Made by a program: the position numbers and the translations under genes
Virus record (IMG/VR): IMGVR_UViG_3300028394_000215
Span: 1-32,138 of that record
From: a virus
Length of the DNA: 32,138 nucleotides
Strand: one strand, 5' to 3'
The notes under the pieces: generated by a model
What the model was told of the DNA's origin: nothing
The model's input: the letters and a program-made list of their open reading frames with translations, nothing else
Database searches by the model: none
In this document: positions 1 to 32,138 of the stretch, piece after piece
How positions within the stretch are numbered: position 1 is the stretch's first letter
How the letters are laid out: each line of letters begins with the position of its first letter

Positions 1-1
1 G

Positions 2-340
2 AGTAAAAAAGTTGTGACTAGGGAAGGCTTTGGCTCCAACTGGTATGAATGGTTTAGAGCCTGGAAGTGGGGAAGAGGCATTGAGTTTGTTAGCCATGAG
101 CCACCCAAGTTAAATGTGAATGGGCTGATGATTCCCAGGGGAATGACAGAAGCTTGGGGCTTGATCTTTGATCATTTTGCCTACGCCACAAAGGAACAAG
201 CACAATTCAAGGAAGATTTCTATGGCTATAAGGGACTGGTTGAAGGATGGGAGAAGCTACAACAAACAACCAGCCCAGTTAGGTTGAGGGACTACTTCTC
301 ATTCATAACAGACAAGAGCGTTGTTGATGACTCAGCCTAG
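2..340 (+). CDS. Glycosyltransferase-like protein, partial at the window edge
   Basis: The frame is open to the left edge, so the 112 visible residues may be a C-terminal part. A GTG lies at 14. The first base is a G followed directly by in-frame AGT AAA AAA, so an ATG ending on base 1 is also possible. The aromatic-rich stretch WYEWFRAWKWGRG followed by FVSHEPPKL and, later, FDHFAYAT resembles the end of phage glycosyltransferase-like proteins. This is recalled resemblance, and no catalytic DXD motif lies in the visible part. It overlaps the next gene, also glycosyltransferase-like, by 14 bases, which suggests a two-gene glycan-modifying unit between the head and tail modules. The coding call is firm; the function is tentative. 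Confidence 0.6.
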   Translation, partial: SKKVVTREGFGSNWYEWFRAWKWGRGIEFVSHEPPKLNVNGLMIPRGMTEAWGLIFDHFAYATKEQAQFKEDFYGYKGLVEGWEKLQQTTSPVRLRDYFSFITDKSVVDDSA

Positions 341-1004
341 AACAATCAAATACAGCCAGAGGCTTGGGGATGTGCTTAGATGCCTTCCAGCTTGTAAGTA
401 TTTAGCAGACCAAGGGCATGAGGTGTTCTTTGATTGCTTTGCCCAATATCATGGTGTCTTTGAAATGGTTTCCTATGTAAAAGCTGGCCATAGGCAGGGA
501 GTCACTATTGACCTGGAGATTTGGCCAGCCAGGTATGAAGAGTTTATAAACAGCAAAAAGACCTGGCACGACTTTGTTTATTCCCACAACTCAATCAAGG
601 ATGCAGACAGAACTAACATTATCCTGGACAGACTAGAGAAAACACCAGCAGAAGGGCTACCCTCAAATTATGTCTTGGTTGCACCATTTGGCATAAGCCA
701 ATCATACAAAAGAGACCCAACCCTAATTATACAGGATGCAGTTAGAGAGTTTGGCATGGATAAGGTTATTGTTTTATGCCCATCAGAGGTAACTATCCAG
801 GGGCTTAGAACTTACACTGCTCCAACAATTCAAGATATGGCAAAGGCAATTAGGGATGCAGAAGAGTTCCTGGCTGTTAATTCAAGCCCAATTATCCTGG
901 CATCTGCTGTAAGAGATGGGAAAACAAGCAGACTCTATGGAGAGAAATTTGAGCATAAAGTTCAGAATGTCTTTGATTTTGAGGGGCTTGTAATAATAGA
1001 TTGA
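327..1004 (+). CDS. GT9-like (heptosyltransferase-type) glycosyltransferase
   Basis: This 225-residue protein has a GT-B look. An N-terminal beta-strand and glycine turn, YSQRLGDVLRCLPACKYL, resembles the GDxL...P motif of GT9/heptosyltransferases. A C-terminal segment, DMAKAIRDAEEFLAVNSSPIILASA, resembles the GT9 donor site, where a Ser/Asn stretch precedes a small-residue helix. It is shorter than bacterial heptosyltransferases (about 320-350 residues), so it may be a minimal form. ATG 327 is preferred over the two TTG codons at 321 and 324. It overlaps the preceding gene. Acceptor and donor are unknown. Modification of a virion glycan, of host surface sugar or of DNA is possible. Confidence 0.6.
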   Translation: MTQPRTIKYSQRLGDVLRCLPACKYLADQGHEVFFDCFAQYHGVFEMVSYVKAGHRQGVTIDLEIWPARYEEFINSKKTWHDFVYSHNSIKDADRTNIILDRLEKTPAEGLPSNYVLVAPFGISQSYKRDPTLIIQDAVREFGMDKVIVLCPSEVTIQGLRTYTAPTIQDMAKAIRDAEEFLAVNSSPIILASAVRDGKTSRLYGEKFEHKVQNVFDFEGLVIID

Positions 1005-1006
1005 CA
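1001..1006 (+). promoter_or_regulatory. TTGACA element before the neck gene
   Basis: TTGACA includes the stop codon of the upstream gene and ends 13 bases before the GTG at 1020. It is one of eight copies with this tight spacing. It is too close to the start codon to be the -35 box of that gene. Confidence 0.5.
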
Positions 1007-1019
1007 GGGGTGGTGGGGT

Positions 1020-1337
1020 GTGGGTGGCTTAATCCAAACTTCCTATTTCAGTTCAGACTTGAACTACATGATAATAGACCTGTGGCAATCTGTCACTGGT
1101 CTTGGTTCAAATGCTGTTTCTGCCAGTGTAACAGACTTGGCAGTTTCATCTGAACTGGATGTGGGTGGAGATGTTTTTAGAATTACACAGAGTGCAGTTG
1201 TCTGTGCATCCATGATTTCTGCCCCTGTAATTGGAAATCTTTGCACGGTATCTGGTATTGAAAGGATGATTGCTGGATTCTCACAATCCACAGACGGCCT
1301 TTCTTATACAATAGACTTGGCAGAGATTACAACCTAA
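1020..1337 (+). CDS. Head-tail joining (neck) protein
   Basis: This 105-residue protein ends in a small beta-barrel-like pattern: PVIGNLCTVSGIERMIAGFS, then STDGLSYTIDLAEI. The pattern Gly-x-hydrophobic-Gly...DG-x-x-Tyr recalls lambda gpFII-like and other neck proteins. The position just before the tail terminator and tail tube genes supports this. The start is a GTG in a G-rich leader; the first in-frame ATG (1068) would drop 16 residues. There is no clear AGGAGG, but a TTGACA lies 13 bases upstream. The role is inferred mainly from gene order. Confidence 0.5.
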   Translation: MGGLIQTSYFSSDLNYMIIDLWQSVTGLGSNAVSASVTDLAVSSELDVGGDVFRITQSAVVCASMISAPVIGNLCTVSGIERMIAGFSQSTDGLSYTIDLAEITT

Positions 1338-1341
1338 CACC

Positions 1342-1758
1342 ATGGCTTCTATTGAAAGAGAGGTTGAGAATGGGCTTCTCAACGCTGTCTCTGCTGTAAC
1401 TGGTCTGAATGCCTACACAAGTGAAAGAGGAGATGCAAGACTACTCCCCAACATGGTGGCACAAGCCCAGATTGGTTCTGAAGTTCTCGGCCCCTTTACA
1501 GGTGTTTTTAGCATCCCAGCAACCATTACCTATACAGCCAGGGCTGATTCAACAACCAGGGTGGCATTCGATGCTAAGTTCCAGGACATCATGAACGAGC
1601 TTTATAGGGCTCCAGACCTGCCAACCTACATGACAAATGTTTCAAGCATCTCTGTCTATGTTGCTAAAGTAACAAGTGAAAGCCCACAGATCATTGCCCA
1701 GAATAGAACCTGGTCAAAAACAATCACCCTAGACATCAGTGCAACAGCTAAAAAATGA
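1342..1758 (+). CDS. Tail terminator / tail completion protein, copy 1
   Basis: This 138-residue protein is a clear paralogue of the next gene. Both start with an EN-(G/A)-hydrophobic helix and share NAYTSERGDARLLPN versus NVYTANRVGGRLFPY, GPFTGVFSI versus GNYTGVYDL, and a C-terminal W-x-(K/R)-(T/G)-(I/L)-TL strand. The size and the location between neck and tail tube fit the gpU / HK97 gp10-type tail terminator that caps the tail and joins it to the head. Function is inferred from position; the paralogy is seen directly. Confidence 0.5.
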   Translation: MASIEREVENGLLNAVSAVTGLNAYTSERGDARLLPNMVAQAQIGSEVLGPFTGVFSIPATITYTARADSTTRVAFDAKFQDIMNELYRAPDLPTYMTNVSSISVYVAKVTSESPQIIAQNRTWSKTITLDISATAKK

Positions 1759-2177
1759 GCCAATCAATTCAACTTAATCTGGAGAATGCCATTGCAAGCA
1801 TTCTTTCCAGTGTATCCAATGTTAATGTTTATACTGCCAATCGCGTTGGAGGTAGGCTTTTCCCATATATAACCATCCAAGCATCAATCAACTCCCAGCT
1901 TCTTGGGAATTATACTGGTGTTTATGATTTGAATGTTCTGGTGAATTATTCAGATACCGCTGATAAGATTACTCAAGAGGGTTTTGATTCAAAGTATTGT
2001 GATATATTCAATGCATTCTATGAGCAAACACCAACCTTGGTAGTTAAGATTCAGAATGCAATATCAAGCACAAAGGTATTCATGGCTAGGATTGTAAGCC
2101 AGACCCCATCCATAAGAACAGACAAGGATGCATGGCAGAGAGGCTTAACATTGAATGTGTTTGCAACACCACAATGA
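1755..2177 (+). CDS. Tail terminator / tail completion protein, copy 2
   Basis: This 140-residue paralogue of the preceding gene starts through an ATGA overlap. It keeps the same order of motifs (NVYTANR, RLFPYITIQASI, LGNYTGVYDL, FDSKYCDIFNAFYE, terminal RGLTLNVFAT). Divergence is high, so the duplication is old or the two copies have separate jobs, for example terminator and head-tail adaptor. It is followed by another ATGA overlap to a small gene. Confidence 0.5.
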   Translation: MSQSIQLNLENAIASILSSVSNVNVYTANRVGGRLFPYITIQASINSQLLGNYTGVYDLNVLVNYSDTADKITQEGFDSKYCDIFNAFYEQTPTLVVKIQNAISSTKVFMARIVSQTPSIRTDKDAWQRGLTLNVFATPQ

Positions 2178-2311
2178 TTGCTATTTTACTCATCTCTATT
2201 TCTTTTGTTTTTTGCTCATGCTCCCCAGTGCAGGTGCAGGAATACAATCACCAGACTAAATACCCAAACACACCAACCATGGGAGATGCTGACAGGGCTG
2301 GAGCCTTATGA
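2174..2311 (+). CDS. Small exported peptide, possible lipoprotein
   Basis: This 45-residue ORF starts through an ATGA overlap with the upstream terminator gene and ends in an ATGA overlap with the next one, which supports it despite its size. The N-terminus is a hydrophobic stretch (MIAILLISISFVFCSCS) followed by a polar tail. The FCSC segment is a weak lipobox (no Leu or Val at -3), so it could be a lipoprotein signal or a plain membrane anchor. No function is recognised. It is unusual to find a secreted peptide inside the neck/tail block. Confidence 0.5.
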   Translation: MIAILLISISFVFCSCSPVQVQEYNHQTKYPNTPTMGDADRAGAL

Positions 2312-2457
2312 GTTCTGAGGTTGATTGGTCAAAAGTATCTGATGAGGAGAAGATTGGGGCATTATCTTATCTTTTTGATGAGGGATTTATTGAGGCTTAC
2401 CAAGATGAAAGTGGTGAATGGTTCATTAGGGTCACAGATGCAGGTTCAGAACTATGA
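2308..2457 (+). CDS. Small acidic protein of unknown function
   Basis: This 49-residue ORF has ATGA overlaps at both ends. It is strongly acidic (MSSEVDWSKVSDEEK at the start) with a central YLFDEGFIEAYQDESGEWFIRVT stretch that looks like a helix followed by a two-stranded wing, as in small winged-helix domains. No family is recognised. The neighbours are a putative lipoprotein and a coiled-coil membrane protein, so the three form a tight cassette between tail terminator and tail tube. Confidence 0.5.
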   Translation: MSSEVDWSKVSDEEKIGALSYLFDEGFIEAYQDESGEWFIRVTDAGSEL

Positions 2458-2687
2458 GTGAAAATGACTCCAGTGAAATAAAGGAGCGCCTGGCCAGGAT
2501 GGAAGAACGCCAAAAGAACATTGGAGCCATGCTTGAGATGAGTCTTTCCAGGTATGCAGACCTTGTGAACAGAGTAAATACCCTGGAAATTCTGAAGCAC
2601 AGAATGCTTGGAATGGTTGCTGTATGTGGATTCCTATTCACTATTGGATGGGAAATCATCAAATCAAAATTTCTTACTAAACCCTAA
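2454..2687 (+). CDS. Coiled-coil membrane protein, XhlA-like
   Basis: In this 77-residue protein, residues 5-45 form an amphipathic coiled coil rich in Glu and Arg (IKERLARMEERQKNIG). A single membrane helix follows (residues about 51-68, MLGMVAVCGFLFTIGW) and then a short basic tail. This architecture matches XhlA/hemolysin-type phage membrane proteins that assist holins. Its location is odd: it sits in the tail module, 7 kb from the holin-like gene at 9512. It could instead be a tail-associated membrane factor. It starts through an ATGA overlap. Confidence 0.55.
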   Translation: MSENDSSEIKERLARMEERQKNIGAMLEMSLSRYADLVNRVNTLEILKHRMLGMVAVCGFLFTIGWEIIKSKFLTKP

Positions 2688-2688
2688 C

Positions 2689-2694
2689 TTGACA
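2689..2694 (+). promoter_or_regulatory. TTGACA element before the tail tube gene
   Basis: TTGACA ends 16 bases before ATG 2711. Between them sits a strong AAGGAG ribosome binding site, so here the element and a Shine-Dalgarno site coexist. Confidence 0.5.
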
Positions 2695-2710
2695 TAAAGG
2701 AGACATTACT

Positions 2711-3064
2711 ATGCCCGCAACGACTATTGGACAACCCGGATTGGTATTCGGCGCAACCACTGAAGGAATTGGACTAGTTCAAAGCTTCAGTGAAACACGC
2801 AACATTGAGAAAAATGAAATTCGCGATCGGACTGGCGACATCGTTGGAATTGCATACTACAATGCAACCACTGGATACAGCCTCTCTGTTGCTGTAACTG
2901 GTTCCTTTGTTGTGACCGCCGGAGCCGCCTTGGCCGCCTTGGCTAATGCAACCACAGCAGTTGGCACTGGTTCCCTCCGCATTGATTCCATCACCATTAA
3001 CAAGAGCAATGATGCCTTTGTTACCCTGGACATCAGTGCCACTGGATACCCTAACGTAAGTTAA
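2711..3064 (+). CDS. Major tail tube protein
   Basis: This 117-residue, Ala/Thr/Gly-rich beta protein (start MPATTIGQPGLVFG, end LDISATGYPNVS) lies just upstream of the frameshifted chaperone genes, where the tail tube gene normally sits. A consensus AAGGAG precedes the ATG by a good distance. Codon use shifts to CGC, CGA, GCC and ACC compared with the AGA/AGG-rich neighbours, as expected for a very abundant virion protein. It is smaller than lambda gpV, so it has a single tube domain and no Ig-like domain. Confidence 0.6.
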   Translation: MPATTIGQPGLVFGATTEGIGLVQSFSETRNIEKNEIRDRTGDIVGIAYYNATTGYSLSVAVTGSFVVTAGAALAALANATTAVGTGSLRIDSITINKSNDAFVTLDISATGYPNVS

Positions 3065-3072
3065 TAAAAATA

Positions 3073-3089
3073 CTGGGTTCAATCCCCAG
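3073..3089 (+). other. Perfect stem-loop shaped like a tRNA T-arm
   Basis: A 5-bp stem CTGGG/CCCAG encloses the 7-base loop TTCAATC. That is the exact geometry and loop motif (TTCxAxx) of a tRNA T-arm. No matching acceptor, D or anticodon arms were found upstream, where the tail tube gene ends. There is no T-run, so it is not a standard terminator. Confidence 0.55.
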
Positions 3090-3105
3090 ATCATGAAATC
3101 CTAAA

Positions 3106-3483
3106 ATGGAAGGCCATACTTACTGGGGAACCACAAATCTCAAAGTTGCATCTGCCGTTGCGGCGTTTGGTGCAAAGCCCAGACCTGTTGATCCTGTAAC
3201 CAGGGTAATTAGAGATGGACAGCAACAAGTAACATTTTGGTTCATATCTGATGGCAATGGAGACATTGCAAAGAAGGAAATGGAAAGAACCTGGGCAGAT
3301 ATGCAATCTGACCAGGAATCTCCAATCAGATATGTTAGAGCGGCCTTGGAGAATCGTGAGACACTTCTTGGTCTTGTGAAGCGTGCAGAGCCAATAAGAA
3401 TTATCCAGATAGGTGGGCAAACCCTCATGGTGCCGGAGAATGCCAGCCCAGAAAGAAAGAAGGCACTTTTAAGACACATATGA
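3106..3483 (+). CDS. Tail module protein of unknown function
   Basis: This 125-residue protein lies between the tail tube and the chaperone gene and ends in an ATGA overlap with the latter. It starts MEGHTYWGTTNLKVASAV and has a basic C-terminus ending KKALLRHI. No motif gives a function. Position suggests a tail assembly or tail-tube-associated factor. The two rare-looking in-frame segments DPVTRVIRDGQQQVTFWF and QIGGQTLMVPENASP look like beta hairpins. Confidence 0.5.
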   Translation: MEGHTYWGTTNLKVASAVAAFGAKPRPVDPVTRVIRDGQQQVTFWFISDGNGDIAKKEMERTWADMQSDQESPIRYVRAALENRETLLGLVKRAEPIRIIQIGGQTLMVPENASPERKKALLRHI

Positions 3484-3857
3484 ACGACATCCTAGAAGAA
3501 GCATTAGCATCAGCCTTTGTGGCTCCACAAAAGCAGTTTAAGGGAGAAACCCTTGCACCATATACAGAAGGCTCCAGGCTTCTGATGATACAGGCCAGGA
3601 GTGACGAGGACTCAACCGCATTCTTTGTCTGGGCTTTTGTGTTCCTTCATATTCAGATTCAGAAGAATAGAAAAGAGGCAATCAAACTTTGTTGGAATAA
3701 AGACCTATTCAGAGAATCTGTTCTTGATTGGATTGCAGATAAAACAGATTCGGACAGGGAGGATGCAAGCAATCTTGTTGCATCAATTCTTGATGAGGCA
3801 AGCAGGGGGCAGGTTGAGCCTATACCAACCCCAGGGACAACAACCCAGGGAAACTAA
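3480..3857 (+). CDS. Tail assembly chaperone, short (gpG-like) form
   Basis: This 125-residue product is the 0-frame form of a tail assembly chaperone. It lies between the tail tube and tape measure genes and ends at a TAA placed immediately after the slippery heptamer GGGAAAC. The fold looks mostly helical and acidic, with a central FFVWAFVFLHIQIQ helix. It should bind and protect the tape measure protein during tail assembly, as lambda gpG does. The call rests on location, size and the frameshift site together. Confidence 0.7.
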   Translation: MNDILEEALASAFVAPQKQFKGETLAPYTEGSRLLMIQARSDEDSTAFFVWAFVFLHIQIQKNRKEAIKLCWNKDLFRESVLDWIADKTDSDREDASNLVASILDEASRGQVEPIPTPGTTTQGN

Positions 3858-4063
3858 CACTGCCAACTGGAATAGCGGCATCTGTATTCTCGTTGGCACA
3901 AAGAACAGGCTGGAGTATTGACTATATTATGTGGGAGCTTCCAATCAGCTTATTAAACCAGGCAAACCATGTTCACCTGTGGATGTCTGGTTTTAAGTTG
4001 AGAAGGAGGGGTTATTTAGATACTGCCAACATTAAAGACATTGAAAAACAATTAGGCTTATGA
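3480..4063 (+). CDS. Tail assembly chaperone, -1 frameshift (gpGT-like) form
   Basis: If ribosomes slip -1 at GGGAAAC (3848-3854), translation bypasses the TAA at 3855 and continues for 69 residues to a TGA at 4061, giving a 194-residue fusion. The extension has a normal protein-like composition. It contains WSIDYIMWELPISLLNQ, resembling the T domain of gpGT-type proteins. It has no start codon of its own, and its end overlaps the next gene by ATGA, so it is expected to be made only by frameshifting. Confidence 0.75.
3848..3854 (+). promoter_or_regulatory. Programmed -1 ribosomal frameshift site GGGAAAC
   Basis: The heptamer has the X XXY YYZ pattern in the right phase (G GGA AAC) and abuts the 0-frame TAA. 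Lambda uses the closely related GGGAAAG at the same point in its tail operon. A weak TGCC/GGCA hairpin follows at about 3860-3880; no strong pseudoknot was seen. Confidence 0.8.
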
Positions 4064-4779
4064 GCTTCAAACTAGATACCAGGCAATTTGAAAGAAGGCT
4101 GGAGCAGTATGTTCCCCTGGCCAGAAAAGATATAACCAATGAGCTTAATAGACGCTCAGCCAACATCCTCATGAAGGCAATTGCAAATACAGAAAAAGCC
4201 AGCCTGGGGGCTCTAAGATCGTTATTCTCTAGGAGTGCAACGGTAATGAGGGCAACAACAAACAAGAAAACAGGCATAACCAGGATTTCAAGGCCAAGGC
4301 AGAAAGTTGTCCATGGAACCATGGATGGCTACAGAATAGCCAATTATAGAAGGAACATAAGGATGGGCAGAAGGCCAACAGGGAACCCTCCTGGTGGTGG
4401 ATTAGGTGGGGCATCAATGAAGGCATACATAAGGAAAACATTCAAAGCCTTGGGCAGTGCAGTTGGTTATTTGAAATCTGGATGGTTGCCAGCATTGAGA
4501 GTTTTCAAGCAAGCAGGTGGAGCCAAAGACTCTGCAAAATTAAAGGGCAAAAAGGGAACAGCCAGCTTTGGTGGCGGGGTAAGGGCAACTCCTGGTGAAA
4601 CTATGAGAGCCTACTTTTACTCCACAGCCAACCCCAGGACATTTGCAAAGGGGCCGGTGTCTATTGAATCCAGGCTAAATACAGCACTGCAAAAGGCAGT
4701 GGATGAAGAGACACAGGATATGATGGTCTATATATTCAGAAAAATACAGGAGAGGGCTGACAAAAGCCTAATGTCATGA
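4060..4779 (+). CDS. Minor tail protein, basic
   Basis: This 239-residue, strongly basic protein sits between the chaperone fusion and the tape measure, overlapping both by ATGA. It starts MSFKLDTRQFERRLEQYV, an HK97-gp10-like opening helix seen in small phage neck/tail proteins. It then has an Arg/Lys/Gly-rich middle (NIRMGRRPTGNPPGGGLGG) and a helical C-terminus. The function is not known. A tail completion or tape-measure-associated role is inferred from position. Confidence 0.5.
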   Translation: MSFKLDTRQFERRLEQYVPLARKDITNELNRRSANILMKAIANTEKASLGALRSLFSRSATVMRATTNKKTGITRISRPRQKVVHGTMDGYRIANYRRNIRMGRRPTGNPPGGGLGGASMKAYIRKTFKALGSAVGYLKSGWLPALRVFKQAGGAKDSAKLKGKKGTASFGGGVRATPGETMRAYFYSTANPRTFAKGPVSIESRLNTALQKAVDEETQDMMVYIFRKIQERADKSLMS

Positions 4780-6242
4780 AGAAGATTGCAGAAGGAGAGC
4801 TTCTTGTCCATACACAGAAGTCTGCCAAAAATGTAGATAGTCTGAGAGCATACCTGGCAAGTCTTCGGGCTGAATCCCAGAGGGCAAGTGTAAGCATGGA
4901 TGGTCTTGCCAAAAGCATACTACAGGCTGGGGCAAGGGGATTGTCTTTAGGCAAGGTAGTTAAGGGCTTAGCTGGTGCGGCTGGTTTTGGTGGCTTTGGG
5001 GTGGCCGCCTATCTTGCAATTGATAAAATGACTAGAGGGCTGGTGGATGCCCAAGAGGAGTCAGATAAACTTGCAGAGACACTGAACAAGGCTGTTGGGG
5101 CAAAGGCCGGAGACAGCATCCAGGGAACCACGCAAAAGATGCAATCCCTTACTAATGCCATCAATGAAAGCAAGGCGGCAATCGGAGGCCAAGGAGCAAT
5201 GAACTCCATAGCCGCGTTCTTCTTTAATGATGATGCAGACAAAGCGGCCAAAGCCTTTGAAAAGGCAGTTGAAACCAGAATTTCTCTTGGTGATAAACTC
5301 ATAAAGCAAGAGGCAGAAAGAATTGCCCAGCAGAAAATCATCATGGATTTGGATGATGAAATGGCTGAAGTATTTAAGATCAACATTGAGACAAGGAAAA
5401 AGCTTGGAGAGATTGAGGCTAATGATGCACTTACTTCACAACAAAAGCTTCAGATGGCAAATCTTGCCAGGGAAGAACAGGCAGACAAGCTGAGAGCATT
5501 AAGGCTCAAGAAGGAGGCTGAAGCTGATAAAAAAATCTTTGAGGAGAAGAAGAAGAATGATGAGGAGTCTGCAAGGCTTTCAATCAAAATTACAGATAAT
5601 CTGATTAAGCAAGAGGAGGCATTGTTTGAGAAGGGTGCTAAGGATTTTAAGGATGCACAGGAAGAGAAAATTAAGGCGGCGGAAGAGGCAAATAGACAAG
5701 TTGCAGAAGCATCCAGAAAGGCGGCTCAAAAGATAGCCGAGCAAGACGCCCAGGCAGAGAAGGACTTTGAAAATAAATCCAAGCTTGGCGGTGGATTATT
5801 GGGGTCTACCAAGGGGGGACAACAAGCCCTAGACACGGCAAGGAAGAAGAGGGAGAGCCAAGTTAAGAAAGAGGACTTCAAGACACAAGAAAAATTTTTC
5901 AATAACTTGGCTGATGTAGAGAATATGAAAAGAGAAAAGGCTGGACTTCCGCTAGTTACAGCACAAAGCATGAGAGAAAAGGTTGCCGCACAGCAAGCCG
6001 CTGGCGAGATGCCTTCATTGGGAGAAAAAATTCAAGCTGGAATGGCTGGAACTGACCCATCGAAACTTGCCAGCATGAATGCACTATCTAAATTTGAAAA
6101 AGAAAGGGCTTTCCCAAAGGCTGGGGCAACCCAAACAGCTACTGGGCATCTTGGATATGAAAAAACCAGCCTAAGCGAAGACACTTTACAAGCAATTATG
6201 AGTTTAGTTGATCTTATGAAGTCTGGAACCGTGGTGCAATAA
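4776..6242 (+). CDS. Tail tape measure protein
   Basis: This 488-residue protein has an N-terminal helical region (SLRAYLASLRAESQRAS) followed by a Gly/Ala hydrophobic segment at about residues 60-85 (VVKGLAGAAGFGGFGVAAY). Long Ala/Glu/Lys/Gln heptad-like coiled coils run from about 160 to 390. This layout is typical of tape measures. It directly follows the frameshifted chaperones, which act on this protein. The length is short for the family. At roughly 0.15 nm per residue the tail would be near 70 nm (an inference from the general rule). The following gene starts one base after its stop codon. Confidence 0.75.
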   Translation: MKKIAEGELLVHTQKSAKNVDSLRAYLASLRAESQRASVSMDGLAKSILQAGARGLSLGKVVKGLAGAAGFGGFGVAAYLAIDKMTRGLVDAQEESDKLAETLNKAVGAKAGDSIQGTTQKMQSLTNAINESKAAIGGQGAMNSIAAFFFNDDADKAAKAFEKAVETRISLGDKLIKQEAERIAQQKIIMDLDDEMAEVFKINIETRKKLGEIEANDALTSQQKLQMANLAREEQADKLRALRLKKEAEADKKIFEEKKKNDEESARLSIKITDNLIKQEEALFEKGAKDFKDAQEEKIKAAEEANRQVAEASRKAAQKIAEQDAQAEKDFENKSKLGGGLLGSTKGGQQALDTARKKRESQVKKEDFKTQEKFFNNLADVENMKREKAGLPLVTAQSMREKVAAQQAAGEMPSLGEKIQAGMAGTDPSKLASMNALSKFEKERAFPKAGATQTATGHLGYEKTSLSEDTLQAIMSLVDLMKSGTVVQ

Positions 6243-6243
6243 T

Positions 6244-6897
6244 ATGGGATTCTCAATTGTTGGCTCATCTCTTAACTCGTCCACGACAGCAAAGGTTCTG
6301 CAGAGGCAGAACTTCAACAAAGAACCCAATGGCCTGGAGACAATCATCGAGGCTTACGCTATTAAGACAGAGAACAGAGATTTAATAGTTCCAGAGAAGG
6401 ACACACTCCATTCTGCGTTCTCATCCTCTACAAAGAAATACTCTAGAATGGTCGTAGAGTCTGTAACCACAGAGGAGCAAGACGGAGGCATAACTCAAAT
6501 GCTTGTTACTTATGTTGGACTAACCTCATCAACTGGATTGCCACCAGCTATTGTAAGGCTTATTCCCACTCCGGGTGCTGGTGTATATGGCCCGCCACTT
6601 GTTATTGAGGCAGAATTTGTTACTGATGTAGATGAGTCATTATTTATTAAAGGAAATATCAGCGAAACTTCGTCTATCAGCTTGGGCAACATTGGCTTTG
6701 GCTCGGTTAATCAAATGCCACCATTTATCAATGGAACTAAAATGCCGTCCAATCCAAGAGAGCCATTCAAAAGCTCCAATAACATTTTTATAAATCAATA
6801 CTTTGGCTATTGCACGCAATCACATAGTTGCGAAAGAAGGGGATTATTCCTTATTGCAAGAGTGGTATATGTCGAAACTCAAATTACTTTTGCTTAA
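6244..6897 (+). CDS. Tail tip / baseplate protein of unknown family
   Basis: This 217-residue protein follows the tape measure. The middle looks like a beta-rich domain (QMLVTYVGLTSST, PPLVIEAEFVTDV). The C-terminal part has a Cys pair (YCTQSHSCERRG), which may bind metal or form a disulphide. The position fits a distal tail or tail tip protein, but no dit or tal signature was recognised. The stop is followed by a short AT palindrome (TAATATATTA) just before the next ATG. Confidence 0.5.
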   Translation: MGFSIVGSSLNSSTTAKVLQRQNFNKEPNGLETIIEAYAIKTENRDLIVPEKDTLHSAFSSSTKKYSRMVVESVTTEEQDGGITQMLVTYVGLTSSTGLPPAIVRLIPTPGAGVYGPPLVIEAEFVTDVDESLFIKGNISETSSISLGNIGFGSVNQMPPFINGTKMPSNPREPFKSSNNIFINQYFGYCTQSHSCERRGLFLIARVVYVETQITFA

Positions 6898-6906
6898 TAA
6901 TATATT

Positions 6907-7161
6907 ATGAGAGAAAGCCAACTAAACGAACTTCAAGGCACTAGCATTCTTACGAAGTCATTTTTTAACAAGCTGATTAGAAGGATTGAATGCACAAAGC
7001 CCCTTGCTGGTGATGGAATTACCATATCAGAAAAAGAGAATGGGTTTGAAATCTCTGGTGGCGGCATAGGTGGTGCAAGCTTTGCTGGTTATTCAGCAAT
7101 CACTCTCAATGTCTGCTCCAATGGGACACCATCTACCATTTTGGTTTTTGGTAAGGGCTAG
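6907..7161 (+). CDS. Small tail-associated protein
   Basis: This 84-residue protein lies between two larger tail proteins. The N-terminal half is a basic helix (SFFNKLIRRIECTKPLAG). The C-terminal half is a glycine-rich beta segment (GGGIGGASFAGYSAITLNVC). Such small proteins often act as tail-fibre connectors; no specific family is recognised. The ATG follows an AT-rich leader without a Shine-Dalgarno site. Confidence 0.45.
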   Translation: MRESQLNELQGTSILTKSFFNKLIRRIECTKPLAGDGITISEKENGFEISGGGIGGASFAGYSAITLNVCSNGTPSTILVFGKG

Positions 7162-7163
7162 AA

Positions 7164-7169
7164 TTGACA
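7164..7169 (+). promoter_or_regulatory. TTGACA element before the tail fibre gene
   Basis: TTGACA ends 15 bases before ATG 7185. The spacer carries a short AGGA that could serve as ribosome binding site. Confidence 0.5.
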
Positions 7170-7184
7170 CACTAGGACACTTAA

Positions 7185-8891
7185 ATGGCTCAAAGTTTAG
7201 ACATTTTTATTGATGTAACTAATGGCAACCTGGTTGCTGGGGGTTCAGCTAGGAATGGAACATTGCCCACACTTACCCGCAACGACTCCTATAATCTTCG
7301 AGTTCGACTACAAGAGAGAGATGCAAGCGGTTTTCTTAGAGATTTAGATACAACTGGTTCTTCAATTAAGCTTGGTATTGGTGGGATTGATGACGGCCCC
7401 AGTGATGGAGCCTTTAAGCTTGTAATCAATTCTGTAACTTCAAATGCAATTACTTGGAACTCTGATGAGGCTACGGTTGCATCCAGGATTTTTACAGCAG
7501 TTTCAAACAATGTTTCTACTTGCACTATTTATGGCCTGGAGCCAGATGCCTACCTGCTTACTGCAACACAGCCAAACACTGCCATGTCTTTTGGTGGCTC
7601 AAGCTTCACTCTTTTCCCAACCAGTTCAGTTATCATAAGCACCCGCCGCTACCCTGCACCCAGCGTGGAAGCCCAGCAGGTGATTAAGCTTCGCAGAAAT
7701 CCAGCAGTATATTCTGATTCATTTGTTGCATCTTCTGTTTCTGGTGTTGTCTCCCTGGCAAGAACTCAAATTGGTTCAACTACATTTCCAAGGAATGAAA
7801 CTTACAACCTTGCAATTGGTGCAGATGCAGAGGGTGGTTCAGTTATCCTATCCTATAATAACAACACGACAACAGCCATTCCAATTGGCTCTAGTGCCGC
7901 CAGCTTTGCTGAAGCCCTTACTGCTGTCACTGGAATTGGAGCCAACAATGTTTCTGTTGATTCTGGAAACAATGCTGGAGATTACTCAATTTCTTTTGTT
8001 AGGGCTCTTGGCTCCCAGGCTTTGCCATATCAATTGGTTCTTGATTCTACTGGTGTTATCTATGGGAGCTATCTTGTGGCGTCAGTCACCATGGCAACAT
8101 CCGAGCTCGACGAGCTTTTTGCTGAGGCTGGAACTGATACCATTACCCCCACCATTGAGATTGAGCTTACCCAGGGTGGAACCCCCAAGACGGTTTACCA
8201 GGGAACAATCAGTGTTCGCCGTGACCTTATCACCACAGGGGCTGTAGTCCCAGCAGACCAGGCATCGTACTACACCAAGGCTGAAGCTAATGCCCTTTTT
8301 GTTGAAGATTCAACTTCCAATGTTGATGCAACCAATAGGAAGCTATATAACTCTAGTGGTTCAGTATTCTTGGATTGGCAGAACAATAGCATTGGAACTG
8401 GCTCAACCATCCTTGACCTTTCTGGAACAGCCGTAACAATCACAGACAGCTACAACATTGGGATTGGTTCAACCACTGGAACAAAAATTGGGGTTAGCAC
8501 AGCCTCAAAGCTTGCCTTCTTTGGCTCTACTCCAATCACTCAACCCGCAAATCCAAATGTTGTAACCAATCTGGTAAATCTTGGACTGCTACAAAGTGGC
8601 TCGACTACCTATGGAGTGCTTCCGCTTTCCTCTAGGACACTTACAGCAGTAACTTATACCACATTTGGACTAGTTCCATCCAATAATGTTATTTCTAAAA
8701 CAATTACAATTACTGGATGCCAACTGAATGACATTGTTTTGCTTGGGTTGCCCGCTGATATTGAGGAAGGGCTTGCTTTTAGTAGTCACGTTGTTACTGC
8801 TAATCAAATTCATATTGATGCTCTAAATGTTACTGGAAGTGGAAAGACACAAAATGCAACAACATTTAGAGTCACCATCATCGGTTATTAA
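7185..8891 (+). CDS. Tail fibre / receptor-binding-type protein
   Basis: In this 568-residue beta-rich, Ser/Thr/Gly-rich protein, the first 340 residues contain two related domains, each opening with a Pro/Arg-Asn-(D/E)-(S/T)-Tyr-Asn-Leu strand (near residues 32 and 206). The C-terminal part has the fibre motif GTKIGVSTASKLAFFGSTPI, common in phage tail fibres. It ends in a small beta domain (HVVTANQIHIDALNVTGSG) of the kind found at fibre tips. It probably forms the fibre or tail spike that touches the host surface. A TTGACA lies 15 bases before the start. Confidence 0.65.
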   Translation: MAQSLDIFIDVTNGNLVAGGSARNGTLPTLTRNDSYNLRVRLQERDASGFLRDLDTTGSSIKLGIGGIDDGPSDGAFKLVINSVTSNAITWNSDEATVASRIFTAVSNNVSTCTIYGLEPDAYLLTATQPNTAMSFGGSSFTLFPTSSVIISTRRYPAPSVEAQQVIKLRRNPAVYSDSFVASSVSGVVSLARTQIGSTTFPRNETYNLAIGADAEGGSVILSYNNNTTTAIPIGSSAASFAEALTAVTGIGANNVSVDSGNNAGDYSISFVRALGSQALPYQLVLDSTGVIYGSYLVASVTMATSELDELFAEAGTDTITPTIEIELTQGGTPKTVYQGTISVRRDLITTGAVVPADQASYYTKAEANALFVEDSTSNVDATNRKLYNSSGSVFLDWQNNSIGTGSTILDLSGTAVTITDSYNIGIGSTTGTKIGVSTASKLAFFGSTPITQPANPNVVTNLVNLGLLQSGSTTYGVLPLSSRTLTAVTYTTFGLVPSNNVISKTITITGCQLNDIVLLGLPADIEEGLAFSSHVVTANQIHIDALNVTGSGKTQNATTFRVTIIGY

Positions 8892-8892
8892 C

Positions 8893-8909
8893 TAGGGGCT
8901 AATGCCCTA
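8893..8909 (+). terminator. Hairpin after the tail fibre gene
   Basis: TAGGGGC and GCCCTA can pair around a TAAT loop, with one bulged G. There is no downstream T-run, so termination would be weak or factor-assisted; it may instead stabilise the mRNA end. Confidence 0.35.
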
Positions 8910-8920
8910 ACGAAATCCTT

Positions 8921-9490
8921 ATGGCTCAAGTTCTCCACGCTAGTGCAAGTGGTTATTTCCCTGCTTGTATTCAGACTGCCCCAGCAGATAAGAGCAATCT
9001 TGTTGGTGGGACATTGGAACAGATAATGGAATTGTATTGGAGGGTGAAGGCTTGGAGGCTTGATTCCGTATCTGGGAGCATAGATATTGATGGAGAAATT
9101 ATTAACTATTCTGCATCACAGCAAACGCTTGGTTCTGTTAATGCAATAAGTGAAACAAATCTAGTATGCAATCCATATCCACTTATTTCCGCAACAGCAA
9201 ATTATTTATTGAACGGAAGCGATAATCTATCACTTGATGTAAGTCTGGGTGGTAATTTCTACAAAGAAAATGAAATATATTATATGGAACTTTATTTCAA
9301 TATGCTTTTTGTTACTACTCAAATTACGACATATGTTCCATTTGTAAGTAGTGGCGGTCAGGTTGGTTCTCTTACAATAAATGGGCTTTCCGTTCCCTTG
9401 TATGGAACCGTGGACGGCCCAGCAAGACCTATTACTGGAAATCTATCCGTATCAATATCTCCTATCGCATATTGGACTTATGCCCCTTGA
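8921..9490 (+). CDS. Tail-associated protein of unknown function
   Basis: This 189-residue, beta-rich protein shares its first residues (MAQ) and its location with the fibre gene but has no visible homology to it. The middle repeats short beta strands with Ser/Asn turns (NYLLNGSDNLSLDVSLGG). It is the last structural gene before the lysis block and could be a fibre-tip adhesin or a minor virion protein. No motif is diagnostic. Confidence 0.45.
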   Translation: MAQVLHASASGYFPACIQTAPADKSNLVGGTLEQIMELYWRVKAWRLDSVSGSIDIDGEIINYSASQQTLGSVNAISETNLVCNPYPLISATANYLLNGSDNLSLDVSLGGNFYKENEIYYMELYFNMLFVTTQITTYVPFVSSGGQVGSLTINGLSVPLYGTVDGPARPITGNLSVSISPIAYWTYAP

Positions 9491-9492
9491 CC

Positions 9493-9498
9493 TTGACA
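9493..9498 (+). promoter_or_regulatory. TTGACA element before the holin-like gene
   Basis: TTGACA ends 13 bases before ATG 9512. The spacer is pyrimidine-rich and contains CCTCCT, the reverse of a Shine-Dalgarno site, so initiation here is not SD-driven. Confidence 0.5.
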
Positions 9499-9511
9499 CC
9501 CCTCCTCTCTT

Positions 9512-9682
9512 ATGGAACAAATCTTAACCTTCATTCAGTCGCAGGATATTTTTGCTTGGGTTGGTGCTTTGGTTGCCCTTCTTTCTGCCGTGATTGCAGT
9601 TGCCTCTTTAATTCCTGGTGATGAACCAGAGGCAACGCTAACTAAAATCGTTTCATTCCTTTCCAAGTTTTCGAGGAAATAA
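9512..9682 (+). CDS. Holin-like small membrane protein
   Basis: This 56-residue protein has one membrane helix (residues about 14-36, AWVGALVALLSAVIAVAS). A LIPGDEPE turn and a short amphipathic basic C-terminal helix ending SKFSRK follow. This pattern (membrane helix, acidic Pro/Gly turn, basic helix) is common in small holin-like proteins next to endolysins. It sits at the head of the lysis block, three bases before another membrane protein gene. Confidence 0.55.
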   Translation: MEQILTFIQSQDIFAWVGALVALLSAVIAVASLIPGDEPEATLTKIVSFLSKFSRK

Positions 9683-9685
9683 AGG

Positions 9686-9847
9686 ATGTGGGAGGCTATT
9701 CTTGCCTCGCTTGCTGGAGTCATTGGCATTATAGCCTGGTGGACAAAGAATCGTGCCAAGACCCGCAGAGAAAGAGATGATGAACAAATTGCTTACAACC
9801 GCAGGCTTCGTGACTCGGAAGTCGATTCTTGGATTCATCGCAGGTAG
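9686..9847 (+). CDS. Small membrane protein, Rz-like (i-spanin) candidate
   Basis: This 53-residue ORF starts with AAAGG just before the ATG. The N-terminal membrane helix (ILASLAGVIGIIAWW) is followed by a very basic, charged stretch (KNRAKTRRERDDEQIAYNRR). A lipoprotein gene starts inside it in another frame, which is the genetic layout of Rz/Rz1. At 53 residues it is much shorter than Rz and lacks the long periplasmic coiled coil. It may be a reduced i-spanin or a second holin/antiholin. Confidence 0.45.
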   Translation: MWEAILASLAGVIGIIAWWTKNRAKTRRERDDEQIAYNRRLRDSEVDSWIHRR

Positions 9848-10061
9848 TTTGATTTGTGGGTGTGCAACCACCCGCCCTTATGACCTTGGGCAAGTTCCCA
9901 ACCAAGATTCAATCTCAGACTTCATCATGCGATGGGACAAGCTGGACAGAACCAAAGCAACTCAGCAAGAATACAGGGAATTATATGGGCAGACACTCAA
10001 AGCACTATCCAGGAGCCTAGAGGAGACAGAACGATACAAGTCTAGGCTTGAGGCACAATGA
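9777..10061 (+). CDS. Outer-membrane lipoprotein, Rz1-like (o-spanin) candidate
   Basis: This 94-residue protein has a type II signal peptide: basic RK, then ILGFIAGSLICGC with lipobox-like LICGC (mature N-terminus CATTRPYD). The mature part is helical and charged (ETERYKSRLEAQ at the end). Its first 71 bases overlap the upstream membrane protein gene in another frame. The lipoprotein plus this overlap suggests a spanin partner that disrupts the outer membrane at lysis. Start at ATG 9777 or 9780; GTG 9753 is also open. It overlaps the peptidase gene by ATGA. Confidence 0.6.
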   Translation: MMNKLLTTAGFVTRKSILGFIAGSLICGCATTRPYDLGQVPNQDSISDFIMRWDKLDRTKATQQEYRELYGQTLKALSRSLEETERYKSRLEAQ

Positions 10062-10564
10062 CCCTAAAGCAAGCGGCTGAACGCTCCAGGGGGCATATAG
10101 AGCGTTTGGAGCCCACCTTTGGAGCCAGGGTGGCTAAGTGGTATTCAGAGTTGCTGGACAAAAAAATACCTGCTCTTATCTACTGCTCAGTCAGAACACC
10201 AGAAGAACAGGAGGAACTTTTCTCCAGGGGTAGAACCAAGCCTGGAACCAAGGTGACCAATGCCAGGGGAACACCAGCACAGAGTCTGCACATCCATGGA
10301 AAGGCCATTGATGCCGTGCCCCTGGCTCGTTCTTCTACTTGGGAATACTTCACAGCCTGGGATGATGAGCTTACCTATGGAGTCATGAGGAAAATAGGGG
10401 AGAAGCATGGCCTAAGATTCTTAGAATGGGAGACCCCACATTTTGAGGACGCCAATGTTTCTGGGTGGAGGGAGCTTGTTTTAATTCCAAAGAAAGAAAT
10501 CCAAAAAGCTGTGAACAAAAAAACACCCTCTGTTGCTAAAAAGAATCCATGGTCTAGTCGTTGA
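10058..10564 (+). CDS. Endolysin, M15-family peptidoglycan peptidase
   Basis: This 168-residue enzyme has the M15 zinc-binding signature: S76-x-H78-x-x-G-x-A-x-D85 (SLHIHGKAID) and a later TPHFE with H128. The GLRFLEWETPHFE block is typical of the M15C group (CwlK/VanY-like), which cleaves L-Ala-D-Glu or D-Ala-D-Ala type bonds in peptidoglycan. There is no signal peptide, so it needs the holin to reach its substrate. The C-terminus is Lys-rich. It starts by ATGA overlap with the lipoprotein gene. Confidence 0.8.
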   Translation: MTLKQAAERSRGHIERLEPTFGARVAKWYSELLDKKIPALIYCSVRTPEEQEELFSRGRTKPGTKVTNARGTPAQSLHIHGKAIDAVPLARSSTWEYFTAWDDELTYGVMRKIGEKHGLRFLEWETPHFEDANVSGWRELVLIPKKEIQKAVNKKTPSVAKKNPWSSR

Positions 10565-10566
10565 GG

Positions 10567-10923
10567 ATGACAAAGAGCATTGCTATTGTGGCTGATAATC
10601 AATTCACAGCTAGTCACCTACAGCACCTTCAGCAAATAAAGGCAGTGGCGGCTGATATGATTGATGATAAATATCGTCGTGGCCAGGCACAGCATGGTGG
10701 CAATTTATGGGGAATGTCCACAGCAAGGATTGTTGAAGCTTCTCTCGAGGAGGCAACGGACCAAATGACATATCTTCTCACGCTTCGTCAGCAGACGAGA
10801 ATCATCATGGAACTTGCACATGAGGGCATGAAAGATGATTCAGTCTGTGCCACAACTGCCAGAGAGAATTGTAGGACAATCTGGTATGTTCTAACAGGTA
10901 GTGATGATGGCGCAAAAATTTAA
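10567..10923 (+). CDS. MazG-like all-alpha protein
   Basis: This 118-residue helical protein has DKYRRGQAQHGGNLW, a pattern found in phage MazG-like/NTP-pyrophosphohydrolase relatives. It is followed by EASLEEATDQMTYLLTL, where E-x-x-x-D could bind Mg. If active it would hydrolyse (d)NTPs or alarmone-type nucleotides. The family link is by pattern only. ATG 10567 is the first ATG; a TTG at 10561 overlapping the previous stop is possible. It overlaps the phosphoesterase gene. Confidence 0.5.
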   Translation: MTKSIAIVADNQFTASHLQHLQQIKAVAADMIDDKYRRGQAQHGGNLWGMSTARIVEASLEEATDQMTYLLTLRQQTRIIMELAHEGMKDDSVCATTARENCRTIWYVLTGSDDGAKI

Positions 10924-11641
10924 GAAGTTCCTTGCTGTAACCTGTTCTCACGGCCACCTGGCTGATGCCAAGGCCACCAGGGCTGTGCTTGAGTTTAAGA
11001 AGAGATGGAAGCCAGACACCACCCTGCACCTGGGGGATGCCATCGACTTGGCCGCTTTTAGGGCAGGGGCAATGAGGTCTCCTGACTCAGCAGATAGAGC
11101 CGCCAGCATTGCAGAAGATTTCAATGCGGGGATAAACTTTTTAAGGTTATTAGAGCCCAATGTGTTTTTTGTAGGCAACCATGAGAATCGTGTTTATGAA
11201 CACCAGTATTCTCCCAATGCAATCCTGGCTCATTGTGCCACCAGTTGCTTGGCTGACCTTCACCAGGTCTGTAAAGATTTGAGGGCAGAGATTGTCCAAT
11301 ACGACATCATGAAAGGCTGGAGGGAATATGGTGGCACATTGTTTGGGCATGGCTGGATGTTCAATGAGCACGCCGTCCGTGACCATGTGGAGATGATGAA
11401 AAAGCCCATTGTCATTGGGCATCTGCACAGGGTGGACAGGGCGGCTGGAAGAAGTGTGGGGGCTCCAGTGGGCTGGACAATTGGATGCCTGGCCAATGTT
11501 GATTCAATGACCTATGCCAGGAGAAACAGAAGCATCACCAGGTGGCAACATGGAATAGCCTGGGGAGAATACAATGATCACGATTGCATTGTGAATGTTC
11601 TTTCACCAACCAGCAGTGGAGAGTGGAGGTTCCCAGTATGA
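10904..11641 (+). CDS. Calcineurin-like metallophosphoesterase with altered first motif
   Basis: This 245-residue protein has most of the dinuclear metallophosphatase motifs in order: GDAID (D45, D48), GNHE (N92, H93), FGHGW (H149) and GHLH (H173, H175). The first motif, normally D-x-H, reads TCSHGH (residues 13-18), so the Asp is replaced by Cys while the His stays. Relatives act on nucleotides, nucleic acids or phosphoproteins. Triple start codons GTG/ATG/ATG lie at 10901/10904/10907. It sits between a MazG-like and a winged-helix-like gene. Confidence 0.75.
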   Translation: MMAQKFKKFLAVTCSHGHLADAKATRAVLEFKKRWKPDTTLHLGDAIDLAAFRAGAMRSPDSADRAASIAEDFNAGINFLRLLEPNVFFVGNHENRVYEHQYSPNAILAHCATSCLADLHQVCKDLRAEIVQYDIMKGWREYGGTLFGHGWMFNEHAVRDHVEMMKKPIVIGHLHRVDRAAGRSVGAPVGWTIGCLANVDSMTYARRNRSITRWQHGIAWGEYNDHDCIVNVLSPTSSGEWRFPV

Positions 11642-11928
11642 AATCCAAAAATAAATCATGGGCAAAAATAGGATTCAAAGGGGAGTGGGCTCAGACACTC
11701 CATAAGTTTCTTTCCAAACAACAAGATGATCTTCCTCCTGGCTGGCTCACAGCAGACAGCGCCTTAAAAAAAATGGGGCTGAGTGGTGCAGTGTGTAGCC
11801 AAAGAAATAAACTACTGAAGAGAATGTGTGATGATGGCTTTATAGAGAAAAAGGACTTCAGAATTTTTGATAGTTCTGGCAGAAGAATCACCCCAATCAC
11901 TCACTATAAATTAGTCAAGGCTTCCTAA
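11638..11928 (+). CDS. Winged-helix-like DNA-binding protein
   Basis: This 96-residue basic protein starts by ATGA overlap with a GGAGG seven bases upstream. GWLTADSALKKMGLSGAVCS looks like helix-turn-helix, and RMCDDGFIEKKDFRIFDSSG plus ITHYKLV look like the wing strands. This resembles transcription regulators or replication-associated wHTH proteins. The target is unknown. It is the last gene before a 73-base spacer that carries a promoter-like sequence. Confidence 0.5.
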   Translation: MKSKNKSWAKIGFKGEWAQTLHKFLSKQQDDLPPGWLTADSALKKMGLSGAVCSQRNKLLKRMCDDGFIEKKDFRIFDSSGRRITPITHYKLVKAS

Positions 11929-11967
11929 GTTGCTGATGGTCAATTAAATTCTCCTGAAGAAAAACCA

Positions 11968-11995
11968 TTGACAAACCCTCAACATATGTTAAGTT
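11968..11995 (+). promoter_or_regulatory. Putative promoter, TTGACA-N16-TAAGTT
   Basis: The perfect -35 hexamer is followed after 16 bases by TAAGTT, a poor -10 (3 of 6). It lies in one of the few real gaps of the early region, 28 bases before ATG 12002. The TTGACA could instead be the same element seen in the late genes. Confidence 0.35.
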
Positions 11996-12001
11996 GTGGG
12001 C

Positions 12002-12262
12002 ATGACAAAAAACAACAAGTTCTATGAAGGCCAGTATGTGCTGGCCAATGATTTGATTGGGTTTGGAAATGGCAGAGAGAGGAGAGACCTTAGAGTTAGG
12101 GTTCTCAAAATCCTTGGGCCGTATGATGTGCTTGTTATTACTGCAAGCATCATTGATTCTGGAACCAAGCTAGTCCTAAACCCATCACAGCTTGAAGATG
12201 TAAATGATGAAGGCAACTGGGTTAAGGCCGCTCCTGGTGAGTATGCCCAGCCCATCAACTAA
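12002..12262 (+). CDS. Small early protein of unknown function
   Basis: This 86-residue protein starts MTKNNKFYEGQYVLANDLIGFG. The sequence YEGQYVLAND...VRVLKILGPYDVLVI looks like a small SH3-like or KOW-type beta barrel. No function is assigned. ATG 12002 is taken as the start; a GTG at 11996 is also in frame. It is probably the first gene of a short early transcript starting near the TTGACA at 11968. Confidence 0.5.
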   Translation: MTKNNKFYEGQYVLANDLIGFGNGRERRDLRVRVLKILGPYDVLVITASIIDSGTKLVLNPSQLEDVNDEGNWVKAAPGEYAQPIN

Positions 12263-12287
12263 ACCAACCAAGAAAGAAATAAATCCT

Positions 12288-12521
12288 ATGCAAATACTTG
12301 AAAAGACAACTCAGAAAAGAAAGTTCAGTCAATCTTGCAATAGCAAGCAAGAGTTTTTTGACTTGCTTGTTGAGCTTCGTGACAAGGCAGAAAAGAAACA
12401 ATACAACCCAGAGAATACATTTAGCAAAGAATATCAGCAGGGCTTTGGAGATGGAGAATGGAGTGTGCTTAATTCTTTGATAGATGAACTTGCAAAGTCA
12501 CCAGACAGCAGAACCTACTAA
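12288..12521 (+). CDS. Small early protein of unknown function
   Basis: This 77-residue protein starts MQILEKTTQKRKFSQSC. The body is helical and charged (EFFDLLVELRDKAEKKQ), then FSKEYQQGFGDGEWSVLNSLIDEL. The leader AACCAAGAAAGAA is almost the same as that of the major capsid gene, which supports this start over ATG 12243. No family is recognised. Confidence 0.5.
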   Translation: MQILEKTTQKRKFSQSCNSKQEFFDLLVELRDKAEKKQYNPENTFSKEYQQGFGDGEWSVLNSLIDELAKSPDSRTY

Positions 12522-12538
12522 CCAAGATTAAAAAGTCA

Positions 12539-12566
12539 TTGACACATTAACCACAAACCTTAAAAG
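12539..12566 (+). promoter_or_regulatory. Putative promoter, TTGACA-N16-TAAAAG
   Basis: A perfect -35 hexamer is followed after 16 bases by TAAAAG (4 of 6 to TATAAT). A transcript starting about seven bases later would have a short leader with GAGGAA and then ATG 12582. This is the most promoter-like of the TTGACA copies. Confidence 0.45.
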
Positions 12567-12581
12567 AAAAGAGGAACACAA

Positions 12582-12671
12582 ATGAATATATTAAAAGCGT
12601 ACATCTTCATCACACTTGGAATGTTTATTGGCATGGGGATTTATTCCTGGATTGAGTTTTTGTCCAAATGA
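12582..12671 (+). CDS. 29-residue membrane peptide
   Basis: A GAGGAA ribosome binding site and an ATGA overlap with the next gene support this very short ORF. The product is almost entirely one membrane helix (AYIFITLGMFIGMGIYSWIEF) between two lysines. The next gene also encodes a single-pass membrane protein, so the pair may act together at the inner membrane, for example in superinfection exclusion. That role is a guess. Confidence 0.5.
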   Translation: MNILKAYIFITLGMFIGMGIYSWIEFLSK

Positions 12672-12892
12672 TTATTGCAATTATCATTGGCATCTGCTCC
12701 ATCTGCTTTGCTGTTCTGATGAACAGAGTAGGCAATGCTATCCAGCAACAGGAACAGCACAGGGAAAAGTTTGCCATGCTTGTTGCCCAGGAACTGCATA
12801 GGCTTGACTTAGCAATCAAACACAACAACAAGATGATTGCCCAGGCAGAGGCAATGCTTGAGCCAGAAACCAAGTGGTGGGGTAGGAACTAA
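12668..12892 (+). CDS. Single-pass membrane protein with helical tail
   Basis: This 74-residue protein has an N-terminal membrane helix (residues 2-18, IIAIIIGICSICFAVLM). A long polar helix rich in Gln, Glu and His (IQQQEQHREKFAMLVAQEL) follows, probably a coiled coil. The type is common in phage early regions. Function is unknown. It overlaps the preceding 29-residue peptide gene by ATGA. Confidence 0.5.
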   Translation: MIIAIIIGICSICFAVLMNRVGNAIQQQEQHREKFAMLVAQELHRLDLAIKHNNKMIAQAEAMLEPETKWWGRN

Positions 12893-12899
12893 GTTCTAA

Positions 12900-13265
12900 A
12901 TGAAATCCTCAAAAGCAAACAAGAAGTTTGAGTTTATGTGGAGGGTGCTTCATGGCCAGGAACTTGTTGCAGAATATAAGTTCCACCCCACCAGGAAATG
13001 GAGGTTTGATTACTTCCACAAGTCTGGTGTGGCCATTGAGCTTGAGGGTGGTGTCTATACAGGTGGACGGCATACCAGGGGAGCAGGGTTCCTTAAAGAC
13101 ATGGAGAAATATAATGAGGCCGCAAGCAGGGGCATCCTGGTATTCAGAGTTCCCTCACATTCTATAACTTCTGAATGGCTCAAGCCAATACAGGCAACCA
13201 TCAGTAAGGGTGGCTCTATGGCATACAATGTTTTACTAAACAAAATAAAGGAGACAATAAAATGA
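12900..13265 (+). CDS. PD-(D/E)XK-like phage nuclease
   Basis: This 121-residue protein shows WRFDYFH (D37), then VAIELEGG (E47, E49), then GRHTRGAGFLKDMEKYN. The order D ... E-x-E ... K and the H-x-x-G...D-x-x-KYN block match a small phage family of restriction-endonuclease-like fold, often labelled RecB-like or Holliday junction resolvase-like. It probably resolves branched DNA before packaging. The catalytic role is inferred from pattern. It overlaps the next gene by ATGA, and recombination-type genes follow. Confidence 0.6.
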   Translation: MKSSKANKKFEFMWRVLHGQELVAEYKFHPTRKWRFDYFHKSGVAIELEGGVYTGGRHTRGAGFLKDMEKYNEAASRGILVFRVPSHSITSEWLKPIQATISKGGSMAYNVLLNKIKETIK

Positions 13266-13477
13266 GTGAAGAACTGCCAACATTCTGGTATGAGGAGCCA
13301 GCCAATAAAAAGTTACCAGGTGAAACCACAGATGAATGGGTAGTAAGAGTGTTTGGAGCTTTCCCAGATACCGAGTTCGACCAGCGTAATGACTTTAGGT
13401 GTTTGAACTTACCCACAACCGCAAAAGAAAATGCCGAAGGTTTTGGCATCTTCGATTACGGACAAGACAAACAATAA
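13262..13477 (+). CDS. Small acidic protein of unknown function
   Basis: This 71-residue protein (start MSEELPTFWYEEPANKKLPG) is acidic and aromatic-rich. It lies between the nuclease and the annealing-type gene and overlaps the nuclease by ATGA. It could be a partner of either. No motif is recognised. Confidence 0.5.
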   Translation: MSEELPTFWYEEPANKKLPGETTDEWVVRVFGAFPDTEFDQRNDFRCLNLPTTAKENAEGFGIFDYGQDKQ

Positions 13478-13496
13478 ACAAAAAGGAGAACAACCA

Positions 13497-14315
13497 ATGA
13501 ATGAACTAGCAGTAACTAATGGAAATGGCGTGCAAAATTACATGCGCCAGGCTACAGATGTGGCTGGTGTATGTAGGGAGATTGTAAGTGCCACAGCACA
13601 GAAGATTGGAACCAATCGTTATGTGAGAGTGGAGGGCTGGCAATCCATAGCTGTTGCACATGGATGTGTAGCATCAGCAAGAGATGTTGAAAAACTAGAG
13701 GATGGCTACAGGTGCATCGGTGAGGTCAAGAGAATGGACAATGGCCAGGTTATATCCAGTGCAGAAGGATTCCTGGGTAATGATGAGCCCATGTGGGCAA
13801 ATCGTCCCACCTATGCCAAGCGTGCAATGTGCCAGACGAGGGCAATCAGTAGGGCTTGTCGTTCTGCATTTGCCCACATTGTGGTATTGATCGACAAGAG
13901 CCTCTCAACCACGCCAGCCGAAGAGGTTCCACATGGAGGCTTTGAGGATTTAAATACAGACAAGTATGAGAAGCCAATCAAATTGGACACGGTCAAGTCA
14001 GATGCAATTAGCAAGGCAGACTTGGCAGACATAACCAACAAGCTTAATGCTGTTGTGGTTAAGGCCAGTGGTGGTGAGCCCAGAGACATGGAGTTAAAGT
14101 TTGGCAAACATAAGGGCTCAACTCTCAGAGAGATAGCCGCCTTTGGTAACAAGGGCTTGGACTACCTTGAATGGTTAAGCAAGCAAGACCTAAAGCCTGG
14201 AGCAGATGGCAAGCCCTATAAAAACGACATCATCAGAAATGAAATCATAGCAGAGATTCTTATGGAGGCAGACTCCATTGCGAAAGGAAATCCCAATGAC
14301 GAAATTCCTTTCTAG
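13497..14315 (+). CDS. ssDNA-annealing-type protein with SSB-like C-terminal tip
   Basis: In this 272-residue protein, residues about 35-135 carry RYVRVEGWQSIAVAHG, then GQVISSAEGF, then ANRPTYAKRAMCQTRAISRACR. The combination is found in a family of phage recombination-region proteins. Residues 201-230 (KFGKHKGSTLREI...YLEWLSKQ) match the small C-terminal domain seen in ExoX-like proteins. The last residues, NPNDEIPF, look like the SSB acidic tip (DDxxPF) that recruits replication and repair proteins. A strong AAGGAG lies before ATG 13497. Binding of ssDNA is inferred. Confidence 0.6.
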   Translation: MNELAVTNGNGVQNYMRQATDVAGVCREIVSATAQKIGTNRYVRVEGWQSIAVAHGCVASARDVEKLEDGYRCIGEVKRMDNGQVISSAEGFLGNDEPMWANRPTYAKRAMCQTRAISRACRSAFAHIVVLIDKSLSTTPAEEVPHGGFEDLNTDKYEKPIKLDTVKSDAISKADLADITNKLNAVVVKASGGEPRDMELKFGKHKGSTLREIAAFGNKGLDYLEWLSKQDLKPGADGKPYKNDIIRNEIIAEILMEADSIAKGNPNDEIPF

Positions 14316-14520
14316 TGCCACTGAGTCTATTGGCTCCCAGATGCTAGGGGAAATCCCAAATATTCTGAGAGAGAACTTTGCAAAAGTATCAGAGGTTGAG
14401 CGTAATCGTTGTGCCGAACTTGTGCAACAGATTGCCGACTCCACTGAAGATCAAGTCATCAAAGATGTCTTGAATGATGTGGTTGTTGCCATAAGGAGAT
14501 TGCAAAATGTCCGCTATTGA
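14296..14520 (+). CDS. Small helical protein of unknown function
   Basis: This 74-residue protein starts inside the end of the annealing-type gene, after GAAAGGAAA. The sequence is amphipathic helical with acidic residues (VERNRCAELVQQIADSTEDQ). It overlaps the next gene too. The nested overlaps suggest translational coupling. No family is recognised. Confidence 0.5.
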   Translation: MTKFLSSATESIGSQMLGEIPNILRENFAKVSEVERNRCAELVQQIADSTEDQVIKDVLNDVVVAIRRLQNVRY

Positions 14521-14728
14521 TGTGGAGATTGCACAAACCAAATGGTCAATGCTGGTATGGAAAACATCAAAGGAGTTGCCTAAAGAAAATGAAAGAGTCC
14601 TCATGGATATTGATGGTGAGGTGCTTGGTGGTAGGTTCGTCGGCAGTCAGTTTGTTTCTAAAAACTGGAATGAAGCTGAAGCAAATGTTAGGATGTGGGC
14701 ATCCTGGCCGAAAGCACCCAAATGGTAG
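14507..14728 (+). CDS. DUF551-like small protein
   Basis: This 73-residue protein matches the common phage DUF551 pattern: TSKELPKENERVLMDIDGEV, then a second strand pair, then MWASWPKAPKW. In the family the conserved parts are the LP-x-x-x-x-x-VL strand and the terminal W-x-x-(L/W)P-x-(P/A)P. Function of the family is unknown. It starts through a 14-base overlap with the previous gene. Confidence 0.6.
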   Translation: MSAIDVEIAQTKWSMLVWKTSKELPKENERVLMDIDGEVLGGRFVGSQFVSKNWNEAEANVRMWASWPKAPKW

Positions 14729-14877
14729 CTTTCCTTTTGTCCATCGTGAAAGCTTTGTGGGACTTATTCGTAATCGGTTTAGGTTGCTTGAGCATCTATC
14801 TCACAATCATATTTCTGAGCGGGGTATTGTGGGATTTAGCAAAAGACACAATAGAAAGGATTAAGAAAAAGAAATGA
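14722..14877 (+). CDS. Small membrane protein
   Basis: This 51-residue protein has hydrophobic helices at about residues 1-17 and 18-38 (VIGLGCLSIYLTIIFLSGVL). A basic tail ends ERIKKKK, so it is a type with the positive side facing the cytoplasm. It starts by overlap with the DUF551-like gene and overlaps the next by ATGA. Function is unknown. Confidence 0.5.
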   Translation: MVAFLLSIVKALWDLFVIGLGCLSIYLTIIFLSGVLWDLAKDTIERIKKKK

Positions 14878-15080
14878 GCGTAAAAAGATTAAAGCTTGTC
14901 GATGAGTTCCATGCAATTGTCTCCAAAAGATTAAAGGAGTTATTCAAGGACTTTGACCATGCCAAGCGGGAGAACTACAAGGACATCATCAGCCACCTGG
15001 ACTATAGCCATCGTATAACTAAAGAGCTATTGGACAGAGCTAAGAAATATCAGAAGATTGCCCTGGAGGCCAGGAAATGA
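14874..15080 (+). CDS. Small basic helical protein
   Basis: This 68-residue, very Lys/Arg-rich helical protein (MSVKRLKLVDEFHAIVSKRL at the start) is translated by overlaps on both sides directly upstream of the replication protein. It may be a nucleic-acid-binding or accessory protein for replication; this is only inferred from charge and place. Confidence 0.45.
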   Translation: MSVKRLKLVDEFHAIVSKRLKELFKDFDHAKRENYKDIISHLDYSHRITKELLDRAKKYQKIALEARK

Positions 15081-15829
15081 CAAAGGATAGTTTCTGGTTT
15101 CCATTTGAGCCAAACAGGTGGCTTTCCAATGAGAAGCTTTCCCTGGTTAGCCTAGAAGCCAGGGGGCTTTGGATTCACCTGGTATGCCTAATGTATAAGG
15201 CCAACAGCAATGGAAGCCTGGTGATTGGTGGCAACATCCCAACCAAAGAACAGATAAGCAGAATGGTTGGCCAAGAGTCTGGGCATCTGGTTGATGAGTT
15301 GCAAAAGGCTGGTGTCTTTGAGCTTAAAGATGGAGCCATTCATCATCAAGGAGTTGCACAGGGATTGAATAAAATTAACTCAAAGATGGAGGCTTATAGA
15401 CGCAGAGATGGGGCAAAGATGGATGATCTATCAACCAAAGATGAGGCATCTATTGAGCAAAGATGGGGGGAGAATAAGAATAAGAGTAAGAATAAGATAA
15501 TACATATAGAGAGGGCGATACGCCCTAGTCTTTTGGAATGGTCTGAATATGCAACTTCTATTGGATGGTTTGGAGATTCAGTTGAGGGAGCTTATGACCA
15601 TTACCAATCCAATGGATGGAAGGTGGGAGGCAAAGGCCATGTTAAGGATTGGCAAGCCGCCGCCAGGAACTGCTTCAGAAGAAACAAAACAACACACCAA
15701 ACAAAAGGAACACAACCAATGAAACCAAAAACACAATACAAATCGTCTTGTGAGTCAGCACCCCTTTACAAGATAATGGGATTCTCAAGCTTCAATGAAT
15801 GGCAGAAAGCTGGAGAGCCAACATCATGA
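15077..15829 (+). CDS. Replication initiator, lambda O / DnaD-like
   Basis: In this 250-residue protein, residues 6-95 form a winged-helix-type domain common in phage replication proteins: FWFPFEPNRWLSNEKLSLVS, then LEARGLWIHLVCLM, then KAGVFELKDGAIHHQG. A low-complexity linker (ENKNKSKNK) follows. A C-terminal segment at about 155-200 (GAYDHYQSNGWKVGGKGHVKDW) resembles lambda O-type and primosome proteins. It probably loads the host helicase at an origin inside its own gene. Start by ATGA overlap. An in-frame internal ATG at residue 215 follows a leader-like sequence. Confidence 0.65.
   Translation: MTKDSFWFPFEPNRWLSNEKLSLVSLEARGLWIHLVCLMYKANSNGSLVIGGNIPTKEQISRMVGQESGHLVDELQKAGVFELKDGAIHHQGVAQGLNKINSKMEAYRRRDGAKMDDLSTKDEASIEQRWGENKNKSKNKIIHIERAIRPSLLEWSEYATSIGWFGDSVEGAYDHYQSNGWKVGGKGHVKDWQAAARNCFRRNKTTHQTKGTQPMKPKTQYKSSCESAPLYKIMGFSSFNEWQKAGEPTS
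15472..15526 (+). other. Origin-like core inside the replication gene
   Basis: Four tandem hexamers (GAATAA, GAATAA, GAGTAA, GAATAA) at 15472-15495 run into an AT-rich stretch (GATAATACATATAGA). A perfect 6-bp inverted repeat follows, AGGGCG-ATA-CGCCCT at 15512-15526. In lambda the origin lies at the same place, in the linker region of gene O. It also encodes the low-complexity ENKNKSKNK linker, so a purely coding reason is possible. Confidence 0.4.
15719..15829 (+). CDS. Possible nested 36-residue product of the replication gene
   Basis: An in-frame ATG follows an AAAAGGAACACAACCA leader that is nearly the same as the leader of the annealing-type gene at 13497. The residues just before it (THQTKGTQP) read like a translated ribosome-binding leader. 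This either drives an internal start or is the fossil of a gene fusion. The short product has no recognised motif. Confidence 0.25.
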   Translation: MKPKTQYKSSCESAPLYKIMGFSSFNEWQKAGEPTS

Positions 15830-16260
15830 ATGACCTACACCTAGCACTACCAGCAACTATCTACAGGGTTGGTGAGCTTGAGAAGAAGCTTGAACAACTC
15901 ATGCTTAAAATTGATTCAGCAAGCAATGCCCTGGGAGCCCAGATTACACAGATAAAGTCATGCATGGTTCTGAAGGATTCAGTGCCAAATGAGGAGGGTG
16001 CGATTGCAAACATCATAGTCCCAGAGGAACTTGCCTATTCAAAGGGGAAGAAGTTCAAGAAGGGCAAGACAATGTGCAGGGCAACATCAAACAAGAAAAC
16101 AGAGATTGTTGCAAGGCGTTGGGCTTTATGGAAAGAGCAATACAATGCTGGAATCCCAGCCGCAGTGATTGCCAGGGCTTGGGGTTGTGACCATAGCACA
16201 ATCCTTAATGCCAGGGACATGAACTGGCAGAACTACAAACTGAAAGGTTCAAAGAAATGA
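15826..16260 (+). CDS. DnaA-domain-IV-like helix-turn-helix protein
   Basis: This 144-residue protein has a helical N-terminal half (VGELEKKLEQLMLKIDSASN). The C-terminus reads IVARRWALWKEQYNAGIPAAVIARAWGCDHSTILNA. The last part (residues 118-129) resembles the DnaA domain IV signature, where G-(R/C)-D-H-(T/S)-T-(V/I)-L-x-A contacts DnaA boxes. It has no ATPase domain, so it would bind DNA only. It follows the O-like gene by ATGA overlap with GGAGAG eight bases upstream. Confidence 0.55.
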   Translation: MNDLHLALPATIYRVGELEKKLEQLMLKIDSASNALGAQITQIKSCMVLKDSVPNEEGAIANIIVPEELAYSKGKKFKKGKTMCRATSNKKTEIVARRWALWKEQYNAGIPAAVIARAWGCDHSTILNARDMNWQNYKLKGSKK

Positions 16261-16532
16261 GCTTCCACTACGCATCTCAACTAACCATGCCCTTCATTGA
16301 GCCCACCCAAACACACCACCCCATCAAGGCAATAGGTTCCAAGCAGTGCCAGCAGGTATTGTCACACTTGCAGAGTGGCAAACCCATCACATCCCTGGAG
16401 GCACTGAAGCTTTATGGGATTTTTAGGCTGGCAAGCAGAATCCATGACCTTAAAAAGAATGGTATTGCAATCAAGAGCAGGGATGTGGAGACTGAGACAG
16501 GAAAGAAGGTGAGCCAATACTATGTTGATTAA
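16257..16532 (+). CDS. Helix-turn-helix protein
   Basis: In this 91-residue protein, residues 30-91 (QCQQVLSHLQSGKPITSLEALKLYGIFRLASRIHDLKKNG) match the small helix-turn-helix domain of phage proteins described as HTH_39. Members have a three-helix core with a short wing ending in a conserved Y/V strand (here QYYVD). It is probably a regulator or replication accessory. Start by ATGA overlap with the DnaA-like gene. Confidence 0.6.
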   Translation: MSFHYASQLTMPFIEPTQTHHPIKAIGSKQCQQVLSHLQSGKPITSLEALKLYGIFRLASRIHDLKKNGIAIKSRDVETETGKKVSQYYVD

Positions 16533-16719
16533 AGACCTACCAAGCACCAGGAAAGAGGTTGTTCTGTTCAAGATACAGGTTCAAGACCTGCTATGCTGGA
16601 AGGAACTGCCAAAGGCTTACTCAACATTGGCAAGTGCAATGGCTAATGTTCCAGATAAGACAGCAAGAATTATGAAGAGGTCGGACAAGGGCTGGGAAAT
16701 TGCCTGGAGCAACCAGTGA
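16522..16719 (+). CDS. Small protein of unknown function
   Basis: This 65-residue protein starts inside the end of the HTH gene and ends by GTGA overlap with the methyltransferase. The sequence LPKAYSTLASAMANVPDKTARIMKRSDKGWEIAW has a helix-turn-helix look with a final wing-like strand. It may be a DNA-binding partner. This is low-resolution inference. Confidence 0.45.
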   Translation: MLIKDLPSTRKEVVLFKIQVQDLLCWKELPKAYSTLASAMANVPDKTARIMKRSDKGWEIAWSNQ

Positions 16720-17462
16720 ACATAGCCTTAATGACTTCAGACAAGCTTATTGGCTTTGTGTCTGGCATGATGCAAGACCAACCCAAAGCAGAAAGGCTTT
16801 GCTGGGAGATGACTAGGCACTACAGGGAAAGAAGCATTGAGCAAACAGACTTTGAAAAGGCATGGCATCAGTCTGTTTCAAATGGGACTCCAGACTATTC
16901 AATATATGATGGTGAAAGGTATGTTCCAGAAGCAACAGCCTGTTATCTTGTGTATGCCAAAAGATACATAAGGACATCTGCAAAATTCATCGAGGGCAAA
17001 TGGCCTGTTAATGAAATATGGGATTTGGGCTGTGGCATTGGAGCATCCACTGCACTGCTCAAACTCATTTTCCCTGGAGCCAATGTGTTTGGAACACAAC
17101 TGCCATCAGACCAGAGGAGAGTTGCTGAAGAGTTATCAAAGACCCATGGCTTTCAAATAGCAGATTTAATGAAAAGCAGTGTTGATGCTGTTGTGTTCAT
17201 GCTTGATTATCTTGAGCATTTTGAATGCCCAACAGAACACCTGGAAACAATCATTGCCCAAAAGCCAAAGTTACTTATAATGGCCAATTCATTTGGAGCA
17301 ACTGCCGTTGGACATTTCCCTAATTATAAAATTGGTTCTGAGAAATATCCAAACAAAGAAACAGGAAGAGCCTTCAGCAAGTGGCTTAAATGCAAAGGGT
17401 ATAAAAAGGTTGAAACAGGATTCTACAACAACAGGCCAGCAATCTGGGAGAGGGCAGAATGA
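16716..17462 (+). CDS. SAM-dependent methyltransferase (class I)
   Basis: This 248-residue protein has motif I DLGCGIGAST at residues 103-112 and a later acidic motif DYLEHFE (about 164-170). The fold is Rossmann-type. It lacks the PCQ motif of C5-cytosine methylases and the (D/N)PPY of N6/N4 methylases, so it may act on a small molecule, a sugar or an already modified base. It directly precedes two genes of a TAGT group, which suggests a hypermodification role. It starts with GTG by a GTGA overlap. Confidence 0.65.
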   Translation: MNIALMTSDKLIGFVSGMMQDQPKAERLCWEMTRHYRERSIEQTDFEKAWHQSVSNGTPDYSIYDGERYVPEATACYLVYAKRYIRTSAKFIEGKWPVNEIWDLGCGIGASTALLKLIFPGANVFGTQLPSDQRRVAEELSKTHGFQIADLMKSSVDAVVFMLDYLEHFECPTEHLETIIAQKPKLLIMANSFGATAVGHFPNYKIGSEKYPNKETGRAFSKWLKCKGYKKVETGFYNNRPAIWERAE

Positions 17463-17863
17463 ACATTGCAAAACAGGCCAGCCTCTTTGGTGCAGAACTT
17501 GAGCTAGACCAAGATGACTCAAAATACTCTACAAAGGTTGAGGCTCCTGTTTATAAGCCAAGTGAAAAGAAGCCACACCTGCTGGAACTTGTGGACATTT
17601 CAAAATCCAACAGCCTAATCAGACAGGTTCTTGCATCAAGCATTCCCCAGGATGAGAAGGAGTTTCTGATTGAGGCGGCCAAGAGGCACAGCGTGTTCAA
17701 CTATGAAAAGATTGCAGACTACTATGCACATGCCTCACCAGAGACCCAGGCACTTATGGAAAAGTCTGCCCTGGTTATCATAGACTTTGGCAAGGCAATT
17801 GAGAGTGGCTATGTGAGGCTGTGTGATGAGATAAGGAACCAGTATCTTGAGCACGCAGAGTGA
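17459..17863 (+). CDS. Conserved partner gene of the TAGT glycosyltransferase
   Basis: This 134-residue helical protein contains KEFLIEAAKRHSVFNYEKIADYYAHASPETQALMEKSALVIIDFGKA in its C-terminal half. I recall similar segments in phage proteins next to modification or ParB-type genes, but no named family fits with certainty. It overlaps the methyltransferase by ATGA and the TAGT start by 17 bases, so the three are co-translated. A role in targeting or regulation of base modification is possible. Confidence 0.5.
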   Translation: MNIAKQASLFGAELELDQDDSKYSTKVEAPVYKPSEKKPHLLELVDISKSNSLIRQVLASSIPQDEKEFLIEAAKRHSVFNYEKIADYYAHASPETQALMEKSALVIIDFGKAIESGYVRLCDEIRNQYLEHAE

Positions 17864-18725
17864 TTTTGCCATCTTCATCCTAACTCATGGTAGGCCAACC
17901 AATATAAAGACCATGGCCACGCTAAAAGATTGTGGCTACACTGGAAAGCTTTACTTGGTGGTTGATGATGAGGACAAGACCCTGGACAAATACATTGCCA
18001 ACTTTGGCAAGGATAGAGTGGTTGTTTTTAATAAGAAAGAGATGGCAGACCAGGTTGATGAGGGAAACAACTTCGATGAAAGAAGGACAATCACTCATGC
18101 CAGGAATGCCTGTTTCAAAATAGCCAAAGACCTTGGCATAAAATACTTCATGGAACTGGACGATGATTATATATCATTTGAATACAGGTATGTGAGCAGG
18201 TGTGGGGAGAAGCTGAAGGTTCACTATGTATCCAACTTGGATGCTGTGCTTGGTCTTTACCTTGAGTTTTATAAGGCAACAGGCTTTTCAAGCATGGCAT
18301 TTGCCCAGGGTGGCGACTTCATTGGTGGTGTTGAAAACAAATATGCAACCAAGAAGCCCCTTATCAGAAAATGCATGAACTCATTTATATGCTCAACAGA
18401 AAGGCCATTCCAATTCATTGGTGCAATGAATGAGGATGTGAATACCTATGTTACCTTGGGCTCGAGGGGAGTGCTATTTGGCACTATTCCCATGATCAGC
18501 CTGGTTCAAACAGCCACTCAGAGTCAGAAGCATGGAATCACTGATATGTATTTGAGGTTTGGAACATACTGCAAGGCTTTCACCACGGTGATGATGCACC
18601 CATCCAGTGTTAGGATTTCCATGATGAATACCAGCAACCCCAGGATTCATCATTTGATTAAGTGGCAGAACACAACCCCAATGATTGTATCAGAGCAATA
18701 TAGGAAGCCTGTGGGTAACTTGTGA
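17847..18725 (+). CDS. TET-associated glycosyltransferase (TAGT)
   Basis: This 292-residue GT-A type enzyme shows the TAGT landmarks in order: ILTHGRP (11-17), VVDDEDK (38-44), ARNACF (85-90), ELDDDY (103-108, a D-x-D type metal/nucleotide-sugar site), MNEDVNTY (194-201), TQSQKHGITDMY (about 224-235) and RIHH (266-269). In phages this family glycosylates hydroxymethylated cytosine in DNA made by a TET/JBP dioxygenase. No dioxygenase is visible here. It starts with TTG, with AAGGAA eight bases upstream; the next in-frame Met codon is 65 bases later. Confidence 0.8.
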   Translation: MSTQSDFAIFILTHGRPTNIKTMATLKDCGYTGKLYLVVDDEDKTLDKYIANFGKDRVVVFNKKEMADQVDEGNNFDERRTITHARNACFKIAKDLGIKYFMELDDDYISFEYRYVSRCGEKLKVHYVSNLDAVLGLYLEFYKATGFSSMAFAQGGDFIGGVENKYATKKPLIRKCMNSFICSTERPFQFIGAMNEDVNTYVTLGSRGVLFGTIPMISLVQTATQSQKHGITDMYLRFGTYCKAFTTVMMHPSSVRISMMNTSNPRIHHLIKWQNTTPMIVSEQYRKPVGNL

Positions 18726-18742
18726 CCAATAAACCACAAACA

Positions 18743-18770
18743 TTGACACCATAAACTCCAAAGCTAGGAC
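18743..18770 (+). promoter_or_regulatory. Putative promoter, TTGACA-N16-TAGGAC
   Basis: A perfect -35 hexamer lies in the 51-base gap after the TAGT gene. A weak -10 (TAGGAC, 3 of 6) follows at 16 bases, and ATG 18777 is 28 bases after the hexamer. The AGGA may rather be the ribosome binding site. Confidence 0.35.
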
Positions 18771-18776
18771 AAATAT

Positions 18777-19073
18777 ATGCCCATTGAGTCAGCACAACTT
18801 AGGGCTGAAAGACTTTTAATTGAACTTTGCCCAGATAATGCAGAGTTTAAGAAGCTTACAGCCAAGAATAGAACTGAGGAACGCATAGATTTGCTCAGAC
18901 AGGCAGTCGCAGTGCTGTTAATCAATGGTATTCCAACGGCAGTCATTGCTAAAATACTTAAAATTGGCCAAGGAGCAGTCCAATACCACGCCAGGTGGCT
19001 AGAAAAAAACGGTAAGATTGTTAAGCCAAAGAGATTTGCACACTGGATTGATGCAGAACAGGTGGCTATATGA
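18777..19073 (+). CDS. Helix-turn-helix DNA-binding protein
   Basis: This 98-residue protein has a charged helical N-terminus, then GIPTAVIAKILKIGQGAVQYHARWLEKNG, a clear helix-turn-helix. A basic tail ends the protein. It is the first gene after a promoter-like sequence and overlaps the 3D-domain gene. It is a candidate regulator of the 19-21 kb region, which carries the AAACGGTA repeats, one of them inside this gene. Confidence 0.55.
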   Translation: MPIESAQLRAERLLIELCPDNAEFKKLTAKNRTEERIDLLRQAVAVLLINGIPTAVIAKILKIGQGAVQYHARWLEKNGKIVKPKRFAHWIDAEQVAI

Positions 19074-19474
19074 GGTTCCTGGCAATGATTATTGCTATTT
19101 TGGCTCCATGCCAGGCGGCCAACATCCTTATTGAGCCTATTATCAAGCCTAAGAAGGTGATTAAGGCCAGAATTACAGCCTACTGGGCTCACCCAAGGCA
19201 AGATGAATGGACATCCAGGTATGAAAGTTCAACAGGCAAGAGGCTTGTGAGTGGCAAAACCTGTGCTGTAGACCCAAAAATCATCAAATATGGCTCCAGG
19301 GTAAAGGTGAATGGCAAAACCTATGTGGCTAAAGACACTGGCACAGCAGTGGTGGCAAAGAAGGCAAGCTATGGCAAAGCACCAGTAATTGACCTGTTTT
19401 TCTCAACCCAGAAGCAAGCAATGGTAGAACTGAACAGGGTAGGCAGGTATGCCTGGGTAGAAGTGGAAAATTAA
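19070..19474 (+). CDS. Secreted 3D-domain protein
   Basis: This 134-residue protein has an N-terminal signal peptide (MRFLAMIIAILAPCQA, likely cut after QA). A 3D domain follows, named for three aspartates: CAVDPKII (D68), VAKDTG (D89) and VIDLFF (D108). This double-psi barrel occurs in MltA-like and YabE/RlpA-like proteins, where it binds or cuts peptidoglycan. It would act outside the inner membrane. It is in the early region, far from the lysis block, with an overlap to the HTH gene upstream. Confidence 0.7.
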   Translation: MRFLAMIIAILAPCQAANILIEPIIKPKKVIKARITAYWAHPRQDEWTSRYESSTGKRLVSGKTCAVDPKIIKYGSRVKVNGKTYVAKDTGTAVVAKKASYGKAPVIDLFFSTQKQAMVELNRVGRYAWVEVEN

Positions 19475-19479
19475 ACGGT

Positions 19480-20019
19480 ATGAACCCTGGAAATCAAGAC
19501 CCTGCAGATAGTATTTTGGCCAGCTACACCCCAGATATTGCTTCAGAAATTGATACTATGGAGGATGTGGTAAAGGAAAGGCTCTCCAAGATAAAGGGCA
19601 TGAACCCATCTATTAGCCTGGATGAACTGGCCAAATTGGCCGCCCAGGTGATTCAAGACACCATCCAGGCAGAATTTAGTGGGCCGCTACTCAGAACCAA
19701 AAGGGATGATACCTTGGATGAGGCACTACTAGCCTTGGCTACCAACAGGAGTCCAGAAAGCCTCACTAGCATTGCCAAGAAATACATCAACCCACTGACA
19801 GGCAAGCCCTACACCAGGGCGGCTTTATCAGCCAGGTTGTCTGAGCTATCCCAAAGAACAGGGCTTGTGTTAAGGGTGCAGAGGTCTCAAAGGGTTAGGG
19901 AGATTTACAAGGACAGGGCTCTTAGGATTCACCAGAGAAGACGCCAGGAATGCCCCAAATGGCCAAAGGGAGCTTGGGAAAAGGGCATTAAAAAAACGGT
20001 AGGGAGGGGCAAAAAATGA
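19480..20019 (+). CDS. Basic DNA-binding-like protein
   Basis: This 179-residue protein has an acidic N-terminal half (ASEIDTMEDVVKERLS) and a strongly basic C-terminal half (YKDRALRIHQRRRQECPKW). SLTSIAKKYINPLTGKPYTRAALSARLSELSQRTGL looks like a helix-turn-helix. The start ATG at 19480 directly follows an AAACGGT motif in the position of a ribosome binding site. Function is unknown. It overlaps the next gene by ATGA. Confidence 0.5.
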   Translation: MNPGNQDPADSILASYTPDIASEIDTMEDVVKERLSKIKGMNPSISLDELAKLAAQVIQDTIQAEFSGPLLRTKRDDTLDEALLALATNRSPESLTSIAKKYINPLTGKPYTRAALSARLSELSQRTGLVLRVQRSQRVREIYKDRALRIHQRRRQECPKWPKGAWEKGIKKTVGRGKK

Positions 20020-20315
20020 GGTCTGGGAGCAAAGTTGTATGCCTGGATGACAGGTTCCCTACAGACATCCTGGTCTATTACACCAGCCTACCCATCAAGG
20101 ACAGGGTGTATATCGTAAGGGACATGGGCATAGGCATTGGCTTGGACAACCAACCAGGGGAAGTGGTTGTGTACCTTGAGGGGCTTGAGAACCCATGCTC
20201 TAGTGTGCCTCCCCATGCTGAAAGAGGCTTTGCACAATACAGGTTTGCAGAATTGGAACCACCAGCAGAGGAAGCCCAGGAGGCACAAATGCCATGGGAA
20301 GCCTTTGCACAATAA
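20016..20315 (+). CDS. Conserved phage protein of unknown function
   Basis: In this 99-residue protein, VVCLDDRFP...SLPIKDRVYIVRDMGIG...VVVYLEGLENP follows the pattern (C-x-D-D-x-F, LP-x-x-x-x-VY-x-VR) of small phage proteins with a short beta barrel. The C-terminus is acidic and Ala-rich. No role is known. The gene overlaps its upstream neighbour by ATGA. Confidence 0.5.
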   Translation: MRSGSKVVCLDDRFPTDILVYYTSLPIKDRVYIVRDMGIGIGLDNQPGEVVVYLEGLENPCSSVPPHAERGFAQYRFAELEPPAEEAQEAQMPWEAFAQ

Positions 20316-20329
20316 GGAGACACAAGCAC

Positions 20330-20824
20330 ATGAGTAAGGCCATAGTTATGGACAATGAAAAGCACGTAGGAATGGAGCTACAAAAAACGGTAGGCAAGCT
20401 ATGCCAGGCCAGGGAACAGGCAATCCAGGACATGGCAGAAGCCATAAGCCTAGCCGCTGATGCAGGGCAGTTGCTCTTATCAGCCAGGAGTGAGGGGTTA
20501 GACGTGGATGAAATCCTGGAAATTGGAGGCATAAACGGTGAGGAGGGCAGACGCCTGGAGAGGGTGGCCAAAGCCAAGGCCATGCTTGCCAGCCCCAAGC
20601 CAGGGGAACTCAAGCAGTTGTGCCTGTGGGCAGGTATCTTGCCAGACCCCATTGAAGGCTCAAGCCCTAGACCCCAAGCCCATTGGTTAGCCTATGTCTT
20701 TAAGGCCAAGCAGTGGGTAACCAAGAAGAGCCCATCAGCCTGGTCAGAAGCCCAAAGGCTAGAGTTCATTGAGGAAGCCAAGCCCCTGGTAGAGGCATGG
20801 GTGGAGGCAGGGGGGAGCCTGTGA
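20330..20824 (+). CDS. DUF3102-like helical protein
   Basis: In this 164-residue protein the segment AREQAIQDMAEAISLAADAGQLLLSARSEG has the look of DUF3102, whose members start with a helix leading to a G-x-x-L-x-x-A turn. The remainder is helical with Trp-rich parts (WLAYVFKAKQWVTKK). AAGGAG lies 10 bases before ATG 20330. Two AAACGGT motifs lie in this gene. A DNA-binding function is possible. Confidence 0.5.
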   Translation: MSKAIVMDNEKHVGMELQKTVGKLCQAREQAIQDMAEAISLAADAGQLLLSARSEGLDVDEILEIGGINGEEGRRLERVAKAKAMLASPKPGELKQLCLWAGILPDPIEGSSPRPQAHWLAYVFKAKQWVTKKSPSAWSEAQRLEFIEEAKPLVEAWVEAGGSL

Positions 20825-20946
20825 GGAAGCCACGCCAGGCCACCTGGGAGCCCCGCCACAAGCCCTGCCCAAGGGGGCAAGCCCATGGACACCACAGCCC
20901 CATATCAAGGGGGGTATCTTGGAAGCCCCATCTGGGCAAGGAATAA
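20821..20946 (+). CDS. Possible 41-residue basic protein (GTGA overlap)
   Basis: A GTG overlapping the previous stop, preceded by a G-rich GGGGGAG, opens a short frame. The product would be very Arg/His/Pro/Gly-rich. The same DNA contains G/C-rich inverted repeats, so it may be non-coding. The layout alone supports it. Confidence 0.25.
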   Translation: MRKPRQATWEPRHKPCPRGQAHGHHSPISRGVSWKPHLGKE

Positions 20947-21069
20947 ACGGTAGCCTACCCATGGAATGCCCCCAGAATGACCTGCCAATACCCCAAACAA
21001 ACAGCTAAATACATGCATATAAAGGGCTTAAAGAAGAAAAAGGCATGCTCTCTTGAGTAGAAAGATCAC

Positions 21070-21357
21070 ATGAAACCACTCCATTTGATGTGCTTTGGCA
21101 TGACCTGGGGGGTTGCCTTGTTGCTAGGGGCTCTATATCAAGGCTTTATAAAATGCCAGAAAAGGCAAAACCGACCCCTTGATTTTAAGGCACTTACACA
21201 AGGAAGTGGCACTTACAGAAGCGTGGTTGTTGATAATACCCATACTTATGACTTAAAAAGTAATAGGTTCTGTAAGTTGTTGTCAATAAAAAACATAGAT
21301 AACTTTTTACAGGTCATTTTTTCAGGTGGCAGGTTCCGAGCCACGATCATTTTGTGA
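21070..21357 (+). CDS. Doubtful membrane-anchored ORF
   Basis: This is a 95-residue ORF. The first 35 residues look like a real protein with one membrane helix (LMCFGMTWGVALLLGALY) and a basic stretch (KCQKRQNRP). From about residue 50 the sequence loses protein-like character and covers the ACTTACA repeats and A/T-rich DNA. A short real gene with a decayed end, or no gene, is equally possible. Confidence 0.3.
   Translation: MKPLHLMCFGMTWGVALLLGALYQGFIKCQKRQNRPLDFKALTQGSGTYRSVVVDNTHTYDLKSNRFCKLLSIKNIDNFLQVIFSGGRFRATIIL
21189..21277 (+). repeat. ACTTACA direct and inverted repeats
   Basis: GGCACTTACA occurs twice in direct orientation (21189-21198 and 21208-21217, 19 bases apart). The second copy, ACTTACAG (21211-21218), has a perfect 8-base inverted partner CTGTAAGT at 21270-21277. 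A weaker TTTACAGG follows near 21306. This looks like an operator or protein-binding array. Confidence 0.5.
21326..21344 (+). other. GTGGC/GCCAC hairpin
   Basis: A 5-bp stem surrounds a 9-base loop (AGGTTCCGA). There is no terminator T-run. The loop recalls a tRNA T-loop, but the stem and flanks do not form a tRNA. Confidence 0.3.
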
Positions 21358-21404
21358 GAGTTTCTTAAAAAAGCATATTGTAAAAAACTGATATAAAAAG
21401 ATTT

Positions 21405-21884
21405 ATGAATAAAGAACAAAAATACCCAATGCTAGTTCAGAAAAAAATCTCTGAACTTTTGCCAGCCTCATACAATCCCAGAAAAATTTCCTCAGATGCC
21501 CTGGGCAGATTAACCAAATCTTTGCATGAGTTGGGGAATCTCCAGCCCATTACCTGGAATGCAAAAACAGGCAGGGTTGTTGGAGGACATCAAAGGCTCA
21601 AATGTTATATGGCCATGGGAGTGGATGTTGTGGATGTCTGGGCAGTGTGGCTGGATGAGCAAAAAGAAAAGACAGCAAACATTGCACTGAATAAATTGAG
21701 TGGTGAGTTTGACCTGCCACAACTCAAAGACCTAATTGAGGAGTTAGACACTGGAGAAGTTGATTTAGACATTACAGGGTTTGGTGCTGATGAATTGGCA
21801 GAACTAATGGAACAAACAGCCCCAGAGGATGAGGGCAAAAAAGAAGATGGTGAGAAATGCCAAGCCTGTGGCAAGCCTTTGTGA
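21405..21884 (+). CDS. ParB-like nuclease-domain protein
   Basis: In this 159-residue protein, residues 10-100 form a ParB/Srx-type domain: YNPRK (23-27), LQPITWN, and GRVVGGHQRL (56-65, the G-x-x-R motif), then NKLSGEFD (96-103). GFGADELAELM (residues about 125-135) is the usual linker to a DNA methylase in this family, but here the methylase is absent. The protein instead ends with a small CQACG Cys pair. It may act as DNA-binding or NTP-dependent factor near packaging. The leader is A/T-rich without an SD site. Confidence 0.7.
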   Translation: MNKEQKYPMLVQKKISELLPASYNPRKISSDALGRLTKSLHELGNLQPITWNAKTGRVVGGHQRLKCYMAMGVDVVDVWAVWLDEQKEKTANIALNKLSGEFDLPQLKDLIEELDTGEVDLDITGFGADELAELMEQTAPEDEGKKEDGEKCQACGKPL

Positions 21885-21920
21885 TGAATGAAGATTACCC
21901 TTCAGCAGTTAAATTAGTTT

Positions 21921-22529
21921 ATGATAAGTCAAAAAGAGCTTTGCCAGAAATGGGGCTACAGCCCAGGGCAGGTTTCAAGAATGGTCAAAAGGGGAATGCC
22001 CCTGGAATCAGAAGCTTCAGCCATGAGATGGAGGCTGGAGAATATGAAGATGCCAAAGAAGCACGCCATTCCAATGGAGCCAGCCAAAGAGAACCAGGAA
22101 GAACCAGAGTCAGCAGGTTTTTCTGATGAGGATATATCAGCAACAACAAGCCTGGGCAGAGTTCTTAGGGCAGAAAGAATTGAACTATCAGCGGCCAGGA
22201 AGGTTGGGAAAGCCCTTAAAACAGACAACATCTTCCACATCAAAGCCGCAATCCATGCCCACAATGAAGCAAGGAAAGGATATGAAGATGCCAGGAGATG
22301 CCATGAAGAAGAAAAGACTAGGCTTCGACAAACACTTTCGGCAGACGAAGTTCAAGAAACTCTTTCTAAGTTCCTCTCTCAAATCCGTTCACTACTGGAT
22401 GCTATGCCATCGTCAGTCGCAACCAGGGCAAACCCAAGCGACCCAGAATGTTCCAAAAAAGCAATCCAAGATGCAGTAGATCAATTGATGCTTACAATCC
22501 AAAAAACAGAAGATGAGGCATTCAAATGA
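21921..22529 (+). CDS. Terminase small subunit (Nu1-like)
   Basis: In this 202-residue protein, residues 1-45 (MISQKELCQKWGYSPGQVSRMVKRGMPLES...MRWRLEN) form a Nu1-type winged helix used to bind cos or pac sites. The remainder is a long helical region (EARKGYEDARRCHEEEKTRL), suited to oligomerisation and contact with the large subunit. It lies 0.4 kb upstream of the large terminase. An in-frame TAG just upstream fixes the start at ATG 21921. Confidence 0.65.
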   Translation: MISQKELCQKWGYSPGQVSRMVKRGMPLESEASAMRWRLENMKMPKKHAIPMEPAKENQEEPESAGFSDEDISATTSLGRVLRAERIELSAARKVGKALKTDNIFHIKAAIHAHNEARKGYEDARRCHEEEKTRLRQTLSADEVQETLSKFLSQIRSLLDAMPSSVATRANPSDPECSKKAIQDAVDQLMLTIQKTEDEAFK

Positions 22530-22600
22530 ATGAATGCTTTATTGTTCTGCTGGTGGCAATCGCAATCCTTGGAATAGTGCTTCCATACTTTGACCGATGA
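22526..22600 (+). CDS. 24-residue membrane peptide
   Basis: This is a complete tiny ORF with ATGA overlaps to both the small terminase gene and the HNH gene. The product (MNECFIVLLVAIAILGIVLPYFDR) is one membrane helix. The precise double overlap argues that it is real. Function is unknown. Confidence 0.45.
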   Translation: MNECFIVLLVAIAILGIVLPYFDR

Positions 22601-22902
22601 AACGCTCTCCACTTAAACGCAAAACCCCTCTCAAGCGAGGTGGGAAACTACGCCGAGTATCTGCAAAGAGAAAAGGCCAGAACGAAGTCTATAAAGATGT
22701 GCGAGAGAAGTTTCTAACCAACAACCCAGTCTGCCAAGTGTGCCGTTGCAAGATGACGAGCCAAGTTCATCATAGGCGAGGAAGGTTCGGGGATAGGCTA
22801 AATGAGGTTGAGTTTTTCTTGGCGGTGTGCTTCGAGTGCCATCATAAAATCCATCATAATCCAGCTTGGGCGTATGCAAAAGATTATTTGGTCAAGAGAT
22901 GA
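22597..22902 (+). CDS. HNH-type endonuclease near packaging genes
   Basis: This 101-residue protein has a very basic N-terminus (MKRSPLKRKTPLKRGGKLRR), then CQVC, QVHHRRGRFGDRLN, FLAVCFECHHKIHHNP. The CxxC...HH...CxxC(H) pattern is that of the HNH nucleases next to phage terminases, which assist DNA cleavage in packaging. Codon use is richer in CGC/CGA than in its neighbours, perhaps recent gain. It is coupled by ATGA to the 24-residue peptide; the large terminase follows. Confidence 0.75.
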   Translation: MKRSPLKRKTPLKRGGKLRRVSAKRKGQNEVYKDVREKFLTNNPVCQVCRCKMTSQVHHRRGRFGDRLNEVEFFLAVCFECHHKIHHNPAWAYAKDYLVKR

Positions 22903-24681
22903 ATGAAGCTTGTACCCTTCATGAAAAGCTTCTTGATTCCCAAGAAGCAATTATCAATTTCAGAATGGTGTGAGCAGAGCTTGGTTCTTTCACCAAGAAT
23001 CACAAACATTCCAGGCCCGTATAGCACAAATCTTACTCCCTATGTGAGGGAGCCCCTGGAGGCTTTTGGGAATGATTCTGTTAGGAGAATTACTCTGGTG
23101 TGGGGAGCCCAGACATCCAAGACAACCACAATTCTTGCAGGGCTTTCCTACAGGCTGGCAGTTGAACCATGCCCAGCACTTTGGGTAATGCCATCTGAAG
23201 CACTGGCAAGATCATTCTCAGAAACCAGGTGGTTGCCAATGGTGGACGATTGCCCAATTCTGGCAAAGGAAAAGCCAGAGAATACAGATAAAATAAAGAT
23301 ACTCGAACAGCACTTTAGAAAAATGAGCCTTTGGTTTGTGGGCTCAAACAGCCCAGCCAATCTTTCCTCCAGATCAGTTTCACTTTTGATGCTCGATGAG
23401 GTTGATAAATTTTCTGATGGCACAAATTCAAAAGAGGCTGGAGCATTGCAGTTGGCAGAAGCCAGAGTTGCAACATATCCAAACCATTTTGTTGTTTCCA
23501 CCAGCACACCAACCACAGCAGATTCAATCATCTGGGCAGAGTGGCAGAAGGGAGACATGAGATTCTTCTTTGTTCCATGCCCCCATTGTGGACACAAACA
23601 AAAGCTTATTTGGGAGAGGGTGAAGTGGGATGAAAAGGCAAAGCTTGAAGATGGAGTGTATGACTTTGGGATTGTGAAAAATTCAGCCTACTATGAATGT
23701 GAAAACTGCCAGAAGCCAATTAGGGATGGACACAAAACAATGATGTTGAGGCAGGGTGAGTGGAGACCAACCAACCCCAAGGGTGAGCCAGGCAGAAGGT
23801 CATATCATTTGAATGGCCTATACCCACCGTGGGTAACCTTTGGAAGCCTGGCAGTTAAATTCCTACAGGACAAGCACAGCGGAATCATAGGGCTACAGGA
23901 CTTTGTGAACAGGGTTCTTGCAGAACCATGGATGGAGCATGACCAGGAGAGGATAGAGATTATACCAGGCAAATATAAACTTGGTGAAGTGAACATGGGT
24001 GAGAAGCTTGTCATGGCCTGTGACATTCAAGAGGCCGGCGGCTTCCATGCCTGGTGTGTTGTGAGGGCTTGGGACATGGACGGGAAAAGCAGATTGGTGT
24101 GGGCTGGGAGGCTTGAAACCTGGGGAGACATCAAGGCCAAGGCAGATGAGTTTAATGTTGAGCCTAAAGCAACCTTTATTGATTCTGGTGACCAAACCCG
24201 TGATGTTTATTTGCATTGTTGCCAATGGGGTTTTATTGCCCTGGTTGGTTCAGACAAATCAAGCTTCTCAGAGATTGTTGGGGAGCAGAGAGTTCAAAGA
24301 CCATTTGCCAGGATTGCAAATGGAGACCCATTCAGTGGAAAGAATGTTGGCTCCAGGGAGGGCTGGAAATGGAAGCTTTGCCCAGTTTGGAGATGGTCAA
24401 ACCCAGCCATTAAAGACATCCTCTCCAACCTTTTGAAAACTGATGGATTTATTGCAGAAGATACACCAGAGGTTTGGAAGGTTCACATTTCATCTGAAAC
24501 AAAGGTGGAGGTTAGGAATCCCATGACGGGCAGAACCAGGAGGGTGTGGAAGCAGATAGGCAAGCACAACCACTTACTTGATTGTGAGTGCATGGCCATT
24601 GTGGGTGCGGCTTTGCATAAGAGGCTGAAGATCATGCCCGCAGGCTTGACAGAGGAGATTGAGAATAATGGCGAAGGGTGA
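22903..24681 (+). CDS. Terminase large subunit (GpA type)
   Basis: This 592-residue ATPase-nuclease has IPGPYSTNLTPYVREPLEAF early (typical of lambda gpA-like terminases), Walker A-like GAQTSKTT (68-75) and Walker B LLMLDEVDKF (161-170). STSTPT near 210 is the coupling motif. A zinc finger at about 225-275 (CPHCG...CENC) matches the GpA family. The C-terminal nuclease region has MACDIQEAGGFH and FIDSGDQT. It moves DNA into the capsid with ATP and cuts it. The 3' end carries the TTGACA for the next gene. Confidence 0.9.
   Translation: MKLVPFMKSFLIPKKQLSISEWCEQSLVLSPRITNIPGPYSTNLTPYVREPLEAFGNDSVRRITLVWGAQTSKTTTILAGLSYRLAVEPCPALWVMPSEALARSFSETRWLPMVDDCPILAKEKPENTDKIKILEQHFRKMSLWFVGSNSPANLSSRSVSLLMLDEVDKFSDGTNSKEAGALQLAEARVATYPNHFVVSTSTPTTADSIIWAEWQKGDMRFFFVPCPHCGHKQKLIWERVKWDEKAKLEDGVYDFGIVKNSAYYECENCQKPIRDGHKTMMLRQGEWRPTNPKGEPGRRSYHLNGLYPPWVTFGSLAVKFLQDKHSGIIGLQDFVNRVLAEPWMEHDQERIEIIPGKYKLGEVNMGEKLVMACDIQEAGGFHAWCVVRAWDMDGKSRLVWAGRLETWGDIKAKADEFNVEPKATFIDSGDQTRDVYLHCCQWGFIALVGSDKSSFSEIVGEQRVQRPFARIANGDPFSGKNVGSREGWKWKLCPVWRWSNPAIKDILSNLLKTDGFIAEDTPEVWKVHISSETKVEVRNPMTGRTRRVWKQIGKHNHLLDCECMAIVGAALHKRLKIMPAGLTEEIENNGEG
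24646..24651 (+). promoter_or_regulatory. TTGACA element before the gpW-like gene
   Basis: TTGACA lies inside the end of the large terminase gene and ends 16 bases before ATG 24668. GAGGAG is in the spacer. A copy inside coding sequence at the right spacing argues for function. Confidence 0.5.
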
Positions 24682-24904
24682 TTTCATTGGCTTACCCATC
24701 GCCACCTTAAATTCCCTGCGTGACAAGTATGTTTCATGTCTAGAGGCAATTGCGGTGGCTGGTGCAAGTTATTCAATTGCTGGAAGATCATTCAGCAGGG
24801 CAAACCTGTCTGAGGTTAGAGAAATTATTGCTGAATTGACTCTTGCCATTCAGTCTGCATCTGGCACAAGAATTAGAACCACCTATGCAAAATTCGGCCC
24901 ATGA
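24668..24904 (+). CDS. gpW-like head-tail joining protein
   Basis: This 78-residue protein has SLRDKYVSCLEAIAVAGASYSIAGRSFSRANLSEVREIIAELTLAIQSAS, like lambda gpW: helix, beta turn with G-R-x-x-(S/T), helix. gpW plugs the capsid portal and joins the tail. In the GpA-type phages it lies between terminase and portal, as here. It overlaps both neighbours, and the start is supported by TTGACA at the usual spacing. Confidence 0.7.
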   Translation: MAKGDFIGLPIATLNSLRDKYVSCLEAIAVAGASYSIAGRSFSRANLSEVREIIAELTLAIQSASGTRIRTTYAKFGP

Positions 24905-27900
24905 AGCTTAAACAAACATTCCTGGATAAGCTTGTTTCATTTGTAAATCCCCAGGCTGGGGTTCAAAGGCTGATGGCAAAAAAAGCCCTTACCAAGTTTG
25001 AATATGATGCAGTAAAATACACTAGGGAAAGACGCGGTCCGAGCAATCTATCTGGTGCAGAGGACTTTAGATCAAATTATGATCGTGTAGAGTTGATGAA
25101 GAGGGCAAGAGACCTGGCAGAAAACAATGGTCTGGTTCGCTCCATATTGATGAAGTTTGCAAGCCATGTTGCATCAAACATTACATACCAATCCAGGACA
25201 GATAACCCCAAGGCCAACACAGAGATTGAGGCATACTGGAATGAATGGTTTGATAATTGTGACCTATCAACCAGGCACACAGGCTCAACCCTTATGCAAG
25301 TTGCAACCATGTCCATGCTCCGTGATGGCGATTTTCTTTTTGTATTGGTCAGAGATAAGAATGGAGACTTAAAACTCCAGGGTATTGAATCTGATAGACT
25401 CGGTGACCCATACAAAACTTATACAAGCCTAGAGCTTATTGGTGGCATTCATATTGATAGGGACACTGGCGCCCCCACTGCTTATGATATTTACAATCGT
25501 AGCATTGGGGATTTCTATTCCTACCAAGTAACCATTTCAGCCAGCCAGGCATTCCACTATTTTGACCCACTCAGAATTGACCAATACAGGGGCGTGTCTG
25601 CTTTCCACACTGCCATCAATGATGCCACTGATATTTATGACATTGTGAATTTTGAGAAGCTGGCCGCCAAGGTTGCCAGTTCCCAGAGTGCAGTTGTGAA
25701 GAGGTCAAACAACAACGCCTCCGACCTTAGTGCCTTAACCACAGAGGAAAACTTTGATAACCAACAAATCAAGCTAGAATCAATGGAATCTGGCAAGGTT
25801 AGCTATTTGGAGCCAGGAGAGGACATCATTTTCCCAGACGGCCCCAGCAGACCCAGTGGAGCCTTTGCAGAGTTTCATAAAATCTTATTGAGAAATATCT
25901 GCATGGGACTTGGAATCCCCTACTCCTTTGCTGTCGACCCATCTGCCATGTCCGGCCCCACAGCCAGGCTTGAAATGCAACAGGCTGGAAGAACTTTTAA
26001 CAGATACCAGAAGCTACTTAATGATAAGGTTCTGAATCCAATCAAGAACATTGTTATTGCTGATGGTGTAGCCAGGGGAATGATCAGTGGCAATGGAGCC
26101 AAAACAACCAAGGGCATTTTCAATTTTGGAGCCAATGTTTCTATCGACCTCGGACGGGAATCTATGGCAAACATTGCAGAGTTTAAGGCTGGACTGACCA
26201 CAGCAAGCTCAATCTATGCAGAGAAGGGGCTGGATGTTGAAGCGGCCTTTAGGGCAAGAGCCATTGAGACCAAGATGATTCAAGACCTGGCAAAGGAATA
26301 TGGAGTTCCAGCCCAAGCGGTTTCTGAAATTCTTTTGCCCACAGGCCAGCCAGCACAGGCAGGGCAACCAGGACAAACAACCCAAGACGGCCAGCAGGTG
26401 GAAGGCCAAGAGGATGTTATTGGGCAAAGCCTCAATGGAGCCCAGGTTGCTTCCCTCATCAATGTCATCAATGCAGTGGCGGCTGGTGCATTGTCCAAGG
26501 AGGGTGCAGTTTCAGTTATCACGGCCGCCTTCCCAACCATTTCAAGGGAACAGGCCATTGGCATTGTTGCTGGTGTGCAGTCTGGAAAAATCATTCCAAC
26601 CACAGAAAAAGAAAAGCAAGCCGCCCAAGATGGACAACAGGATGAAGGCCGGGGTGGGGCTCCAGTTCCAGCAACACCTAAAGCCCCAGTTGCACCTACA
26701 GGCTTAGAGGAGTTGAAGTGCCCACTACCAACTCAAGATGTAAAACTCAATCTTGAGAATAGACAGACAGCAGTTGATAAGGCCAATTACGGCCCAGCAA
26801 ATCCTAACGAACCCAATGAGAGCTACTGGAAAGCCAAGGCCAATGAGTTCCAGGGTGATGTTGCAACTGCAAAGAAAATGCTCTGTGGCAATTGCGCCGC
26901 ATTCAACCAAACCAGCAAACTACTGGGTTGCATCAAAAATGGAATTGGTGAAGATGCCAATGAAGTAGCACTGGGTGGGAACCTTGGATATTGTGAAATT
27001 TTTGATTTTAAATGTGCGGCCAAAAGAACCTGCGATGCCTGGATTGTTGGCGGCCCGATGACAGATAAAAAAAAACAAGCTGAACAAGCCCTATCAAGCC
27101 TAAGCCAACAAGAGCTTAAAATGCTCATTGCTGGAATGATGGGTGGCATTGAGTTGGGCAAGTATGATGGGATTGATTTTACACCACCAGAAGGAGCCAG
27201 GGAGTCGGCCAAGAGGGCTTTGGATGTAAGGGAAGAGAAACCAGCCAGCCAAAAGGGAATGACGCCTGTGGGCATTGCCAGGGCTAGGGATTTGATCAAT
27301 GGGGTTAAGTTCTCTCCAGACACCGTCCGCAGAATGAAGGCATTCTTTGATCGCCATGAAGTCGATAAGAAGGGTGAAACTTGGGATGAGCAGGGTAAGG
27401 GCTGGCAAGCCTGGAATGGGTGGGGTGGTGATGCTGGCTATTCCTGGGCAAAGAAAGTTGTTGGCCAGATGGAGTCAAGAGACAAGAACCTTTCAGAACC
27501 AAAAGATGAAACTGAATTTGCTGACGACAAAGAGATTCTAAACCCATGCGGGATGAAGGACGATGGAACTTTTGATGATAAGAATACCTGTTCTTCTGGC
27601 TATGGAAGGCCAAAGCTTGTTGGTGGATATAGCCCCAAGAGACCAGGGGGCAAAATCATTGCAAAGCCAGCCCCTCCAGCACCCAAGCCACCCGCTCCTC
27701 CTCCGCCTCCTCCTCCTTCTGCACCCACAGGCAAAACCCCTCCACCCCCATCTAAAACTCCTTCACAAGAAAAAGAAGGAAGAAATACATCTGTTAAGAA
27801 AAAGAAGGCTGTTGAAAAGGTTGAGAATGAACTTCTAAAAATGGGCATTAAATATGTTGATTTGCCAGATCATATTGACGCCGCAAAACTTATACAAAAA

Positions 27901-28377
27901 GAAGTGGCCGACCTTCAGAAGGCTGGATATGGAACACCTAAAAGCCTTGGCAGAGGAATGCTTATGGGCAGTTCGGTTGCCTGGGCAACAGGCAGAAGCA
28001 ATTATCAAGAGGTTGAATTTAATCATGCTAAAGGTGCAAGATATAGACAGATTACAGAGTTTTCTGATTCCATCGAGCTTTCAGTTAAATCTGGCCATTG
28101 GGCTTCTCCAAGCGTTGTTGCACATGAGCACGGGCATTCACTCCATGGACAAATAATTGGCAGAGATGGGTTTCAAAACATTTGGACATGGAGCAAGTTA
28201 CCCAAAGAGCAACGAGCCAGGATTAGGCCATTGGCGGCCAAGGTAAGCAGATATGCCACCACAGACCCACTGGAATTTGTGGCTGAAACTTTTGCTGGAC
28301 ACACGGCTGGGAAAAGATATTCTAAGGATATATATGACGCCTACAACGAGCTCCGAGGGCCGAAGCTGAAATTCTAG
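24901..28377 (+). CDS. Portal protein fused to a metallopeptidase domain
   Basis: Residues 1-470 of this 1158-residue protein are a lambda-type portal (NGLVRSILMKFASHV; PYSFAVDPSAMSGPTARLEM). A Gln-rich hinge follows. Residues about 605-715 hold a Cys-rich region (C607, C662, C665, C677, C698, C705, C711). Residues 785-855 carry a small domain (GIARARDLINGVKFSPDTVR...WGGDAGYSWA). Residues 922-955 are a Pro-rich linker. Residues 960-1158 hold HEHGH (1075-1079), a HExxH zinc site, and E1125/E1129 as likely third ligand. The portal forms the DNA channel; the peptidase tail may act in head maturation or as a toxin. Ordinary portals are 500-600 residues. Confidence 0.8.
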   Translation: MKLKQTFLDKLVSFVNPQAGVQRLMAKKALTKFEYDAVKYTRERRGPSNLSGAEDFRSNYDRVELMKRARDLAENNGLVRSILMKFASHVASNITYQSRTDNPKANTEIEAYWNEWFDNCDLSTRHTGSTLMQVATMSMLRDGDFLFVLVRDKNGDLKLQGIESDRLGDPYKTYTSLELIGGIHIDRDTGAPTAYDIYNRSIGDFYSYQVTISASQAFHYFDPLRIDQYRGVSAFHTAINDATDIYDIVNFEKLAAKVASSQSAVVKRSNNNASDLSALTTEENFDNQQIKLESMESGKVSYLEPGEDIIFPDGPSRPSGAFAEFHKILLRNICMGLGIPYSFAVDPSAMSGPTARLEMQQAGRTFNRYQKLLNDKVLNPIKNIVIADGVARGMISGNGAKTTKGIFNFGANVSIDLGRESMANIAEFKAGLTTASSIYAEKGLDVEAAFRARAIETKMIQDLAKEYGVPAQAVSEILLPTGQPAQAGQPGQTTQDGQQVEGQEDVIGQSLNGAQVASLINVINAVAAGALSKEGAVSVITAAFPTISREQAIGIVAGVQSGKIIPTTEKEKQAAQDGQQDEGRGGAPVPATPKAPVAPTGLEELKCPLPTQDVKLNLENRQTAVDKANYGPANPNEPNESYWKAKANEFQGDVATAKKMLCGNCAAFNQTSKLLGCIKNGIGEDANEVALGGNLGYCEIFDFKCAAKRTCDAWIVGGPMTDKKKQAEQALSSLSQQELKMLIAGMMGGIELGKYDGIDFTPPEGARESAKRALDVREEKPASQKGMTPVGIARARDLINGVKFSPDTVRRMKAFFDRHEVDKKGETWDEQGKGWQAWNGWGGDAGYSWAKKVVGQMESRDKNLSEPKDETEFADDKEILNPCGMKDDGTFDDKNTCSSGYGRPKLVGGYSPKRPGGKIIAKPAPPAPKPPAPPPPPPPSAPTGKTPPPPSKTPSQEKEGRNTSVKKKKAVEKVENELLKMGIKYVDLPDHIDAAKLIQKEVADLQKAGYGTPKSLGRGMLMGSSVAWATGRSNYQEVEFNHAKGARYRQITEFSDSIELSVKSGHWASPSVVAHEHGHSLHGQIIGRDGFQNIWTWSKLPKEQRARIRPLAAKVSRYATTDPLEFVAETFAGHTAGKRYSKDIYDAYNELRGPKLKF

Positions 28378-28379
28378 TT

Positions 28380-28877
28380 ATGCTAATAACTGAACAAGAT
28401 TTTACTCCAGAATCCTACCAGGAGACTAAGGACTTATGGTGGAGAAGGCTCTTTGGTAGTGAGCCACCCAAAGAAAAGGAACTAGCCAGACCAGGTGCAA
28501 AGTCTGCCTCCCAGACTCCAGCCCCACCAAAGGAAAGAATCAAGGGTTCTGAACAGAACAAGCCTGGTTCAGCGGCTACAAAAAGCACTGGTGGCAAGAT
28601 TGAGATTGGAGAGGGTGCAGAGGAATCAATCAAGAACAAGCTGAAGGAATGGAAAGACAAGAACCCTGGCAAGAAAGCCCCATCCCTGGGAGCTCTAAAG
28701 AAGGTGTTCAGAAGGGGTGCTGGAGCCTACTCAACAAGCTTCAGACCAACCATTGGTGGTGGTAAGCCTAACTCCAGGAATGCCTGGGCATTGGCTAGGG
28801 TGAACAAGTTTCTGCTCATGGCAGGTGGTGGCAAGGTGAAAGCATCCTACCGCCAGGCTGACGGCGACCTGCTTTGA
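28380..28877 (+). CDS. Head-associated protein of unknown function
   Basis: This 165-residue basic protein follows the portal after two bases. The C-terminal 65 residues show a conserved phage pattern: GAYSTSFRPTIGGG, NAWALARVNKFL, KVKASYRQADGDLL. Such domains occur in portal or head operons and sometimes at portal C-termini. The N-terminal half is a disordered Pro/Lys/Glu linker. Its stop TGA is part of the TTGACA before the protease. Confidence 0.5.
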   Translation: MLITEQDFTPESYQETKDLWWRRLFGSEPPKEKELARPGAKSASQTPAPPKERIKGSEQNKPGSAATKSTGGKIEIGEGAEESIKNKLKEWKDKNPGKKAPSLGALKKVFRRGAGAYSTSFRPTIGGGKPNSRNAWALARVNKFLLMAGGGKVKASYRQADGDLL

Positions 28878-28879
28878 CA
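28874..28879 (+). promoter_or_regulatory. TTGACA element before the protease gene
   Basis: TTGACA overlaps the stop of the upstream gene and ends 14 bases before ATG 28894. The spacer has no Shine-Dalgarno site, and a short GGGC/GCCC hairpin spans the ATG. Confidence 0.5.
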
Positions 28880-28893
28880 TAACCTGGGCTTTT

Positions 28894-30102
28894 ATGCCCC
28901 TGCCCTTACCTAGTGGTGATGAGTCCGAACAGGACTTTGTTTCTCGATTCATGGGAGATGAAGAAGCTGTAGCAAAATTCCCAGATGAAACCCAGAGGGC
29001 GGCTGTGGCCTATAGCACCTATAAGGATGAGGAAGAAATGGAATGCGGGGACGAGGAAATGGAAGCAAATGATTTTGGCGGGGTAAGCATTCTTGAGATT
29101 GGTGAGGCCAAGGGGCATGACTTGTTTGTGGACAAATTAAGCCTGGAGAAGGCAATGGACATCATGAAACAGGCTCCCAATGGAGTTAAGGTCAAGATGA
29201 ACCACGGCTCTGGATTGGATGCGGTCGTCGGCTTTGCAAGGAATGCCAGGATTGAGGGTAATAAGCTGGTTGCAGACCTAAGACTTTTGAAGAGTAGCCA
29301 GCATTATGGATTGATTAAAGAGATGGCAGATGAGGCTCCAGATCAGTTTGGAATCTCCCTGGCATTTGTGAATGAGAGTGAGTCAATCAATGGCAAGGAC
29401 TACATCAGACCCCAAAGCATTGCCTCTGCTGACTTGGTTTCTAGCCCAGCGGCAACCAATGGATTGTTTGAAGAAATGATTAAGTTCATGGAGAAGGTAA
29501 AAGAATTAAGGTGTTGGGATGGTTACAAGCCAGCAAAAGGTTCCAAGCCCTATGAAACAGGTTCTTGCGTAAAAGCAGAAAAGAAACTCGGCTATATGGC
29601 CGGAGGTAAGCCAATCCCCATTGACCTGCCCAATGCAGTTGTTGAGGGTGATGGTTTGACAAAACAAGGAGAAACAATGGAAAACAATTATTCTAAAGAT
29701 ATCGAGGACATCAAGGTTCGCCTAGCGGCCATTGAAGATTCGATGAAACCCAAAAATGAAAAGATGGCTGAAGCGCCTGTGGATGAGCAAGCTGTTGTCG
29801 AAGACAAAGCGGTTGCAGAGGGTGCAAAAGCTGAAGGAGAATCTGTTGAAGAGGAAAAGCAAGAGGAGTCAATGAGTGAAGTGGTTAAGAAGGTTCTTAC
29901 CCAGTTCGGCATTAAGCCCATCCCTGCATCCCCTGCTGTTGAGGTTGCTCTTGAAAAGAAAGAGGAACCAAAGAACTTTGAAGGTCTTGTTTCTGCTCAT
30001 GCAGAATATAAGACTTCGAAGCTGAAGGCTATGAAGGCCGTCATGCTTTCCAACCCCAAAGAATATGCTGAGGCTCTTAGCCGTGGCATTAAGAACATCT
30101 AA
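28894..30102 (+). CDS. Prohead protease with C-terminal scaffold domain
   Basis: In this 402-residue protein, residues 10-45 (ESEQDFVSRFMGDEE...FPDETQRAAVAY) are a small helical domain common in phage head proteins. Residues 95-200 form the protease: VKVKMNHGSGLDAVVG (H104) and DQFGISLAFVNES (S155), a His-Ser pair like HK97-type proteases. From about 262 on it is acidic, coiled-coil and Ala/Glu-rich, like a scaffold. Lambda uses the same design (C and Nu3). An internal start for the scaffold lies at residue 262. Confidence 0.75.
   Translation: MPLPLPSGDESEQDFVSRFMGDEEAVAKFPDETQRAAVAYSTYKDEEEMECGDEEMEANDFGGVSILEIGEAKGHDLFVDKLSLEKAMDIMKQAPNGVKVKMNHGSGLDAVVGFARNARIEGNKLVADLRLLKSSQHYGLIKEMADEAPDQFGISLAFVNESESINGKDYIRPQSIASADLVSSPAATNGLFEEMIKFMEKVKELRCWDGYKPAKGSKPYETGSCVKAEKKLGYMAGGKPIPIDLPNAVVEGDGLTKQGETMENNYSKDIEDIKVRLAAIEDSMKPKNEKMAEAPVDEQAVVEDKAVAEGAKAEGESVEEEKQEESMSEVVKKVLTQFGIKPIPASPAVEVALEKKEEPKNFEGLVSAHAEYKTSKLKAMKAVMLSNPKEYAEALSRGIKNI
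29656..29661 (+). promoter_or_regulatory. TTGACA element before the nested scaffold start
   Basis: TTGACA lies inside the protease gene and ends 15 bases before the in-frame ATG 29677, with AAGGAG at 29666-29671 between. The spacing is that of the late-gene copies. Confidence 0.55.
29677..30102 (+). CDS. Nested in-frame scaffold protein
   Basis: This 141-residue product uses the same stop as the protease. ATG 29677 has AAGGAG five bases upstream and a TTGACA element at the usual distance. The product begins MENNYSKDIEDIKVRLAAIE (a coiled coil), then a disordered Glu/Ala/Lys stretch and a helical C-terminus (ALSRGIKNI). This matches the internal scaffold of lambda-like phages, which is needed in excess over the protease. 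Supported by signals, not by experiment. Confidence 0.65.
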   Translation: MENNYSKDIEDIKVRLAAIEDSMKPKNEKMAEAPVDEQAVVEDKAVAEGAKAEGESVEEEKQEESMSEVVKKVLTQFGIKPIPASPAVEVALEKKEEPKNFEGLVSAHAEYKTSKLKAMKAVMLSNPKEYAEALSRGIKNI

Positions 30103-30120
30103 CAAAAGGATAAATAAAAA

Positions 30121-30483
30121 ATGAGCACGCAAATTGATAATGGGTATCGGACTTTCTCAACATCGTCCGCTATCTCCGCTTATCGCATGGTTCAGCCTTC
30201 TACCGTCACTGCTGGTGGCGTTGATGTGGCTGTAACTGGTGCGACCAAAGCTATTGGTTCAACCCTTGAGGATGTAGCGGCTGGCGGTTATGTAACCGTC
30301 AAGCTCTTTCATCCTACGTACTTCGCAACCGTCAGTGGCGTGGCCGCTGTGGGTGATGTTGTGAAATTCGATGCCCTTGGTCAAGTTACGACCCTTGCGG
30401 CAAACCTTGTTACTGCTGGAATTGCATTGGAAGCCGCTACTGCGACTTCTGCTGTGATTGAAATTGCAGTGCCAATGTTCTAA
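30121..30483 (+). CDS. Head decoration protein (DUF2190-like)
   Basis: This 120-residue beta-rich, Ala/Val/Gly-rich protein lies between the scaffold and the major capsid gene, the usual position for decoration or cement proteins (lambda gpD place). The sequence LEDVAAGGYVTVKLFHPTYFATVSG and DVVKFDALGQVTTLA fits the DUF2190 type. Codon use is biased towards CGT/CGC, GCT and ACC, as expected for high expression. Confidence 0.6.
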   Translation: MSTQIDNGYRTFSTSSAISAYRMVQPSTVTAGGVDVAVTGATKAIGSTLEDVAAGGYVTVKLFHPTYFATVSGVAAVGDVVKFDALGQVTTLAANLVTAGIALEAATATSAVIEIAVPMF

Positions 30484-30511
30484 CCCATAACCAAGAAAGA
30501 ATAATAATACA

Positions 30512-31477
30512 ATGAGTTTTATTTCTGGTGGCACAACCATTCGGGCCGATATCAACCAGGCGTTGATCGAGGCTCCTAACACCGAGACTGGCTTGATTGG
30601 AGCAGAGGTTCTGCCTTTGCTTCCTGTCCCTGCCAAGAGCGGCCAATATCTTAAAGTTCAGCTTGCACAAGCTGACCTATTAAACAATGACTCTAAGCCT
30701 CGCGCGGCCGCTGGTGACTACGCCCGTGCTGTTCGTGCGTTTGGGACTGACACCTACGACACGATTGAGTATGGACTCGAAGAGCTAATTGATGATGGTT
30801 TTCGCGCAGATGCTGACAGGTTTTTTGATCTCGAAGCATCGTCTGCCCGCTTCCTCCTCCGCCAAATCAAGCTTGGCCATGAGAAGCGTGTAAGCGACCT
30901 ATTGTTTGCAAGCACAACCCCATTCACAACTGCTGACCAGAGCGCAATCTCTGCCTACACCAATGCGAATCTTTCCAACATTGATGTGGCTGGTGACATT
31001 GCTGGTGCTCGCACTGAGTTGAACAAACTTGGTTACGAAGCCAACACAATCATCATGTCTGCCCCTGTGTTTGAGCGTATCCGCCGCACAACCAAACTCC
31101 AGAACCAGTTCTTTGGTGTTGTTTCTGACACCAAGGGCCGTCTCCTGGCTGAAGCTGAAATCGCCGCCGCCCTTGGGGTTGAGCGGGTTTTGGTTGGTCG
31201 GGCCGCAATCAACTCTGCTAACAAGAACAAAACTTACTCTGGTGGGTTCATTGTTCCCAATACGCAGATCATTGTTGCCAATGTGCAGAGTGGTCAGTTC
31301 ACTGCTGGTGGAATTGGTCGTACCCTGGTGTGGTCGGCTGATGCCCCTGGTGGTTTTGTTTCTGAAAGCTATCGTGATGAAGCCCGTCGCTCCAACGTTC
31401 TCCGTGTTCGCATGAACACCAGTGAGAAACTGATTGATGCTAACGCGGCTGTTCGTATCACCACTAGCTTCGCCTAA
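30512..31477 (+). CDS. Major capsid protein (HK97 fold, gpE-like)
   Basis: In this 321-residue protein, N-terminal ADINQALIEAPNTETGLIG and the central YDTIEYGLEELIDDGFRAD...SARFLLRQIKLGHEKRV give the long spine helix region. The C-terminal part SADAPGGFVSESYRDEARRSNVLRVR is typical of phage capsid proteins of the gpE/P22-like group. Codons differ sharply from most genes (CGT/CGC for Arg). A strong terminator follows. Confidence 0.8.
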   Translation: MSFISGGTTIRADINQALIEAPNTETGLIGAEVLPLLPVPAKSGQYLKVQLAQADLLNNDSKPRAAAGDYARAVRAFGTDTYDTIEYGLEELIDDGFRADADRFFDLEASSARFLLRQIKLGHEKRVSDLLFASTTPFTTADQSAISAYTNANLSNIDVAGDIAGARTELNKLGYEANTIIMSAPVFERIRRTTKLQNQFFGVVSDTKGRLLAEAEIAAALGVERVLVGRAAINSANKNKTYSGGFIVPNTQIIVANVQSGQFTAGGIGRTLVWSADAPGGFVSESYRDEARRSNVLRVRMNTSEKLIDANAAVRITTSFA

Positions 31478-31500
31478 AGACTGCTGTTGGTGTGTTCCTT

Positions 31501-31542
31501 GTGGGGGCTGGAGGGCTAAAACCTTCCAGCCCCTACTTTTTT
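31501..31542 (+). terminator. Strong intrinsic terminator after the capsid gene
   Basis: A 12-bp stem (GGGGCTGGAGGG with CCTTCCAGCCCC, one wobble, extendable by three more pairs) has a CTAAAA loop and is followed by TAC then TTTTTT (31537-31542). It should end the capsid transcript. Confidence 0.85.
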
Positions 31543-31546
31543 GACA
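31541..31546 (+). promoter_or_regulatory. TTGACA element overlapping the capsid terminator
   Basis: TTGACA begins within the terminator T-run and ends 16 bases before ATG 31563. A TATAAT at 31551-31556 lies only 4 bases after it, too near for a normal -35/-10 pair. On its own it would start a transcript about at the ATG. Confidence 0.5.
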
Positions 31547-31562
31547 GCACTATAATACTATT

Positions 31563-31853
31563 ATGCCAGACCCAACAACTTCAGTCGCCTACTATTCTCA
31601 ACTATCCCATGCATCCAGACCTGGAACCAGGTATAGCTCAACCACTGCAAGTGCCACTACTGGAACATTTGCTGGTCTTGTGGCTGTGACTGATACTCGG
31701 TTCTATTCCCTTACATCTTCAACAACTGGCATGAGTGGATTTGCCAATACTACTATTGGTTCTGCCACCACAATCCCTGCTGGAACTTATCTTCCTGGGG
31801 ATGTTTCTTCATTCCAGCTACATACTGGCCTAGTCTTAGCCATCGGGAGCTAA
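31563..31853 (+). CDS. Small Ser/Thr-rich protein, possible virion component
   Basis: This 96-residue protein is rich in Ser, Thr and Gly with alternating beta strands (TGTFAGLVAVTDTRFYSLTSS). It has no signal peptide. It lies alone after the capsid terminator and before a lectin-like gene, so it may be a decoration or tail-fibre-like surface protein. No family is recognised. Confidence 0.45.
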   Translation: MPDPTTSVAYYSQLSHASRPGTRYSSTTASATTGTFAGLVAVTDTRFYSLTSSTTGMSGFANTTIGSATTIPAGTYLPGDVSSFQLHTGLVLAIGS

Positions 31854-31854
31854 A

Positions 31855-32138
31855 ATGCCCAAGTTGGGTTACGGATATGCCCTTTATACTGGGAGTGCAT
31901 CTAGCCTTCCTAGCGACATTTCTGGGTTAGCTCTGTGGCTAAAGGCTGATGCTGGCGTTTCCCAGGTTAAGAAATCTACTCTTGCGAATGGGTTGCTTGC
32001 ATACTGGAATCTGGATAATAATAGTTGGCTTGATTCAAGCGGAAACGGGCGAACTTTAATAAACAATAATGGAGTCGGAAATTCATCTGGAATTATTAAC
32101 AACGGAGCAATCTTTGATTCAAGCAACTGGTTAAAGGC
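31855..32138 (+). CDS. LamG / concanavalin-like lectin-domain protein, partial
   Basis: The first 94 codons of this gene are visible; it runs off the window. After a short start (MPKLGYGYALYTGSASSLP) comes LLAYWNLDNNSWLDSSGNGRTL, the opening strand and S-G-N-x-x-x-L turn of LamG/concanavalin-A-like domains. GAIFDSSNWL follows, the next strand pair. Such domains bind sugars. It is probably a virion surface or fibre protein. Confidence 0.65.
   Translation, partial: MPKLGYGYALYTGSASSLPSDISGLALWLKADAGVSQVKKSTLANGLLAYWNLDNNSWLDSSGNGRTLINNNGVGNSSGIINNGAIFDSSNWLK

Follow-up and report, generated by a model that had tools for sequence, protein, structure and literature searches.

In an uncultivated phage family the hexamer TTGACA lies just before many of the genes for virus building and lysis and is seldom present anywhere else on either strand. 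In the window, the whole 32,138-nucleotide stretch of viral DNA that was analysed, the + strand holds 11 copies and the - strand one, giving 12 where about 26 are expected over both strands from dinucleotide shuffles of the window; the word is rare overall, and its non-random features are position and strand. Eight of the + copies end 13-16 nt 5′ of a start codon (the tight sites), compared with roughly 0.1 expected from density. Counted by starts, 8 of 56 carry a copy at 13-16 nt versus 0.10 expected (Poisson P 2e-13), the 56 being a hand-made gene list in which the internal start 29677 owes its place to the site it carries, and at this P value chance was rejected as the origin of the tight copies. 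The structural and lysis side accounts for all of them (8 of 33 starts there carry one, and none of the 23 on the opposite side does; P 0.016). The hexamer is a genuine gene-start signal, probably of promoter-like character, rather than a product of chance or an ordinary promoter.

Sites in the window

The copies, one conserved variant and an adjoining hairpin are as follows.

1001-1006, + strand, tight TTGACA, 13 nt to GTG 1020 (gene 1020-1337); orthologous sites in 10 of 10 genomes at 13-15 nt
2689-2694, + strand, tight TTGACA, 16 nt to ATG 2711; orthologues in 7 of 10 genomes at 16-21 nt
4757-4762, + strand, variant CTGACA, 13 nt to ATG 4776; 6 of 10 genomes at 13-15 nt, four of the six being close kin
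7164-7169, + strand, tight TTGACA, 15 nt to ATG 7185 (gene of 568 aa without assigned function); 8 of 10 genomes at 14-16 nt, with TTAACA at 16 nt as the orthologue in genome G006
9493-9498, + strand, tight TTGACA, 13 nt to ATG 9512 (gene of 56 aa, 5′ of the endolysin gene); 8 of 10 genomes at 13-14 nt
11968-11973, + strand, far TTGACA, 28 nt to ATG 12002 and 22 nt to GTG 11996; spacer of 16 nt, then TAAGTT
12539-12544, + strand, far TTGACA, 37 nt to ATG; spacer of 16 nt, then TAAAAG
18743-18748, + strand, far TTGACA, 28 nt to ATG 18777 (helix-turn-helix gene); spacer of 16 nt, then TAGGAC
21281-21286, - strand, lone TTGACA on this strand, antisense to a small ORF of the + strand; no gene is assigned to the - strand here
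24646-24651, + strand, tight TTGACA within the terminase gene, 16 nt to ATG 24668 (head-tail adaptor); 10 of 10 genomes at 13 or 16 nt
28874-28879, + strand, tight TTGACA that overlaps with the stop codon of ORF 28380-28877, 14 nt to ATG 28894; 9 of 10 genomes at 13-14 nt
29656-29661, + strand, tight TTGACA within ORF 28894-30102, 15 nt to the in-frame internal ATG 29677 (codon 262)
31501-31536, + strand, terminator-like hairpin of 15 pairs, 3′ of the major head protein gene; its T tract continues into the copy at 31541
31541-31546, + strand, tight TTGACA, 16 nt to ATG 31563; exactly 16 nt in all 6 of 10 genomes in which the pair was found

The original prediction had listed 11 + strand copies, and every coordinate proved exact. 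Recounting returned distances of 13, 16, 15, 13, 16, 14, 15 and 16 nt for the eight copies placed at 13-16 bases, and 28, 37 and 28 nt from ATG for the three early copies placed at 28-37 bases (11968, 12539 and 18743). The sites at 9493, 28874 and 31541 do lack a Shine-Dalgarno site, and two tight copies do lie inside coding sequence, at 24646 in the terminase gene and at 29656 in ORF 28894-30102, although the protease named for the latter found no family match in Pfam or PHROG. The further claim that the word occurs only upstream of starts comes close to the facts: it holds for 11 of 11 copies on the + strand and fails for the - strand copy at 21281-21286, which has no gene and which the suggested count over both strands added to the 11 already listed. 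For 10 of the 61 + copies in six genomes, no ORF of 40 codons begins within 40 nt; one of the ten is window copy 12539, where the ORF that begins at the ATG is shorter than 40 codons. As a whole the observation is confirmed, and it is stronger than the single sequence could reveal.

Position and spacing in related genomes

In six diverged genomes, 39 of the 61 + copies sit 13-17 nt 5′ of an ATG or GTG opening at least 40 codons, and the start-linked fraction of TTGACA is the highest among 3311 hexamers with at least 20 copies (mean 0.06). Within 32 nt 5′ of the 310 starts called, no hexamer is more enriched (z 24.8). The positional pattern, whose loss in relatives the original prediction had named as evidence against it, persists, with 85 matches to TTGACA-N13-17-ATG spread over all 16 related contigs, which were hand-chosen among the contigs of 80 loci; matches are confined to one strand per contig, and a reversed control pattern gives 0. 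The best 80 loci of a second terminase scan comprised 76 already known and 4 new ones, and the matches listed for a viral pattern scan with TTGACATAAGGAG...ATG give no measure of frequency.

Spacing to the start is kept gene by gene over the 10 genomes compared, and the hexamer is retained despite differences in spacer sequence and codon frame; at 9493 its distance is held while the spacer varies. At 29656 the distance is 15 or 17 nt (10 of 10 genomes), which puts the hexamer in two different codon frames, and protein-level conservation was rejected as its cause at this inner start for that reason. ATG 29677 itself may be the start of a scaffold protein. The consensus is YTRACA, with TTGACA the commonest form and ACA constant in all conserved variants. 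Apart from TTAACA and CTGACA, the single-base variants that preserve ACA have fractions of 0-0.11 at 13-17 nt around the mean of 0.06 (ATGACA 0.05, GTGACA 0.07, TAGACA 0.09, TCGACA 0, TGGACA 0.09, TTCACA 0.11, TTTACA 0.03); the whole YTRACA is needed, and ACA by itself is not clearly enriched at this position. A Shine-Dalgarno word accompanies 28 of 54 tight sites. Hairpins of -24 to -32 kcal/mol precede 10 of 90 non-redundant sites (6 tight, 4 not), and the element had no Rfam family match at gathering score.

The best phage terminase match is 31% identical, the capsid gave one weak match, to an Arthrobacter phage, and none of 100 terminase-pattern and 74 capsid-pattern stretches in genome contigs encoded a relative. 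ORFs 13431-14315 and 10901-11641 had no match, the predicted structure of 15799-16260 is of low confidence, and the helix-turn-helix candidate 18777-19073 (model pLDDT 80) had no fold match below E 0.001.

Avoidance of the word elsewhere

Away from starts the hexamer is strongly depleted. Across the phage genomes the - strand holds 4 copies versus 51.4 expected, antisense copies within coding sequence number 2 (43.1±6.4 expected), and sense copies within coding sequence number 18 (54.0±7.2 expected), of which 13 are start-linked, leaving 5 without a start link; the expectation of 54 covers copies of every kind. None of the - strand one-base neighbours falls below 0.5 of expectation; on the + strand GTGACA (0.39), TTGTCA (0.42) and CTGACA (0.49) are also low. 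The control words TATAAT (1.17 on the + and 1.07 on the - strand) and AAGGAG, the Shine-Dalgarno word (0.91 and 1.08), are not avoided. Avoidance of TTGACA is absent from 107 other viral loci (560 copies versus 572.6 expected, 0.98) and from the first 50 kb of Microcystis phage LMM01, which has a different palindrome profile. That both strands avoid the word suggests that it is recognised in DNA. Of the options originally offered, a translation-start signal, a binding site or a phage-specific promoter, this would favour the latter two, that is, a promoter element or binding site in DNA over a purely RNA-level signal.

Relation to sigma-70 promoters

The tight copies are identical to the sigma-70 -35 hexamer, and none of 54 non-redundant tight sites is followed by TANNNT at spacers of 14-20 nt. 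Lacking a -10 box, they are not ordinary sigma-70 promoters, and transcripts from such promoters would start inside the gene. The view that a tight copy is too near the start to be that gene's sigma-70 promoter is borne out by this count. None of the 11 window copies appears in the lists of sigma-70-like promoters, and a TANNNT at these spacers does occur at the early site 11968. The three early copies had been proposed as possible true promoters. Counting these loci and their orthologues without redundancy, 8 of 9 copies show TA[A/G] after a spacer of 16 nt and only 2 of 9 a full TANNNT. Their sequence makes a plausible but weak case for ordinary host-type sigma-70-like promoters that share the -35 hexamer with the tight class.

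Candidate mechanism and alternatives

The tight copies are tentatively read here as the core of a phage late promoter built on the short element YTRACA. RNA polymerase, altered by or acting together with a putative phage factor, would read this short asymmetric word on double-stranded DNA, and late transcripts would begin a few bases 3′ of it. Leaders would be very short, so that the word must lie right before the start codon. Every tight gene would gain its own late start within an otherwise co-directional block, including the head-tail adaptor, the putative protease, the in-frame inner start and the gene after the capsid-gene terminator, along with genes of the tail and lysis side. The terminator-like hairpin adjoining site 31541 counts for this reading. 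A more specific form, in which the -35 hexamer alone, without a -10 box, is a complete late promoter 13-17 bp before starts and has been purged from most of the remaining genome on both strands, is somewhat doubtful. In phage T4, late transcription starts 6-7 nt downstream of the promoter element. A start at that distance would cut the Shine-Dalgarno word of the 28 tight sites that have one, and keeping the word whole would require a transcript start within about 3 nt, an unusual geometry. Pfam and PHROG batches and three PDB profile searches, covering part of the ORFs, gave no match to a sigma-like or gp55-like factor, and no phage RNA polymerase was seen in the selection of large ORFs scanned.

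The element might instead act in the mRNA, where UUGACA just 5′ of the Shine-Dalgarno slot would recruit an RNA-binding factor or the ribosome. With a minimum distance of about 13 nt the word lies just beyond that slot, the in-frame internal start carries the word, ACA is constant in the conserved variants, and a Shine-Dalgarno 4-mer is absent from 26 of 54 tight sites. Excerpts of work on Salmonella describe ACA motifs 5′ of the Shine-Dalgarno site that enhance translation, but without a strict need for position (PMC3879156). Depletion of the complement TGTCAA in the transcribed strand would be unexpected if the signal were RNA, the Shine-Dalgarno word shows no avoidance of its own, and ACA alone has no clear enrichment. 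This reading is rather doubtful. Alternatively, a phage regulator could bind the word and act on transcription initiation or elongation, in the manner of cluster A operators and stoperators or the start-associated sequences of cluster K. The word is asymmetric, has one orientation relative to transcription, lies near gene borders and is depleted elsewhere; the early copies might serve as operators, and several phage proteins match helix-turn-helix models; stoperator orientation likewise follows transcription in the excerpted account (PMC9283540). A roadblock needs no 13-17 nt to a start, yet this distance is kept by the copies that lie within the terminase and protease genes, and 6 bp is little for a repressor to recognise. 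Cluster A mycobacteriophages reportedly share a 13-mer stoperator consensus, and in the form used for matching it occurs at chance in the window (17 versus 18.7 at no more than 3 mismatches). Regulator binding is unlikely on this balance.

A restriction-like host defence directed at TTGACA could cause the avoidance, with the surviving copies serving an unrelated purpose. Such pressure looks strong in these phages, as 47 of 64 six-base palindromes are under half of expectation, with GGWCC at 0.05, GCWGC at 0.04 and the non-palindromic GAAGAC at 0.22. Type III restriction enzymes need opposed sites and would not select against sense copies, no defence with a TTGACA site was identified, and the start-linked position would be left unexplained, making this very unlikely. 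Ordinary sigma-70 promoters or chance are a highly improbable account of the pattern, the identity with the -35 box and the TA[A/G] of the three early copies notwithstanding, given the -10 box missing from the tight class, the transcript starts that would fall inside genes and the P value for position.

If the tight sites are indeed late promoters, a six-base word and its distance to a start would form a minimal code that marks late genes and can be read from sequence in uncultivated phages, and it would raise the question of how a polymerase uses a -35 word without a -10 box. Comparing avoidance of a word on two strands with a Shine-Dalgarno control may be a general detector of DNA-level signals in metagenomic viruses.

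Comparison with known systems

Among the matches listed, no description of a start-linked TTGACA pattern was found in the literature, and the excerpts of a nick-site paper (PMC3517423) hold no match to the motif. The start-associated sequences (SAS) of cluster K mycobacteriophages are described in excerpts of Pope 2011 (PMC3203893) as short asymmetric repeats directly upstream of gene starts, mostly in one orientation, conserved by gene family and with no function assigned there; their form is the 13-mer GGGATAGGAGCCC. TTGACA shares the orientation, the place directly upstream of starts and the conservation by gene family, and differs in being a 6-mer upstream of the Shine-Dalgarno slot that is avoided elsewhere. 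The SAS consensus has 0 matches in the window when as many as 2 mismatches are allowed. Cluster A stoperators are, in the excerpted text, asymmetric 13-mers oriented with transcription in short intergenic spaces and bound by a two-domain repressor (PMC9283540), whereas TTGACA also occurs inside genes, at a set distance to starts. The ACA enhancers of Salmonella yifK and dppA, as excerpted (PMC3879156), also lie just 5′ of the Shine-Dalgarno site, but act in the mRNA from no strict position, while the phage element needs the whole YTRACA. Promoters of Deinococcus-Thermus next to ORFs resemble the proposed arrangement in having one promoter element at a set spacing to the ORF and a short or no leader; they carry a -10 motif, TANNNT, a few bp before the ORF, compared with TTGACA at 13-17 nt (PMC12340547).

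The T4 late promoter is similar in placing a single short element close before late-gene starts and in partly avoiding an antisense core word. T4 late promoters consist of the element TATAAATA and use gp55, gp33 and gp45. In a 49-kb T4 control, 12 of 18 copies of TATAAATA lie 14-28 nt before a start, and antisense ATAAATA is depleted in coding sequence (1 versus 15.5±3.3), as is antisense TATAAATA (0 versus 2.8). Other antisense core words are not avoided (TATAAAT 12 versus 12.2, TATAAA 33 versus 30.6), nor are sense copies (ATAAATA 11 versus 10.8, TATAAATA 5 versus 2.6), unlike the sense copies of TTGACA in the phages studied here. The window phage further differs in its word, having 0 copies of TATAAATA, in its shorter distances to starts and in that no gp55 relative was identified among the ORFs scanned. 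By analogy, the T4 late promoter appears comparable in layout, with a partial match in avoidance.

TTGACA before start codons in the window and its relatives

All 11 plus-strand TTGACA positions of the original prediction proved exact on recount, and the counting of both strands added one minus-strand copy at 21281. Eight copies (1001, 2689, 7164, 9493, 24646, 28874, 29656 and 31541; tight copies) end 13-16 nt before an ATG or GTG and the three outlying ones 28-37 nt before an ATG, both as had been claimed. Density alone predicts 0.10 tight copies, against the eight observed (P 2e-13), for the 56 starts in the window, a hand-made list that takes in the inner start at 29677. On the window map, tight copies precede 8 of 33 starts on the structural and lysis side and 0 of 23 on the other (P 0.016), the labels 'late' and 'early' being inferred from gene content. 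In the window, a virus record from IMG/VR with a length of 32138 bases, a simple gene caller places 46 genes on the plus strand and 4 on the minus strand; the longest intergenic gap in the gene list (20825-21069, 245 nt) lies near the sole minus-strand TTGACA.

The gene products include a GpA-type terminase, a lambda-family portal, a major head protein, an endolysin and a head-tail adaptor. No near match to the first 25,000 bases was found in the phage collection, and a host search of genome contigs confirmed no relatives in two scans. Terminase relatives are encoded in 227 IMG/VR stretches, of which the best 80 (76-100% identical) were retained. The detailed comparison covered ten genomes or long contigs, and statistics were computed on six (G000, G003, G004, G005, G006 and G008), G001, G002 and G007 being set aside because of their closeness to the window (terminase 98-100%). 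Both the portal ORF (1158 aa) and the ORF that follows it (28380-28877), together spanning 24901-28877, match a single ORF in G003, G005, G006 and G009, and the portal therefore looks split in the window and G004.

The predicted positional pattern is kept in relatives, with 85 matches to TTGACA-N13-17-ATG, on a single strand per contig, in 16 contigs selected from those of the best 80 terminase loci; the reversed control pattern has none in the same contigs.

TTGACA upstream of window genes and their orthologues (genes named by start position; distance to start codon). Genomes without a match may lack the gene, be cut there or lack the site.
Gene 1020: 10/10 genomes, 13-15 nt
Head-tail adaptor: 10/10 genomes, 13 or 16 nt
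Putative protease: 9/10 genomes, 13-14 nt
Inner start of the putative protease ORF: 10/10 genomes, 15 or 17 nt
Gene 9512: 8/10 genomes, 13-14 nt, spacer sequence varies
Gene 31563: 6/10 genomes, exactly 16 nt
Gene 7185: 8/10 genomes, 14-16 nt, plus one TTAACA
Gene 2711: 7/10 genomes, 16-21 nt

TTAACA also stands 14-15 nt before the gene for a MAL-starting protein in six genomes, and CTGACA 13-15 nt before gene 4776 in another set of six that includes four close kin; with these variants kept, the motif becomes YTRACA. TTG is normally the firmer half of the sigma-70 -35 box, whereas the phage motif has ACA fixed and its third base variable. The in-frame inner start at 29677 of ORF 28894-30102 has its own Shine-Dalgarno site, is kept in 7/7 genomes checked, and perhaps yields a scaffold protein nested in the protease gene.

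Specificity and avoidance elsewhere

Of the 61 plus-strand copies in the six genomes, 39 precede a start by 13-17 nt, 6 by 18-23 nt and 6 by 24-40 nt, while 10 have no start within 40 nt. The fraction at 13-17 nt (0.64, against a mean of 0.06) is the highest of the 3311 hexamers that occur 20 times or more, and TTGACA is the most enriched hexamer before 310 called starts, with AAAGGA behind. Under an order-2 Markov model, 61 copies are observed against 75.7 expected on the plus strand and 4 against 51.4 on the minus strand; under synonymous codon shuffling, coding sequence holds 18 sense copies (54.0+-7.2 expected) and 2 antisense copies (43.1+-6.4 expected). Thirteen of the 18 sense copies sit 13-17 nt before another start, leaving 5. 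All one-base neighbours reach at least 0.5 of expectation on the minus strand, the lowest on the plus strand being GTGACA (0.39), TTGTCA (0.42) and CTGACA (0.49). Observed/expected ratios on the plus and minus strands are 1.17 and 1.07 for TATAAT and 0.91 and 1.08 for AAGGAG. TTGACA stands at 0.98 of expectation in 107 other viral loci, fetched by one long TTGACA-containing pattern whose own copy was subtracted, with kinship unchecked locus by locus. In IMGVR_UViG_3300022707_000766 (loci L144, L162, L231 and L232), TTGACA occurs 31 times against 15.6 expected on one strand and 6 against 10.9 on the other; 16 of the 31 overlap a TGA at which a called ORF stops. Most of these lie within a small-gene run, and several are followed by TAAGGAG.

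Nature of the signal

An ordinary sigma-70 promoter was rejected at the tight sites: there is no -10 box, and transcription would begin inside the gene. TANNNT at spacers 14-20 occurs at none of the 54 non-redundant sites whose ATG lies 13-17 nt away, and in 56 aligned contexts (these 54 plus two others) all columns upstream of position -1 carry at most 0.2 bits. No context of the 56 has G directly before TTGACA, perhaps because GTTGAC belongs to an avoided palindrome-type site. The early-class copies (11968, 12539 and 18743) each have CA directly before them; among nine non-redundant copies at these loci and their orthologues, TA[A/G] lies at spacer 16 in 8 and TANNNT in 2. The early class may thus consist of ordinary early promoters whose -10 boxes are weak.

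As an RNA-level translation signal, TTGACA would be read in the mRNA, but avoidance of its complement in the transcribed strand is not then expected, and the Shine-Dalgarno word, which serves as an internal control, is not avoided. A six-base word shunned this sharply on both strands instead fits a protein reading double-stranded DNA. Restriction pressure is a possible confounder of this avoidance and is strong in these genomes as judged by palindrome depletion: across the window plus five relatives, 47 of the 64 six-base palindromes fall below half of expectation (GGWCC 0.05, GCWGC 0.04), which suggests a host rich in restriction systems. A ParB-like protein adjoins a TET-associated glycosyltransferase at 17459-18725, and in phages of E. 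coli and Lactobacillus the relatives of this glycosyltransferase adjoin or overlap ParB-like genes, a pairing that may point to modified DNA.

A candidate TTGACA-reading factor is encoded at 18777-19073, whose product shows profile similarity to helix-turn-helix domains of the NarL type (E 8e-4); its predicted fold is of moderate confidence (pLDDT 80), and a fold search with the model gave no confident match. A second over-represented word, GAAATCCT, has 33 plus-strand copies (3.9 expected) and 8 minus-strand copies (5.4 expected) in the six genomes and, unlike TTGACA, is not avoided antisense. It occurs in the window at 3095-3102 and 8912-8919, also in relatives, and lies 0-7 nt before a start in 16 of 33 plus-strand copies. 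Upstream of gene 3106 and the orthologous genes, the word comes after a small hairpin whose loop is GGTTC.

The longest plus-strand terminator-like hairpin found in the window (15 pairs) abuts the TTGACA at 31541, which ends 16 nt short of the next gene, although such hairpins are no more numerous in the window than in shuffled sequence. If the terminator at 31501 works, the next gene's transcript would have to start no more than about 22 nt from its ATG. A loose hairpin test is passed by 16 of 90 non-redundant TTGACA contexts and by 16 of 272 other starts; the hairpins of ten such TTGACA contexts (six tight, four not) have -24 to -32 kcal/mol. A difficulty for the promoter reading is that a Shine-Dalgarno 4-mer stands between TTGACA and the start at 28 of 54 tight sites (other starts, 104/282), so that transcripts would have to start within about 3 nt of the hexamer unless the Shine-Dalgarno serves read-through mRNA.

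Comparison with known phage signals

Taken together, TTGACA is a real, lineage-wide, start-linked signal, mainly of structural and lysis-side genes, and most likely a putative minimal late-promoter element. In a 49 kb T4 control, a start follows at 14-28 nt for 12 of the 18 copies of TATAAATA. Antisense in T4 coding sequence, ATAAATA occurs once (15.5+-3.3 expected) and TATAAATA not at all (2.8), whereas TATAAAT (12 vs 12.2) and TATAAA (33 vs 30.6) show no avoidance. In the sense orientation ATAAATA (11 vs 10.8) and TATAAATA (5 vs 2.6) show none either. The likeness to T4 late promoters is thus good in layout and partial in avoidance. TTGACA behaves like both T4 late promoters and the cluster K SAS but is a member of neither, the T4 consensus word and the SAS consensus both being absent from the window.

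Follow-up and report, generated by a model that had tools for sequence, protein, structure and literature searches.

We found that the TAGT glycosyltransferase of this phage has an obligate partner, a protein of 134 residues whose domain we name TPD, and that TAGTs linked to TPD are without TET in every record searched, as TET-linked loci are without TPD. The TPD-TAGT pair probably decorates viral DNA with a sugar, and does so without TET. With somewhat better than even confidence, we regard it as a TET-independent DNA glycosylation module that is tethered by a ParB-like domain or by the sliding clamp and has optional sugar tailoring.

The window, i.e. the whole stretch of DNA analysed, is the entire deposited record, a linear viral contig of 32,138 bases; it has no terminal repeat and is a linear fragment. 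Its three overlapping genes run in the same direction, as a preliminary description of this DNA had reported, and the overlaps measure 4 bp and 17 bp. The features that bear on the argument are:

16716-17462, plus strand: methyltransferase gene, GTG start, 248 amino acids
17459-17863, plus strand: TPD (134-residue protein), ATG start, overlapping the methyltransferase gene by 4 bp
17474-17488, plus strand: QASLF, predicted sliding-clamp-binding peptide, TPD residues 6-10
17847-18725, plus strand: TAGT, TTG start, 292 amino acids, 17-bp overlap with the TPD gene, AGGA upstream
21405-21884, plus strand: standalone ParB-like N-terminal domain, 159 amino acids (PHROG 620 residues 4-148, E 5e-39; weak ParB_N match, E 0.0016)
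21921-22529, plus strand: terminase small subunit (PHROG 57, E 1.5e-9)
22903-24681, plus strand: terminase large subunit (PHROG 15, E 2e-116)

Relative to L004, a related locus, 73 of 98 substitutions in the TAGT gene and 39 of 60 in the gene for the 134-residue protein fall at codon position 3, an excess indicating that both genes are real. No DNA match to the whole three-gene unit was found in phage records.

The protein starting at 17847, which the preliminary description had identified as a TAGT, matches PF20691 (E 1.1e-33; 117.4 bits against a curated cut-off of 27.5 bits; 202 of 205 positions) and PHROG 842 (E 9e-63). Its predicted structure (pLDDT 91.7) has a GT-A fold, with Z scores of 11.7-13.6 for broad, near-tied matches to solved GT-A structures. 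An LDDDY motif (D105-D107) corresponds to the nucleotide-sugar/metal site, with D106-D107 invariant and D105 nearly so, and E196-D197 of an NEDVN motif are conserved. On sequence and structural model, we assign the protein as a true member of PF20691, with a GT-A fold, the aspartate motif and a putative activity of transfer to DNA. Polypeptide GalNAc-transferases and POMGnT1 are among the solved folds closest to the model. Given this likeness to protein O-glycosyltransferases, the leading rival to DNA glycosylation is that TPD-TAGT adds sugar to a DNA-bound phage or host protein (e.g. terminase, ParB, capsid or clamp), which would suit both the usual position of TPD-TAGT units just before terminase genes and the failure of our searches to find a base-hydroxylating enzyme. 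However, the fold matches are too broad and near-tied to single out protein substrates, the PF20691 members of T2/T6 act on DNA-linked glucose according to a study of T4 glucosyltransferases (PMC13216743), and the same genomic slot is occupied by DNA-modifying TET clusters and DNA methylases. We consider protein glycosylation unlikely.

The case for an obligate partner comes from 272 loci, retrieved with TAGT as query (viral contigs and prokaryote genomes), with TPD as query (viral contigs) or from isolate phages. Of these, 267 are testable, drawn from bacterial, archaeal-virus and prophage sources, and every one has TPD next to TAGT; in the other five, which lack TPD, TAGT is at the contig edge. 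Conversely, loci fetched with the TPD profile contain TAGT in 80 of 80 cases, adjacent to TPD in 77. We conclude that the 134-residue protein is a real obligate partner of TAGT. The preliminary description had recognized it as conserved and had listed it with the methyltransferase; the first stands as a partner, and the second is an optional accessory (see below). In one short contig (L122), TPD and TAGT occur in two places as an inverted duplication, which is probably an assembly artefact.

Hosts of the pair include Enterobacteriaceae, Bacteroidota, Veillonella and Clostridia, and haloarchaea by way of HHTV-2. This range bears on whether TAGT acts instead on host-surface polysaccharide, in serotype conversion or superinfection exclusion, as might be suggested by matches of the GT-A model to cellulose synthase and chondroitin polymerase and by sugar epimerases nearby. 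We regard this as the most improbable of the readings, since phages of Gram-negative and Gram-positive bacteria and the haloarchaeal HHTV-2 have no surface glycan in common, and since the partner has a ParB-like domain or a clamp motif. The pair is also found in coliphage vB_EcoS-666R9, which has a Rac-like gene set (ParB-TPD and TAGT at L082:20903-22619), and in E. coli E69 (ParB-TPD and TAGT, L090); Rac-type E. coli phages and prophages would be a convenient laboratory system. T4-like Vibrio phage pv27 (L087:5462-6888) and its relatives L270 and L271 likewise have TPD and TAGT, with an additional epimerase and methyltransferase in L271.

TPD has no Pfam family, no PDB fold match and no known cofactor motif: a Pfam scan of 81 members, a PDB sequence search and Foldseek returned chance-level matches only. 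The structural model (pLDDT 81, over 90 in the core) consists of a disordered N-terminus and a helical core, and residues Y23, Y32, R76, E101 and D109 are invariant. These residues, and the failure to find TPD and TET together, are compatible with an unrecognised hydroxylase, either TPD itself or a host enzyme, that would make the acceptor hydroxyl for a 5hmC- or 5hmU-like chemistry without TET. We think this improbable, given that TPD is a small helical domain with no known cofactor motif or fold and that generic 2OG-oxygenase_3 was found in 0 of 22 records, a type of model that more divergent oxygenases could escape.

Most of the phages, namely isolates and the majority of prophages, have TPD as the rear part of a fusion with a ParB-like N-terminal domain. 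TPD stands alone in the window's clade, and the window protein matches only the tail (residues 156-215 of 217) of PHROG 620, annotated as a ParB-like partition protein; the ParB N-terminal domain, absent from the 134-residue protein by this match, has a gene of its own at 21405-21884, shortly ahead of the terminase genes. The preliminary description had overlooked this gene, as well as the obligate status of TPD and the dispensability of the methyltransferase. A Q..[LM]F peptide starts 72 of the 92 standalone TPDs that have their own start, and nine more have variants of it, compared with 11 of 2189 neighbouring ORFs (0.5%) and a mean of 1.6 in shuffled sequences; since standalone TPDs come mostly from related phages, these motif counts are not independent. 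Among 163 fused or long ORFs the peptide occurs in two, both of which are over-extended standalone ORFs. Roughly one in eight standalone TPDs, including that of pv27, lacks the clamp motif. Gln and Phe are fixed in the peptide and positions 2 and 3 vary, a pattern shared with the bacterial sliding-clamp-binding consensus Q-L-x-L-F, which is a weak one (PMC4549789). The window has QASLF, with Ala rather than the consensus Leu at position 2, inside TPD residues 1-19, which are largely below pLDDT 50 and hence predicted to be disordered. We predict from these features that QASLF is a sliding-clamp-binding peptide in a disordered region. Along the TAGT tree, the tether state changes about 10 times, and the clamp state at least three times as judged from supported branches.

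Coupling of a DNA glycosyltransferase to a replication sliding clamp has a parallel in T4, whose alpha-glucosyltransferase co-purifies with the T4 clamp gp45, an interaction that does not set the alpha/beta ratio, according to the same study (PMC13216743). The T4 enzyme differs in having a GT-B fold, binding the clamp directly and needing 5hmC, whereas here a separate adaptor bears the predicted motif. ParB-like domains are not confined to TPD; they occur in TET clusters (see below) and fused to N6/N4 DNA methylases, which suggests that the ParB domain is a targeting part in general use and TPD a tail specific to this type of TAGT. One such methylase fusion lies on a TAGT-bearing contig (L030:5438-6616).

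The methyltransferase of the window has a generic class-I SAM fold (Methyltransf_11, E 4e-4) with a DLGCGIG motif. No match to PF00145, the C5-methylase family, was found in the window, in line with the preliminary view that the enzyme is not of the C5 type. Its family was found in 10 loci, always beside TPD or TAGT, positioned either ahead of TPD or in the interval from TPD to TAGT, and its presence changes state seven times on the TAGT tree. A relative with 95-96% DNA identity, L002, lacks exactly the methyltransferase gene, without a scar; the junction in L002 is at TGAACAT, and two copies of TGAACAT flank the gene in the window. With only 10 loci and its absence from a near-identical relative, we rejected the methyltransferase as a core partner, and conclude that it is an optional, mobile cassette. 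PDB profile matches gave no specific substrate, being to generic small-molecule, peptide and protein methyltransferases at E 5e-4 or weaker; the enzyme probably tailors the sugar or the substrate.

Other genes vary in a similar manner. We identified an NDP-sugar epimerase/dehydratase-like gene in 13 loci, a radical-SAM gene in about 10 and clear tandem TAGTs in eight; variation of this kind is what diversification of the sugar would look like. In L108, L109, L135, L138-L141, L152 and L176, a gene downstream of TAGT encodes a radical-SAM protein that has additional cysteines at its C-terminus and may tailor the sugar or a base. Diverged tandem TAGT paralogues lie between TPD and the best-scoring TAGT in L126, L135, L147 and L152; L147 has as many as four ORF pieces. 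At L109:6498-7901 and L158:6339-7730, the TAGT reading frame is extended at its N-terminus by a P-loop kinase-like domain. This domain weakly resembles the kinase of mycobacteriophage TET clusters; the case for kinship with 5hmU kinases is weak, as hhalign gave a probability of 39% and Ploopntkinase3 was not matched significantly.

The preliminary description took as its premise a joint action of TAGTs and TET enzymes, saw no TET in the window, and suggested either that the dioxygenase lies in a missing part of the genome or that the phage uses another route to a sugar-bearing base. A search of the window with PF12851 (TET/JBP) was indeed empty. The proposed check for TET/JBP and C5-methylase genes was run on other TAGT-bearing records. 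We detected TET in none of 102 of them (54, then a further 48). Seven of these are isolate phages whose deposits are labelled complete, and two are contigs of the window's clade, L058 and L038, that carry exact repeats at their termini (102 and 55 bp). As 398 Pseudomonadota genomes, the intended positive control, gave no TET match, we took mycobacteriophages as the control; the TETs of Nigel and Zemanar were found at E 4-5e-8, which is below Pfam's cut-off and far inside the thresholds used. A C5-methylase was matched, partially, in one of 54 TAGT-bearing records. The thymidylate-synthase family, which includes dCMP hydroxymethylase, was not found in the window and was present in one of 54 records, that of pv27. 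Thus, the searches of TAGT records for TET, thymidylate-synthase-family and 2OG-oxygenase genes revealed no source of an acceptor hydroxyl.

These results weigh against the standard pathway, in which TET/JBP and a C5-methylase would be encoded in the unsequenced part of the genome or by the host and TAGT would add sugar to 5hmC. The window is a linear fragment without a terminal repeat, and TAGTs adjacent to TET do exist (L293 and L296); however, with no TET match even in the isolates deposited as complete, and a C5-methylase match in only one of 54 records, this pathway is very unlikely. The premise fails for the TPD-linked subfamily, and of the two options the other route is favoured. TPD-type TAGTs also separate from TET-type TAGTs and the T6 enzymes on a branch with 98% support, to be read with caution for long branches.

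The contexts of TAGTs were reportedly defined by Iyer et al. in 2013. In Zemanar, a ParB-domain gene overlaps the TET gene, and ADDT, a P-loop nucleotide kinase and terminase come next. Of 18 TET loci, all have the ParB-domain gene ahead of TET, 17 have the P-loop kinase (L295, the exception, is truncated) and none has TPD; TAGT adjoins TET in two of nine TET records tested (L293 and L296). The phage TET/JBP clusters (Zemanar, Nigel) thus resemble the TPD-TAGT unit in having a ParB-domain gene that overlaps the gene of the first modification enzyme, with terminase close downstream, and in two cases a TAGT, but differ in having TET, often with ADDT and the P-loop kinase, and a ParB tail that is not TPD. 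The T2/T6 beta-glucosyl-HMC-alpha-glucosyltransferase is likewise a phage-encoded member of PF20691 and PHROG 842 with a DNA-linked substrate. In contrast to the window enzyme, it lies beside a thymidylate-synthase-family gene (dCMP hydroxymethylase), without TPD, and it escapes the TAGT profile of the window's clade. With no TET/JBP or C5-methylase match in the window, the unit does not fit the TET-TAGT cytosine hypermodification type, and with no dCMP hydroxymethylase match there, it does not fit the T-even hydroxymethylcytosine glucosylation type.

In 198 of 272 loci, TAGT is followed by a same-strand gene for the terminase large subunit, at a median distance of 696 bp, and terminase lies within 3 kb of TAGT in 44 of 50, 45 of 53 and 16 of 19 loci in three sets. 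The corresponding figure in the window's own clade is only 12 of 49, and with this loose spacing gene order at most suggests a link of TPD-TAGT units to packaging.

In the mechanism that we infer, TAGT would move sugar from a nucleotide-sugar onto the phage's own DNA, the putative acceptor. The main argument for DNA as substrate is contextual, namely that the unit shares its genomic slot and layout with known base-modification clusters. TPD would bind TAGT and bring it to replicating or ParB-bound DNA; in this phage the N-terminal QASLF of TPD may dock on the replication sliding clamp of the host, and in most relatives the fused ParB-like domain would be the DNA tether. The methyltransferase would act as an optional tailoring enzyme, probably on the transferred sugar, and newly made DNA would be marked or protected before packaging. 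More tentatively, and at well under even odds, TPD-TAGT may glycosylate an unmodified DNA base, or the backbone, directly, with no prior hydroxymethylation or oxidation, which would constitute a new class of modification targeted by ParB or clamp.

The puzzle of the solitary TAGT is already in print: 288 of 753 glycosyltransferase-bearing phage genomes have a TAGT without an alpha- or beta-glucosyltransferase, and novel transferases are suspected, while the available portion of that article reports neither TPD nor ParB, clamp motif or methyltransferase (PMC13216743). Apart from Iyer et al. 2013, the obligate TPD partner, the swap between ParB domain and clamp peptide, and the mobile methyltransferase cassette appear to be new to the literature; a survey of archaeal viruses yielded no mention of a glycosyltransferase or ParB for HHTV-2. 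Solitary TAGTs thereby gain an obligate partner, a logic for their tethering to DNA and, as a minimal unit, two genes that occur in phages available from collections (Lactobacillus phages jlb1 and c5, haloarchaeal virus HHTV-2, Nocardia phage NTR1 and Rac-like coliphages). If DNA is glycosylated, a DNA-modification chemistry that involves neither TET nor hydroxymethylases would be widespread among ordinary phages of 30-50 kb, the modification may evade restriction and CRISPR, and TPD-TAGT would be a useful labelling enzyme.

Elsewhere in the window, we identified a calcineurin-like metallophosphoesterase gene mid-phage (10901-11641; PF00149, PHROG 221) and the gene for a portal protein of 1158 residues with a very long C-terminal extension (24901-28377), residues 754-860 of which match PHROG 2859, a family with no function assigned there.
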